A stretch of DNA of 64,000 nt from Medicago truncatula (taxonomy: Eukaryota; Streptophyta; Magnoliopsida; Fabales; Fabaceae). The stretch covers positions 12,110,501-12,174,500 of the forward strand of contig NC_053042.1 of assembly GCF_003473485.1 (NCBI RefSeq), read 5' to 3'. Below the pieces are notes generated by a model that saw nothing but the letters and a program-made list of their open reading frames with translations, was not told where the DNA came from and ran no database searches. Position 1 is the stretch's first letter; each line of letters begins with the position of its first letter. Shown piece by piece: positions 1-64,000 of the stretch. Both the position numbers and the translations under genes were made by a program.

Positions 1-106
1 AATAAATATTATACATGTGAAAAATACAAAGAGGTTGTTAATTTTAACTCTTATTATATTTATGTATTACGTTTCTATTTTTTGTCATATAACTAAATTA
101 ATGTTC

Positions 107-150
107 TATAAATAATTACATTTTTTTTTACAAAATATAAATAATTACAT
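107..150 (-). repeat. Micro-insertion with 15-bp target-site duplication
   Basis: TATAAATAATTACAT occurs at 107-121 and again at 136-150, separated by 14 bases (122-135): eight T then ACAAAA. Read on the minus strand the insert is TTTTGT plus an A-tract, like the 3' tail of a non-LTR retroposon. The same 14 bases occur between a different duplication at 1309-1322. Confidence 0.6.
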
Positions 151-1296
151 AAAATTTAGTATTTTTCTATTATTTTAGGAAAAAATTATAAAGTGCATCA
201 TTCACCACTTTAAAATTAGACAGAATATCAATAAAGTCAATTATTTATTTATTCCCACATTATTTTCATCTAATATTTTATATGCATAAAATAAAGTATA
301 CTTTTGCAAACATACTAGCACAAAAATGGTTACCTTCTAATTATTTGTCTCCACAAATGAAATTTAACGGGTTAACATTCTCAATTCACAATTTTAGATA
401 GATACATATATTAACTATTTATTAAAGAAAACAAGGTACAAATCAAAATTCGAAAATACCTGTCAAAAATTGAGTATAAGTGGTTAATGAGTTTCACTAA
501 TTAAGAACGACAAATTATTCAAAAGAACCTAATTAAGTATGATTATCATTCTCAATTAAACAATTCTTTATGAGACTTTACTTACACCGATGGAACTCAG
601 AATTATCGAGACTCCTTTCATATAAACTAGGATTTACAAAAAAAATAAAAAAATATTCAAAGTACATTGTTAAATCTCACACGCTACCACATCATCGATC
701 TAATTCCACATTTTCTATTTCAATTTGAATCTGAATTTCAAAATTCAAAATTTCTTTACTCCACCGCTCTCTTTTCCTTATTTTTCTCACCACCATCCAC
801 AACAGAGCACCCCGATTTAAGTGCTTAAATGGGATCATTTTGTCCATATCACTCATTTTATAATAGTACTTACTAGGCACCAATTTTCTCCAACCTAGTA
901 CCACAAAAGAAATTACTAAATAAGTCCCACAAATAATTTATATCATTACATTTCAATATAAATTTATTTAATTCATTATGATTTATTAAATAGGGTCCAC
1001 AAAAGGTGAAGAGAGAGGGTGGTTCCATAGCCACCCTTCTCGACAGGCACACAAATATTATACTCCACAATAAGGATGCCTATTAAATATAGTGTTAAAT
1101 AGGTGAAACACCCACCATTGTGGATAACCTTATCTCATCCTTATTTTTCTCCGCTACTTTCTCTCTAATTTCATATTTTTTTTTTAGGGAATGCTTCAAT
1201 TTTGTTTACATTACTATAAAAACTATGGTACAATTTTTTTTGTTGTTGAAGCAATATGAGACAAATATTTGTAATAGATACATATACAAAAATAAG

Positions 1297-1334
1297 ACAT
1301 AAATATTATTTTTTTTACAAAAACATAAATGTTA
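1297..1334 (-). repeat. Micro-insertion with 12-bp target-site duplication
   Basis: ACATAAATATTA (1297-1308) and ACATAAATGTTA (1323-1334, one mismatch) flank the 14-base insert at 1309-1322. The insert is identical to the one at 122-135, but the flanks differ, so the two are independent insertions of the same tail. Confidence 0.55.
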
Positions 1335-1372
1335 ATTATTGATAAAAAAAAAATGAGACAAATGTTATCAGT

Positions 1373-1420
1373 AATACATATTAAGCACAATCCATTAAAA
1401 AAAATACATATTAAACACAA
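1373..1420 (+). repeat. Micro-insertion with 18-bp target-site duplication
   Basis: AATACATATTAAGCACAA (1373-1390) is repeated with one mismatch at 1403-1420. The 12-base insert between them is TCCATT followed by A6. Confidence 0.55.
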
Positions 1421-1506
1421 GATAAATATTATCATTATTGAATATAAAAATTCGGGAGTGATACTTGTCGTTGATAATAAGAAAACATGGGAAAATTATT
1501 TACGAC

Positions 1507-3008
1507 ACATACATAAAATATACACTGCATAAATTTTTGTCATTGATACATAAGAAAAATAGACAAATATCTAATGTTGTTACTTAAAAGTGTTGTAAAT
1601 TAGATGTGGAATTATCATGTATAAGAAGAAATTATAAGAAATATGATAACAAATAATTAAGACCAGTGATAAAGAGAAATAAAGTAAATGAACTTATCGA
1701 ATTTGGTTGCCGACACATCTTCATCAAAATCTTCACAAATCAAATTAAAAGAAACATGTAAAACAACACACCGTTAAGTAACCTGAGGCGTGACATAGTC
1801 ACTGTCCTTGAGGATTTTATCCGCCTCATAAGCGCATATCCTCCCAGGATACAACAATTATTCCCCGTTATGAATCATAACTAGAGGTGACAGAACAACT
1901 CAAATTTATATCAAAGATATCAGAAGATATAACCCAAAAACTCAATATTTTGGATGAGGGAAAATAATTTGTATGTAGATAAATATGAAGTGAGGGAGTA
2001 TATATTTGTACTACATGGAGATTGATACTCCCTCTGTTCCTTTATATGTGTCACTTTTGCCTAATTTACTACAACAAAGACATAGTATATCCAGCTCTCC
2101 TTTTTCCTTTCTACCCTTAATACAATCATTAGTGTAACTTTTTCTTTCTTGGTACTCCACGTACAACATAAATGCATGACTTATCTTTTTTTGTCAAAAG
2201 CATGGGAAGTCCAAAATTTACTCCAATTATTTTTTTTTTTAATTTTATTTTTTGTTTATGAATTTTTAAAAGATAATCACATACTCCAAAAGCATGTGTC
2301 AGATTTAGTAATTGAGACGTTAAGGGTATAATTGACATATTACCATCTTAAAGTCTAAATGTGACATTTAAATAGGAACAATTTTTTTTAGCAAATGTAA
2401 CACTTAAAAAGGAATGGAGGGAGTAATCTTCGATCCCTTGCGTATTGCTCAAAGCAATATATAGGCTATTTACAAAAAGGTTCGTTTGCACAAAAATGAA
2501 TGTGGGAGAATAAATCAGTTTCTTTGAAAACTAGTTATAGCACAAATACAGGGATATTAGAAAAGCTATTTTCATGAATACATTTGAAAATTAGTCAACA
2601 GAATTTATATGAAAAAAGTGTTTATTGAATAAGCAATAAAAAGCCTTAAAAATAGCTAACAAAAATAAGTAAGGAAAGCACATTATAGTGATGCCAAGAC
2701 CAAGTAAAAGCAAGGCAAAGTAATTGAAATGTAAGTTCCAAAAAATCATGGCAACGTAATATTCTGCCAAATGAGCTTCTTATGAATAAGTCAACAAAAA
2801 ATGAATAAGTCAACAAAGTTAATTTTCTCAATTAAAATCAATCAAACCATTTTTATAATAAATAGAAAATAAATAACTTTTGAAATATCTCAAATATACA
2901 TAAAATATACACCGCATAAATTTTTGTCATTGATACATAAGAAATTATGAGAAAAATAATTGTGATTGATAAAATAGAAAAACATATTTAATGTTGTTAC
3001 TTAAAAGT
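1507..3008. repeat. Direct repeat pair 1507-1590 and 2895-3008
   Basis: A block beginning ACATAAAATATACAC and running through GTCATTGATACATAAGAAA to ATGTTGTTACTTAAAAG appears twice in the same orientation, about 1.4 kb apart, with small indels. The pair encloses the Stowaway-like MITE. They could be the ends of a decayed element or a local duplication; no coding capacity lies between them. Confidence 0.5.
2026..2425. mobile_element. Stowaway-like MITE (TACTCCCTCTGTTCC ends)
   Basis: The left end reads TACTCCCTCTGTTCC and the right end GGAATGGAGGGAGTA, an inverted pair with the TA dinucleotide typical of Tc1/mariner-derived Stowaway MITEs. Subterminal parts are also roughly inverted (GTGTCACTTTTG near the left end, AAATGTAACACTT near the right). 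It is about 400 bp and non-coding; small mirrored open frames within it reflect the palindrome. Confidence 0.8.
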
Positions 3009-3045
3009 TTGTCATAAAAGAATTGTTTTGTTATTTTTTAAGTTT

Positions 3046-3459
3046 AAATGCATCTAAAGGTCCTTTAAGTTTTTCGTTTTTCCCAAAGTCGTCCTTTAAG
3101 TTTCAAAAGTCCCAAACAAGTTCTTTAAGTTTCAAAAGTCCCAAACAAGTCCTTTTAGTTTTTGAATCGTTTCAAATTTCAAACAAGTCCTTTTAGAGGA
3201 TGATGGTGATGATTTAGATGATAGCAACAAAGAGCATTATCCACCATTTGTCATGCCTAAAAAGATGACTAATTTTAAGTGGGTGTTAGGAGCCAGATTT
3301 GGTACCAAAGATGAGTTCAAGGAAGCAATTACCAACTATGTTATCTACAATAGGACTTGTTTGAAACGATTCAAAAACTAAAAGGACTTGTTTGAGACTT
3401 TTGAAACTTAAAGACGACTTTGGAAAAAATGAAAAACTTAAAGACCTTTAGATGCATTT
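3046..3459. mobile_element. Terminal-inverted-repeat element carrying a MuDR transposase scrap
   Basis: The ends are inverted: AAATGCATCTAAAGG on the left and CCTTTAGATGCATTT on the right, with further inverted AAGTCC/GGACTT motifs inside. Between them 3196-3360 reads open on the plus strand and includes DDGDDLDDSNKEHYPPF and FGTKDEFKEAI, which resembles the N-terminal part of plant MuDR-type transposases. Only about 55 codons remain, so it is not functional. It could be a deleted Mutator-like element or a small element that captured a transposase piece. Confidence 0.6.
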
Positions 3460-4690
3460 GACGTTCTTTTAACTTCTCATTCTTCTTACTTTCTTACTCG
3501 TGTGTGCTGAACAACGATCGCTAATGGCTTGATCCCTGATTTCAAACCTATTTTTTTGTTATCATCTTTTTTTTTTCTTCTTCTTCCATCCACCGGTGTA
3601 TGTAATCAAACGAATTCAAAACATGTTAAAGGAACCAAAATCTTCCATCAAAGAATTCAACAAGTTTCTTCACCCTCTTGTCTGAAGGAGAACATGTTCG
3701 TTGCCTCTGCTTTGTATTGTCTATCATTTATGATTGATATTGTATCTGTTAGGACGTTATTCTTGAGGGTTTTACTATTCATAGTAATTGCTTAATGAGC
3801 ACGTTTAAGAGAGGAAGTCAAAACTAAGAGGAAGCTAAAATTATGTATTTGCTTTGATGACTCATAAAGAGATTAAAGGAATGGATTGTTAGTGTATATA
3901 ATTAAAACCGGTCAAAATAGGGTTAGAATTTGTTAATTTCTGTAAATTCAATTTAATATAATAATGCACAACATCAGTGATCCTTATATAAATTATTCCA
4001 TGATTATTTAAGTGATTGTAGTTGCATAACAATTTAATTATACTTTTACTCAATTTATTTTGAACCATTGCAATTTTGGTCCCTCTGATGATTTTTAGTA
4101 ATTTTAATCTCTCAATTACTTTTCAATTGTTAAAAATTATGAATAGAAAAGTAAATATCCAAATTAATTTATAATATCTTAACAATGTCTGACCCAAAAC
4201 ATACTATGTTGCCAAATTAATTCCTCTAATTTGTTTTTGCTCAGAATCATGAAAAAGGGCCAAATTGGTCTCTCCTTAATGTTTACTAATGAATCTTATT
4301 TTGTTTGAAAAAGGGACAACAAAATTAATCTGATGTGAGTTGATTGTTTGATTCTTTGTGTCAAATAATGTTACCAATTTGTTTGATGTTTGCTTTATCG
4401 TGGGTCCTATTTGTTAAATACTGGTTTTTATCAAATAAACAACAAACAAAGACAAGCATTAAACATATATCAAATAGGACCACTTTACAAGTATATGAGA
4501 GAATATTCAAGAGCACTCAAATGAGGTGTTTGGTGCGGCTTCTAGTGTTGATTTAGGTGTTTTCTTTTCTTTTATATATGGTTGGACGTGGGTGTTGTTC
4601 CAGCCAACTATTGTATATGATATTTATGAGCTAAATCCATTGTTAGGGTGAGCATTAATAATCATATAAAAGTTTATTGAGTTTGGGCTT
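3460..4690. other. Intergenic, no gene recognised
   Basis: An open frame at about 3529-3795 begins without an ATG and encodes a hydrophobic start followed by unrelated sequence; I see no family match. The rest is AT-rich without repeats that I can define. Confidence 0.5.
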
Positions 4691-4691
4691 T

Positions 4692-5113
4692 TTTTATCTT
4701 ATCCCTTGATGAATTGAGGATAATTTTTTTTCTATTGTTAGAGTATCTTAGAAATTGTGATTGACCCTAACACACAACCTCATAAAATTGGTTTGTGATG
4801 TGAGAATTGATCCTGTTATAAACACATGTTCAACCCATGTTTTGTATGATGTGAGACTCTTTAACACATTCTCTCATGCCCAAGATTGGACATATGAAGT
4901 GTGAGTATAAATGACGAGTGACCCGATAGTAGAAAGTTGATAGTAGATGACCCAATGAATCTTGGAGGAGGACCATTGATATTTTAATTTCAAGAACATC
5001 AAACTTATTCATTCAACATGTGATCTATTCTTCATATCATTCGTTCCATAATCCAATCCTACGTACTTATCATTATGGATAAATTACCTCAATTCATCAA
5101 GGGGTAACGTAGG
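4692..5113. mobile_element. MITE-like inverted repeat element
   Basis: ATCTTATCCCTTGATGAATT near 4695-4715 is the inverse of AATTCATCAAGGGGTAAC near 5092-5109, giving a roughly 420-bp element with ~28-bp imperfect terminal inverted repeats. A third related motif (CAATTTATTAACGGGTAAGG) lies at about 5252-5271, so the true boundary could extend further. No coding capacity. Confidence 0.45.
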
Positions 5114-5447
5114 TCTCTTCGAACTGGTTTTTTCTTACAATCAATTATCATTTTTATCTCAATATCAAACTTCTTCATCTCATTCATTCAACATGTGATT
5201 TTCATCTCTGTCACTCTAAAATCAAATCCTACTTATCAATAGAGGTAAATTAGCCCCAATTTATTAACGGGTAAGGTAGGTTTTACCTTGAATTTGTAGT
5301 GGCTAGGTATGAAAACACACATGTCAATGTAGACATGAACATATAATGTTTCCTTACATTAATAACACAAAAGTCCATCACCCCTTTTTTTTAACACAGT
5401 ATCTATTAAAGCCTAACACAGAAGGACATCATTTATTATGTCATGTC

Positions 5448-5633
5448 ATTTTCCATGCCAGAGTTTCATACACCATATATAAATTCATAAATTTTAGGTT
5501 AAAATGCACTTTTTCGCCCTAACTTTTAAAATGCATTTAGGAGATCAAAATTGTAAGTTTTTGAAAATTAGAGGTGGAAAAGTTAGGGAGCCAAAAATTA
5601 TGAATTTTATACTCTGGCATGGAAAGTATTTGC
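5448..5633. repeat. Foldback repeat of ~185 bp
   Basis: TTTCCATGCCAGAGT at the left is inverted at the right as ACTCTGGCATGGAAA, with further complementarity (CATAAATTTT / AAAAATTATG, CCCTAACTTTT / AAAAGTTAGGG). It is a small non-coding hairpin-forming element. Confidence 0.5.
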
Positions 5634-5670
5634 AGTTCCATCCATTGACCTTATCTTTGACATTTAGAGG

Positions 5671-5673
<3 letters not shown>

Positions 5674-5733
<60 letters not shown>
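5674..5733. repeat. (TA)n microsatellite
   Basis: An uninterrupted TA dinucleotide run of about 60 bp just downstream of the 3' end of GRP-1. Confidence 0.95.
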
Positions 5734-5739
<6 letters not shown>

Positions 5740-5970
5740 ATGATGCTGAGCGCCTAACTGTTATAATATAGGAAAATGAAAGAGAAAATATAACATTACA
5801 AGTATATTTTTAGACGGTTTAATTTACAAGCAAAGATTTCCAGTTTTATTACATATCTATTACAACTACATACACTTCATATTCTCATGAAGTTTTATTC
5901 ATACTTATTATTATTACTAGAAGAACACACTTTTAGACTTTTTAGTACTACAAGTTTCTATCCTTTGTGC

Positions 5971-6493
5971 TTAGTTGTGAGGTTCAGCATCAATATCAGC
6001 AACATGATGTTCACGAGGATAGCAGCACCTTCTACAGCTTCCATGGTAGCCCCAATCACAGCAACCGTGATGACAATATCTTCCGCCGTAATGTCCTCCA
6101 CCGTAACCACCTCCACCATAACCACTTCCACCACCACGCCATGGACCGCCTACATATTGGCTTTCATCTACCCCATTTGTTTCATAGAACTCTACAAATA
6201 TTGAAAAACAAAACATATGATTACTAGAAATTAAAATATAAGGTTTACACATATATTTTATGCTAGCTACTTTTGATCTAACCTAAACATTCAAAGTGCA
6301 TGATACTATCAAACTATCACGAGTTACAAATAATAATAATTAATTGTTATATGGTAAAACTTAATTATGAATAGACTTAATTACCATCTTGGTTGTCAAG
6401 ATTCTTGTCCAAGTCTTTGGGTGCAGTCTCAGCAGAACTGAGAAGGATGGAAGCCAACAACATAGCTAGAAAAAGTAAAGCCTTGGAATTCAT
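5971..6493 (-). CDS. Nodule-type glycine-rich secreted protein with cysteine-rich segment (GRP-1)
   Basis: Two exons on the minus strand: 6493-6385 (ATG at 6493) and 6191-5971 (stop TAA at 5973-5971). The intron is GT-AG and phase 1. The product is 109 aa. Residues 1 to about 25 are a signal peptide (MNSKALLFLAMLLASILL), followed by an acidic linker (APKDLDKNLDNQD). Exon 2 holds a short Gly/Tyr/Trp segment (GGPWRGGGSGYGGGGYGG) and then six cysteines at 76, 80, 81, 89, 92 and 93, in the spacing C-x3-CC-x7-C-xx-CC. It ends with the family tail (REHHVADIDAEPHN). The Cys block resembles the C-terminal motif of plant class II GRPs such as AtGRP-3 (established family knowledge). The five paralogues here lack it. 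Nodule expression and secretion are inferred from the family; start and splice sites are supported by exact colinearity with the paralogues. Confidence 0.85.
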
Positions 6494-6569
6494 TTTTGCT
6501 AACACAATGTGAAAACTTTATCTATTTTATACGTATGGATGGATGAAAAGGATGTGACTAAATGTTGTT

Positions 6570-6762
6570 GTATTTATAGTCAAGGTGAGCAAGAAATAGA
6601 ACAAGCTAGAGCATACAATATTTGACTTCGAATTAATTCATTCTTATCTTTAACAAAATGCTGTAATGCAAAAATAATGATCATTGATATTTACACACTT
6701 ATGTCAATCTGCCCTTTGATTCTGCACGTTCTCATTCCCGAGTTGCTATTATTAGTAAGTAG
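6570..6762 (-). promoter_or_regulatory. GRP-1 promoter block with TATA box
   Basis: On the minus strand CTATAAATAC (6579-6570) lies about 77 bp upstream of the ATG. Upstream are TTCTATTTCTTGCTCACCTT, AAAGATAAGAATGAA (core AAAGAT at 6651-6646) and CTACTTACTAATAATAGCAA (about 6762-6743). All recur at similar spacing before the other GRP genes. AAAGAT is one of the known nodulin consensus motifs. Confidence 0.65.
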
Positions 6763-6793
6763 GTCAATGTAGTCAAATTGTGAGAGCAATTGT

Positions 6794-7090
6794 TGGGAAC
6801 AAGGGCTGAAGGAAATAACCAAGAACACTTAGATAAAATGACACGAATCTTTTCTAACTTTATCAACGTCTTGAGGTCGAATTTAGCCTTAAGCATGTAA
6901 TAACGTTAAAACTCTTGAAAAAAGTTTGCCGCTCATTTGAGTTTCACAAGACTTGAGGATAAATCTCTGCAGTTACTGGAACAAGTGTTGAAGGAAATAA
7001 CCCAAGAACGCTTAAATAAAATGTCACGAGTCTTTTCTAACTTTATCAAGATCTTGAGTTCGAATTCAGTCTTGAACATGAAGTAACCGT
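6794..7090. repeat. Tandem duplication of a ~110-bp block
   Basis: The segment at 6794-6904 (AACAAGGGCTGAAGGAAATA, later TCTTTTCTAACTTTATCAA) recurs at about 6980-7090 with ~85 percent identity by eye. It contains GAGTTCGAATTC, reminiscent of a Pol III B box, so it may be a SINE-related repeat, but no A-tail or target duplication was found. Confidence 0.45.
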
Positions 7091-7105
7091 AATGCAAAAA
7101 TTTAC

Positions 7106-7107
<2 letters not shown>

Positions 7108-7162
<55 letters not shown>
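7108..7162. repeat. (TA)n microsatellite
   Basis: About 55 bp of uninterrupted TA repeats. Confidence 0.95.
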
Positions 7163-7166
<4 letters not shown>

Positions 7167-7820
7167 GGATATATTATTGGAGAGGTGATTTGGATTGTTA
7201 AATGAAATGGACACAATTTTTGACTTTTGTAAGTCGGCCAAATTTACAATACATTCTCAAAAAGATTAATCTTTTGTATAAGGCACATCATCGGTCACGC
7301 CACCGCATGATTAAAACAAGAAAATAAAAAGAAATTTGTGTGTTACGTTTTTTTTATATGGAAATGTATTTCATTAAATAGAGCCTGACATCATAACGAA
7401 AGCATATATATAACTTGAAGTTTTCTCAGTCCAAACAAATTCAGAATTGGAAATAGCAAGTGTGCAGCTTGGTTTGCGACACGTATAATGTGACAAAATT
7501 GTAGTCTATGAAAGTAAGGAAAGGAACTAACACATTCTTGAACAAGGACATTCAAATAAGAGTGATTTTGCTGCCGTAGCCCATTATGTTAAAGGAAATT
7601 AATGAAAAATAATCTACATTATAAATTATGTGTCATTTCATGGTTTTTTTTACATAGATTAGGAAAAATAATAAATGGCACTACCAGGAAATTAATGAAA
7701 AATATTAAATGAAAGAATAACATGCAATTTGATGATTCCTTAAAAAATAATACTTGCAATTTGATAAAACTACCCTCATTAAGAGTTGATTATTAACGAT
7801 TATCACAAAAGCATCATTGT

Positions 7821-8343
7821 TTTGGTGGTTAGTTTTTTATTTTTTTATTTTTTTTATTTTTTATTTTTTATAAAAATAGACGATATTCATTCATTCAAAT
7901 TGATAGAGTATATCGATACAATGAAAATTCGCTAAAAATAAAAGGGATGAATCTGTGAACAAACTCACATCATCCATGTTAGTAGCATAAAACGACAAAG
8001 TACTAAAGCCTACACATATGACTATACTTAAGTCTCCGGAATACCCATGTCTCCGGATTTGCAACGTTGACGACTCCAAAGTCATTCTTTTTATCTGCAC
8101 TAGATCGAAGTTGATCTGACAATCTGAATCGAACAAATACCTGAACGAAACAAGAAAGACAAACAATGTTGCACAAAAACAACGAACAAAACAAAGTCAC
8201 ACTAAGACGACGGAATCACGAAAGAAAAAACAAAATAGATGTGAAAATCACTTATTTGAATAAAAAGGAAATAGAAAAACGAGTTAGAGTGGTATTTTTG
8301 GGTCAAAAACTGACGCTAAATCACCGCTCTTTGGTGGTTAGTT
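7821..8343 (-). mobile_element. Non-LTR retroposon insertion with 14-bp target-site duplication
   Basis: TTTGGTGGTTAGTT occurs at 7821-7834 and at 8330-8343. Between them is a 495-bp insert beginning with a T-rich tract (A-rich tail on the minus strand). The body has no clear coding domain, so it is either a non-coding LINE 3' part or a SINE-like element. The polarity from the tail is minus. Confidence 0.6.
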
Positions 8344-8416
8344 GTTGTTCTGTTATTTAGCTTTGTTTTAATTTTTTCTTTGATTTTACTCATAAAGAGA
8401 AGATTTTTTTTTCTGG

Positions 8417-8594
8417 GAAATGTTAACCAGTGCCCTTGGGTAGGGGCACTAGTTAAAGTCTTTAAATGGTAACTTATCATGAAAATATGTGTAACCAATG
8501 CATTGGAAATCAAAATATTTTACTTTTTCATAAAATAATATTTTTTTTTGAAATTCTTAAAGAGTATCCCAAAGACGCTCGTTAACAAGACCCT
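8417..8594. mobile_element. MITE with GGGCACTGGTTAA ends (copy 1 of 3)
   Basis: The left end contains TTAACCAGTGCCCTTGGG and the right end GCTCGTTAACAAGACCCTTA. The ends and internal spacing recur at 33274-33450 and in the intron of GRP-6 (48774-48952). Each terminus is itself partly palindromic (TTAACCAGTGCCC and GGGGCACTAGTTAA). Confidence 0.55.
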
Positions 8595-8690
8595 TAATTT
8601 ATTGCTAAGATTTAAATAAATTAATTAATATTGCATGGGGAAAATAAAACGATCCTTATTTCAGAATTTTGTTTTTACTAAAGCAATATT

Positions 8691-8827
8691 TATTTATTTT
8701 TTTGGTCAAGCAGTCTAGTGTCCAGAGAAATTCACCTTAAAGATGAATAAGTGGGGTGTCTGGGGTTTGAACTCCGACCCCTGCACATATTGTACATTAT
8801 CGCTTATAAAATGAGCTAAGCTCATGG
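8691..8827 (-). mobile_element. tRNA-derived SINE, minus strand
   Basis: Read on the minus strand it starts GTCCCATGAGCTTAGCTCA (box A-like), continues to GGAGTTCAAACCCC (box B-like) and ends in an A-tract (T-run at 8697-8703). The architecture matches the SINE at 42104-42241. No clear target-site duplication was found. Confidence 0.65.
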
Positions 8828-9463
8828 GACAAAACGATGTTTATTTTAAAATAGAGAAAACATAATAGAGATCGATCAAGTACTCTTCATTTCATACCTC
8901 ATATTTAATCTAAATCTCATTTGTCCATGACAATTTTTCTCTAAATACATCGTAAAAAACAATTCGATACAAGAATCCAATAAAATAGATTCACTAAGCT
9001 GAACTAGACTATAATAACCCTCATAACCATCACATATTATTAATTTAACTCATTATTAGTAGATGTGAGGCTAACCATCAATGCTCAAGTTCAATCTGAT
9101 TTAAATATCATAATGTATGTTCGCAAATACATACATACATTGATCAAATGTTCATATATGATTTTATTTCTAGATATTCAAATGTATGTATGTATGTATA
9201 CTCATTGTCATTCATAATGTAAACAACCATGGTCATGCATTAAATCACTAGCAAAAATAATGCAAAATCTATCCACCGACTCATTCATGATTTATATTCA
9301 ATCACTCATTCATGGATCTCTTGACATCATCGTTCTCACTCAATTCTAGTGCTACCAATCAAAGATCATGTACAAGACCAGGTTGTTATATATCTAAGAT
9401 AAATTGTTTTCACACAATCCTCAAAACAAAACAACACTCTTTTCATACAATCTGAATGTTGCC
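8828..9463. other. Intergenic region upstream of GRP-2, no gene recognised
   Basis: AT-rich sequence with short ATAC/GTAT tetranucleotide runs (about 9127-9146 and 9183-9200). The last ~100 bases (CAATCCTCAAAACAAAACAA) are also present before GRP-3 and belong to the duplicated GRP upstream region. Confidence 0.5.
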
Positions 9464-9544
9464 GATCCACTTACTAATAATAGTAACTTGGGAAAAAAGA
9501 TAAGAACAAAATAATTTAATGCTCTTATTCTTTCCTATAAATAC
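9464..9544 (+). promoter_or_regulatory. GRP-2 promoter block with TATA box
   Basis: GATCCACTTACTAATAATAG begins at 9464, AAAGAT is at 9496-9501, CTCTT at 9522-9526 and CTATAAATAC at 9535-9544, 85 bp before the ATG. AAAGAT and CTCTT are the two classical nodulin consensus motifs. The whole block is colinear with those of the other GRP genes. Confidence 0.65.
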
Positions 9545-9628
9545 CCAACATTGAGCAACTTCATTTTCATCCATCATATACTTATATCGATACACATAAT
9601 TAAGTTTCAAAGTGAGTACTTCTTGAAA

Positions 9629-9996
9629 ATGAATTCCAAGGCGTTACTTTTTCTAGCCATGTTGTTGGCTTCCATCCTTCTCATTTGTGCAGAGTCTGCA
9701 CCCAAAGACTTGGACAACAAAGATGGTAATACTAATTTTTTACATTTAGTATAATTTCCCACCATTATTATATGTTTAGCATAATTTTACTAAGATTTTT
9801 TCAAGAAAAAAATAAACTTAGTAAAATAATATACTAAGTTTAAAAAATAAAGTATTTATTATTTGTACGTTATATGAAAATAAGATAGCTTCACTGCTAG
9901 AAAAAGTTAAACAACCATAGGAATTTAGAGATAGAAAAATTGAAAATCCATCTCTAATTAGTTAACTATTAGAGTGGAATAATTTAGTGGTAAATT

Positions 9997-10029
<33 letters not shown>

Positions 10030-10363
10030 CTAATTTTGGATGCCATTCAAGTTTTTATAGTAGTGCAATCGAGATGTTATAAATTTGACTACAATTTAAT
10101 TATATTTTTATTTATGGTTTGTAGAAAAAATAGACACAAATGGATATTATGGAGGTGGGGGTTATGGTGGTAGGGGTGGTTATGGTGGTTGGCGCGGTGG
10201 TTATGGTGGTAGGGGTGGATATGGTGGATGGCGTGGTGGTTATGGTGGTGGACGTGGTGGTGGTGGTTGGCGTGGGGGATATGGTGGTGGCCGCGGCGGT
10301 TGGGGTGGTGGTTGGCCTGCCGAAAACCATGATGCTTATACTGATGCTGAACCTCAGAACTAA
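9629..10363 (+). CDS. Nodule-type glycine-rich secreted protein (GRP-2)
   Basis: Exons 9629-9725 and 10125-10363, with a GT-AG phase 1 intron; product 111 aa. Exon 1 encodes a signal peptide (MNSKALLFLAMLLASILLIC) and the linker ESAPKDLDNKD. Exon 2 begins EKIDTNGYYGG and consists mainly of GGYGGWRGG/GGRGGYGG repeats rich in Gly, Tyr, Trp and Arg. It closes with WPAENHDAYTDAEPQN. There are no cysteines in the mature part. The protein is presumably exported, possibly to the symbiosome or cell wall; the family is nodule-specific in Medicago, but its molecular role is unsettled. The start is fixed by the signal peptide and by identity with GRP-3. The intron carries a CACTA-type MITE and a ~28-base T-run. 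AATAAA signals at 10403-10412 lie in a conserved 3' UTR motif (AATAAATAAAACTTCATG). Confidence 0.9.
9892..10065. mobile_element. CACTA-type MITE in the GRP-2 intron
   Basis: CACTGCTAGAAAAAG at the left and TTTTTATAGTAGTG at the right form CACTA-like termini. The interior has ATTTAGAGATAGAAAAA, also found in the GRP-3 intron element (24330-24454). A run of about 28 T at roughly 10000-10027 lies inside it. Confidence 0.6.
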
Positions 10364-10729
10364 GCAAGAACTTGAGCTAGAGTCGGTTCATAGTACTACT
10401 ACAATAAATAAAACTTCATGTGTGAAGTGTACTTATGTAGAAAAAGGAAACATATACAATAAAAGTTAGAATCCTATGATCTAGTGTACCTGTTAAATGA
10501 ATAATACACTTAATTAACCTTACATACATAATCTTTCTATTTCTTTCTTTTACAAGTCTTTGCATTCGGATTTGGATAACCCTAGCTACACGACAACACA
10601 CGGTGTAGCAACTACAAGATCGTTATATCAAAATTTTCATTTATTTCTTTGATTCAACGACATGTAATTATTACACCGTGTATACAACGTTGTACGGTGA
10701 TTGAATCATCTTATGTTCTCTCATTAACT

Positions 10730-10772
10730 AGTTTCAGTTAATTTTGCTAAAAAAAAAAAAGTTTCAGTTAAT
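10730..10772 (+). repeat. Micro-insertion with 13-bp target-site duplication
   Basis: AGTTTCAGTTAAT at 10730-10742 and 10760-10772 flank 17 bases: TTTGCT followed by A11. It looks like a retroposon 3' stub. Confidence 0.65.
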
Positions 10773-10826
10773 ATCAAATCTATCGACGGGTGCTTATAAT
10801 ATTTCTAATGATTCCATTCGTATATA

Positions 10827-11008
10827 GAAGTAATTCATAGTAACTAAGTTGCTTGGGCTCCACGGCAAGGGGCTTCTTCTAAGGACGTACATGAGGAATA
10901 TCGAGTTCGATTCCTGAGGAAACAACGCTTAGCCAATATGCATGCCTCTACGCACGAGCCGGATTAGTCGAAAACCGGTGCGAAAAAAAAAAAACGAAGC
11001 AATTCATA
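10827..11008 (+). mobile_element. tRNA-derived SINE with 13-bp target-site duplication
   Basis: The insert spans 10840-10995. It contains TTGCTTGGGCTCCACGG near the 5' end, GAGTTCGATTCCTGAGG (box B), GAGCCGGATTAGTCG and a terminal A12 tract. GAAGTAATTCATA (10827-10839) and GAAGCAATTCATA (10996-11008) are the target-site duplication, with one mismatch. This is the typical structure of plant Au-like SINEs. Confidence 0.85.
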
Positions 11009-11832
11009 ATCACAATTCACATGGTATCAATCGGTCATTTATTATAATCTTGACCATTTCATTCATTAATAACGGAAGCCAACATATTTCATCTTCATGA
11101 TTACATGTTCGAGTTGTTGCAATTTTGAACACAAACATAATAATAATAATTTTTTGGTTGTAAATATGGAACATACAGATTTTGCATCCATTATATTAGA
11201 TACCACCACTTCTCAAGTCATGCGTCGCAATTATTTCATCCGTCTCAAAATAACTATCTTTTTAGCATTTGTTCACTATTTCAAAATAATTGTCACTTTA
11301 TAATATCAATGCAGCATTTATTATTATTTTTCATTATTATAGAATTCCACCCAACTTAACTGCTCCACTAACTACAATTAATTACAATATTTTAGTAAAT
11401 GATACTAATTTTATCATTGAAATCAACATAATTAATAATCTCCTTAATAATCATACACAAACCTTAAACGACAAATATTGTGAGAAGAGGAGCATAACTT
11501 TTCATTTTCCAATTAGTTTTCAACAAAAGAAAAGGAAAAGGATAGAAGAAACACCCAATTCCCTTTGTTTCCTTCCTCTGATCATGAAAATAGAGAAGTA
11601 GAAGGAGGTAAATTTTGAGCTAGCTTTCAATAATGGGGCATATAATCTTAGCTCAAATCTCAAAACCTCTATGGCGTATAATTAGCATTCTCTACTAATA
11701 AAGGTTTGCATGTGAAGTATGCATTGCTTAATCGCACAGATTAGAGAATGGTAATCATGCAGAAAATTCTGCAATTTGATGCCTTAAACATGGACTGAAA
11801 TTTTCACTACAAGAAAATTAGTGATTTGCTAC
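11009..11832. other. Intergenic, no gene recognised
   Basis: AT-rich sequence. GTCTCAAAATAACTA near 11243 and TTTCAAAATAATTGTCACT near 11279 resemble decayed Stowaway ends. ACTAATAAAGGTTTGCATGT at about 11694 recurs at about 12066, so a ~32-bp direct repeat brackets the following MITE. CACTACAAGAAAATTAG at 11808 is CACTA-terminus-like. Confidence 0.5.
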
Positions 11833-12053
11833 GAAAATAATGGGTTAAGATCCTCCCCATTTATGTGTTTCTCCATTTATTCAATTTGGAGAGATAAAGA
11901 CACATAAAATCTTGAAAAAAGTAAAATATAATTAATGATGGTGGGACCCACTTAGTGGTAGGACCCACAATCTATTTTTTGTGTCTTTCTCTCTCCAACT
12001 GGCAAAACTCCATTTATTTTGCCAAATGGAGAAGATCTTCACCCGAAAATAAT
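11833..12053. mobile_element. Mutator-type MITE with 9-bp target-site duplication
   Basis: GAAAATAAT at 11833-11841 and 12045-12053 flank a 203-bp element. Its ends are inverted: GGGTTAAGATCCTCCCCATTT on the left, AAATGGAGAAGATCTTCACCC on the right. A 9-bp duplication is characteristic of Mutator-like elements. Confidence 0.8.
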
Positions 12054-12479
12054 GGAATCGAATTCGTAACTAATAAAGGTTTGCATGTGAAGTATGCATT
12101 ACTTTAATTAGGTAGTGATTATGTAAAAGTTGAATTAATTTCAATGGCCTTTATGGTACCTGTTATTTGAGCAATAAAAGTTGAATATGTAATTATGTTC
12201 TGAGAGAAAAATCCATGACACACATTGTTACAGTCTCTAAAAATTCCACCATAAGCAGCCTTAGGATTTCTAACCATAAGAAGGAATATTACAACCTTTT
12301 TCCTTTAACTTCTCATCAATGGAGACCCTATCTTGCTTAATTCTCCAAGCTATCACTGATTTGGAGGGAGGAATGTTTGTGGACCATACATATTTGGGCT
12401 AATGGAGCTTCTGATCAATATGTGCCTTGAACATATGCTTCTTTGAAACATAATTATCTCCATTACTATTTTCTTTGAA

Positions 12480-12680
12480 TAAAGGTAATGTGATGTCGTA
12501 TCCTGACGAGAAGAGGGACTCAACCGTTGTTTCTAAGAAATATAGTTGCTGAAACTACATGCGCGTGTACACGAGAAGTTACCAATGTATGTCCAACACT
12601 TTTTAAATAACTCACATATAATGCGGCGAGACCTACATAAGTTTCATCTAATAATATAGTGGATGTAGATTATAAAATAT
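12480..12680. repeat. Array-terminal module, copy at 12.5 kb
   Basis: Contains GGTAATGTGATGTC, GTTGCTGAAACTACATGCG, GTTACCAATGTATGTCCAAC and TTTAAATAACTCACATA. Clear relatives lie at 18412-18610 (best match), and at the right ends of both tandem arrays (14440-14560 and 20730-20850). Confidence 0.6.
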
Positions 12681-12683
12681 ATA

Positions 12684-13057
12684 TACTCCCTTTGCCGTAT
12701 ATTAAGTGTTCTATTTTAACATTTGACAAAAGTGTAAAAATCAAAGAGAGATAATGATGTTTTACTAAATTACCCTAATCAAGTATTTTTGTATTCATTT
12801 TTTTATCGTAATTGATAAGTGAATAATATTGACATAGAAATTGGGTAAAAAAAAATATTGACATAGAGATAAACTTGCATTTATTAGAGGTTACAATTAA
12901 AAAAAAGTGTAAATAACATTGTATTTAAAATGGAAAGCGTTAATTTGTACCCAATTTTTTTTTCAAAGGGTTAATTATTCTGATACAAAATTATACAAAT
13001 GAGTCACTTTTATTTAGAGGTACAAATGGGTCACTTATTATTGAAATGGAGGCAGTA
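12684..13057. mobile_element. Stowaway-like MITE
   Basis: Begins TACTCCCTTTGCCGTATATT and ends TTGAAATGGAGGCAGTA, with TA at both outer ends. A 5' part of the same element is at 18641-18845 in the paralogous block, where the right half is lost. Inside, a micro-insertion with its own duplication lies at 12825-12867. Confidence 0.65.
12825..12867 (+). repeat. Micro-insertion with 14-bp target-site duplication (empty site at 18.79 kb)
   Basis: AATATTGACATAGA at 12825-12838 and 12854-12867 flank AATTGGGT plus A7. The paralogous block at about 18792-18806 reads through as AATTTTGACATATAAG without the insert, which shows that the insertion is real. Confidence 0.75.
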
Positions 13058-13418
13058 ACTTTTTTAATTAATTTCACACTAATACTAAAATATTTTTTAT
13101 CAATTGAAAATATTTCCACACAATACGTAAAGAATTATAAAATTGTTATTAAACTATTTTTAAAAGTTTAACAACAGTACAAGACAATATGTAAACAACA
13201 CATTAACCAACACACCCACACCTATATATATGACCATATTAAGATTTTTTTGCAATAAAATTTACATGAAAAATCTCAATTATTTAAATAATCCTAATTA
13301 GATTGGCACCATGTATTATTGATAATTAAAAAAAATTAGGATAGCTTTAACATTTACCAAATAGATATAAGAACAATTTGATAAACCACAAAGTTCATTA
13401 CACTAGAATTAATTTTTT

Positions 13419-14420
13419 AGTGGCTCTAAAAACCACAGCGCCCATAGAAAAGATTGAAAATGGGGTACAAGAAATGAATAAAATTAGATAAAACACATAA
13501 AGGTAGCGTGATTAGAACATGGAAAAACCTGCAGAAGCGTGATTCTATAGAAATGAATAAATGTATAAATGTATTGTGATTTCGTGATGAGAAATGTGGG
13601 AAAAGATTAAAGTGTCTCTAAAAACCACACCGCCCATAGAAAAGGTTGAAAGTGGGGCACATGAAATGAAGAAAATTATAGAAAGCACATAAAGGTAGCG
13701 TGATTAGAACAGGGAAAAACCTGCAGAAAGGAATAGATGTAGCGTGATTCAATAGAAAGGAATAAAGGTATAAATGTATTGTGATTCTGTGATGAGAAGT
13801 GGGAAAAGATTAAAAGTGGCTCTACAAACCATAGCTCCCATAGAAAAGGTTGAATTTGGAGCACATGAAATGAATAAAATTAGATAAAGCACATAAAGGT
13901 AGTGATTAGAATAGGGAAAAACCCGCAGAAAGGACTAGATGTAATGTGATTCAATAGAAAGGAATAAAGGTATAAATGTACCATGATTCCTTGATGAGAA
14001 ATGTGAAAAGATTAAAAGCGCCTCGACAAACCACCACCCCCATAGAAAAGGTTGAACGTAGGGCACATGAAATGAATAAAATTAGAGAAAGCACATAAAG
14101 GCTGCATGATTAGAACATGCATAAAAATGCAAAAAGGAATAGATGTAGCGTGATTCAAAAGAAATTAATAAAGTATAAATATATTGTGATTCCTTGATGA
14201 GAAATGGGAAAAGATTAAAAGTGGCTCTAAAAACCACAATCCCCATAGAAAAGGTTGAAAGTGGGGCATATGAAATGAATAAAATTAGAGAAAGCACATA
14301 AAGGTAACTTTATTAATTAAAACAGGGAAAAACCTACAGAAAGGAATAGATGTAGCGTGATTCAATAGAAAAGAGTAAAGGTATAAACAATTTTACCAAT
14401 ATGGGTTGGTCCAATAGCGT
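13419..14420. repeat. Tandem array A: five ~200-bp units
   Basis: Units start with (A)GTGGCTCTAAAAACCAC at about 13420, 13611, 13816, 14018 and 14219. Each continues CCCATAGAAAAGGTTGAAAG, GGGGCACATGAAATGAATAA, AAAGCACATAAAGGTAGCGT and GATGAGAAGTGGGAAAAGAT. Array B at 19.5-20.7 kb consists of the same unit. Position relative to the integrase remnant at 15.5 kb suggests a 3' untranslated tandem repeat of a Tat/Ogre-type retrotransposon in minus orientation. Confidence 0.85.
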
Positions 14421-14606
14421 GATGAGAAGAGGGAAAAAATCGTAGATTATGAGAGTAGTTGCTGAAACTAGAAGCATGCGTGGATGAAAAATTACCAATA
14501 TGGGTTGGTCCAACAATTTTAAACAGGTCCCACATAAAGTGGTGGGTCCATCTATAACGTGTCATTAGAGGTGGTTTTATGAAAGTATTGAAACTAGAAT
14601 TAAGGC

Positions 14607-14614
14607 CTATATAA
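14607..14614 (+). promoter_or_regulatory. TATA box before the coiled-coil ORF
   Basis: CTATATAA at 14607-14614, 31 bp before the first ATG (14645). The spacing to the ATG implies a very short leader if it is used. Confidence 0.45.
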
Positions 14615-14644
14615 CCTCAATCTTCTTTGTTCTTTTTTCATTCT

Positions 14645-15310
14645 ATGTCTCTCATCCTAAATATGAGTCGTTCTCATGAGACATCTTTTATTTCTCTCCC
14701 TACTATTAGTTCTCAAAACATCCCTCAAGTCATGAACAAGATCAAAGGGATTATAGGTTGTGACTTTACCTCATCCATTTCTAATTCCAACCTGGTGAAT
14801 AATCTCCAAAATATTTTAGACGAGATGGAAAACTTAAAACCCAATCTTGATAGTTCTGAAAGAGGTGTTATGGTCTCTCTTCAGATCTTGTTGAACAATC
14901 TGCGTTCTGATATTCCTATTATTGAGTCGACCCTCAATAATTTTAACCAAGCCGAAGAACTACAAAGGCTCGCTGATGATCACTTGAAGTACATTCGCAA
15001 AAAGATTAAAGACAAAAATACCAACCTTGTTAAACTTTGGGATGAAGATTTCCACATTGATCAACGCATTTGTTATCTTGAACATGAACTTCAAATTGCT
15101 AGGAATAAAAAGGCAGATATTTCAGAAGCCCTTGATATGGAGATGGCCTCTTTCTGGGAGATGGATGCAGAGTCCAAAAAAGCAGATGCTGAGAACTCTC
15201 ATTTGCTTGTTGAGTTATTGGTTATGAAGAAAGAAGTCAATGGTGTTATTGTAAAAAGAAACAACTTGGAAGAAGCATGGAAAGGGATACAATCCCTTTT
15301 TGATTTGTAA
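14645..15310 (+). CDS. Coiled-coil protein, probable antisense accessory ORF of a Tat-type retrotransposon
   Basis: Single-exon ORF of 221 codons from the first ATG (14645, MSLILNMSRSHETS); an ATG at 14663 is an alternative. The open frame extends slightly upstream but without an ATG. The second half is heptad-rich and highly charged (EELQRLADDHLKYIRKK, HELQIARNKKADISEAL, KKADAENSHLLVELLVMKK) and predicts a long coiled coil. No signal peptide or membrane segment is visible. It lies between tandem array A and a gypsy integrase remnant on the opposite strand, the position of the antisense extra ORF described in Tat-lineage elements. That assignment is inference from position. Alternatively it is a host gene of unknown function. 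The frame has no stop codon despite heavy decay of the adjacent pol. Confidence 0.5.
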   Translation: MSLILNMSRSHETSFISLPTISSQNIPQVMNKIKGIIGCDFTSSISNSNLVNNLQNILDEMENLKPNLDSSERGVMVSLQILLNNLRSDIPIIESTLNNFNQAEELQRLADDHLKYIRKKIKDKNTNLVKLWDEDFHIDQRICYLEHELQIARNKKADISEALDMEMASFWEMDAESKKADAENSHLLVELLVMKKEVNGVIVKRNNLEEAWKGIQSLFDL

Positions 15311-15486
15311 TTTTATTGAATTCCCTTTCTTCTTTTCTTTTGCATATAATCAATATGTAATATCATGTCTTCTAGCCTTAAGTTTATTTTGATTTCATGA
15401 ATAGTTTGTTTATAGTATTTTAAATATTGCCCATTGATTGATATTTCTCGATTACTCTAACAAATATCTCGAATCAAATATCAATA

Positions 15487-15915
15487 TTATTTGAAAAGTA
15501 CTTTTTCTATGATGAAAGGTCCTTCCCAATTTGGGGACCATTTTCCAAAACCTACGGTCTTGGTGTCATCGGGTAAAACTATTTTCCACACTAAGTCTCC
15601 TATTTGAAAATTTATCTTTTTGTCTAATAATGTTGTCCAAAGTCAAAAAATTTGTTTTCTTAGATAACTCAATTGATAATAGGTCATATTTCAATAGTCT
15701 TCCACAAGTAAATCATTTGGTATTTGTGCTAATAATGATTTCAAGTTCAATTTGACCATTAAAACAATGTTTCCATAATTTAATAACATTACATGGTTAT
15801 GTGAGTGCGATAAAAAGATTAAACTTCCTTTGAATTTCTTGGTATGATGTTTAATTCTTGGTTTTCTTTGGCGCTCTACATAATAAATAAAGTTAGACGA
15901 CAATACCAGTAACAC
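15487..15915 (-). pseudogene. Ty3/gypsy (Tat-type) integrase C-terminal remnant
   Basis: The minus strand encodes NFQIGDLVWKIVLPDD and FGKWSPNWEGPFII, ending at a stop at 15487. This is the hallmark C-terminal end of gypsy integrases. Upstream, NLKSLLAQIPNDLLVEDY and further weakly matching sequence run to about 15915, with frameshifts and stops. The rest of pol is missing on this side. Confidence 0.75.
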
Positions 15916-17790
15916 AAAAACACTGTAAATAATAAGGCATTAGCATATATTTAAAACCCATGATTACAAGCACGAAGCAACAAACTTTCAAACATGGTTT
16001 TGAATCGCCGAATCATTCTAAAGGATTTTGATCTTTGTCCAACAACAACCACAATTTCTAAATTTTGCCGCAATATAAAAGTTTGCAGTGTAACCGCAAT
16101 CAAAATCACAATTTCAAACCCATGATTTTCAGTGCAGTATATCATCACATTTAACAACAATCAAATAAAAAAACTCATGATATCTAAAGCAAGGTAGGCA
16201 TTCCCTCGAATCGGAAAAATAAACATACATGCGTGATAAACCACCCCCCAAAAGCTAACATACATGCCTGCTAGCTAGGAACATGCCAGATGAAGTCTAC
16301 TTGCTCTAAAGGATAGCTAAGTTAAGTACTTTTTATTTTCTTTAGATTTCTTATTTCTGAACAGTTTAGAATTTTTTTTTTTGTACAAAAACTAAAAGTT
16401 GTTTATATAGTTCTTCACACAAACTTTGCCATAGCTTGAATATATAAAAAAACATTATTTAGGGAAAATGGGAACAACACAGCATGACGAAGATTCATTA
16501 CAAGAATTTTGGCTTTTATTGGAGAAATAAACCCTCAATAATGTAAAATATCCCTCAGTAACATACATTGGTGGCAGATTGATGACAAAAAAAACCCCTC
16601 AGTAATATTGTCGTCAGTAATGTTATAGGACGAATTTTCCTAAGTAGTGGTTAAGTTGTTATGACAAAGCATTACTGAGGGATTATTCCCTCAATAATTA
16701 CTGGGAGAAAAGTACGTCAATAACTATTGGCGGAATAATGCATCAGTAATGTTCTTGTCAGATTCGTCACATTATTACTGGTGGAATATTCTCTTTGTAA
16801 TGTTTAGACACATTTGCATTACTTATAGAAATTTCCGCCAATAATGCATTGCACACTTTTTTTTTGGTGATCCTTCCTACCTTTTAATTTTAATAAAAGA
16901 AATAAAATTAATTCAATAAGACACAAATTAATTAAACGACATATCATCAAAATATTCGTACAATCCATAAATTGTTTTTGCAAAAAATCATAAATATTTT
17001 GATAATATTTGTACAATTTTGAAAACTAACATAATAAGCTAATTATCATAATTTTAGGACAAATTTGATCATGGTCTCCCTCCTGATGATTTTCCGCTCA
17101 TATTTCATCTTCTCCCCCTATTTTGATCATTGCCCATATAATTATTATAGTTTCTCATAAAACTCATCCAAATATTTGTACAAACAACTAGTTTAGATGT
17201 ACAGAGTCTGTAAAAGAATTTCTCTAGAGTGTGTTCGACTCGTTGATATATCCGTTTCTGGCCCAAACAACTCCTTGAGCAAAAGACACACATTTTTTGT
17301 ATCAAAAAAAGGACACATGTTTATTGTAAATCTAGAGCAACGTATGATAAAATGCACAACTATATTTGGAGTGTAAAGTAATTTTATCACTTAAGTGTAA
17401 ATTACACTATGAAGAGTTTAAAGTACTTGCGCAACTGATATCCACATTGACTGTAACTGTACATTAAAATATGGCACAAAATGCATGACTATATGAAACA
17501 AAATTACGATAAAATGTAGAATATAGAAACCATGCAACACACAAGAGAAATTTTTATTTGGCTTGAAGAACACAAACACAAAACCAAACCCACAACTTAC
17601 ACAAAGCCAACCCCATAAACATAACCAAGTACACGTACACATCAACGATTCAAGTGAAAAATGTTACATCAAATTCAAATTACATAGACAGTGAAACATA
17701 AAATATGACACCCACAACCAAAATCCTAAAGTTATTAAGTTAAATGCAGCAATAGATATGAACTAAAAGATGTTGAACAACCCAAATGAC
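15916..17790. other. Intergenic, no gene; possible CACTA remnant at 16.5-16.85 kb
   Basis: About 16500-16850 contains repeated, alternately oriented motifs such as CCTCAGTAAT, ATTACTGAGGG and CAATAATTACTG after a TTACAAGAATTTTGGC terminus. This looks like the subterminal repeats of a CACTA element, without a matching right end. The rest is AT-rich and unassigned. Confidence 0.4.
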
Positions 17791-17799
17791 TTCATTCCC

Positions 17800-18090
17800 T
17801 TTAAGTTTTAACAACCTTGACTAGCATGCTAGCTTCTAAAGCAGCAACTTCATAAACAATCTCTCAAGTTTATATCTCTTAATGTCTTTTAAAGTAAAAA
17901 CAAGCAAAGAATTGACAGAAGGGCCATAAATCAGCAAAGATGATTTCCAAGCAGATAATTTCAGCTTGGTTTTGTTAGCAATAGGTTAGACAATAAACAA
18001 ATTTTGGTCTACCTTTGAAAATTGGAACTCCAAAGTAAATGAAAGGCAGGGAGCCTATGTTGAATCCTAGCAAGTTCACAATATGTGAAA
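17800..18090 (-). pseudogene. LINE reverse-transcriptase fragment
   Basis: The minus strand reads IGSLPFIYFGVPIFKGRPK (about 18060-18003), a signature of plant L1-type reverse transcriptase. It is followed, with stops and frameshifts, by KLKLSAWK-like sequence. Only a short thumb-region segment survives. Confidence 0.7.
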
Positions 18091-18344
18091 TTCTTCCTAC
18101 GTTAATTGAGCCTTAGTAAATTGTTGATTTACAGGGATTAATATTTTGATTAGACCAATTGGCATATTCAGAGAAAATATCCTTAGTAAATAATTCTAAC
18201 AGAAAATTGATAACAGTAATTGAGGAATTTTCATTAGATTACTTGAAAAACAAGTTAGAAAATTATGTAAATATTAAAGTGAAATTAAGTTAATTTTGCA
18301 ATTATCAAATAGATAACGTTATTTCAAGATGAGAAAAATGAAAA

Positions 18345-18845
18345 TGTTGAAAGTGGATCTAAAACCCATCTCCCCAAGAGAAAAGGAGTGGGGTACAAAT
18401 AAGAAATAAAGGTAATGTGATGTCATTTCCTGATGAGACGATAGACTAGACCGTAGCTTTTAAGAATAGTTGTTGAAACTACATGCGCATGTACATGAAT
18501 TGTTACCAATGTAGATCCAACACTTTTTAAATAGCTCACACATAATGTGGCGGAACCAACATAAGTTTCTCCTAATAATATAGTGGATGTAGTGTAGGTG
18601 TTGAAAAGATAGTCATGATAGCACTCTTCTAAAATATATATACTCCCTTTGTCTTATATTAAGTGTCCTATTTTAACATTTAACAAAAGTAATAACAAAA
18701 GTGTAAAAATTAAAGAGAGATAATGATATTTTACTAAATTACCCTGATAAAGTATTTTTGTATTAATTGTTATCATAAATGCTAGGTGAATAATTTTGAC
18801 ATATAAGAGATAAAGTTGCATTTATCAGAGGTTACAATTAAAAAA
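18345..18845. repeat. Array-terminal module and truncated Stowaway MITE (copy B)
   Basis: 18345-18410 is a degenerate partial array unit. 18412-18610 matches 12480-12680 (GGTAATGTGATGTC, GTTGAAACTACATGCGCAT). From 18641 the sequence matches the Stowaway-like MITE at 12684 up to about 18845, where it is interrupted. The block shows that a larger segment is present twice in this window. Confidence 0.6.
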
Positions 18846-19440
18846 AGGGCTAAAATATGGTTTTAGTCTCTGCAAATATGCATCGTTTTGGTTTTAGTCC
18901 CTGCAAATTTTTTTGTTTTTGAAAATAGTCCCTGGCTGATACTTTCCATACATATCAGAAGATTATCCGAAGATTAAATTTTATTTTTTAAAAAACAATT
19001 ATCCGATACTTTTCAGATACATCAGGGATACTAGCGACAAACGATGGAAAACTGATATGTGCAGGCTACCTGATGTTTCTATTATATTTGGTATATATGT
19101 AATTGACTAAGTAATGATGTTTTCTATTGTTGTCGCCGTCTGTTTTGTGTCTATTTGTTTGTTTGATAACGATGCTATTATTGATTGTTGTGTGAAGACA
19201 ATTTCATTGTTGTGCCTTATCCTTTTTCTATGTCTATTTGGTCTAGGTTTTGCGCCAATTTTTTTTCTTTAGAGTTTTAATCCATATTATGTATTTTGAG
19301 TTTTAATATGTAGTTTAAATTTAATATTTTATTAAAGTATCACAGTTGTATCGTATCTTGAAATTTAAAATTTTTCTGTATCGATTCTGTATCGTATCAT
19401 GTATATGGGCTTCATAGGGCACCATGTATTTATGATAAGA
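18846..19440. mobile_element. Partial repeat with GGTTTTAGTCCCTGCAAA motif
   Basis: GGGCTAAAATATGGTTTTAG and a second TGGTTTTAGTCCCTGCAAA occur near the left edge. This sequence is typical of the ends of abundant legume TIR elements. The matching right end is not visible, and the remainder is AT-rich. Confidence 0.35.
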
Positions 19441-19524
19441 AAAAAAATTAGAGTAGCTTTAACATTTAAGAAATTGAAATAAGAACAATTTGATAAACCA
19501 CAAAGTTCATTACACTAGAATATA

Positions 19525-20735
19525 TTTTTCCTACAAACCACAACCCCCGTAGAAAAAGCTGAAAGTGGAGTACATGAAATGAATAAAATTAGAGAAAGCA
19601 CATGAAATTTGCGTGATTATAAAATGGAAAAACGTGTAGAAAAAAATATATGTAGCGTGATTCAATAGAAACGAATAAAGGTATAAAAGTACCATGATTC
19701 CTTGATGAAAAGTAGGAAAAGTTTAAAAGTGGCACTACAAACCACATCCCCAATAGAAAAGGTTGAAAGTGGGGCACATGAAATTAATAAAATTAGAAAA
19801 AGAACACAAAAGTAGGGTGATTAAAACAGGAAAAACCTGAAGGAATAGATGTAGCGTAATTCAATAGAAAGGAATACAGGTATAAATGTACCGTCATTCG
19901 TTGATGATAAGTGGGAAAAGATTAAAAATGGCTCTACAAATCACCACCCCTATAGAAAATGTTGAAAGTGGGGCAAACAAAATGAATAAAATTAGAGAAA
20001 CCACATAAAGGTAGCGTGGTTAGAACATGCAAAAACCTGCATAAAGGAATAGATGTAGCGTGATTAAATAGAAAGGAATAAAGGTATAAATGTACCGTGA
20101 TTCCTTGATGAGAAGTTGTACAAGATTAAAAGTTGCTTTACAAACAACAACCCTTGTAAAAAAGGTTGAAAGTGGGGCACATGAAATGAATAAAATTAGA
20201 TAAAGCACATTAAGGTACGTAGCGTGATAAGAATAGGGAAAAACTTGCAGAAAGGAATATATGTCGCGTGGTTCAATAGAAAGGAATAAAATTTTAAATA
20301 TATCGTGATTCCATGATGAGAAGTGGGAAAAGATTAAAAGTGGCTCTAAAAACCACCACCCTCATATAAAAGGTTGAAAGTGGGGCACATGAAATGAATA
20401 AAATTAGAGAAAGCACATAAAGGTAACTTGATTAGAACATATTGCTGAAAGGAATATACGTAGTGTGATTCAATAGAAAAGAATAAATGTATAAATATAT
20501 TGTGATTCCTTGATGAGGAGTGGGAAAAGATTAATAGTGGCTCTACAAACCACCACCCCCATAGGAAAGGTTGAAAGTGGGGCACATGAAACGAATAAAA
20601 TTAGAGAAAACACATAAAGGAAGCGTGATTAGAACATGGAAAAATCTACAACAAGGAATATATGTAGCGTGATTCAATAGATAGGAATAAAGGTATAAAT
20701 GTACCGTAATACCATGATGAAAAGAGGTAAACAAT
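19525..20735. repeat. Tandem array B: six ~200-bp units
   Basis: Units begin near 19528, 19727, 19926, 20130, 20337 and 20534 with CTACAAACCAC(C)ACCCC. They carry the same internal landmarks as array A (CATAGAAAAGGTTGAAAGTG, GCACATGAAATGAATAAAAT, GGAATAAAGGTATAAATGTA). Flanks on both sides also match those of array A (GATAAACCACAAAGTTCATT before, GAAATTACTAATATGGGTTG after), so the arrays are paralogous, not independent amplifications. Confidence 0.85.
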
Positions 20736-20939
20736 CGTAGATTCCGAAAGTAGCTGCTGAAACTAAAAGCATGTGTTGATGAGAAATTACTAATATGGGT
20801 TGGTCAAACACTTTTAAATAGGTCCCACATAAAGGGGTGGGTCGATCTATAACCTGTCACTATAGGTGGTTTTATAAAAGTACATTTTTAGTGGTGGGTC
20901 CCTCATCTATTTTATATATTGACACATATTAAATATTAT

Positions 20940-21170
20940 CATGTTTTTGATTTTCTTCACAACCTTTGGCAAATTTGAAACAATCTTTGACCATTGTAGG
21001 CTATAATACATTTTTTCTTTTCAAAACCCAAGTCATTTTTATCACCAGCTTGATGTGAACCAGAAATTCCTTCATGTAGCTAAGGTTACATAAACATCTT
21101 CCTCGCTCAAACATCTCGCTAAAGCCCCATTCGAAATCTGTTTGTACAATTCATCAAGCTATGTACAATT
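20940..21170 (-). pseudogene. Ty3/gypsy (Tat/Ogre-type) integrase zinc-binding remnant
   Basis: The minus strand reads ELYKQISNGALARCLSEED, then HEGISGSHQAGDK and, after a frameshift, MTWVLKRKN, a stop, and PTMVKDCFKFAKGCEENQ. This is the HHCC zinc-binding region typical of Tat-lineage gypsy elements. It sits 60 bp from the end of array B. The integrase C-terminus and the antisense ORF seen near array A are missing here. Confidence 0.75.
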
Positions 21171-21951
21171 AAATTTCTTACTATGATGCTTTAAATATCT
21201 TGGTGCTAATGTGTTGATGTTTATAGTCCTGAAATCACATTCTCATAGTTTTTCAAACTTTAATAATATTTTGGAAATGTTTCCTTTATATGTGTCAGGC
21301 TCTATAACTTCTCAAGAGTCTTCTTCTACAAGTTTCTTTCTTTAAATTTGAATATTTGGCACTTTAGGACCTCAACTTATTGATTGAAAGACTTCTTGTA
21401 CACACTTGTCGTGAATGTTTTTAGAAGATATGTAACTTAATTTTCGAGTAACTATAATCGTTACTTGCAGATATAATTATCGGAATAAATGTTCCTCAAA
21501 TATTTTAACTTCGAACAAAATAGACTTAACTCAGTTGAAAATATTTAATCAAAATTTGCATTAAACAATACCTCCCAACATATTTATAATCATATTTGAC
21601 CAATTTAGGATACTATTTTTTATATGAACTTGACATGAAAAAACATCATAATTTAAATAATCCCAATTAGATGGGAACCAAGTGCATTATCGATAATGAA
21701 ATATAAATGACAAAATTACATTGGGGATCCTTTATCTTATTTATTTGTAACTCTTTACTCATTTTTCTTTTTTTTTCCCGATTAGCTCCTTTATCTCTCA
21801 AAAAAGCACACATAAATCCTTTTTCTCCTTTTTTTATTTATTAAAAAATACATAATTTTATTTTTCAAAATATAATTTTATTAAAAATTAAATAATCCAG
21901 AAATAAGATGAATATGTTCATCATCATCATCTTCTTCTTCTTCCTTTGAAT

Positions 21952-22111
21952 CACTACTAAAAAAACAAAAATTAGTGAGGGAAATTTTGTGAGGGAAAAC
22001 GTGAAATCCCTCTCTAATTCCGTCACTAAATTTTGCGACCATGAAATTTGTGAGGAATTTCATTTTTTCCGTCAATAATTTTCCTCGCTAATTTTACTTT
22101 TTCTAGTAGTG
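21952..22111. mobile_element. CACTA-type MITE with 3-bp target-site duplication
   Basis: Begins CACTACTAAAAAAAC and ends CTTTTTCTAGTAGTG, flanked by AAT on both sides. The interior has alternating GTGAGGGAAA, CCGTCACTAAATTTTGCG and TTCCTCGCTAATT motifs. A degenerate relative lies near 34950-35085. Confidence 0.8.
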
Positions 22112-22261
22112 AATCTCCATCTTCTTCATTTTAACCTTCATATCTTCCTTTAATCAAAAAATTTATTTTCTAATATATCTCCAAATATAATGAATTTATG
22201 TTTTGTTCACCTCAAATCTTCTTCATCATCTTACTTACAGATTTTATTATTTTTAAGCAAT

Positions 22262-22605
22262 TCAAAGTGTCCATTCATCATCCTAAGGCTCCTCAAATCA
22301 AAGAAATTATTTGGCAACCTCCTCCGGCCTTGTGGATCAAATGCAATATAGATGGAGCTTCAAAAGGAAATCCTGAGACATCAGTTTGTGAAGGCTTTGG
22401 ATTCTGGTATGGTTTGGCAAGAGGTTCCTTTATTTATTAATCTTTTAATTGTTAAGAACAAATTAGGATGGCCAATTTTTAGGTTCTGTAAGTGATCTTT
22501 TAGGAGTTTTGACCTAGTCCCCTCCCTTGTTTATATTCTTTTTAATATATTTTGGGTTGGTTAGCATTTTGCTACCAATTTTTTGATTAAAAAATAAATA
22601 AATAA
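22262..22605 (+). pseudogene. LINE RNase H fragment with 3' end
   Basis: The plus strand reads EIIWQPPPALWIKCNIDGASKGNP (given in parts: W-x2-PPPALWIKCN and NIDGASKGNP). This is the start of the RNase H domain found at the C-terminus of plant LINE polyproteins; the first catalytic Asp is in NIDGA. It breaks off after about 45 residues. The sequence ends in an A-rich ATAAATAAATAAA stretch at about 22592-22604. Confidence 0.7.
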
Positions 22606-22918
22606 AATTAGTCACTCGTTCTACTCATCAATACTAAAGTATTAGTCTCTAAAGTACTCATGCTAAACTACTATCATTTTATATTACTTCCTAAATCAAA
22701 TAAATATGTATAAAATTATCACACCATAACAATTACACATATAAGGAAAAATGATCACACAATTACTAAGACACCAAAGTAATTATTTATGAAATAAAAT
22801 AATTAGAAAAAGATGGTCGTTAAATATAATTAGAATATAATTATGCACACACTTATTATTAATCTAACATACACAAACATATCACAATAATTAATAGTGC
22901 AGATATATATGTATAATT

Positions 22919-22963
22919 ATCTAAAATAATAGCTTTTTTTTGACAAAATCTAAAATAATAGCT
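22919..22963 (-). repeat. Micro-insertion with 16-bp target-site duplication
   Basis: ATCTAAAATAATAGCT at 22919-22934 and 22948-22963 flank 13 bases: T7 then GACAAA. On the minus strand this is TTTGTC plus A7. Confidence 0.7.
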
Positions 22964-23171
22964 AGTGATTTGATAGAAAAATATATATAAATATATTAAA
23001 ATATAGTAAATAGAAAAATTGGGGCGTTACAGCTAGTGCATGTATGAAGTTTATTTTATTTTTACTCAATGAATAGTTTTTGCCTAGATTGATTCAAAGA
23101 TGTGATATCTAAGATTAGTTTTTTTTTTTTTTTTTTTCAATGATAATGAAATTTCAAAAATATTAATCATT

Positions 23172-23220
23172 AATTATAATTAAGTTTCCTTCAAAAAAAA
23201 TAAATTATAATTAAGTTTCC
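23172..23220 (+). repeat. Micro-insertion with 18-bp target-site duplication
   Basis: AATTATAATTAAGTTTCC at 23172-23189 and 23203-23220 flank TTC plus A8 and TA (13 bases). Confidence 0.7.
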
Positions 23221-23313
23221 AAGAACTAGTTATAAATAATAATTTAATTTTTATTGCAAAGATTTGAACGGAGTCGAGGGTAAATTTGGCCAAATATAAA
23301 CTACTTTACCTAA

Positions 23314-23614
23314 TAGTTTCAAGGGTTAATAGCGTTTTTCATCCTTGTAATATATGTCATTTCCGGTTTTCGCCTCTATAAAATTTTCGGTTTGATTTGC
23401 ACCCTCGTAAAATTTTTATTTTCCGGAAAACATCCTTAATAGGCCAATCAAAAACCAAAATTTCTTGAAAAAATTCTGAAAATGGCCTATTAGGGGTGTT
23501 TTCCGGAAAATAAAAATTTTACGAGGGTGCAATTCAAACCGAAAATTTTATAAGAGCGAAAACCACAAATGACATATATTACAGGGTAAAAAATACTATT
23601 AACCCTAGTTTCAA
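23314..23614. mobile_element. Foldback MITE with 9-bp target-site duplication
   Basis: TAGTTTCAA at 23314-23322 and 23606-23614 flank a 283-bp element (23323-23605) beginning GGGTTAATAG and ending CTATTAACCC. Nearly the whole element is palindromic. GTTTTCCGGAAAATAAAAAT on the right mirrors ATTTTTATTTTCCGGAAAAC on the left. The 9-bp duplication points to the Mutator superfamily. Confidence 0.85.
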
Positions 23615-23918
23615 GTTAGTGAGATACCGTTCAAATGCATATCAGTAGATTTTTACCAAGACAGTCTCCACAATGATCTATGAACGTAAAAAAAATTCTT
23701 CTCTTATGTTTAGGACTGGAGGGAGTAACATAGACTAATTGAATTTCATGTTACATCAAAACTTTTATTAGCAGCTATAATTATATTATGAGAAGTGAAC
23801 ATTCTCGTTCTCTATACATATACTAGCAAACAAAGATCATATGAGACCAGCTATATTCCTTTCATACAATCCTCAAAACAAAACAAAATTCTCTTCATAC
23901 AATTTGAATGTATGTTGC

Positions 23919-24034
23919 TGATCCACTTACTAATAATAGTAACTCAGAAATAAAGATAAGAATGAACTAAAAATATCTGAACAAAACAATTTAATGCTAT
24001 TATTCTATTTCTGCCTCACCTTGCCTATAAATAC
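23919..24034 (+). promoter_or_regulatory. GRP-3 promoter block with TATA box
   Basis: GATCCACTTACTAATAATAG starts at 23919, AAAGATAAGAATGAA at 23952, and CTATAAATAC is at 24025-24034, 81 bp before the ATG. It is colinear with the GRP-2 block. The partial Stowaway end GGAGGGAGTA at about 23719 lies just upstream of the region. Confidence 0.65.
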
Positions 24035-24114
24035 CCAACATTTGGTCACTTCATTTTCATCAATCAATACTTTTCCTAGATACATATAAGTTTCATAGAG
24101 AGTACTTTATAAAA

Positions 24115-24760
24115 ATGAATTCAAAGGCTTTACTTTTCCTAGCCATGCTGTTGGCTACCATCCTTCTTATATGTGCAGAGTCTGCACCCAAAGACTTGGA
24201 CAACAAAGATGGTAATACTAGTTTTGAACATTTAGTATAATTTCCACCAATTATTATATATTTATTTTAACTTTACTAAGTTTAATAAAACTCTTATTAT
24301 TTGTACGTTGTATGGAAATAAGCTAGCTTCATTCTTAAAAAAACTTGAAATGGCGACATAAATTTAGAGATAGAAAAAGAATGAAAAATTTAGCGATTAA
24401 TTAAAAAATTTCCATTTTTAATTTTCGTCTTAATTTTAACTTTTTATAGTAGTGATTTATGTTGAGAATTTTACTACAATCTGATTGTATATATTTTCTT
24501 GATTTGTAGAAAAAATTGACACAAATGGATATTATGGAGGTGGAGGTTACGGTGGTCCATGGCGTGGTGGCGGCTATGGCGGTTGGGGCGGTGGTTATGG
24601 AGGTAGGGGTGGATATGGTGGATGGCGTGGTGGTGGATGGCGTGGGGGTTGGGGTGGTGGTGGCTGGCGTGGGGGTTATGGTGGCGGTCACGGCGGTTGG
24701 GGCGGTGGTTGGCCTAACGAACACCATGATGCTTATACTGACGCTGAACCTCATAACTAA
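24115..24760 (+). CDS. Nodule-type glycine-rich secreted protein (GRP-3)
   Basis: Exons 24115-24211 and 24510-24760, GT-AG phase 1 intron; product 115 aa. Exon 1 is nearly identical to GRP-2 (MNSKALLFLAMLLATILLIC, one Ser to Thr change, then ESAPKDLDNKD). Exon 2 begins EKIDTNGYYGG and has GGYGGPWRGG, GGYGGWGGG and GGWRGG repeats. It ends WPNEHHDAYTDAEPHN. With GRP-2 it forms one subgroup defined by the APKDLDNKD linker and the EKIDTNGYY start of exon 2. The intron carries the same CACTA-type MITE as GRP-2. AATAAA at 24793-24798 lies in the shared 3' UTR motif. Secretion is predicted; nodule function is inferred from the family. Confidence 0.9.
24330..24454. mobile_element. CACTA-type MITE in the GRP-3 intron
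   Basis: CATTCTTAAAAAAAC at the left and ACTTTTTATAGTAGTG at the right; the interior AATTTAGAGATAGAAAAA matches the element in the GRP-2 intron. The same position in both introns indicates insertion before the GRP-2/GRP-3 duplication. Confidence 0.55.
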
Positions 24761-25197
24761 GGATGAACTTGAGCTGTTAGGGTTACTACTACAATAAATA
24801 AAACTTCATGTGAAGTGTACTTAATAGAAAAAAGAAAAAATATATAATAAAAAGTTAGAATCATGTGTTGTATTGTACTTACTAAATAAATAACACTCAC
24901 GTACCTTGTGTTTATATTTCTTTAGTGTTAATGTCTTGTTTTCCTATTTTGTATAACCCTAAACCCTACACTCCAACACACAGTGGCAACTGAAGGATTA
25001 GATCAAAGTTTCAATTTATTTCTTTGATTATAGAAATAAATTTTGAGACCATATACAACGCTAGTATCATGATTGTGATACAAATTGATAAAAGTGCTAA
25101 ACTTGGTCAATAAAATTTATAATCTTAAATTGCAACAAGAACAAATCAATAATTATTATCGTGAAATTAGAGGCTATAAGGATTACTTGAAACCTGA

Positions 25198-25356
<159 letters not shown>

Positions 25357-25359
25357 TAG

Positions 25360-25620
25360 AATCATCGACAGATATTATGCCATGATTTAGTAAGTTGATT
25401 TTTGTTGGCAACCTGCCACAAAGCAAACGCCAAGCTGAAATAGAAACCTTTAAGGGCACCTGAGTGTGCCAAATAAGGTTTCCTAAATCATCTAACAAGG
25501 AGGAATTCTGAGTAGTGAGCAGTTAATAACCTGAACGCACCGAACAACCCCCCCGCAATGTCGGGGTGTCACTGCCAGTGATCTGAAACATTAGACTGAC
25601 GGAGATTTGAAGAAATAGGT
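25360..25620 (-). pseudogene. LINE zinc-binding (zf-RVT) fragment
   Basis: The minus strand reads HPDIAGG, then GAFRLLTAHYSEFLL and, with frameshifts, DLGNLIWHTQVPLKVSISAW and RLLCGRLPTKINLLNHGII. This is the zf-RVT domain at the C-terminus of plant LINE polyproteins. It ends directly beside the H2A fragment. Confidence 0.75.
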
Positions 25621-27730
25621 GATAACAATGCAATCAAGCATGTATCATTAGGTATGTATCAAAGTTATACCATATCAGAGGCTCGCTACAACTTACTTAA
25701 CAACAAGTATTATCAACAGGAAAATGATCTAGAGACACCTCTCTAACACATTGAGCGAAAAAGAATTAAAATGAGTGATGTGATAATATGATAGAAATAG
25801 AGAAAAAAAAATGAAGTGTTTGATGAGTTTTGAGAACTTTGGGATGTACAAATATAAGAGTTAGTCCCTAAAAGAAATATATAAGAGCTCATTATCAAAA
25901 TCTTATCGATCATATATAATTTATGGAAAGAGAGGATGAGAGAGAGAGAGGGACCTAGAGAGAGAAAGTGAGGTTGGGAAAGGCGTTTCAAAGGACAATC
26001 ATGAGAGTGGAGGTCCGGTGCCGGAGAAGCGACGGGAGCACTTCCGCGACCACTCAACCACGTCGTTCTTCTTTACTAACCTGCCGGAGGGGTTCAAAGT
26101 CTCAGTTCTTTGGACAAATTTTCTCAAGTTTGGTAATGTTGGGGAGGTGTATGTTCCATTGAAGACTGACCGCAGGGGACATAGGTTTGGGTTCGTCAAG
26201 TACCGGGACATGGTGGATGTGGAGGCGCTCGAGTCTCGTTTGGGGGAGATCTGGATGGATGATTCGAAGCTGCAGGTCAACAGGGCCAAGTTTGGGAGAG
26301 AGGTGAAGCGTCCAACTTCTATTTCGGTGAGGAAGGACGCAGTTGGAGGTAGAGGTTTGGAGGTTTTCAAGGACAGATCCTTCAAACAGGTGCTGCTAAA
26401 TCGTCAGAAGGATGTTGTTGGTCCGGCGGTCTTGCGAAGGTTGGTGGCGCTGCCTTCAGAAGACAGATTGAGGGAGTTAGAATCCTGCTTTGTTGCTGAG
26501 TTGTCTTTTCTTAGAGAGCCCAAACAGGTTCAACACAGTTTGGTGCTGGGAGGGTTGAACAAGATAGGTGTGATTCCTATGGGAGCAAATATGGTTCTTT
26601 TGAAAGCTGAAGATCCACACTTGATTGAGGAAGCAGAAGGTAGGAGTGATCCTTGGTGGAGAGGTTTGTTCAAATCAGTCAAACGTTGGGCTCCAAACTT
26701 GGTGTCTAAACAGAGGTTGATTTGGATAAGATGTTTTGGATTGCCTTTGCATGTTTGGGATGAGAAGACCTTTAAGAAGATGGGAGCTCTCTTTGGAGAG
26801 TTTGTTGATTTTGATGAGGAAACCATAGGCTTAAACAGAGTTGATATGGGAAGGATTTATGTGCTTTCTTCATCAATGGCCTTCGTAAATGAAAAGCTTA
26901 GGGTGGAGGTAATGGGGGTGGTTTTTGATGTATGGGTCGTGGAAGAGGTGGTGCCGGTGGCGGTTGGAAGGAGGGCGTTGGATTCCGATTGGCAGGAGGT
27001 CTCTGATGCGTCATCTCATGGCGGTGGGGATGGTGGCGTGTTGCCTGAGCTCTTGGAAGGGGGTAGTGAGGTCAGCCCTAGGGAACTAGCTTCCGTACGT
27101 GTTTTGCAGCTGCATGGGTCAAAGTCAAATTGTCACTTTTCTCTTCAGAGGAGACATTTGGAGTGTTCAGAGGAGCTTCCGTCTGTGGGCCAACCTTTAG
27201 GTGCTTCTTTGGTGAATATTTGTTGTAAGGATCCAACCTTGGTAGGACACCTGGAAAGTGAAGTACTACCCTGTGAGGAGCAAGTTCTGTATGCTGAAAA
27301 GGAGCTGTCAACATCTCCTAATCCTCCTCCTTCTTGCGATGGAATTGTGGGGCCACAGGAGGTAAGGTGCCTGGATGGGAGTGCAGAAGAGGTTTTGGCG
27401 CGTGGGATTGAAATGGGAGTGGAGTTAGGAGCTGATGTGGAGCTGGAATATTCTGATAGGAATATTAACAATACTGGGCCTATTTTTTCTCATGGGCTTT
27501 CGGTGGATATTTGTGGTCTGGAGGCAGATTCTATTTTTGCTAAGGGTGGAGTTAATAACAGGGAGGTGGGAAGAGTTAATAGTCATGTCCGTTTTCGATC
27601 CGAGGATTCAGACCTTTCGGAATTTAGTGATTCAGTAGGTGATTTTAGGGAGGAGCATGAAAGGAAGGTTTTGCACAAAGCAAAGTGGAGACTTAAGAAG
27701 AAAACTGGAGGTGGTAAATCTATTCCGCCG

Positions 27731-29111
27731 GGCACTGATGAAGGTTTTTCACCTCTCATAAAACTATTTACACGTAAGTATAATAGGATCGTGTCCACAG
27801 GGAGTTGCGTATTTCATAAACATTTTCACAATATTTGTCACGTTAAGTGTTTGGGTATAAATTGTTTGTTTGTGTAAAACTATTTTCCTAATAGACATAA
27901 AAGTAAAACGAGAAGAGATAGGGCTATTCCGCTTGCGGTCAGAGACATCAACCAAGCGTAACAGCTGCAATCTCTCGATCGATTAACGGATTCTAGCTTT
28001 TTAAACTATATTATCACAATCACTCGACAATATCATTCGTGTCCAAATGATATCGTTATTTCTAAGGGATCGTTTAAACATCGATTTCCCAAACATTTAA
28101 ACGATCACAAAGTCGTTTGGGTAGTTTAATCGACGATTTCCCAACCAATTAAATTACCCAAAAGCATTAAGTTCTAGATTAAAAGTGATTATCAAATATT
28201 AACATCCATGTCTAGAGTGATAACTTAAGATAGATTGTTATTCTATTTCTAGATTCAAAAGTATGTGTCAATATTATTTTGAATCTCAATAAAACAATAA
28301 AAGCAAGAATAACAACAATATTGAATAAATAAGCTAGAACCATATATTAAAAGATCAAAAGATTACATAATAGCTTGTTTGAATACCTCAAAACTACAAG
28401 AGTAGATGTAGCTACATATGTCTATGATAGCTTTGCAAAGGATGAAGAAATGGTGAAGATTCCATGACAAGATCCATGATGTCTCAACAAATCTTGGCTT
28501 GAATCTACACCTAACTACCTTGCTTTGTGTTTCTCTCTCTAGAAAAGCCCTAGTCTCTCTCTAAAACCAGAAAAATATGAATAAAAATGTAATAGCATTC
28601 TTGGAAAGAGAAGAGATAACTATTTATATGGGCTGACTGCGTGCCAGTTCGCTTAAGCGAACATCCAGGAAATCTCCAGTTGACCATTGAGGTGCTGCCA
28701 CGTGGTCCCTATCTTCTGAAGTTGGATGAACTTCGCTTAAGCGAAGCACAAGCGAACATGTGAGCGAACTTTCCTGGAGCTCACTGGAACTTTGTCGCTT
28801 AAGCGAACTGACCTTTCTTCATGAGCGAACTGGAAGCGTGCTTGTAAGCGAACATAATGGTTGCTCTCTGTAATTAGTTCGCTTAATTGAACAGGAGTTC
28901 GCTTAAGCGAACGGACCTTGGTTCAGGAGCTTCCTTCTTTTGGTCCTTGCTTGTCATTTCCTGCATAAATTGGGTAGAATCAGGCATGTAAAGCATAAAT
29001 GGTAAAATTGCACTCAAATGGTAGCTTTTCCTTAGATAACTTGCAAAACAAATCACTAATTTGCCTAAGTTAACACATGAAATATGTTACTTTTGAGCAC
29101 TTATCAGGCAC
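27731..29111. mobile_element. Solo LTR nested in LINE ORF1
   Basis: GGCAC at 27731-27735 and 29107-29111 is a 5-bp target-site duplication. The LTR (27736-29106, 1371 bp) begins TGATGAAGG and ends CACTTATCA, i.e. TG...CA with inverted TGAT/ATCA ends. It has no coding sequence. It contains a cluster of TTCGCTTAAGCGAA palindromes (28647-28912) and ATCGTGTCCACAGGGAGTTG near the left end. Solo LTRs form by recombination between the two LTRs of one element. Confidence 0.9.
28647..28912. repeat. Cluster of GTTCGCTTAAGCGAAC palindromes
   Basis: Perfect or near-perfect copies at 28647-28662, 28732-28745, 28795-28806, 28877-28892 (variant AATT core) and 28897-28912, with further AGCGAAC half-sites between them. 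All are within the solo LTR. Confidence 0.9.
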
Positions 29112-29534
29112 TGAGAATTTTGCTCTTAAAGAGGACCTGTTGCGTTGTAATAAAGGCAAAGGAAAGAAAAATTCCAAGACTAGTTTGTGTTCTTCTAATG
29201 GAGAAGCAGAAGCGGCTGGTAGTGGGAAGAGGGTCGGGTGGAAGGACGAAGGCGGCCTAGACCATAGGGGTAGAGTGAATGGTTGGGTGGATTCCTCATC
29301 TTCGGGGCTTAGATTCATACTTGATGAGGAAGGTATCCATAAGCCGGAATCACCGTTGCTGAAGGTAGGAGGGGATCCTTTGAAGAAGATGGAAGCATCA
29401 TCTCTGTATGGTATTCAAAATGAGCTAGGTGTATCGTTTACAACCCCAATAGGTGCTAATAAGAGTAGGTTGGAGAAGATGGAAGAGTTAGATGTGGAGA
29501 AGAAGGCTTTACGGGAGAGTAAATTGGTTAATCA

Positions 29535-30725
29535 ATGATCATCACAACCTTTAATATTAGAGGTTTGGGGGGTGCTTCAAAGAGGAACAAAATTAGAGAA
29601 TTAATGCGAAACAATAAGGTGGAATTTTTGGCTATTCAAGAAACGAAAATGGAGGAGGTTACGGATAATTTTTGTCACAAGTTATGGGGAGGGGTGGATT
29701 GTGATTGGGCTTTTCTCCCTTCCGAAGGTAACAATGGAGGTATTCTCTCTATTTGGAGTAACTCTAACAATACTACTAATTCTATTTTTGTTGGAGAGGG
29801 TTATGTGGGGGTGTGTTTGGATTGGGGAGTTTTGAAGCATAAATGCTATATCGTCAATGTCTATTCTAAGTGCGATTTACCGGCTAAGAAGAGATTGTGG
29901 GATAGGCTTGTTGAGTTGAAATCGACGTTGGGTGAGGGAGCTTGGTGCATTCTTGGAGATTTTAATACGGTGGGTAGTTGCGATGAACGTCGAGGGGTGA
30001 ATGAAGAGATTTCGTCTAGTCATCGGGAGGAGATCTTCCTTTACAATAATTTTGTGCGGAATATTGATTTGGATGACTTGAATGTGTTGGGAAGACGATT
30101 TACGTGGTACCATCCCAATGGAAGGGCAATGAGTCGCATTGATAGAGTTCTTATTTCCGAAGAATGGGGGCAATTGTGGGGGGACTCATCCCTTTGGGTG
30201 CTCCCTAGAGATGTTTCCGATCATTGTCCGTTAATTTTAAAAGAAGCCGGTTGGGATTGGGGGCCGACGCCATTCCGTTTTAATAACTATTGGTTGGAAA
30301 ATCGTGACTTTAAGCGGGTGGTGGAGGATGCTTGTAGAGGGGTTCATAGAGAAGGATGGATGAGTTTTGTCTTAAAAGAAAAACTTAAAGCTTTGAAATT
30401 GATCATTAAGGAGTGGCATCTTGGTGTTTATGGGGATTTGGAGGCTAGGGTGAGTAAGGCGGTGGAGGATATCCTTGTTTTGGATGTAAGGGGGGAGGAA
30501 GGATGGTTGAGTGAGGAAGAGGTGGATATGCGTAAAACTTTGTTTCGGGAATTATGGAGGCTCTTAAAAGCAAAAGACTCTAATATGGCCCAAAGAGCGC
30601 GAAATAAATGGCTTAAGGAAGGGGATACCAAATCCAAGTACTTCCATAAGTGTGTTAAGTCTAGGAGTGGTAGGAATTCCATCAAGGCTTTAAGGGTGGG
30701 GGAGGATTGGGTGAAATCTCCTTGA
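29535..30725 (+). pseudogene. LINE ORF2, 5' part: AP-type endonuclease
   Basis: 396 codons from ATG at 29535, overlapping the end of ORF1 by 4 bases. The endonuclease/exonuclease/phosphatase fold is recognisable: TTFNIRGLGG at the N-terminus, AIQETKM (catalytic Glu), ILGDFNTV, SRIDRVLIS and SDHCPLIL (terminal Asp-His). All the usual catalytic motifs are present. The linker toward the reverse transcriptase (WLKEGDTKSKYFHK) follows. The frame stops at 30723-30725 because of an internal deletion that joins it out of frame with the polymerase part. Confidence 0.85.
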
Positions 30726-32794
30726 ATCAATCGGCGTTTCTTAAGGGGAGGAATTTGGTGGATGGGGTGGTGGTTATTAATGAAATTGTGGATTACGCTA
30801 AGAAATTTAAAAAGGAGTGCTTGATACTTAAGGTTGATTTTGAAAAGGCTTACGACTCCGTGGATTGGGGGTTTTTGGTGTATATGATGAGGAGAGTGGG
30901 TTTGTGTAAAAAATGGATAGCTTGGATAAAGGCGTGTGTGTGTGGAGGGAGTATGTCGATTCTTGTTAACGGGAGCCCAACAGAAGAAATTAATATTCAT
31001 AGAGGCCTTAAGCAAGGAGATCCTTTAGCTCCATTCCTCTTTCTTTTGGTGGCGGAAGGTTTTAGCGGTTTAATGAGGAATGCTATCTGCGGTAATTTTT
31101 TTCAAGGTTTCAAGATGAAGGAAGATGGGAAGGAGTACTCTCATCTCCAATATGCCGATGATACGATTTGTATGGGGAAGGCAACCGTGGAGAATCTTTG
31201 GACTCTAAAGGCTATGCTACGTGGTTTCGAATTGGTTTCGGGCTTGAAGGTGAACTACCACAAAAGTTGCTTGTTGGGTATTAATGTGAATCCGGATTTT
31301 ATGGAGATGGCATGTAACTTCTTGAATTGTAGTCAAGGGAATTTCCCGTTCCGGTATTTGGGGTTGCCGGTTGGAGCTAATCCGGGTAGAGTTTCGACGT
31401 GGGATCCCCTCTTAGAGCACTTAACTAGGAGGTTGAATTCTTGGGGAAATAAGTATATAAGTCTTGGTGGGACAATAGTTCTCCTTAATTCGATCTTGAA
31501 TGCGATTCTGATTTTTCATCTTTCCTTTTTTAAAATGCCGGTTAAAGTGCGGAAGAAGATTGTGAGAATACAAAGGGAGTTCCTTTGGGGAGGGGAGGAA
31601 GGTGGTAGGAAAATTAATTGGGTAAAATGGAGTTTGGTGTGCCAACCTAAAGAGTATGGGGGCCTTGGTGTGAAGGATGTGTGGTGGATGAACTTGTGTT
31701 TGTTAGTCAAATGGAGGTGGAGGGTGTTGAATGGCGAGAATGCTCTTTGGAAGGAAGTGCTTGTGGAGAGGTATGGTACGAATGTACGTGCTAAGTTGGA
31801 AAGTGGGGTGGAGGTATGTCCACATAGTGCTTCTAAGTGGTGGAAGGATTTAGTTAATATGGATAAGAGGGGGGAGGAACGGTGGTTTAATGAGGAGTTG
31901 GTTAGGCGAGTGGGGGATGGTACGAGGACAAGTTTTTGGAGGGAGGGGTGGAGAGGGGGGATATTGTTTATGGCCAAATACAATAGACTTTTTTCTATTT
32001 CTAATCAACAAGATGCTTCGGTTAGAGATATGTGGGGGGATCTTGGTGTTGAGGGGAGTTGGAGATTTAGTTGGAGGCGTCGCTTGTTTGTGTGGGAAGA
32101 AGCTCTTCTTGCTAATTTGGAGGCCGATTTGGAAGGATTCACGTTGACCAATTTTGATGACAAATGGGTTTGGAATTTGGGAGACACGAAGGTTTACTCG
32201 GTTAAATCCTTGTATGATAAGTTGGAGAATGAAGGGAGGGTGGAGGAAACTCTCTCGGAGGCCGACAAGTTGGTGTTTGGTAACATTTGGAAGGCCGGTG
32301 TCCCGTCCAAGGTAACCGCTTTTTTTTGGAAGGCTCTCTTAGATCGAATTCCTTCTAGATTGAATTTGGAGATTCGACATTGTTTGCCACCGGATTCTGG
32401 TATAAATTGTGTTTGGTGTGAGGTAGGGGTTGATTCAACCTCTCATATTTTCCTTCATTGTGACTTGGCAAGGAATATTTGGTTAAAGCTAATGGAGTGG
32501 CTAGATTTTAGCTTTGTAATGCCTCCAAACTTGTTTATCCATTGGGAGTGTTGGAGTGGTGGAACTTCGAATAAGAAAATTCGAAAGGGCTTGAGAATGA
32601 TATGGCATGCGGCTATTTGGGTGTTGTGGAAAGCGCGTAACAATTGTATTTTTAACAACGAAGTCACTAGGTGGGTTGAGGTAGTGGACGAGATCAAGGT
32701 TTTGTCTTGGAGATGGTTGTTGGGTCGCTTTCAAGTTCCGGCGTGTCAGCTTTACGAGTGGGAATGGAACCCTCGTGATTGTCTTATGCGCTGA
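30710..32794 (+). pseudogene. LINE ORF2, 3' part: reverse transcriptase and zf-RVT
   Basis: Open from the deletion junction to the stop at 32792-32794, with no ATG of its own. It begins at SLNQSAFLKGR, inside the reverse transcriptase domain. It continues with LKVDFEKAYDSVDW, GLKQGDPLAPFLFLL and the catalytic QYADDTI (about residue 148 of this part). The thumb follows (FRYLGLPVG), then FLWGGEEGGRKINWVKW, and a C-terminal zf-RVT domain (IWKAGVPSKVTAFFWKALL, CVWCEVGVDSTSHIFLHC). Compared with the family about 150 residues of the N-terminal polymerase region are missing at 30.71 kb. The remaining frame has no stop, so the deletion is probably recent. Confidence 0.85.
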
Positions 32795-33257
32795 CAGGCT
32801 GTTGTGTGTGGACAGCAGGTTTGCGCTGCTGGTTATGGAGGCTTGGTTTGAGTTTTGTGTTTTTCTGCACATGCTGGCTGCGACTCTACCTGCTGCGGGT
32901 GTGCTATGGTCTGTACAGCAACTTTGTTTTTGGGCAGTTGTGTTTCCCTTCGGAGCTTTGCGGGTTTGTGAGGGGTGCACTTTGGTTGGGGCAATAGGTG
33001 TTGGCTGCTAGGTGGCTGGTTTTGCTGGTATGGGTGCTGACGTGAGGGTATGCCTGTGGTATGCCATATGTATATGCCCACGTCATTATTCTTTGGTTAT
33101 CTTTTGTTTTAGGGTGGTTTTTAAGGGGTTTTTGTTCGAGCTGATGTTTGTGTGGCAACCGATTTCCCCTTGTTTGTTTTTTTTCCACCCAAGCTTATTA
33201 GTGCTTCTTGCACGGGCTTGTTGGTTAATAATATTTTGCCGATTCAAAAAAAAAATA
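32795..33257 (+). other. LINE 3' untranslated region and tail
   Basis: GT-rich, non-coding sequence (TTTGGGCAGTTGTGTTTCCC) typical of L1 3' regions, ending in GCCGATTC and an A-tract at 33246-33257. Confidence 0.8.
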
Positions 33258-33273
33258 ATATAATTTATGGAAA

Positions 33274-33450
33274 ATGCTAAAGAGTGCTCTTAGGGCATTG
33301 GTTAAGTGAACATAAATAGAAATAATTTGTTGAAAAATGTTGAATTCAACTTTGTAAAAGTCAAAAAGTTATAATTTCCAATGCAAAACTACTATTTTTA
33401 GTTTCCTTAACCATTACCCTGAGGGCACTGGTTAACAAGACCCATAATTT
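33274..33450. mobile_element. MITE with GGGCACTGGTTAA ends (copy 2 of 3)
   Basis: The left part carries GAGTGCTCTTAGGGCATTGG and the right part CCTGAGGGCACTGGTTAACA followed by AGACCC. It is directly adjacent to the LINE's right target-site duplication. The family is shared with 8417-8594 and 48774-48952. Confidence 0.55.
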
Positions 33451-33536
33451 ATTCATATTTATAGATACTATGGAATCATCGTATTACTTTTAAAAGTGGG
33501 AACCACTCTGGTCACATAGCAATTTCAAAGTATCTA

Positions 33537-33577
<41 letters not shown>
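33537..33577. repeat. (TA)n microsatellite
   Basis: About 41 bp of TA repeats. Confidence 0.95.
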
Positions 33578-33581
<4 letters not shown>

Positions 33582-33802
33582 GTTTTTAATTGTTTTTGTC
33601 ATCGAAAATGTCTTTTGTTAGTCAGGTTTAGTCATCAAATCTATTTTTTTGTTGATCAATTTAGTCCGCAAAATTGTTAACAAAAGAGACACATTAAGTC
33701 AATTTGGTCAACACACCCAAATAAATATAAGGATTCAATTCGAGCAAGGTTAATTATTTTTTTTTTATTTGAATTGCTAAATGGATCAAAAATGTATTCG
33801 AG

Positions 33803-34394
33803 GAAATGACCCCGTCTTTTTTTTTTTTTTGAACAAACAAAAATGGAATATATATTAACCACAAAAAACAACTCCTCTAGCACAAGATGTGCCAAAAGAA
33901 TTACTCAAGGAACAAAGTTTCAATTACACAACCACCAAACAAACCATTATGTGATGCCCAACAATTGAAACGGGCTTGAACATCACCTATCTGTGCCAAA
34001 CCTAAAGGCAACCTTCTTGGCTTTCATCTAGGCTAAAGACATATATTTCACTTTATCTAACAACCTGGGAATAGGGCTTACAACATTATTGAAAAACCTA
34101 TTATTGCGCTCATTCCATAAGATCCAAACGCACAATAGCCAAATAAGTTGAAGGAATGACCGTTTTGCTCTGCCACCGCCTGTTAAATGCACGAATTGAA
34201 GAAAGTAATCGACTATAACATTAGTGTCGACACCTGTAATGCCCAACCAATGATGCACTAGGGGCCATAACGACGAATATATATTACAAGATAAAAACAA
34301 ATGTTGCGATGTCTCCACAAAGCCACACTCTAAAACACACAAAGAAGCCTCTGAAAAAATAACCCGTCTATGAACTCTGAAATGACCCCGTCTT
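33803..34394 (-). mobile_element. 5'-truncated LINE with 16-bp target-site duplication
   Basis: GAAATGACCCCGTCTT at 33803-33818 and 34379-34394 flank a 560-bp insert (33819-34378). The insert starts with a T-run, so its A-tail points to minus orientation. On the minus strand it encodes CGFVETSQHLFLSCN and LIWLLCVWILWNERNNRFFN, the C-terminal zinc-binding/RNase H-proximal region of plant LINEs. It belongs to a different family from the full-length LINE, since its tail is TTTGTTC plus A. Confidence 0.9.
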
Positions 34395-35289
34395 GTATTA
34401 TTTTTTGATAGAATCGAACAAAATGGTTATGTTGCTTCCATTTTTGAGACGATTAAAGATCCCTCAAGTAATGTTATGTTATGATTCACAAATAATTTAA
34501 AGGATCCTGTAACAAATAAATACTATTTAAAAGTTGCGTCATCAAGTAATATATATATTGGTTGGATTTGGTCACATATATTATATATACCAGTGTTAGG
34601 ACGAGCACTTTGTGTTTGTCTTTCTGTTCTTTTTATTGCGATATTAACGCGTATAAATTATGAACAATAGTTTTTATCAAATTTTGATTAAAATTATTTT
34701 GATTTTAGTTAAAAATATAGGTATAGATAATATATATTTTACATTTTTATATTGTAATAAACTATACTTGCATTTTTCAGTTATCCAACAATATAATAAA
34801 TATAATATAAATTCTTATTTGTTAAATGAAACTAACAAAATAACCGTATCATAATCAAAATTGCTTAAGAGTATAATTGGAAATAAAAAACCCAACGCAA
34901 AACCATGCAGTTTCTTTATATACATTGTATATAATTATATTAGAAAAAGAAAAATTAGTAACAGAAAAAATAAAATTCCTCACAAATTCCTTCGTCGCAA
35001 AATTTAGTGACGGAATTAGAGAAGGATTTCATGTTTTCCCTCACTAAATATCCCTCACTGATAATTTTAATTCTTACGTCATGATATGTTATGATACATG
35101 CTCTTAGTTTCATGCAAGCACTCGTACACCGAAAATTAATTGAAATTATTGTCTTCATATTACTTGAAAACTTGCATCTGAGAAGTGGTCATTATCGTTC
35201 TCAATACGAATGCTACTAATCAAGATCATGTAGTATATGACCTTCATTATCGACCTCCATATTGCTAATCTGAATAACATTCTTTTGTC
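34395..35289. other. Intergenic, with a degenerate CACTA-like MITE at ~34.95-35.09 kb
   Basis: AT-rich, no gene. CCTCACAAATTCCTTCGTCG, TTAGTGACGGAATTAGAG and CCCTCACTAAATATCCCTCA resemble the interior of the element at 21952-22111. From about 35180 the sequence (ATTATCGTTCTCAATACG, CTACTAATCAAGATCATG) is shared with the upstream regions of GRP-2, GRP-3 and GRP-6. Confidence 0.45.
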
Positions 35290-35422
35290 TACTTTCTAAT
35301 AATAGTAACTCGAGAATGATCAAACAAAGGGAAAAGATAAGAATGAAATTTTAAATAAAAAATGTCAACCAAAGAATTTAATGCTTTTTGTTCTATTTCT
35401 TCCTCATCTTGCCTATAAATAC
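35290..35422 (+). promoter_or_regulatory. GRP-4 promoter block with TATA box
   Basis: CTACTTTCTAATAATAGTAA begins near 35289, followed by CTCGAGAATGATCAAACAAA. AAAGATAAGAATGAA begins at 35333 and CTATAAATAC is at 35413-35422, 66 bp before the ATG. Confidence 0.65.
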
Positions 35423-35487
35423 ATAACTTTCAGTCACTTCATTTTCATCGATCAATATACAATAGTTTCAAAGTAAGTTATAAGAAA

Positions 35488-36084
35488 ATGAATTCCAAAG
35501 GGTTACTTTTTCTAGCTATGCTCTTGGCTTCCATTCTTCTCATCTCCGCAGCTGAGAAATCTGACAAAAAAGATGGTAATAAATCTGTTCTCAATTTTCC
35601 CAACATTAATTATATACCGCATGATCTTACTCCGTTCATTATTATAAAAAACAATTGACTTCTGATGTATCTAGTCTATATTTATAACAAGATACATTAA
35701 TTGTTCAATGAACCTAAAAAGTTAATTGGTTAAACACATGTTGTACTCTCACGAGGACAAACTATCCCTTGTGCTCCCCATCAATAAATTTTTGCTTATC
35801 TTAATTTCTTTTTTTACATATAATTATGTCTTTTTTCTTTTTGGTTTGAAGGTAAAGAAAATGGGATAGACGAAAGCAAGTATGGCTATTATGGAGGTTG
35901 GGGTTACGGCGGTCCATGGCGTGGAGGTTGGGGTTATGGCGGTCCATGGCGTGGAGGCTACGGTTGGGGAGGTCCATGGCGTGGAGGCTGGGGTGGTGGC
36001 TATGGTGGCTGGCGCGGTGGTTGGGGTGGTGGTTGGCCAAAAGAACATAATGATGCTCATATTGATGCTGAACCTCATGACTAA
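35488..36084 (+). CDS. Nodule-type glycine-rich secreted protein (GRP-4)
   Basis: Exons 35488-35575 and 35852-36084, GT-AG phase 1 intron; product 106 aa. Exon 1 encodes MNSKGLLFLAMLLASILLIS and the short linker AAEKSDKKD. Exon 2 begins with a Gly codon across the junction (GKENGIDESKYGYYGG). It has three GYGGPWRGG-type repeats, then WGGGYGGWRGGWGGGW, and ends PKEHNDAHIDAEPHD. The final Asp instead of Asn is specific to this copy. With GRP-5 and GRP-6 it forms a second subgroup (Gly at residue 5, EKSDKKD linker, DESKY start of exon 2). The 3' UTR has the conserved AATAAATAAAACTTCATG. Export by the signal peptide is predicted; a role in nodules is inferred from the family. Confidence 0.9.
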
Positions 36085-36358
36085 GCTAAAAATCGAGCTA
36101 ATGGGCTCTTGTTACTATACTTATCACAATAAATAAAACTTCATGTCAAGTATAGCTTGAAATGTAATAAAAAGGAAGAATCTTGTGTTATATTGTACTT
36201 ATTAAGGAATAAAATGCACGAATTTAGACATATATATCTCATTTTCATTTTAACTTTTATATGCTTGATCTTAATGAATATGGCCTTTTGTGAAGTTTCA
36301 CATAGTGTGTGCAAGTGATTATCATAAAACACACTGAAGATATAAAGCAACCTAAGAC

Positions 36359-36423
36359 GTTATAATATTCATGCAAAATTCTTTCAAAAAAAAGAAGAAG
36401 AGGTTATAGTATTCATGCAAAAT
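36359..36423 (+). repeat. Micro-insertion with 21-bp target-site duplication
   Basis: A 21-bp word starting GTTATAATATTCATG at 36359-36379 recurs with one mismatch at 36403-36423. The 23-base insert is TCTTTC, A8, then GAAGAAGAG. Confidence 0.65.
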
Positions 36424-36455
36424 AAAAGTTATATTTTTGAATTAATGTGGTTTTT

Positions 36456-36497
36456 ATAATTGAATAAACATTTCCTCAAAAAATAATTGAATAAACA
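36456..36497 (+). repeat. Micro-insertion with 15-bp target-site duplication
   Basis: ATAATTGAATAAACA at 36456-36470 and 36483-36497 flank TTTCCTC plus A5 (12 bases). Confidence 0.7.
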
Positions 36498-36633
36498 AAA
36501 AGTAGTCATTTGCACATAAATCTCAAAAATAAAAATAAATAATAACTAAACTATATCATGATCATATCGAGTTGTTCTTGTCCTTATTTTGCATGAAAAA
36601 TTATATTGGAACACAACATTGTATTGTACCGTT

Positions 36634-36805
36634 AAAAAATACATGATTTTGTCCTATAAATCCTACTCAACTGATAAAATGTCGAAATTGATAGATCGGA
36701 CGTCATGATTGGGGTTCAAATCCCGGTACCTCCACTTTATGTGTGTGAAATTATGATGGCTTTGCCATCTCATCTATCTATGAAGAAGAAAAAATACATG
36801 ATTTT
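36634..36805 (+). mobile_element. tRNA-derived SINE with 17-bp target-site duplication
   Basis: AAAAAATACATGATTTT at 36634-36650 and 36789-36805 flank a 138-bp element (36651-36788). It includes TACTCAACTGATAAAATGTC (box A-like) and GGGGTTCAAATCCC (box B), and ends GATGGC...CATCTCATCTATCTATGAAG. Confidence 0.85.
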
Positions 36806-36999
36806 TCTTTTGCCTAAAGCAAATAAAAAAATGTGGCAGTGCTCTCTCTCCATTCTCCATCTTCACTTACCTTCCCCATTCATATCATATTGTTAACAAA
36901 AGAGGGTTTAAGAGAGAATAACAAAGACGACTAGGGTTTCATAGAATGCTAATAGTATTACAAAAAGTTAAGAGAACATATATAAAATCTAACGGCCTA

Positions 37000-37180
37000 C
37001 CAACTTGGAAAATAAGGATTAATGATGGGATTTTCAACAACAAAGCTTTGGAGATTAACGAAATGGTGGATCAAGTGAAGGTGCTTTCTTGGTATTGGAG
37101 TTTGAATAGATTAAAAATTGCTTCTTACTTATACTATGAATTGTGTTGGAACCCAAAGGATTGTCTAATGGGAGGGAGAG
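37000..37180 (+). pseudogene. LINE C-terminal fragment
   Basis: Reads GIFNNKALEINEMVDQVKVL, then SWYWSLNRLKIASYLYYELC and WNPKDCL. It is colinear with the C-terminus of the full-length LINE here (CIFNN...VDEIKVLSWRW...WNPRDCLM). It runs straight into the GA-rich microsatellite. Confidence 0.75.
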
Positions 37181-37204
37181 GGAGGGAGGGAGGGAGGGAG
37201 GGGG

Positions 37205-37246
<42 letters not shown>
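37172..37246. repeat. (GGGA)n/(GA)n microsatellite
   Basis: GGGAGGGAGGGAGG followed by about 20 GA repeats. Confidence 0.95.
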
Positions 37247-37249
<3 letters not shown>

Positions 37250-37256
37250 TAAACAG

Positions 37257-37435
37257 GAGAATCAAAAGTGGGAAGAAGTGCAATCAATCAGAAGAATAAA
37301 ATGGGGACATAAGTGCAATCAATCATAAGAATCAAAAGGAAAAGAAGTGCAATCAATCAGAATAATCAAAAGGGGGAGAAGTGAAATCAATCAAGAGAAT
37401 CAATAGCTAGAAATGCAATCAATTAGAAGAACAAA
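37257..37435. repeat. Minisatellite of ~38 bp, about 4-5 units
   Basis: Units contain AGAATCAAAAG-G-GAAGAAGTGCAATCAATC with variation; the AATCAATC motif recurs at about 37281, 37315, 37350, 37385 and 37417. Confidence 0.8.
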
Positions 37436-37439
37436 ATAA

Positions 37440-37890
37440 TCTTCCCGGTGAGAACGGATGAGTGGTGGATAATGATCTGGTGAGACGGTAAGGGTTTCTG
37501 GTACGACGGCGTTGAGTAATCGCGGTGGAACGAAAGGTGCCTACATGCACGTTAGCACTCCGACACTCAAGTCAGTAATGGAACTGAGAAAGAGTGTGTA
37601 GAAAGTGTTGTGAAAAGTGAATTATACCTTGAGGAGGAAGCAAGTTCAACCTTATATAGGTGCGCATTGGGCATAACTGTCTCCGAGTTATGCGGCATTT
37701 GATTAGGGATGGTGGAGGACACGTGTAGGGTGATGCTCGTGCGGGGACGCGCTTGCCTGCATCACGGTGCACTTGATCTGGCATGTTCTGTCAGGCGCAG
37801 AGCTTTAAGGCAGTGTAAGTTATGCTATGTGTCAGTGTGTGATTGGTCTTTTGACTGGTCAAGAACAAAAGTAATCAACTTACAATCCAT
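37440..37890 (-). mobile_element. LTR retrotransposon LTR fragment
   Basis: The sequence is GC-richer than its surroundings. On the minus strand it has CACCTATATAAGGTTG (TATA box, about 37648-37663) followed downstream by TGACTTGAGTGTCGGAGTGC, a motif common near the ends of plant gypsy LTRs. No ends with TG/CA and no duplication were defined. Lineage unknown. Confidence 0.45.
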
Positions 37891-38024
37891 ATAGTACTTT
37901 AGCAATCTATGACTCAAAAGACCACAATGATTCTTAAAAAAATGTTTAATATGAAGAACAAATGGACAATGAGGTTAGGAGACTCTAGGGAGAATATATG
38001 CAAATGATTCAGTAGTTTTGATAC

Positions 38025-38260
38025 GATTCAGACCTATAGTGAATCTATTCAAAATGCCGAGGATGAAGATTTGTACGATTCACTAATCATGTGAATCGAA
38101 TCACTACGCCAAAAACCAAAGTAAGAGAGAAATATTGATACGAATCAAATTAGTTTGAATCGAATCATGCTTGATACGATTCATCAACACATGAATCAAT
38201 TCAAAATTGCAACCCATAAGGCCGATACGAATTATTTTGGTTTTTCCTTTGTACTCTCAT
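38025..38260. repeat. Clustered GATACGATTC / TGAATCGAATC motifs
   Basis: GATACGATTC occurs near 38019 and 38174. GTACGATTC (38076), GATACGAAT (38139, 38223), GTGAATCGAATC (38092) and TTGAATCGAATC (38155) also occur. The motif is close to a reverse-complement pair of itself. The density suggests a reiterated motif within a retroelement LTR or UTR. Confidence 0.55.
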
Positions 38261-38761
38261 CCCAAAAGCTAGGTCAAAGGATGAGGGTACTCAAACATAT
38301 TTATATATACGCTCAACAGGCTGAAAACTTGAACAATGTAGATCTAATAACAAACTACAAACACCATCAAAACCAACCCTCACGTCTCCCTAATACCAAG
38401 GCCACCATATTTTTTAGTTTTATAGACATCCGACCAACTGACATATGAGACTTTGGTCCCCCTGCCGCCCTTCAGATCCTCCCCATAGAAATCAGCATTG
38501 GAGCCAAACAATCTTCTTTCACACCTTCACTAACATTTTCATGTAGGAGAAAAAAAAAGTAGGACTCGAATTCAGCACCAAATTATTCAACACCACTCTC
38601 CTCTCAAGACTAATAAACCTACTACTCCACGAAGTGTGCTAGAGATAGTTATTCACTAGGGGGTCCCACATATCAGAAAATAAATATTCCGCCATGCACT
38701 TTTATGACACCGTAAATTCCAAATTTTAGTAAATAAAAGGAAAAACAATAGTTTATAAATA
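38261..38761. other. Unassigned intergenic sequence
   Basis: Moderately GC-richer than its neighbours (CAAACCAACCCTCACGTCTC, GATCCTCCCCATAGAAATC), possibly retroelement internal sequence. No frame with a recognisable domain. Confidence 0.35.
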
Positions 38762-39164
38762 GGCAAATTATACGGTACACCCAATATATTTGAGTGCATC
38801 GGTACATCAAACCTTTAAATTTATAGTTTAAATGAGTTGTTTTTTTGAAAAAAAATATTATTTTTGATCATTTATAATTATAATTATTAAATCTTATTCA
38901 CCAAAAACGTCAACGAAATAAAATTGATTTTTTTTGAATTTTTAATAGAAAACTTTAATTATTTTATATGATAATATGGCAAAAATTTACTATGATTCGT
39001 ATAAACAATGAATGAAGTGTTTTTTTTTATGAAATAATATTTTCTAAAATATAAATGTCGGCAAATAACTATTTATTTCATAAAATTAATCGTTAATTTA
39101 TAGATTTAGGAAGCAAGAGTACCGGTACACCTCAATTTGCGAGTGTACCGTAAAAGTTCCCAAA
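38762..39164. mobile_element. MITE-like element with GGTACAC ends
   Basis: The left end is GGCAAATTATACGGTACACC and the right end GAGTGTACCGTAAAAGTTCC, inverted with mismatches. Internal GTGCATCGGTACATC and GTACCGGTACACC are also inverted. The flanks TTATAAATA and AAATAAATA may be a decayed 9-bp duplication, which would fit a Mutator-type element. Confidence 0.5.
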
Positions 39165-39384
39165 TAAATAACGCACGCATCAGTTCAATGGAGTAAAAAT
39201 TTGATTTCTTTCCCAAATAAACTCCAAGAATTTATTTGGTTACAGAGAATTTGAAACAAGAATGAATATTTTCAAAATCCTCTTTTTTGCTTAATTTGAT
39301 TTTAAAAGCACTCTCAATTGATTCAACTTAACTTAAAACTACTTAAAAATAAATGTAAAAATACTAACTATTGAAGAATTATCA

Positions 39385-39649
39385 TGACCCAAGCCCAAGC
39401 CCGGCCCGTCGGACGAACGACGTCGTCGTTGTCACGCGCGTGATATATATATTTTTCTAAGTGCTCACTCGTTCACAACAGTGGGTATCCCAAGGGCACA
39501 CACTTGCAGGTCATCCCCACCCTTATATAAACACTTGCTAGTTGGTGTACGTGGCTCACCAATGTAGGATATTTTTAAGTCACACACACTAGTTCTTACA
39601 TTGTGTTTTTCTATCCAATTTTTTTACTAGAATTAACTAGGGTTCCAAC
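39385..39649. other. LTR-like sequence with a TATA box
   Basis: CCACCCTTATATAAACACTTG at about 39515-39535 is a good TATA box, preceded by GC-rich sequence (CGGACGAACGACGTCG). No domain and no defined ends; a retroelement LTR or a dead promoter. Confidence 0.3.
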
Positions 39650-40215
39650 AGGCGATTAATTCCAAAAATTCAGAGGTTGTTAGAATATGTCTGGAAGGTT
39701 AAAGTTTGTCATTCGTATCGTGAATCCAATTGTTGTGCAAAAGCTCTAGTAAATATGAGATGCGATAGAGTGGAGTCTTGGTGTTTGCTCTAGTCTTGTT
39801 CGAGTCAGGTTAGTCAGTTGTTATCAGTGATGTTAGTGGAGTTTCTACTCCTCGTCCAATTGTTTTATAGTTTATTTTTTCTCGGACTTAGGCCCTTGTT
39901 TCCAAAAACAAAATGAACTATAATATAGTTAAATATTTTGGCATAACTCTTTCAAAAATAATTTTATTTTGCAAAAACGCTCCAAATAAAATATTTTACA
40001 TTGTCTTTTGTTGTGTAATAAATGTGAGTTAGAAGTATTATTGTTTACAAAAGTAAAGGTTGAACCTTAAACCCAATATTTAAGGTTTTAGATAAAAGTG
40101 TCTTGTCTTTCTATCTGCGTTGTTGCTCAAAGTCTAATGTGGGTAATTCCTAAATTCTCTCTGTAACCCAATATCAATAAAAGTGTGTGATTTCTTAATC
40201 ACTTGAATGTTGCTT
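39650..40215 (+). pseudogene. LINE RNase H C-terminus and 3' region
   Basis: Reads LIPKIQRLLEYVWKVKVCHS and YRESNCCAKALVNM, the C-terminal part of the RNase H domain (RE-xN-xxAxALV). A 3' region containing GAGTTTCTACTC and GGCATAACTCTTTCAAAA follows. The same 3' region recurs at 47586-47890, including AATGTGGGTAATT and AATAAAAGTGTG. Confidence 0.65.
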
Positions 40216-40224
40216 TGAAAATTC

Positions 40225-42103
40225 TTGTCATCTTATTACTTTAAAACATGGATAAGAGAACTGTATCGAAATTTTGATCCTCCTATTTCTAAAACCACTA
40301 TTTTAGTCCCTTTATTTTAGACTCTTTAGGTTTTTTAAATCTCCATAAATATTGGTGATTTGTCACAATCATCAATGACGTATGACGGTGTGACAGTGTA
40401 TTGGCTAATTCAATTTCCATGTCCTTATTGGTACTTTCATGTTATTTATTAAAAGAAATACATAATAAAAAAAACAATTAAGTTAAAAAGAATTAAAATA
40501 ATAAAATTGAAAAGAAAGATTTTTCCCCAATTTAAGAACAAACCCTAACTCCAATTTAGCATAAAATTATATTTAGAAACACACCGTCACTCGTAAACCC
40601 TCACCCTTCGTCGTTCTTCTTTCTACATCAACCCTCACCTGCTGTGACAGAAATAGCTATTGCAAATTTAATTGAGTGCTCAGGCAATTTATGATAGTGA
40701 TGCAGATAATTTTATAAAGTGGCAATTTATATAGTATTCATTAAAAGAAAAACGTGACATCAACACATTTTGCCACCTCCTGCAGATACATGCATTGAGA
40801 AAGGATAAATAACTCTACTCTCCACAGTTTATTCTACATACATTACAAAAACCGAGATGTGTAAATAATATTTGATATAGACATTATTTATTATAGTTAG
40901 AGATCATAAAACAACAAAATAATATTTACAAACTTTGATTATATACTACTTGTCTTAATATATTTAGAACAACCGACATCGAATTAGATTGATAGGAATC
41001 CAAAGGCAAAAAAGAATTTAAGGTTCAAATAAACAATAAAATGGCTAACATTGAAATTGAACTTGCAAAATGAACTATGACTCCTCATTTGCATACCACT
41101 TGAGCTTCGAGTAAACATTTTTAAAAAATTTGACAAACAAAAATATTTTGTTAGAGATCTTAAAATAACAAAATAATATTGAAATAATACAAATATAAAT
41201 TAAATTTTTACTTTTACAAACTTTGATTACACACCACTTGTCTTATTTAGAACAATCGAAATCAAATTAGATTGACAGGAATCTGAAGGCAACATGAATT
41301 TAATGTTCAAATCACCAATAAAATAGTTAGCATTGAAATTGAACTTGTAAAATAAACTATGACTCCTCATTTGCATACCACTTGAGCTTTAAGTAAGCAT
41401 GTTGAAAAAATTTGACGTACAAAAATATTTTGTTAGAGATCTTAAAATAACAAAATAATATTGAAATGATAAATATAAATATAAATTTTTACTTTTTAGA
41501 AACTTTGATTACACACCACTTGTCTTAATATATTTAGAACAACCAAAATTGAATTAGATCGATACGAATCTGAAGGCAACAAGAATTTAAGGTTCAAATA
41601 ATCAATAAAATAGTTAGCACTGTAATCGAACTTGCAAATTTGCATACCACTTGAGCTCCAAGTGAATATGTTTACAAATTGAACGTACGAAAATATTTTC
41701 AAAGACAAAAATACGAGGCCTAATACGAGACCTAAAAAACTCGGGGGCCTAAAGCCCTTGATTTAGTGGTAGCCCCCCTTAGACCGACCGTGGCTATGTA
41801 AATCACAAACGAATTCGAAAACTAGATGTGTAAATGAGGAAGAGCAATTCATAATAAAAAATGACAAAGGAAAAGAAGCAGATTGAGAAAATTCGAGATT
41901 TTAAAAATTAGGGTTCAATGAAAATTGAATTAGCCAACACACACTGTCACGTCACTGACACATCATTAATGATACTGACAAATCACCAAAATTAAGGAGG
42001 ATTAAAAATAACCCATAAAATATAAAATATGAGGACTAAAATAGTAGTTTTAGAAATAAGAGGATCAAAATTCCGATATAGTTAAAATAGAGGATGAAAA
42101 GTG
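40225..42103. mobile_element. Long inverted-repeat element upstream of GRP-5
   Basis: The left arm (about 40235-40440) contains TTTTGATCCTCCTATTTCTA and ATTTTAGTCCCTTTA. The right arm (about 41930-42100) has the inverse (GAAATAAGAGGATCAAAATT, GAGGACTAAAATAGT), and ACACTGTCACGTCACTGACA inverts GTCATTGATG...GTGTGACAGTGTA. No transposase frame is visible. Three ~285-bp direct repeats fill the interior. The right arm ends directly at a SINE that abuts the GRP-5 promoter. Confidence 0.6.
40926..41720. repeat. Three direct repeats of ~285 bp
   Basis: Copies begin with AAACTTTGATTA near 40932, 41218 and 41499. They share CACTTGTCTTAATATATTTAG, GAATTAGATTGAT, ACTCCTCATTTGCATACCAC and TTGAGCT. The third copy is shortened by a deletion. 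The periods are about 286 and 281 bp. Confidence 0.8.
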
Positions 42104-42241
42104 CTTTTTTTTTTTTAGTCAAGTAGCCATATGGCTGGAGCTCACACAATTAAATGTGGAGAAGTTGAGTGTCTGAGATTCGAACCTCGACCTCTGCATA
42201 CAACATGCAATATTCCTACCAACTGAGCAAAGCTCACGGAA
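42104..42241 (-). mobile_element. tRNA-derived SINE, minus strand
   Basis: On the minus strand: CCGTGAGCTTTGCTCAGTTG (box A), GAGGTTCGAATCTCAGAC (box B), GTGTGAGCTCCAGCCATATG, then an A-tract (T-run 42104-42115). It is wedged between the inverted-repeat element and the GRP-5 promoter. Confidence 0.8.
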
Positions 42242-42299
42242 AGATCAAAAGTGCATTTGAACTTGAATAATAGCAATAACAATATTGTTACAAATTCGA

Positions 42300-42391
42300 T
42301 GAACAAATCCACTCGAGAATGATCCACTTAATGTCAACGAAGGAATTTAATGTTTTTTGTTCTATTTCTTTCTCATGTTGCCTATAAATAC
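42300..42391 (+). promoter_or_regulatory. GRP-5 promoter, distal part truncated
   Basis: CTATAAATAC at 42382-42391 and TTCTATTTCTTTCTCATG upstream match GRP-6. CACTCGAGAATGATC at 42311 is joined directly to CACTTAATGTCAACGAAGG. The TACTAATAATAGTAACT block and the AAAGATAAGAATGAA motif are therefore missing compared with GRP-3, GRP-4 and GRP-6. Confidence 0.6.
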
Positions 42392-42454
42392 ATAACTTTC
42401 AGACACTTCATTTTCATCGATCAATACAATAGTTTCACGATAAGCTATAACAAA

Positions 42455-43610
42455 ATGAATTCCAAAGGGTTACTTTTTCTTACTATGTTGCTGGCTTCCA
42501 TCCTTCTCATCTCTGCTGAGAAATCTGATAAAAAAGATGGTAATATTCTCGAGTTTTCCACGCCATTAATTATGATTATTATTACTTTTTTTCCGTAATA
42601 AATTATTTTTAATTAGTTGTACCACTTTTTCCTTGTGCTTAGGTGAACTATCCATTGTATTTTCCTTTTCAAATTTAAATACATTTTTTTCCATAAAAAA
42701 TAATTAGTTGGTCTACTTCCACTTGATGGTAGTTTTTTTTATTTGTATGACTACTCAATAGTTTAAGAATTTGATCAAATTTCAAAAGAATTTATTCATA
42801 TTACAATATAATTTTGGGGCGTTTAATATGAACATAGTTTAAAAGTGGGCTTCACTATTTTTATCAACTTTTAATAAAACTAGAATATTACGATCAAAAA
42901 AGAATATTACAAAGTTTAATCAAGCCTTTATACGGGTTAATTTACAAGTCTAGCCAAGACCTTACATAGGGTTAATTCCCTAAATTTAGAAATTGATCCG
43001 TCCTAGTTAGCTTAGCTCAGTTGGTAAGGGTAATATATAATATATGCAAGGTCCTGGATTCAAACCTCAGCCACAATAAAAAAAAAAGAAATTGATCCAT
43101 TATTTTAAGAATATTTTTACGTTTTATTATTAGCCATTGTGGGCTAGCTTGTTTTTTTAAGGGAATTTTATTATTAGCCATTACTTTAAAGTGTATTTAC
43201 TGTTATTTATGCTTCTTTTTTTTTGGTACAATTGTTATATACACTTTTAACTCAATGATATATAATTAATATAACATATTGACCTAATCGCATGTAAAGA
43301 TACATATTATTATGTATAATGTATTTATTTTTTTAATTTTTATTTTTTGGTTGTAGATAAAGCAAATGGGGTCGATGAAAGCAAATATGACTATGATGGA
43401 GGTTTGGGTTACGGTGGTCCATGGCGTGGAGGTTGGGGTTACGGTGATCCATGGCGTGGTGACTATGGTTGGGGAGGTCCATGGCGTGGCGGCTTTGGTG
43501 ATGGCTATGGTGGCTGGCGTGGCGGATTGGGTGGTGGTTATGGTGGCTGGCGTGGTGGTTGGCCTAAAGAACACAGCGATATTAATACTGATGCTGAACC
43601 TCATAACTAA
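42455..43610 (+). CDS. Nodule-type glycine-rich secreted protein (GRP-5)
   Basis: Exons 42455-42539 and 43357-43610, GT-AG phase 1 intron of 817 bp; product 112 aa. Exon 1 (MNSKGLLFLTMLLASILLIS, then AEKSDKKD) is identical to GRP-6. Exon 2 begins DKANGVDESKYDYDGG. It has GYGGPWRGG repeats, with acidic substitutions (YGDPWRGDYG), two YGGWRGG units, and ends PKEHSDINTDAEPHN. The intron is enlarged relative to GRP-6 by a SINE with a perfect 12-bp duplication and by two micro-insertions. The promoter has lost its distal conserved block, so expression may differ from its paralogues. The frame is intact. Polyadenylation motif AATAAATAAAACTTCATG follows about 50 bp after the stop. Confidence 0.9.
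42882..42910 (+). repeat. Micro-insertion in GRP-5 intron, 10-bp duplication (empty site in GRP-6)
   Basis: AGAATATTAC at 42882-42891 and 42901-42910 flank GATC plus A5 (9 bases). The GRP-6 intron has a single AGAATATTAC at 48751-48760 with no insert. Confidence 0.75.
42988..43098 (+). mobile_element. Short tRNA-like SINE in the GRP-5 intron
   Basis: AGAAATTGATCC at 42988-42999 and 43087-43098 is a perfect 12-bp target-site duplication. The 87-bp insert has TAGCTTAGCTCAGTTGGTAAG (box A), GGTCCTGGATTCAAACCTC (box B) and a terminal A-tract. It has little beyond a tRNA-like body and a tail. It is absent from the GRP-6 intron. Confidence 0.85.
43201..43244 (-). repeat. Micro-insertion in GRP-5 intron, ~12-bp duplication (empty site in GRP-6)
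   Basis: TGTTATTTATGC (43201-43212) and TGTTATATACAC (43233-43244) flank TTC, T8, GGTACAAT. GRP-6 has one uninterrupted TGTTATTTACAC at 48972-48983. Confidence 0.6.
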
Positions 43611-43717
43611 GCAAGAAATTCAGCTAAGAGTGGTCTCTTGTTGTACTATGCATCACAATAAATAAAACTTCATGTTAAATGAAGTTAGAAATGTAATAAA
43701 ACGGTTGATCTTGTGTA

Positions 43718-44031
43718 TGTTGGAAATTTAGTTCTTAATAAAAATAGATTTCATAAAATATGTTCAACAATATAATTATGAATCAATAGTGGAAGCAAAC
43801 AAAATATTGAACATAATTATGATTGGATCTACGACATGTTTGATTTATCAAGATATTAAGAATTTGAGTATTAGGAATACCTGAATAAAGCTTTCATAGC
43901 AACCTTATTTCAACATCAACCGTAAACCGAGAGAGAAGGTGATAATCTGAAACACACAGCAAGGGTTACCAGCGACTGATTTGGTTATTTCTCAACCGCT
44001 ACCTTTATGCCTCAAGTTCTCTTTTAGATGG

Positions 44032-44102
<71 letters not shown>

Positions 44103-45265
44103 TGTGTACGGTGTATTGGGGACCATTAGGGTTTCTCATTATTCCGTTAATTGGCCATCCGGACATCTACTCATATTGAGTCCATATCAACTAATTAAAT
44201 ATTTAATTAATTATCCAAATAGAAATCTAATTAGCCTTTACTCAATTAAGGCTCTAAATTGATAAATAACTAATATAATTATTATTACGATATTTGCCCA
44301 CATAATGATATTGAAATATTATTAAATAATAAAATATTCCAACAATCTTCCACTTGGGCTACATATCTTAATAATTATACCAGAAATCTTTAGGCGCGCG
44401 TCTGAATGCTAATTATATTTCAACTTTACAATCTGGTTCACCTCATACATTAACAACGGGACCACCACGGCTGTCGTCACCGACGTATAACGTGACGGAA
44501 CCCCGACGACCACCATATCAATGCACTTGATCACATAGATCGATATGGATGAGTGGCATGGAAATTTCATGTAACGTGATCTCTAAATCATGTCTATTTC
44601 CAACTGATCCAACTAAATTCTTTAATGAGATCATACTTAAGTTTTTTTTTTTTTTTTTTGCATATTTAAAATTTGCACAAAATGATACAAAATGATTATA
44701 ACAAAATAACCTCATGAATTTTATTTATGCAGAAAATCATAACATAAAGTCTGTATCAATACCAAAACAAAAGTATAGAACATAAAGTAAAAGAGACTCC
44801 CACTAATTTAAGACAACCTTAATGAAAACAACCATATGAAAGACCTTATGTGTCATGTCTTTGATTAGTGGATCGGCTAGCATAAAATTTGTCTCTACTT
44901 GTTCTATCATTCAACAACAATAATGTATAAGGCAATAAACTTTATTAATGTTGCTTAATAATTATATGACTAAATTATGTCACTATATATCTTCAGTGAT
45001 CTTTCATTATATTTTACTATATGCAAACAAGTGACATAAATACACGGGCTTGGACATATATGTTTTATGGAAAATGATAGATACAAAGAAGGAAAAATTC
45101 ACGAATCCATCACAATTAACTCTTATTGGATTTACACCCCCTATCCGGTTGTTTTCCATGAAATCTGGAATTAAATTACAAAAGCAGTTTTGCCAATCAC
45201 ATTTTACGGTCATAAAACAAGGTTCTTGAAATTTCAGGAATAAAGGATTTGCTTGATATAGCACT
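43718..45265 (-). mobile_element. Ty1/copia 3' end with 3' LTR
   Basis: The LTR (43718-44344, 627 bp) has inverted ends TGTTGGAAAT / ATTCCAACA. On the minus strand it is preceded by a polypurine stretch (GCCCAAGTGGAAGAT). Further in, the minus strand encodes LADPLIKDMTHKVFHMVV (about 44890-44830), the conserved C-terminal tail after copia RNase H. The rest of pol and the 5' LTR are absent. The fragment replaces the start of the GRP-5 3' flank, which resumes near 45268 by comparison with GRP-6. Confidence 0.75.
44038..44096. repeat. (GA)n microsatellite inside the copia LTR
   Basis: About 29 uninterrupted GA repeats. Confidence 0.95.
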
Positions 45266-45839
45266 GCTCATATTTTATTATAACATATAGCATGAGATAT
45301 AACCTTAGAAGAAATATCACTTAGAATACATGTCATTCACATGTCACTTAAATATAAGACACTAACATTTGTGGTACTTGTCTCATTTACTCCAAACTCC
45401 CTTCGTAAAGCCCTCCACCACCATCACATTGGATAAAATATGAACTGAACATATATTTATAAGTGAGGTCAATCCTCATTTAACAAGTCGGTATTGTAGG
45501 ATTGCGTAAGATCCAACCACAATTTCTACGACGATACTTCAAATTTGATTGAAAATACAAAGAGAACAATACAAAGAACAAAAACAAGTTTTCGAATAAA
45601 TAACATAACACGAAAATCTCACCTAATAGGTAAAACATGATGGCAATTATATGTTCCTGTCGCCTAACCAAGTCGAAGTATCATACTCAATATCTGCACC
45701 TGAATGAACTACATGCACATGATATGTAATAAAATCAAAATCATCATATGACAAAATATTCAAGTAGAAAAGGAAAAACGAACCATCAAAAATAGAACTA
45801 GGAAAAAGGTTGAATAGATTTGGTAGAGACTTCACTCTT

Positions 45840-46115
45840 TGTAATCGTCGATGACAAAAAGTCGAATACTGTGTTTCTTTCTTGGCTCTTGATGCAGTCC
45901 CTATCCATATATTTGGTCCCAGCAGCAATTGGCCCCGATTGCCATTGATATTTCTTTATGGCGGGCAGCAACACCTTCCAACAACGCATCAATTTCCACA
46001 ATATAATGACTGCATGTTCATTGCGCCAATATTGCGAAAAACAGGCTGAACCCAATGTACTATTAATACAATGGTGTTTTGCAACCAATAATTGGGTCAT
46101 CAACAAAAAACTTTC
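45840..46115 (-). pseudogene. Remnant of an unidentified gene (copy next to GRP-5)
   Basis: The minus strand carries LWKLMRCWKVLLPAIKKYQW and, in a shifted frame, TASRAKKET. It corresponds to the copy at 51365-51640, which keeps a longer open stretch. It has several frameshifts and a small insertion relative to that copy. I do not recognise the family. Confidence 0.4.
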
Positions 46116-47585
46116 TGTTCCATTTCATTTTTTTGGTTCCCCCAAATAAATCAAACATGTGATATGTTATTGCAAGTTATAATTTGCAGTGTTAAAGGTT
46201 GATTCCTAGGTCGTTATAAGTCTAGGGAGCTTTTATGTCTGAAGAGTGAATTTAGCATGGATTGAAAAAAATAAATAGAGAAATATGGTAAGAAGAATAA
46301 GAGGTGTGTGTTGATATTAATCTTAGCCTTAGTCATTGTGTCAGGTGTTTAGTGTTTAGTTTCGAAAATGAAACTGGAAATGAAATCTCTCTATCGAATC
46401 TTTGTTCTTTGATGTTCGTTTATTTTTTAAAGCAATAAAATGTAACGACTACTCTCAAACTATGTACTCGTGAGTCTTTGCTTTGAGTTTTCCTCTAATA
46501 AAGTATTGTTGCTTATTCTTAATGTGTTTTATGCTATATTCAGGTGAATGAAAGTTAATGTAATGATCTATCTGCTTGTCATGGAAAAAAATGTTAAGAC
46601 AACCAAGAAGACAGAAGAAGATTGCATGTTAGCATACAAGATTTTGATCTTTCTGTTAACCAAGTTTTAACTTAGAGACAATCAAAGGAATTAATTACAG
46701 ATTCGAACGAAGTAATATCTAGGTGGAATTGTTCAACAAATAGAAGGTTCATTAGAAAACGAATGGCTTCCTTGGGCTGATGGGAAGCAAAGTAACCATG
46801 AATGATATACAAGTATATGTAATAGTTTGGAAGGTGTCAAGAGGATATAATTTCGGCGTAAAGATCAAGAGTTGTGACAATATGATTTGGCCATAAAAGC
46901 CATATGAAAAAAACCGTCAATGACAGTCTCGTACATTACTACATTAGTTCGGATTCCTTCAAGAGCCCTCTAGCCTTAAGAACACCAGCTAAACCATACA
47001 GTCACAGATAGTGAATTAATGTGCCGAATGTAATATCATTCAACAGAAACATGATTTTCAGTAAGTGATCAGCAAAGTATATCCCTTTTAAAGAATTATT
47101 GAAAGTAAATCAATTTCTTTGCAAGAAAGAATTCCTTATTATACTCATTGCCTTTCACAAAAGGATGAAGGATTTAGTTGAATTTCTTTATGGAGGGGTC
47201 TATGTTCCTTCATCATCATGCTTTGATTTTTTTTGGCGATGACGTGCATAGGTGGAGAAGAAGTATAGGAAGATGATGACTAAAATCTTCTATCCATGAG
47301 GAGGAGGAGGAGAGAAGCTGAAGATAAGTGATTTCGCGGAATAAGAAAGAGAAAATAAGTTGAGGAAAAGTGATTCTTACAATTTGGGAATTACAAATTC
47401 TTGCCTAACTTTGACCCAAATTTGACCTTTTTTCCTTTAATGAATAAGAAATTGTCATTGTCTCCTGTTATTCTTTTTTTGAATATGTATCTATCTTATT
47501 CTTCTGCTTTAATAAAATATTGTTACTTATTCTTAACGTGTTTTCTGCTATATTCAGGTGAATGAAAATTACTGTAACGATATGG
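46116..47585. other. Intergenic, with a ~75-bp direct repeat
   Basis: TGTTGCTTATTCTTAATGTG...GCTATATTCAGGTGAATGAA at 46505-46555 recurs near 47520-47570; full repeats are about 46496-46570 and 47510-47584. No gene or domain is recognised between them. The second copy adjoins the LINE 3' remnant. Confidence 0.45.
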
Positions 47586-47890
47586 AGTGTGATTGTGAGG
47601 AGTTTTGATGTATGCTTGAGTTTTGTCCGAGTCAAATAAGTCAGTTGCTATTAACTGAAGTTACTGGAGTTTCTACTCTTCGTCTAGTTGCTTTGTAGTT
47701 TCTATTTTTCCAGGCTTAGGTCATGTTTGTTTCTAAAATGAAAATGTACTATATAATATAGTGAATATTTCGGCATAACTCTTTCAAAAAAAAAATTAAT
47801 TTGAAAAAACGCCCTAATGTGGGTAATTTATAGGTTCTTCTCGTGACCCAATGTGAATAAAAGTGTGGTTTCTCTCTCAGTTGTGTTGTT
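47586..47890 (+). pseudogene. LINE 3' remnant, second copy
   Basis: TTGAGTTTTGTCCGAGTCAAA, GAGTTTCTACTCTTCGTC and CGGCATAACTCTTTCAAAAA match 39790-39960. AATGTGGGTAATT and GTGAATAAAAGTGTG match 40135-40190. It marks the left side of the duplicated block containing GRP-6. Confidence 0.6.
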
Positions 47891-48254
47891 GTTTTGACCC
47901 CAATATGAGTGTCCCTAGACTCCTTGGAACCCAACATCTTTCTTCTTTACCTAGATTAATGCTTTAAAAAGTTACACACACCCCCTCATTCCACCAAACT
48001 AATCTTAAACGACCCTGATACCTTTCACCTTTCAGATGATAATTTTAGAATTAAAGACTTATGTACATCATGATATTTACATGCCCTGAGTTTCAAGTAA
48101 GCACTTGTGCACCGAAAGTTAATTAAAATTCTTGTCATCATCGTCCTTCTCAACTCGAACGCTACCGATCAAGATCATGTAATATATGGACTTTTTTCTT
48201 TATTTCTAATTGGTATTGCAAATATAAATAATAACAATATTGTTAAAAATGATA

Positions 48255-48402
48255 TCCACTTACTAATAATAGTCACTCGAGAATGATCACTATACGGTCA
48301 AACAAAGAAGAAAAATAAGAATGAAATTATTATATAACTTTATGTCAACGAAGGAATTTAATGTTTTTTGTTCTATTTCTTTCTCATGTTACCTATAAAT
48401 AC
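48255..48402 (+). promoter_or_regulatory. GRP-6 promoter block with TATA box
   Basis: TCCACTTACTAATAATAGTC begins near 48256, followed by CTCGAGAATGATC. AAAAATAAGAATGAA is at about 48311 (the AAAGAT core is mutated to AAAAAT). CTATAAATAC is at 48393-48402, 64 bp before the ATG. Confidence 0.65.
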
Positions 48403-48465
48403 ATAACTTTCAGACACTTCATTTTCATCGATCAATACAATAGTTTCACAATAAGCTATAAGAAA

Positions 48466-49326
48466 ATGAATTCCAAAGGGTTACTTTTTCTTACTATGTT
48501 GCTGGCTTCCATCCTTCTCATCTCTGCTGAGAAATCTGATAAAAAAGATGGTAATATTTTCGAGTTTTAATTAGTTGTGCCACTTTTTCCTTGTGCTTAG
48601 GTGAATTATCCATTTTATTTTCCTTTTCAAATTTAAATATATATTTTCCATTAAAAAAATTAGCTGTTCTGCATGATGGTAGTTCTTTTTTATTGTATGA
48701 ACATGGTTTAAAAAGTGGGTTCAATATTTTTATTAACTTTTAATAAAACTAGAATATTACCAGGTTTAGTCAAGGTTACCATTGCCCTTGGGGCATTGGA
48801 TAAAGTACTAAAATAAGTAATTTTGTATTGAAAAATGGTGTAATTATTGCTAAGAAAAAAGTAAAAATTTGTATTTCCAAGACAAAGTTTCTATTAATGG
48901 AATCCTTAACGATTGCTCTTAGGGCACTAATTAGCAAGACCCTTGTTTTTTTTAAGGGGAAGTGTATTTATTGTTATTTACACTTTTTAAATCAATGATA
49001 TATTGACCTAGTCACGATATGAAGATATATATTTTGTATAATGTATTTATTTATTTCTTTATTTTTGGATAATTTATTTATCTATTGCAGATAAAGCAAA
49101 TGGGGTAGATGAAAGCAAATATGGCTATGGAGGTTGGGGTTACGGTGGTCCTTGGCGTGGCGGCTATGGTTGGGGTTACGGCGGTCCATGGCGTGGCGGC
49201 TATGGATGGGGAGGTCCATGGCGTGGCGGATGGGGAGGTGGTTATGGTGGCTGGCGTGGAGGCTGGGGTGGTGGTTGGCCTAAAGAACACAGTGATGCCA
49301 ATACTGATGTTGAACCTCATAACTAA
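48466..49326 (+). CDS. Nodule-type glycine-rich secreted protein (GRP-6)
   Basis: Exons 48466-48550 and 49091-49326, GT-AG phase 1 intron; product 106 aa. Exon 1 equals that of GRP-5 (MNSKGLLFLTMLLASILLIS, then AEKSDKKD). Exon 2 begins DKANGVDESKYGYGGWGYGG. It has three GPWRGGYGWG-type repeats and WGGGYGGWRGGWGGGW, and ends PKEHSDANTDVEPHN. It is closest to GRP-5, which lies about 6 kb upstream in the same orientation inside a segmental duplication. The intron contains copy 3 of the GGGCACTGGTTAA MITE. The AATAAATAAAACTTCATG motif is conserved in the 3' UTR. The product is predicted to be secreted; nodule specificity is family knowledge, not shown by this sequence. Confidence 0.9.
48774..48952. 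mobile_element. MITE with GGGCACTGGTTAA ends (copy 3 of 3), GRP-6 intron
   Basis: The left part is TTACCATTGCCCTTGGGGCA and the right part GATTGCTCTTAGGGCACTAA followed by CAAGACCCTT. It is absent from the GRP-5 intron at the equivalent place, so it arrived after the GRP-5/GRP-6 duplication or was lost in GRP-5. Confidence 0.55.
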
Positions 49327-49479
49327 GCAAGAAATTTAGCTAGAGTGGGCTCTTGTTATACTATGTATCACAATAAATAAAACTTCATGTGAAGTGTTGT
49401 AGTTACAAATATAATAAAACGGCTAATCTTGTGTTGTATTGTACTTGTTCAGAAATAATATACACGAGTTTAGACATAT

Positions 49480-50090
49480 ATAATTTATTATGACATATAT
49501 GCGCATGAGCTTAACAGATATGACCTTAGAAGAAATATAACTAAGAATACATGTCATCCAAATGTCACTTAAATATAAAACATTGACATTTGTGGTTGTC
49601 TCTTTTACTTCAAACTACTCAATCCTTCGTGAATCCCTCCACGACCGTCACCTGGTATGTTAAAGAGTTTCATATCGAATAAAATGTGACATGTATGTGT
49701 AACACCCAACTACATTTTCTAAGATGAAACTTCGAATTTGAAAATAAAAAGAGAACAATGCAAGGAACGGAAACAAGTCATTGAGCAGATAACATAACAC
49801 GAAAATCTCACCAAATAGGAAAAACATGATGACAATTATGTTCCTGTGCTTGAAATTTTTTGAGTAAAACTAGAGTATAAATCCATACCATGAAGATCTC
49901 TCTCAAAATATCTGTTCTCTTAACGATCTTGCTACCTTGTTTTGTAGCCTAATTAACCAAGTTGAAGTATCATACTCAATATCTGCACCTGAATGAACTA
50001 CATGTGCATGATGTAATAAAACCAAAATAATCAAGTTGAAAGGAAAAAAATGAACCACTAGGGAAAAAGAAAAGGAAGGTTGAATTTATT
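49480..50090. other. GRP-6 3' flank duplicated from the GRP-5 flank
   Basis: Matches 45268-45810 (CCTTAGAAGAAATAT, AGAATACATGTCAT, CGAAAATCTCACC, AAGTATCATACTCAATATCT, GCACCTGAATGAACTACATG). No open frame is convincing. It probably represents the 3' part of the unidentified gene that is also broken at 51365-51640. Confidence 0.5.
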
Positions 50091-50091
50091 T

Positions 50092-50338
50092 GCACTACAA
50101 CATAATTGAGAATTAGAAACAATTAAAAAATGTAACTAAATCAAGAAAAATATTACTAATTAAATTTAGTAACATTTGAACAATTGTTAGGTAAAGCCCG
50201 TGTTACTAAAGAGTTTTAGTAATTTTTTATAGTATTATTAGTAACATATATAAAGTGTTACTCGTTTATATTTTTTAACACTTTTGATATTACTAGTAAC
50301 ACTAATAAAATGTTACATTTATATATGTCACTAATGAA
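50092..50338. mobile_element. CACTA-like terminus with GTAACACT subterminal repeats
   Basis: Starts CACTACAACATAATTGAG, followed by repeated motifs TTACTAATT, AGTAACATTT, GTGTTACTAA, AGTAACACTAA and TGTTACTCG in both orientations. No matching TAGTG end was located before the next element. Confidence 0.5.
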
Positions 50339-50687
50339 GGGTGTGTTTGTTTCAAGTTATAATTGTTGATTTTCGGGAATAAAATGATAGGAATGTACAT
50401 GCCTATGTTTGTTACAAGTTTACTAAATTTTATTCCCGGGTATAAAATGTTCCTGGGAATAGAAAAAATTTCCCAAGGAAAATGGTGGGAATAAAGTTCC
50501 CATGAAGATGGGAATAAATTCATAAATAGTTTTCCTATTATAATCCCTATTTTTATGGTTCCTTGGAATATTATAAAGCTAACCAAACATATTTTTCCTA
50601 AATTCCTTGGAATAAAATTCCCATCTTTATATTCCAAGGAATGTTATTCTTAGGAATAAATTTGATAAACTTGAAACAAACACACCC
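50339..50687. mobile_element. MITE with GGGTGTGTTTGTTTCAAGTT ends
   Basis: The left end is GGGTGTGTTTGTTTCAAGTT and the right end AACTTGAAACAAACACACCC, a perfect 20-bp inverted pair. Subterminal CCAAGGAA/TTCCTTGG motifs are also inverted. It is 349 bp and non-coding. The flanks GAA and TTA do not give a clean duplication, so the superfamily (PIF/Harbinger or hAT) is uncertain. Confidence 0.75.
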
Positions 50688-51364
50688 TTATATTTCCCGA
50701 AAGTAAAACCAATCCTACCATATCCTAAGCACAAAAAAATAACATATAGGTTCACAATTACCACACAATAGAACATACGATACTCAAATTGTAATCAAGT
50801 ATAGAAACCAATCGAAAACAAAAGCATGATCAAATCAAACACCATTGTAGAGATGAACAGGATAACAAGGAACATGTTAAAACTCTTGTTCAACAATAAC
50901 AACACTCACTCATAAGACTTCCTAAACCTTTTCCACATAGTTGGCAATTGGCATTTTTGACCATCTAACTCTGATATTGTAAAATTTTACCAAGTTTTCA
51001 TAATGCAATAACTGTGTTGCTAATATTTATAAACAGTAAATAGGATTACAACTCATGCCTACCAAGTACAAGTAGCTAACTCATTAAAGTAGAGAATGAA
51101 AACAGTCTAAAAAGTTTGAGTTCAGTACCATCGAGGAAAATATGTTATGGTCTTTAAACGGTTCAACGATTTCATAAAATATATAAATTAACTTGATTGA
51201 CTATCAGGCTGCACAATAGAAGTGCAAGCCTTTTCTTTAATCTCCGTTGTGTTGTGGCGTTACTTATACGCAAGCATCTTCATAATGCTCTGCCTGCAAG
51301 ATTGCAGACATATCTTGTCACGAGAATCATTATCAATTGGATGTGGCAAAACTGAAACTGACCA
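50688..51364. other. Unassigned sequence present only in the GRP-6 copy
   Basis: In the GRP-5 copy the sequence jumps directly from the equivalent of 50090 to that of 51365. This stretch is either part of an insertion or an intron lost from the other copy. The minus strand near 51190-51350 has a polar open stretch (DSRDKICLQSCRQSIMKMLA) that I cannot assign. Confidence 0.4.
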
Positions 51365-51640
51365 ATTGGTAGAGACTTCACTCTTTGTAATCGTCGATGG
51401 CAGAAAGTCGAATATTATGCGTTTCTTTCTTGGCTCTTGATGCAGTCTCTTTGGTCCCGGCAGAAATCGACTTGGTTTGCCATTGATCTTTCTTTATGGC
51501 GGGCAGAGACGCCTTCCAACAATGCATCAATTTCCACAATGATCTCATGTTCACCATGCCAATATTGGGAAAAAAACTGGTTCAAACCGGTGTATTATTA
51601 CTACAATGGTGTTCTGCAACCAATAACTGGATCATCAACG
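51365..51640 (-). pseudogene. Remnant of an unidentified gene (copy next to GRP-6)
   Basis: The minus strand reads LPAIKKDQWQTKSISAGTKE, then TASRAKKETHNIRLSAIDDY and KE, followed by a stop. It is a basic, polar segment without a motif I recognise. It is duplicated at 45840-46115 with frameshifts. It lies tail to tail with nothing obvious; the B3 gene's 3' end is about 120 bp away on the same strand. Confidence 0.4.
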
Positions 51641-51756
51641 AAATATTACACTAGTCCAAAGATTAATATGATGCTGCTGATAATTCATATGAAATATAGT
51701 TGCTTACAATTAAAAAAAGCATGGAAATAACATTGCCTGAATAAAAGTATATATAA

Positions 51757-51970
51757 CTAAAATAGCATCTCAAACAGCTCATGAAATCTTCTTTCTTCAA
51801 ATGAAACTTTAAACACAAATTTTTCCTCATCAATCAACTCAAAGTAACAAATGTCTTTAATCTCCAATTTGCATTCTTTCTTAATCTTTCTCCAACTTGC
51901 ATACAATTTACTGCCTCTAGCATAATACATCACTTTCAACTCCACAAAGTTTCCACGACATTCTATATGC
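51757..51970 (-). pseudogene. Frameshifted third B3 domain of the adjacent REM-like gene
   Basis: Beyond the in-frame stop at 51973-51971 the minus strand continues, in the next frame, RHIECRGNFVELKVMYYARG, then SKLYASWRKIKKECKLEIKD and ICYFELIDEEKFVFKVSFEE, ending at 51757. This is the remainder of a B3 domain whose start (FVPDDFF) is in the upstream frame. A one-base insertion in, or two-base loss after, a T6 run explains it. Confidence 0.75.
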
Positions 51971-54960
51971 CTACTCGAAAAAATCATCAGGTACAAACTG
52001 AAAATACGAAAGAAAAAAAAATGTCATTTACTATATATATAGTTCTATATATTATATATCTATATATCATCCATTCATACATCCATCCATCCATCTATCT
52101 ATCTATATACACACACACACATAGAATTACCACAATTAACGTAATATTTAATCATACCGGGTATGAGGAATTCTCAAAGAGCTCCAATGTGTTATGTTCC
52201 CTCACATTAGAAACTTCTAAATCTGTAGAAGAGATCCTTTTTATATATCCTAGTCGGTGATAAAAGCGATTAAGAAGTTAGTGAAAAATTGATTAACAAA
52301 TTTTAAGCAAATATCAATAACCAAAAAACAACAAATTTTAATAACAAAAAGAAACAAACAAATAATGAAGAAAAGAAAGTAACCTTGCAATTTTCTAGGG
52401 CTTGGTTCCTCTCTAGCTCGGGAAATAGAAATATAAAAAGAAAGAGGCTCAGATTGAGTCATCATAAATTTACACACATCACCGACTCGCAAGTTATTTT
52501 CCTTGGTAAATAAATTCCAACCAGCACTCACAATAGAACTTCTGTTTGCATAATCAAACTTCACATTCACCTTCCAAGTTCTATCATCACCAACCCTAAT
52601 CCTTGCAATCCCTTCGAACTCGTTCAAGTATTCTCTTGAAAACTTACTTGGTATCCTCTGTTTCAATTCAAGGTTTATTAGAGATATTAATTAAAGCCAA
52701 AATAGAAGACATTTTCAAAAGTAAACTTACAAATAAGTTTCCTTGGGCATAAAATTGTGTCAATTTAAGTTCAAAACTTGGATTCTTATTGTTGGATTTC
52801 TTATTATTTGCTTCAGCTATTGAACATCTCTTAGCCTTCTTCGTCATGCCTCCTTTGTTAGAACCTGCAAAATTAATTTATATTCTCGTCATTTGCATGG
52901 CACACATTTCAGCTTTAGAGATTTAAAAACAAAATATTTTCTATTTAATAATAATCTATAAAAAGTTGTAATAGAAGCTGTTAAAAACAGTTTGATTTAT
53001 GCAATTTCTTGTTGTATTTTGTCATTTTTTTTCATTATAAAAATTGCTGTAATAAACTTGACAAAAAAAAATCTCTAACAAAGTGAGGAGAAAACCTAAA
53101 ATAAATAGTACTTTTTAAACATTTTTGTAAAAGAAATGGCAATAAACAACCTTTAATCGAAACAAATTTGAAAAAGTAAAAGAGAAATATGAATTTAAAA
53201 AGGTAATTAAAAAATAAAATACATAAATAAAGTGGGTTCAAGACTAAAACCATGTACTTTTGTATTTTGTATGGAGTAAAAATTGGAAAGAAGGATTCAA
53301 ATTAAATTTGAGATAATCAAAGGGTCTATTTAAAAACATATTTTTGCTACAAATAGATAAATAAATCTAATGACATAGATGAACTTGCCTGAGACTTTTT
53401 GTTGGGTTGAATTCATATTAATTTTTCTCTTGTCAATGTTTGTCCTTTGAGGTGTAGCAGCAGGAGTAACAATATCATTCGGAATCTCAACACAATCATC
53501 ATCATCACTCTCTTCTTGTTTACAAACCTGGTTAGAATTTTCTTCGCCGTTGCATTTCATACTTGAATAATCGATTTCTAATTTACTATCATCTAATATA
53601 ATGATATGAAAATCTGACCCTCCATTGTATTGAAAAACTAAAAGATCTCCACATCTAAGCGACCGTGCAAAATTTTTCCAATTCATAAGCCAAATATCAT
53701 CACCACGTTGAACCCAAAACATTTTGCACTCAGACTCGTTTGGAAGTCTAAGGGATATTGGATTTGATACATCTTTCCAATATCTCTCTACAAAATTCCT
53801 TGGTATCATCTGCATGCACATTTTTAAAAACCAGTGAGTTTCAACTTGGATTAAACTCGTTATGAAGATTATGTAGCAAATTATAAATGCTTGTTTGTTT
53901 TTCGTGACAAAATTTTAGATGGAAAAATGCGTCTTGTTTTACAAGCAAAGTTCATTTGATTCCGTCTTCCAAACTCCATATAATTTCCAAAAATCAAGAA
54001 TAAATAGTGTCATGCTAAATGTATCAACAGAGACATAGCAAAACGTGGTACCAGGAAACAATATCATTGATTCAGAACTAAAAAATAAGGTACTAGACTC
54101 AGCAAAGAAAGGAGGCAATAGAAACTTGTTTTTAATGTACTTTGGATGCAAAAATCCAAACTCAAACCAAAAACAAAATCAAGATACAGATTTTTCTCGG
54201 ATGCAATTGAGAGATACCAGAAAGAGCTAACCAAATTACTAAAATGATACACAAATGGCCTAAGTTACGAAAATTATTACACCATAGTTGTATCTATTTC
54301 AAATGCCATAAACATGTAATAATGCTCTAACGGAAAATTATATCTCTTAGGTAACTGTTTATCTTCTTTTCACAGGTCAAAAATATACAAATGGACATTT
54401 CTAGTAGTGGGAGATGATATGTAGGGTCGGCCCAATAATCTTTAAAAACAAGTGAGACATAAATTTTTTTTTTGAAATATGGGTCTTTTTTTTTGTCTTC
54501 ATATGCCTTTTTGCATATAAAATTTAATGAAAAATAATGTTTTTGCTAGTAGGTCTAAAGTGAAGGCTTTAGTAGCTTTACCTTCGGATCGGCCCTGATG
54601 ATATATAGTTTTTATGGAAACAATAAAATGTTCACTAATGAGATAATCAACACATGATCTAGTGGCTGTATGGGATGAAGCTCTTGTTTTAAAATGATAT
54701 AACAGAACTTGAGAGGGTTGGTTTTTAGGGTTGAAAAATAGGTCTTGCTTTGTTTGCTAATGAAATAAAAAGAAATGCTACTTGTTGAGGATGCTATAGA
54801 AAAATTGAAACAATGAATGAATAGGAAATCAGAAGAAATTGAGTGTGCTTACTAGCTCTTGGTGTTGCAACTCAGGAAGTTGAATAGTTTGATAGAAATG
54901 CATTCCCTTAGCATGACTTCCACGGCCATGGTAAATGGTGGTGTGTTGTTGAAAGGACAT
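51971..54960 (-). CDS. B3-domain (REM-like) DNA-binding protein, C-terminally truncated by frameshift
   Basis: Six exons on the minus strand: 54960-54853, 53809-53389, 52864-52731, 52657-52384, 52249-52158 and 51997-51971; 351 codons plus stop. Exon 1 (MSFQQHTTIYHGRGSHAKGM) leads to B3 domain 1 (MIPRNFVERYWKDVSNPISL, then WVQRGDDIWLMNWKNF, LRCGDLLVFQYNG). An acidic linker (EESDDDDCVEIPND) and a basic stretch (MTKKAKRCSIAEANNKK) follow. B3 domain 2 is RIPSKFSREYLNEFEGIARI and LRVGDVCKFMM. A third B3 domain starts (FVPDDFFE) and hits TAG. Intron 2 uses a GC donor (CAG|GCAAGT); phase agreement supports it. The exon 5 acceptor could also be 27 bases further in, same frame. REM proteins are plant nuclear DNA-binding factors, often in reproductive tissue. 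The loss of the third domain may inactivate or merely shorten it. Confidence 0.75.
54413..54604. mobile_element. hAT-type MITE in intron 1 of the B3 gene
   Basis: GATGATAT at 54413-54420 and 54597-54604 is an 8-bp duplication, typical of hAT elements. The 176-bp insert has TAGGGTCGGCCC at the left and GGATCGGCCCT at the right. Confidence 0.75.
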
Positions 54961-55047
54961 GCTTTGTGAAGATGATGGATGTTATAATTTGGAATGAAAC
55001 TAACTTGATATTACAAAATCCGGTTCTAAGGTAAAAGATGTCACTCT

Positions 55048-55056
55048 TTATATACT
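55048..55056 (-). promoter_or_regulatory. Probable TATA box of the B3 gene
   Basis: TATATAAAG on the minus strand, about 90 bp upstream of the ATG at 54960. Confidence 0.4.
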
Positions 55057-55848
55057 ATGATCTCCTTCTCTATTTAACACTCTTTTGAGTTTTTACTTTG
55101 CTCCTTTTTATAGGACTCAATTCATATTTTAAAGTGCATTAATTTTTTCTTTACCAATATATACTCTTATTTATGCTACATATTTTTCTACAATATGTTA
55201 TAAATAATATATGATCACGTTAAACTAATTCTCTCTTCTAACAGGTAAAATTGTAAAACAATAACAATTGCAAATAAAATTAATACAACACCCAACTTTC
55301 TTAATTATCGTGCTTTTCTAAAAATTGTCATATATTTAGAGACGGATGTATAGTACTCTCTTTGTTTTTCCCAATCCAACATTCACACTCAACACTATTG
55401 AACTTAATGTATGGATATAAATAGTGAATAACTCGGATATCAATAAAACCATCACAAATTTTAAAAAATCAAACTACAAATTATTTTCATGGACTAGATT
55501 TTAAATTAATAATTAAATAAATCAAGTGAAATAAAATTTATTTTATAGAACTACTAAGTATAAAACAATACAAATCAAAATTCTGCGGTACACTTTTTCA
55601 ATAAAGCAGCACATATCTGTGTTTTATCGTACATGAAATCACCCATAACAAACACAACTTCTCACCATGTGAATGAGACCATGGAGTCCAAATTTTATTG
55701 TATTCCACTTTGAATTATATGTCTTATATGTGAAAATGGCAATTGGTTATTTTGACTTAATTTGTACAATTTTGAAATGCACTTTGAAGTTAAAATTTGA
55801 AATGTAACTAAGATACAATGTTTACTATATACTTCGTTTTCCTTGTAA

Positions 55849-57317
55849 CTAAGATTGAGAAATAGCTTGCTTCAAATATTTGAAAGCTTGCTGATGATTT
55901 AAGAAACCCATAAACCAAAATTCAAAATCATCCACCGTAACAATTTCAATGTACTTTTGGGTAGACTTCTTCACATGTTCCCTTTGATTAATAACCCTTA
56001 TCTTCCCAAGTGGAATAATGACCTACAAGGATAGATAATTTATAGTTTTTATGAGATTCAAAATATATTAAATAAAATATTCGATATCTGCATGGATGAA
56101 CAGTGAGTTTGGGGAAATCACGATTTACTCAAACTCATTGTCGATCCAAACATGGACTTAAAGGTTTTTTTTCTCAAACTAAACTCATTGTCGATCCAAA
56201 CATGGACTTAAAAGGTTTTTTTTTTTTTGTGCAAATCATTATGTGTATTACCTTGTAATATGTTCTAATAAAGTGACCTTTTGGAGAAGAGATTTTAATT
56301 GATCTCTCACTACAAAAGGCAATTTTATTAGTTGATATGAAGAGTAGGCCTGCTAGAGGACCAGATGTTGTTGATAGATAACATTGAGATGCTTTTAGTA
56401 GCCTCTCTCCATCTTTTACACTAAATAGTTGCATGAACACCTTTTCCACTCCTCCAACTTGAAGAATTCTAGCTCCTAAGCTCAGCTTTCCTTTCACTGT
56501 ATCGGTTATGTTTGGCCCAAGTTTCACTGCATTTTAAAAAAAGTTACATTATAAGTGAGGTCTTGAATCAAGATCCTTTGAATTGTATCGCATGGGCAAT
56601 GTTTCGAGTTTAAGCCCTCTTGATGAAAATAAGTGTGAAAGAGGAGAGACCCCATTTTTAATGGTTAGCTAAATTCCGTAATATCGGTGGATCCATCTCA
56701 CCAATAATACGGGTAAAAAAAAAAAAATTACAACTTTATTGAACATTATATACTAAGGACTATTGTTGAGAAATATTAATATACAAATTCTAAAATTTAG
56801 TAAATCAGTTAGACATGTGCAAACTAATTATATTAGTATATGGTTTCAATGAGTATATGTATATACCATGTTCTTTGAGTCCAGTTGCAAAATTGTCAGC
56901 TTTTCTCCCAAGATTGTTCATCCTAGTGAGAACTGAATTTGCTCTGCCTGAAATGAAAAAATTGTTAGAAGAATTGGTTTGTGTAAAATATGAACTCTGA
57001 TTTATTCAATGAGGGAATTTCCCTACATGTATTTTGTCAATACAACAATAACAACATTGTTAATACAACAATTAACATTTAAGATGAACGAATCAAATAA
57101 AAAATTTCTTTATATTTCTTGGTAAACACTTGAGCAATGAAGATTAAATTTTAAATAAATTAAAAGTTGCCTTACTTTGATTTGAATTTGTGCTGGACTT
57201 ATTGTAGTGGTTGGACTTGGAAGAATTTATCAAGTATTTGTTTGATGAATTATCACCCAAGTATGCTGCTGAGTTGAATGGAAATCCAACTAATAGCTCT
57301 TGAAGAAAATAAGCCAT
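55849..57317 (-). CDS. GEM-like protein with GRAM domain
   Basis: Four exons on the minus strand: 57317-57176, 56947-56867, 56526-56252 and 56022-55849 (stop TAG at 55851-55849); 223 aa, a usual length for short GEM-like/ABA-responsive proteins. All introns are GT-AG with consistent phases. The N-terminus is MAYFLQELLVGFPFNSAAYL, followed by a Ser/Asn-rich linker. NSVLTRMNNLGRKADNFATG and HVKLGPNITDTVKGKLSLGA precede the GRAM domain (about residues 95-170: GGVEKVFMQLFSVKDGERLL, then GLLFISTNKIAFCSERSIKI). The C-terminus is IPLGKIRVINQREHVKKSTQ, KYIEIVTVDDFEFWFMGFLN, then YLKQAISQS. GRAM domains bind phosphoinositides at membranes; relatives respond to abscisic acid or modulate epidermal patterning (family knowledge). 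No break is visible, so it is probably functional. It lies head to tail with the B3 gene, about 890 bp upstream of its start. Confidence 0.85.
56131..56220. repeat. Tandem duplication in intron 3 of the GEM-like gene
   Basis: AACTCATTGTCGATCCAAAC followed by ATGGACTTAAAGG and a T-run occurs twice, about 47 bp apart. Confidence 0.85.
56548..56725 (+). mobile_element. SINE in intron 2 of the GEM-like gene
   Basis: GAGGTCTTGAATCAAGATCC, a GTTTCGAGTTTAAGCCC box B, CATCTCACCAATAATACGGG and a terminal A13 tract indicate a tRNA-derived SINE in plus orientation, antisense to the gene. A target-site duplication is only weakly visible (AAAGTTACA / AAAATTACA). Confidence 0.65.
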
Positions 57318-57390
57318 CCTCTATCAAATAATTTTCTTCTCAATCTTGATTTATTTGCTTAGCTTGATGAAACTTCATGATTTTAAGGGT

Positions 57391-57401
57391 GTCTATATAG
57401 C
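57391..57401 (-). promoter_or_regulatory. Possible TATA box of the GEM-like gene
   Basis: GCTATATAGAC on the minus strand about 75 bp before the ATG at 57317. Confidence 0.35.
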
Positions 57402-58742
57402 AATGAAATTTAACATATATTGACTCTTTTTGGAGGACTGATTTGTATGTCATCAATCATGAGGAATAAAGGTAGGTGGTTGGAGATAGCTTGTTTGGTA
57501 GTTTTCATTAAAAAAAGCAAATGTTTTGTAAAGGTGTTCATCATAATTAATAAAATGCTTCAAAATAATCATAATTAATGAAAAAAATGTGGAGCATCAA
57601 TGAAAGTTAGATATCATAATTATTATTAATAATAAAAAATGAAAAGAAAATCTTTTTGAGAGTACCATATTCTCTAGAAAGATGTTGTAGAAGAACAAAA
57701 TATTTTGGTTAGTTATGAATGAATGTGTATCATTGAGCTTTATGAGTTGGCAAAATTAGCTTTTGATGCCAGACTAACTTTTCTTGAAATAAATAAATTA
57801 GTCTGGAAAAAAATATGCAAACCACTTATTTTTATGGAAAAAAATACAAAGATTTCAAAAGAACATACTAGAAAGAACCTAGAGTTGTAAGGTATGTGTG
57901 GATTTATGGTCTAGTTGAATTTGTCTACTAAACCTGGAGTTTTCAAGTATGAAATTAAAAGTAATAAATCTCAAAGGAAACCTTTTAATCTTCCTTCGTT
58001 AAAACCTTTCACTAAGTAATGTATGCACTTTTTTTTTGAAGCAAAGTAATGTATGCACTTAAAGACAAATGTGTGTGCGGTGGAAATATAGCATGAATTA
58101 TTTTGATTTATTATTGTATTTCAATTTTTTTCTTGATTTTGATGATAGAAGTGTGGTTCAACATATAGTTACATATGAATAGTATTTTACTATTTTTATT
58201 ATAATTTAATTTTTTTTCTTGTTTTTACAACAACAGTAATAATTCACTAGAAGAAATAAGTTTTTTGATAATTTATATTAACGTTCTCGTACCTTTGTTT
58301 TTTAAAATTTACCGTATTTTGCATCCATGTCTTGATTATTTGGACCTATGCATCCATGTCTTGTTAATACCCGTCCTTCTAGTTTTTGAGCCTTGTTTAG
58401 CTTATGCTGCTTTTTTTATACAACGAGAGTGAAAGGAATCTCCTGAGCAATATTCATCCATGCATGTCTCTTCAGCATTAGATATTTAGATATCAATCGA
58501 CACCTCCTTTATCGTACCTCCCCATAATTTCTTGAGGATTTCCACGTTCTTTTCAACATGTCTTATTCTTGACCTATACATTTTGCCTAGTCAAATGGTC
58601 TAACCGAGTTTCAAGCACCACCTCAACTTCATTATGGATATTTTGCACATTTTTCTGAGCATCGTCCTTAAAATGTCTCCAGACTCCTTAGCACTTGAAG
58701 TGATATCATGTTGAACATTTTCCACTTCATGCTTATTATTAT
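57402..58742. other. Intergenic, no gene recognised
   Basis: AT-rich; contains one micro-insertion (58014-58060) and an isolated CACTAGAAGAAAT motif at about 58244 identical to the CACTA terminus at 58743. No coding feature is supported. Confidence 0.5.
58014..58060 (-). repeat. Micro-insertion with 17-bp target-site duplication
   Basis: AAGTAATGTATGCACTT at 58014-58030 and 58044-58060 flank 13 bases: T7 then GAAGCA. On the minus strand this is TGCTTC plus A7. Confidence 0.75.
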
Positions 58743-59040
58743 CACTAGAAGAAATTCTAGATTTTCCTGCGGAAGGGTAAAACTGAAATTTCCGCAGGAA
58801 TCCTGTTTCCTGCGGATTTTGCCAAGAATTAAGGTTCCCAGGTAATACCTTTGTGGGTAATTGTTTCTGAGGATTTTAGTAACCGTAGGAAAGTCACCTG
58901 CGGAAATATCCTAAGGAAATCGGACAATAATCCGCAGGAAATATTCGGTCAGTGTTAGAGGATTTTCCTTGCCCAAACATAGTCGCAGGAACGATTTATT
59001 GAGATCAATATACCGCAGATAAATCCGCAGGAAATGGTTT
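58743..59040 (+). mobile_element. CACTA terminus with TTTCCTGCGGA subterminal repeats
   Basis: CACTAGAAGAAATTCTAG at 58743, then TTTCCTGCGGA, TTTCCGCAGGAA, TTTCCTGCGGATTTTG, CACCTGCGGAAAT, AATCCGCAGGAAAT and similar motifs in both orientations up to about 59040. This is the classic subterminal pattern of CACTA elements. The opposite terminus and a transposase were not found. Confidence 0.7.
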
Positions 59041-60340
59041 GATACAAATAAAAAAGAAACTACACATTAATGCATCCCAGAACGTTATAAATATAAATTA
59101 TACAAGATACAATTTTTAAACATTTTAGTAATATGAACAAAAGAATGTTTAACAATTGTACTTATCAAACAACATACTAAGATTAAAAGAAACACACATT
59201 ACAGTGCCCATGTCCATTGGGGATTCAGTAGATAGTCTTATTTATAAAAATAAAAAAAATAAAAAATGTGCCAAAAACTGGTGCAATTAAATGGACAATT
59301 GTAAACATCCATTTCTATTTGATGATGTATAACTAAACAACTTATAAACTTACCTCTTGACACCACTGCAGTAGCAACTATATACAACTTCCTGAAATTG
59401 ATAAATTGATGTAAGAGAACATTAATGTGATCAGAGAAGAAAGGAATTATGCAGATAAATTGATGATGATAAAAGGAATGTTCTAACAACCTTAGGCCAC
59501 ACCAGCAACCATAGCAGAATGCATGTAAAAGTAATTATCCAAAAAGGGGAAGAAAGTGAGTGATACAATATTATCCAAAATCTGAAGCATTCATCATACT
59601 TTCAAAATCAATCAAATTCATTATAAAACAGAACTAAACAATGCAACAATCACAAAAAATTTAAGAATATGTGAACCAAATTAAGAATATGCTTCAAGAA
59701 ATCGAAACTTACCAAGTGAAAATGAACACATCAACTTGAAAACTAACTCAAAGCAAATCCAAAATCATTTAACCGTTCCTAAAATTCTGAGGAAAAAAAG
59801 TGCATAAATGATTCCAGTACAAAATTCCTGCCAAAACACATCAAAATTGTTCAATTTCCAGTTAAAGTCAGAAATATTATAACCACACAAATTAAGGTTT
59901 AAAACTATTTATCAACAATATCTAATAATACACAAATCAACTCTTAAATTAAACTTAATAAATCTGCAAATAACTAATATACACTTTTGCCCCCAAATGT
60001 GCCAAAATTTGATATTTTTATTGCACAAAATTTATTAATACAAGTTCAAAATTATCTAAGTATGCAAATAAGAAATTTTCTTTGATTGATATTATCTACA
60101 CCCCATTTTAAAAGATTGAATTTTTATGAAAGATATTTTATGTTTGAAGAATGCACAAAATTTATTTCGAAGAAAAAAAGTTTGTTTGCTAACTATTCAA
60201 ATTGAAATTGAATTAATCAAGCCAGATATTAAAAGGTAAGTGTAAGACAAAGGACATCATGTGTATACTAGTTCATCCACACCGTCCTCATTAGTCGGCT
60301 AATAAAATTTCTTCCTTATAATGAACACTATGTGTTTGCT
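59041..60340. other. AT-rich sequence between the CACTA end and the gypsy element, no gene recognised
   Basis: Possibly interior of a truncated CACTA element. Short open frames have no recognisable domain. It ends at a 21-bp duplication that borders the gypsy ORF. Confidence 0.4.
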
Positions 60341-60362
60341 GCAAAGGACATCATGTGTATAC
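60248..60362. repeat. 21-bp direct repeat at the gypsy truncation point
   Basis: The word CAAAGGACATCATGTGTATA plus C occurs at 60248-60268 and 60342-60362. The second copy overlaps the artificial stop of the gag-protease ORF, so the duplication was probably made when the element was cut and rejoined. Confidence 0.8.
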
Positions 60363-61835
60363 AGGTAAACCATCAATCACAGCTTGATTTTCTAACGACA
60401 ATTGTGCCATTAGAGAATACATCAGGATACCATCACGTTCAAACTGTTTCATCTGTTTTGTAGACAGAAGCTCAACCTCACCTTCTTCTTCAGCAGAAGA
60501 GAAATGCACCGTCTTATTATAGCAGTTGATATGAACTCGATTATACTCTAACCAATTCATACCAAAAATCACATCCATACCCGTCAACGGCAGACACACT
60601 AAATCAATCACAAAATCTCTACCAAACATAGATATGGGACACCGCAGACAAACAAGAGAAGTGGTTACTGAACCCTTAGCTGGAGTTTCAACAACCATTT
60701 CCCCTTTCATATCAGATATATCCAAACCCAACTTATACGCACATTCAATAGCAATAAAACAATGAGTAGCACCAGTATCAATAATAGCAATTAAAGGAGT
60801 ACTATTAAAGAAACAAGTACCTCTGATAAGTCGGTCCTCATTAGGAGTCTGCGTACCAGTCAAGGCAAAAACCTTTCCACCAATTCTAGTCTTCTTCGGC
60901 TCAGGACACTGTGAACTGATATGACCTTCCCCATTGCAGTTGTAACAGACAATGTCCCCACGCTTGCATTCAGCTAAACTGTGACCCTTCTGACCACACC
61001 TGAAGCACTTCCTATCATCTCTTCCACAAACATTACTCTTGTGGCCTTTCTCACCACACTTGTAGCAAACAATCTCAACAGGAGCATCTCTCCTCTTGGG
61101 CCTCCTATCATCACCCATCCTCTGCTTTCCTTTGTCAGCAGGAGCACTGTAAGGTTTAGGACGATTCTGTTGTCCCTTACCCCTCCTCTCACTCATAATC
61201 TTATAATGAGCTTTGGTGTCTTCTTCATAAATTCTGCACCTGTTAACCAACTCAGAGAAGACTCTGATCTGCTGATACCCAATAGCTCTTTTGATGTCAG
61301 CCCTCAACCCATTCTCAAACTTGATACACTTGGAGAACTCAGCTGTCTCCGCACTGTAATGAGGATAGAATGTGGCAAGCTCCACAAACCTAGCAGCATA
61401 CTCCGTAACGGACATATCACCCTGTTTCAGCTCCAGAAACTCAATTTCTTTCTTACCTCTGACATCCTTCGGAAAGTACCTACTCAGAAACTCCTTCCTG
61501 AACATAGCCCAAGTCACCACAGTATCACCCTGTTCCAGCACAGGCAACAAACTCACCCACCAGTCGTCAGCCTCTTCCGCTAACATGTGCGTCCCAAACC
61601 GCACCTTCTGTGTCTCAGAACACTGCATGACCCTGAAAATCCTTTCAACTTCCTTCAGCCATTTCTGAGCACCGTCAGGATCATACCTACCCTTGAAAGT
61701 TGGTGGATGATTCCTCAGGAAAGTCTCTAGCATCCTGGTTCCATCACCACCAGTCTCAACCTTAGGTTGCTGTTGAACAGCTTGAGCTACGGCCTCAAGC
61801 GCAGCAACAAGAGCAGCATCACTACTTCCAGTCAT
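60351..61835 (-). pseudogene. Ty3/gypsy gag-protease ORF, pol truncated
   Basis: 494 codons on the minus strand from ATG at 61835 (MTGSSDAALVAALEAVAQAV). A retrotransposon gag domain covers about residues 35-210 (NHPPTFKGRYDPDGAQKWLK, then FRKEFLSRYFPKDVRGKKEI). Three CCHC zinc knuckles follow at about 257-319 (CYKCGEKGHKSNVC, CFRCGQKGHSLAEC, CYNCNGEGHISSQC). An aspartic protease has its active-site DTGATH at about residue 353, and DVIFGMNWL follows. The frame ends at GLPVYT where intact elements continue toward reverse transcriptase; RT, RNase H and integrase are missing. The protein style (three knuckles, gag-pro-pol in one frame) suggests the Tekay/Del group of chromoviruses; lineage is inferred. 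Confidence 0.85.
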
Positions 61836-61950
61836 CTCGAGATTCTACACGTCAAACAACAACTCAGAACAACAACAAAAAGCAACATTAAAGTTGACAC
61901 TCTATCCTAGGTGGCTCAACACGACTCTACTACTTGGCCGGACGGACCAA

Positions 61951-61965
61951 CCTGCTCTGATACCA
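61951..61965 (-). other. Primer-binding site (tRNA-iMet type)
   Basis: On the minus strand TGGTATCAGAGCAGG follows the LTR end (...GTGTTACA, then ATT). It is complementary to the 3' end of initiator methionine tRNA, the usual primer for plant gypsy and copia elements. It fixes the LTR boundary at 61969 and the minus orientation. Confidence 0.9.
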
Positions 61966-62676
61966 AATTGTAACACCCCGTTACCCAAAAGCAGTAAAAT
62001 AGCATAAATACATCAGAGTAATTTCACAACGGGCATGCTACATTGCAAATTCAAAATTCTTAAATAGAAAATAAAACTATTTAATTCAACATCAGTCATA
62101 ACTTCAAAATAATGCAGCGGAAAGTTTTGCATTTCAAATAACCACAACAACGGTCAAAATTCTCCAAATAATATCTTGGCATAAAGCCTAACAACAATAT
62201 CAACCATCAAAGGGCCACATCATCAAGTTCTAAAAATTGATACATAGGAGGAAAACAACAATAAAATGAATAATAGTTCCCATCCCACGTATCAGAGCCC
62301 TAGACACGACATTGAGCCGCCACCAACTACTCAGGATCACCTGCAAGTTACCCATAGGAAGGGCAACATTTTCAAGCAGAAGGGGTGAGATTCACAACAA
62401 TAAATATAGATGTTATAATCATCAATTGAATCTAACACCCTAATCAACAACACATTATCTTGTAAACATATATATGTATAAGTCACAAGCAACAACAACA
62501 TCAACAGTACACCATAATCACAATGGATATAAATATATAACACATATTCAACACCAACATCATCTATCAGATAATAACCGAAATCAACAACCAAGACTCA
62601 TGCAAATGACATGACCGCTGCTAAGACACCATCTTAGACTTCTTAATGAAATGCAATTATGCATGTGGTACCAATC

Positions 62677-62784
62677 AGGACCGAGGCCCTCACCGCTTTT
62701 GAATGGTTAAAGCATTCATCAGGACCGAAGCCCTCACCGCTGTTGAGCAACTAGTACTCCAGGACCGAAGCCCTCACCGCTGTT
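62677..62784. repeat. Three AGGACCGAAGCCCTCACCGC repeats
   Basis: Copies at 62677 (one G variant), 62721 and 62761, each followed by TKTT, spaced about 40-44 bp apart inside the LTR. Confidence 0.9.
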
Positions 62785-63031
62785 TTTATGCATATGCAAT
62801 GGACCTACTTGTGTATATCTACATACAACTGACCATGCAATGCAACTCCATGTGACTCCACTTAAACAACATGTATGATTCACTACTTTGCATACATTTC
62901 ATTCATCATCAGTAATCATCAATTCAGCAATCAAATCAACCACAATAATGCATAATTACATGAAACTATGCTCAACACAACAACATTAAGGTACTACCGT
63001 TCATGCACGAAAATCAACATTCAGGAACTGA

Positions 63032-63392
63032 GTAGCTCGCCTCGCGAGCACATCTGCTCGCCATGGCGAGTTCACAAAAACACTAGCTCGCCATGGCGAG
63101 TTCAAGGCGAACTCGAGGCGAGTGGAAATCAGGTACTCTCGGGAAAAAGTGACATTTTCTCACTCAAACTCCAATTCTAAGCTCCCTATTCATCTTTTTA
63201 ACCTAAAACTTTCACCATTCATCATTAATATCTTCTAGGTACCTTAAACCATCCCCAAAACATCTTATAACAACTTTTCAGAAAATCAAGTTTTGATCTG
63301 GGCTACTCGCCATGGCGAGTTGGACTGCTCGCGAGGCGAGCTATGAAGTTGCTCACTCGCCATGGCGAGCACAGCTACTCGCGAGGCGAGCG
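63032..63392. repeat. Cluster of CTCGCCATGGCGAG palindromes
   Basis: Perfect copies at 63057-63070, 63087-63100, 63306-63319 and 63356-63369. Related CTCGCGAGGCGAG words occur near 63329 and 63379, plus GCTCGCCTCGCGAGC near 63035. Confidence 0.95.
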
Positions 63393-63933
63393 ATGAACTT
63401 CTGTACGGGCAGAAAACTGGTTTTACCCAAAAATCCCATTTTCCTTCCAATCACTCCCCAAATCAGTTTACAGATGCAAATTAACTTTCTGTATGCACTT
63501 AGAACCTATTTCTAACATCAAATTTACACTCCCCACTCCAAAATCCACAATTTCAACACAAAACCCAAAATCCCCAATTTTTACCAAACCTGTTAAACTC
63601 AAAATCAGATTTTAAATTCTACACTATTGAAGTAAATCTCACCCTTACCTTAGTTCAGAATGAAAATGCACAGCAAAAATGGATTCCCTTGGTTCTTCTC
63701 TCTTGTTCCTGGTTTCCTCTCCCTTGGCTTGGTTTCACGTAAAACAGTTTCTGATTCTTTCTTTTCCTAACTTCCCATTACTTAACTCCCTATATTTTCA
63801 CTTAACTCCCCATTAACTTTAATAAATATTAAATAACTCCCCAAACTCCAAAATAATTATTATTTCATACTTATTCTAATTATTATTAAATAAACTATAT
63901 AATAAAATAATACACCACATAAACACTCAAAAT

Positions 63934-63937
<4 letters not shown>

Positions 63938-63991
<54 letters not shown>

Positions 63992-63995
63992 CTCC
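63938..63995. repeat. (TA)n microsatellite
   Basis: TA repeats with one AAA interruption at the window edge. Confidence 0.95.
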
Positions 63996-64000
63996 GCATA

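Follow-up and report, generated by a model that had tools for sequence, protein, structure and literature searches.

Very short A-tailed insertions in the Medicago truncatula genome as probable remnants of aborted target-primed reverse transcription

LINE-mediated insertions known from human disease include poly(A)-only events that hold nearly nothing but the tail between their target-site duplications (TSDs). Plants are reportedly host to patch-mediated double-strand-break duplications with filler (Vaughn and Bennetzen 2014, as cited in PMC6097286). Processed pseudogenes and other mRNA retrocopies, which LINEs produce in trans, are hundreds or thousands of nucleotides long. The insertions of 5'-truncated LINE-1 elements by target-primed reverse transcription (TPRT) are marked by a TSD, a 3' A-tail and a T/A-type endonuclease site, as described in two reports (PMC4859970; PMC12633430).

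Here, we examine a class of insertions, which we call stubs, in a window of 64,000 nucleotides of Medicago truncatula (contig NC_053042.1, positions 12,110,501 to 12,174,500) and in random stretches of the same genome. A typical stub consists of a body of about 6 nt and about 10 As, set between duplicated target bases. Stubs share a similar TSD size, a 3' A-tail and a T/A-type site with truncated LINE-1 insertions, but their bodies of 5-10 nt, with almost none of intermediate length, do not match LINE 3' sequence, and in the sampled DNA they outnumber the matches to LINE ORF2. An A-tail and a TSD are likewise common to stubs and mRNA retrocopies, and the junction of the stub body with its tail may be mRNA-like, although a stub holds only some 6 nt of RNA body. 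Unlike the human poly(A)-only insertions, stubs normally carry a short body: bodies of 0-2 nt numbered none in the real sequence and two in reversed sequence, a range below the 3-300 nt covered by our implant control. With the plant patch-mediated duplications they share a few unrelated bases flanked by a short duplication; unlike these, they have a directional A-run, a TSD start at T/AA and a filler that is not copied from the flank. Finally, tRNA-like SINEs, such as the one at 42988-43098 of the window (its class named by eye), also have a TSD and an A-tail, but that element is about 86 nt long and has a tRNA-like body. A literature search found no description of this stub class; most subscription journals lay outside its coverage and such an absence is unproven.

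The preliminary description of the window listed twelve A-tailed inserts between direct repeats, and inspection of each site confirmed that all of them are present. At 43201 the duplicated copies are only 9 bp long, with one mismatch. Eight sites have a TSD of 10 bp or more without any mismatch over its full length. On the minus strand these are the stubs at 107..150 (TSD 107-121 and 136-150, exact over 15 bp; insert 122-135, reading TTTTGT and an A run on that strand), 22919..22963 (TSD 22919-22934 and 22948-22963; insert 22935-22947, TTTGTC and an A run) and 58014..58060 (TSD 58014-58030 and 58044-58060; insert 58031-58043, TGCTTC and an A run). The plus strand carries those at 10730..10772 (TSD 10730-10742 and 10760-10772; insert 10743-10759, TTTGCT and A11), 12825..12867 (TSD 12825-12838 and 12854-12867; insert 12839-12853, AATTGGGT and an A run), 23172..23220 (TSD 23172-23189 and 23203-23220; insert 23190-23202, TTC, A8 and TA) and 36456..36497 (TSD 36456-36470 and 36483-36497; insert 36471-36482, TTTCCTC and an A run of 6), as well as a short stub at 42882..42910 (TSD 42882-42891 and 42901-42910; insert 42892-42900, GATC and an A run of 6). 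The three sites with one TSD mismatch are a probable stub on the minus strand at 1297..1334 (12 bp, 1297-1308 and 1323-1334), whose insert at 1309-1322 is indeed identical, as had been noted, to that at 122-135; a plus-strand stub at 1373..1420 (18 bp, exact over 12, 1373-1390 and 1403-1420; insert 1391-1402, TCCATT and an A run); and a probable plus-strand stub with an impure tail at 36359..36423 (21 bp, exact over 14, 36359-36379 and 36403-36423; insert 36380-36402, TCTTTC, A8 and GAAGAAGAG). The remaining insertion, at 43201..43244 on the minus strand, has the short imperfect TSD (43201-43209 and 43233-43241) around an insert at 43210-43232 that reads ATTGTACC, A9 and GAAGCA on that strand.

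An objective scan (score of at least 10; A-run of at least 5, ending no more than 3 nt from the 3' copy) recovered nine of the twelve sites, failing at 43201, at 1297, which lies below the threshold, and at 36359, which was missed because its A-run does not adjoin the TSD. A strict set was then defined by three limits: a score of 10 or higher, a tail of 7 or longer and a body of 3-12 nt; this upper limit on body length is imposed by the set, and the length peak described below rests on separate scans without one. Across a sample of 264 kb, composed of the window and 20 random 10-kb stretches, the strict set comprises 26 stubs, 7 from the window, all among the twelve sites, and 19 from the random stretches, and the class is thus not confined to the window. 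The window sites 36456 and 42882 fall outside it because their A runs are of 6. Also omitted are a hairpin-repeat family (five short-insert rows, in the window near 3.0-3.5 kb and in stretch L038, whose flank is satellite) and the insert L028:1182, which is common to a repeat copy. Two doubtful members were kept: L028:7170, with a 27-bp duplication, and L029:2210, with the body TAG and a SINE-like insertion within its downstream copy.

Twenty-four of the strict stubs have a body of 5-10 nt, against none in each of eight order-4 Markov sets. Reversed sequence scanned at an equal score likewise holds none, and lowering the score to 9 brings in a single reversed body, of 9-10 nt. Before the tail rule is applied, inserts of 3-25 nt over the 264 kb number 40 in the real and 10 in the reversed sequence, so that this control is not empty; once the tail must be 7 or longer, and the hairpin family is taken from the real rows, the counts are 24 and 3. 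Exact direct repeats of at least 10 bp with spacers of 5-30, outside masked arrays, number 37 versus Markov means of 2.6-3.0 (orders 1, 3 and 5; 60 sets each); an A-run lies on the TPRT side in 12 of them (Markov mean 0.13-0.25) and on the opposite side in 6, and is absent from 19. The inserts are thus commoner than chance would give, and the earlier suggestion that they are frequent is supported. Extrapolation to the whole genome gives about 42,000 copies (CI 28,000-62,000).

Paralogous empty counterparts exist for four of the twelve window sites. Site 107 is empty in all seven repeat copies compared, out of 40 matches besides itself; 12825 is empty in an in-window paralog near 18794, and 42882 and 43201 are empty in duplicated gene copies at 48751 and near 48960, respectively. 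These four are real insertions. The flanks of 1297 and 1373 are single-copy DNA, and the in-window paralogs of 36359 and 36456 are too diverged to tell empty from filled. The comparison gave no usable paralog for 58014, where the genome matches begin downstream of the site, for 22919 and 23172, or, among the sequences compared, for 10730; one copy (L077) reaches the left part of 22919 and by eye stops short of spanning it. When gaps of insertion type between paralogs were surveyed automatically among the sequences compared, 11 events emerged, one of them a stub; because its own filters missed 12825, 42882 and 43201, this survey carries no weight here.

The duplications measure 10-27 bp, and 10-20 bp in 25 of the 26 strict stubs, the scan itself requiring at least 10; TPRT products of LINE-type machinery have TSDs of about 7-20 bp. 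It is the 3' (downstream) copy that the A-run adjoins, in the strand-specific manner reflected in the 24 to 3 ratio, and the TSD starts at a T/AA nick, with A at +1 in 21/26 (p = 9e-7), A at +2 in 19/26 and T at -1 in 18/26; the far end of the duplication has no such A preference (10/26). That the stubs are products of TPRT, as originally proposed, is well supported by this direction and nick, by the empty sites and by the excess in random stretches. Their tails are of 7-17 As. Among short inserts whose tail is 7 or longer, the non-A body is 5-10 nt long in 22 of 24, versus none in reversed sequence, while bodies of 11-30 nt number none versus four and those of 31-60 nt two real cases; looser scores give the same picture. 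Counts beyond 60 nt include duplicate rows and are given no weight. Detection is flat with length, since implanted bodies of 3-300 nt were recovered in 57-60 of 60 trials at every length. When L028:1182 is included (27 stubs), the total insert averages 16.6 nt (s.d. 3.1), and body and tail lengths have a nonsignificant correlation (rho = -0.34, p = 0.08).

The bodies themselves have a distinctive composition. A pyrimidine precedes the tail in 24/26 stubs and a C in 13/26, and positions -2 to -6 are poor in A (0.15 versus 0.36, p = 4e-7) and rich in T (0.48 versus 0.35, p = 0.004). In two studies, M. truncatula poly(A) sites are described as YA within a very U-rich region (PMC4117952) and as UA in 60%, CA in 22% and GA in 11% of cases (PMC3832601, Table 2). 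On composition, the bodies thus appear to resemble plant poly(A) sites, yet C before the tail is commoner than mRNA predicts. At 5-10 nt, they are too short to be mapped to a source transcript.

The preliminary description attributed the inserts to near-total 5' truncation of ordinary LINEs and SINEs down to their last nucleotides and tail. The TPRT hallmarks, the likeness of stub and LINE tails and a few bodies resembling LINE-type ends (TTTGCT, TGCTTC) all suit such an origin. Truncation, however, would give a continuum of lengths, and the peak at 5-10 nt, with detection flat, leaves random truncation unsupported. Nor did the expected match to LINE 3' ends materialize: a TTC terminus is present in 3/26 stubs versus 28/38 LINE ends, mostly of one subfamily (p = 8e-7), and 8/13 in a more diverse set that includes near relatives of that subfamily (p = 0.002). 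In this count L056 and L057 are taken via L078 and L079; of 11 LINE slices, L080 and L088 lack an A-run and provide no end, and L085 has two A-runs, of which the second was used. Moreover, the 264 kb hold 26 stubs versus 5 places with LINE ORF2 homology, counted on coding parts only. We therefore consider truncation unlikely, SINEs being less well excluded as a source because few SINE ends were available for comparison; a LINE or SINE family outside our sample could have a stub-like 3' end. An ACC terminus occurs in four of the 26 stubs and likewise in one SINE-like repeat at L028. Derivation of these bodies from tRNA CCA ends (4/26, p = 0.01) was set aside, as by eye they are not acceptor-stem-like.

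Alternatively, TPRT may have run to the end of short RNA remnants, already degraded to a few body nucleotides and the proximal tail, both shielded by the reverse transcriptase, with no abortion. The narrow body length and the uniform total insert would fit, as would the weak anticorrelation of body and tail, but this last is not significant and sequence cannot tell run-off from abortion; we judge such an origin to be quite improbable. Patch-mediated duplication of broken ends with filler DNA, in the absence of reverse transcription, draws some support from the direct repeats without an A-run, which are also common (36/62 in the sample) and may be that very class. For the A-tailed inserts it is largely refuted because they are directional relative to the reversed control; their duplications also start at T/AA, and their bodies are not enriched within the 100-bp flank (5-mers 10/22, 8.1 expected; 6-mers 4/19, 3.1 expected), counts on which locally templated filler was rejected. 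Break repair is accordingly very improbable as their source. Chance or slippage might be suspected in a sequence of about 67% A+T, but it is refuted by the zero counts in the Markov sets and by the empty paralogous sites, and its probability is negligible.

We favor, as reasonably probable, the view that stubs are aborted TPRT events in which the LINE machinery primes on the tails of other polyadenylated RNAs and stops about 6 nt past the tail. A LINE-encoded endonuclease would nick at T/AA, the freed T-rich end would prime on a poly(A) tail, and the enzyme would copy the final As together with 5-10 nt of RNA body before stopping; cutting of the second strand and gap filling would then yield the duplication. 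With less assurance, the templates may be mostly mRNA 3' ends rather than LINE RNA, and the stop may be a discrete block, for example a non-cognate template that is not engaged, rather than random truncation. Abortion through a cognate check is speculation. Only tentatively, and with considerable doubt, do we suggest that stubs are fossils of a LINE template check, in which any poly(A) tail permits a start, foreign RNA is released some 6 nt on, and cis-preference is enforced at early elongation.

Were the template-check reading true, endonuclease nicks in this genome would end most often in a rejected start, and insertions of 25-40 bp would have been left behind in the tens of thousands. If most LINE-type nicks end as stubs within a narrow size range, the chief product of retrotransposition escapes repeat annotation, and a class of 25-40 bp indels in plant pangenomes acquires both a cause and a polarity. 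The stop would offer a way to study how the enzyme distinguishes its own RNA from foreign RNA, and every stub serves as a marker whose ancestral state is clear. Given the length peak, a short script can test the question in any good assembly.

The window also contains a plus-strand LINE at 25930..33255 (TSD 25914-25929 and 33258-33273), with Pfam matches to an APE-type endonuclease, a reverse transcriptase and zf-RVT, which likely represents the kind of machinery behind the stubs. Its 3' end reads GATTC followed by A10.

All twelve of the short A-tailed inserts between direct repeats that the preliminary description reported in the window are present in the sequence at their positions. We call these inserts stubs, each with a body (the non-A part) and a tail (the A-run). 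The duplicated bases are exact over 10-18 bp at eight of the twelve sites, differ by a single mismatch at sites 1297, 1373 and 36359, and are imperfect and 9 bp long at site 43201; an objective scan recovers nine of the sites. The window is 64 kb of AT-rich plant DNA (contig C1, 12110501-12174500) from a 429.9-Mb genome made up of 42 contigs, and it was analyzed together with a random sample of 20 stretches of 10 kb (L024-L043) from contigs C1-C7, C8 being left out.

A scan of the window for exact direct repeats with a short spacer returned 37 cases versus ~3 in Markov sequence; an A-run lay on the side expected from reverse transcription in 12 (Markov ~0.2), on the opposite side in 6 and was absent in 19. 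With one mismatch allowed, the expected side, the wrong side and no A-run accounted for 13, 4 and 14 cases in the window and for 23, 3 and 36 in the random sample; Markov sequence of orders 3 and 5 yielded, over ten 200-kb sets in all, a single expected-side case. A both-strand catalogue, with reversed, uncomplemented sequence as its control, contained 40 inserts of 3-25 nt versus 10 in the control, and 24 versus 3 once a tail of at least 7 was required and one hairpin family removed. The strict set (score at least 10, tail at least 7, body 3-12 nt) comprises 26 stubs in the 264 kb of window and sample: 7 in the window, being seven of the original twelve, and 19 in the sample, spread over 11 of its 20 stretches. 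The predicted excess over randomised sequence was borne out on these 264 kb, in which 24 stubs had bodies of 5-10 nt and eight Markov sets had none. One repeat region, at 3040-3460, imitates stubs in such scans; it consists of short GTCCTTTAAGTTT / AAACTTAAAGGAC units in both orientations and has relatives at L038:2278-2560.

If the 264 kb are typical, the genome would hold ~42,000 copies (CI 28,000-62,000); the random sample by itself gives 41,000 (25,000-64,000). Older stubs with worn duplications are outside these estimates. Homology to LINE ORF2 was found at five places in the same 264 kb, a count that passes over LINE copies without those coding parts. Outside the random sample, three more stubs lie at L006:790, L006:3045 and L015:2026, and another was a chance find in a slice of 181 bases (L077:86-131; body TTTTTTCAG, then A7 and TA, with a 14-bp duplication).

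Written with the A-run 3', every stub reads duplication, body, A-run, duplication. The duplication measures 10-20 bp in 25 of the 26 strict stubs and 27 bp in the remaining one. Its first two bases are A in 21/26 and 19/26 stubs, and the preceding base is T in 18/26. This last figure is partly forced, since an insert ending in A rules out A as the preceding base; those for +1 and +2 are free of the constraint. At the opposite end A is not favoured in this way, being the last base in 10/26. According to two reports, T|AA is the type of site cut by LINE endonucleases (PMC4859970, PMC12633430). Empty sites could be sought in paralogs, which were informative at four of the twelve window sites. At site 107 the insert and one duplication are absent from all seven repeat copies fetched from elsewhere in the genome, out of 40 matches listed besides the site itself; at site 12825 they are lacking in a paralog near 18794 that otherwise differs by 3 bases; and sites 42882 and 43201 have empty counterparts near 48751 and 48960, respectively, in a duplicated copy of the gene.

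The bodies are of a restricted length. Among the 24 short inserts whose tail reaches 7 or more, 22 have bodies of 5-10 nt and two have bodies of 3 nt; when all lengths are admitted, there are none of 11-30 nt (reversed control 4) and two of 31-60 nt (control 0), the next length group being of SINE size. With the score set at 10, there were 13 bodies of 5-6 nt, 10 of 7-8 nt and 2 of 9-10 nt (control 0; the case at L028:1182 counted in), followed by 0 of 11-20 nt (control 2), 2 of 21-30 nt (control 4) and 2 of 31-60 nt (control 0). The gap is no effect of detection, because artificial insertions with bodies of 3-300 nt were recovered equally (57-60 of 60) at every length. This distribution is not what random truncation predicts.

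The bodies also do not resemble LINE ends. We compared 38 LINE 3' ends of the same genome, mostly of one subfamily and 19 of them from one search, and a more diverse set of 13 that still included near relatives of that subfamily. TTC precedes the tail in 28/38 and 8/13 of these versus 3/26 stubs (P = 8e-7 and 0.002), and the proposal that the inserts are LINE or SINE 3' ends is thus not supported for the LINEs compared; the case against SINEs, of which few ends were compared, is weaker. In three short tRNA-like SINEs the tail is preceded by CCAC or CAAT, unlike in the LINEs, and ACC is the ending of both a longer SINE-like repeat at L028 and 4/26 stubs. Stub bodies are A-poor, T-rich and nearly all distinct from one another, with a pyrimidine before the tail in 24/26. 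Two studies describe M. truncatula poly(A) sites as a YA dinucleotide within a very U-rich region (PMC4117952), with UA at 60%, CA at 22% and GA at 11% (PMC3832601). Broadly, the bodies fit such sites; the match is suggestive and no proof, because C precedes the tail in 13/26 stubs, more than in these published figures.

The insertion of the stubs, their direction, target and length are established. As to their origin, we consider it rather probable that LINE machinery acted by target-primed reverse transcription on polyadenylated RNAs: it would prime on their poly(A) tails, the templates would mostly be RNAs other than that of the LINE, and synthesis would halt ~6 nt into the RNA body. Direction, target site and empty paralogs thus uphold the target-primed part of the origin first proposed; truncation of LINEs or SINEs is not supported, in view of the length gap and the mismatch to LINE ends, and we regard it as unlikely. 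The same data would be accommodated if the RNA had been degraded beforehand to the stretch covered by the enzyme, which we regard as unlikely. Break repair with filler is disfavoured for the A-tailed stubs, because their A-run is directional and no sign was found, within 100 bp, of bodies copied from flanking DNA. The many direct repeats without an A-run may nevertheless be of the break-repair class. One, an exact 15-bp repeat around 14 nt at 58320-58363, bordering a repeat family whose match spans ~58079-58318, is possibly break-repair filler or a trace of excision. A literature search, from which subscription journals were mostly absent, found no description of this insertion class. Human poly(A)-only insertions offer a parallel.

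The window itself contains a LINE of 7.3 kb (25930-33255, + strand) with endonuclease, RT and zf-RVT domains and a 16-bp duplication (25914-25929 / 33258-33273). Its endonuclease (29532-30725) and RT (30674-32794) pieces lie in different frames; a search of the genome with its 3' end produced 104 first-look candidates, of which 40 were scored. A tRNA-like SINE of 87 nt (42988-43098; 12-bp duplication, A10 tail) has relatives of 85-86 nt at L029:2107 and L042:8879; the duplicated gene near 48.8 kb, where the alignment is loose, showed no sign of it. That gene belongs to a tandem gene family with repeats that look glycine-rich by eye (9530-10379, 24020-24776, 35361-36175, 42330-43704 and 48341-49419). 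Two stubs and one SINE lie between parts common to the gene copies at 42.4-43.7 kb, and stubs 36359 and 36456 lie downstream of another member. Further features are a ~204-bp tandem repeat in two arrays ~5 kb apart (13419-14387 and 19511-20822) and the open frame of a Ty3-type LTR retrotransposon (60351-61844, - strand) that carries gag, zinc-knuckle and aspartic protease domains. At 56131-56212, an exact 32-bp duplication surrounds GGTTTTTTTTCTCAAACT and exceeds the usual length of a target-site duplication.
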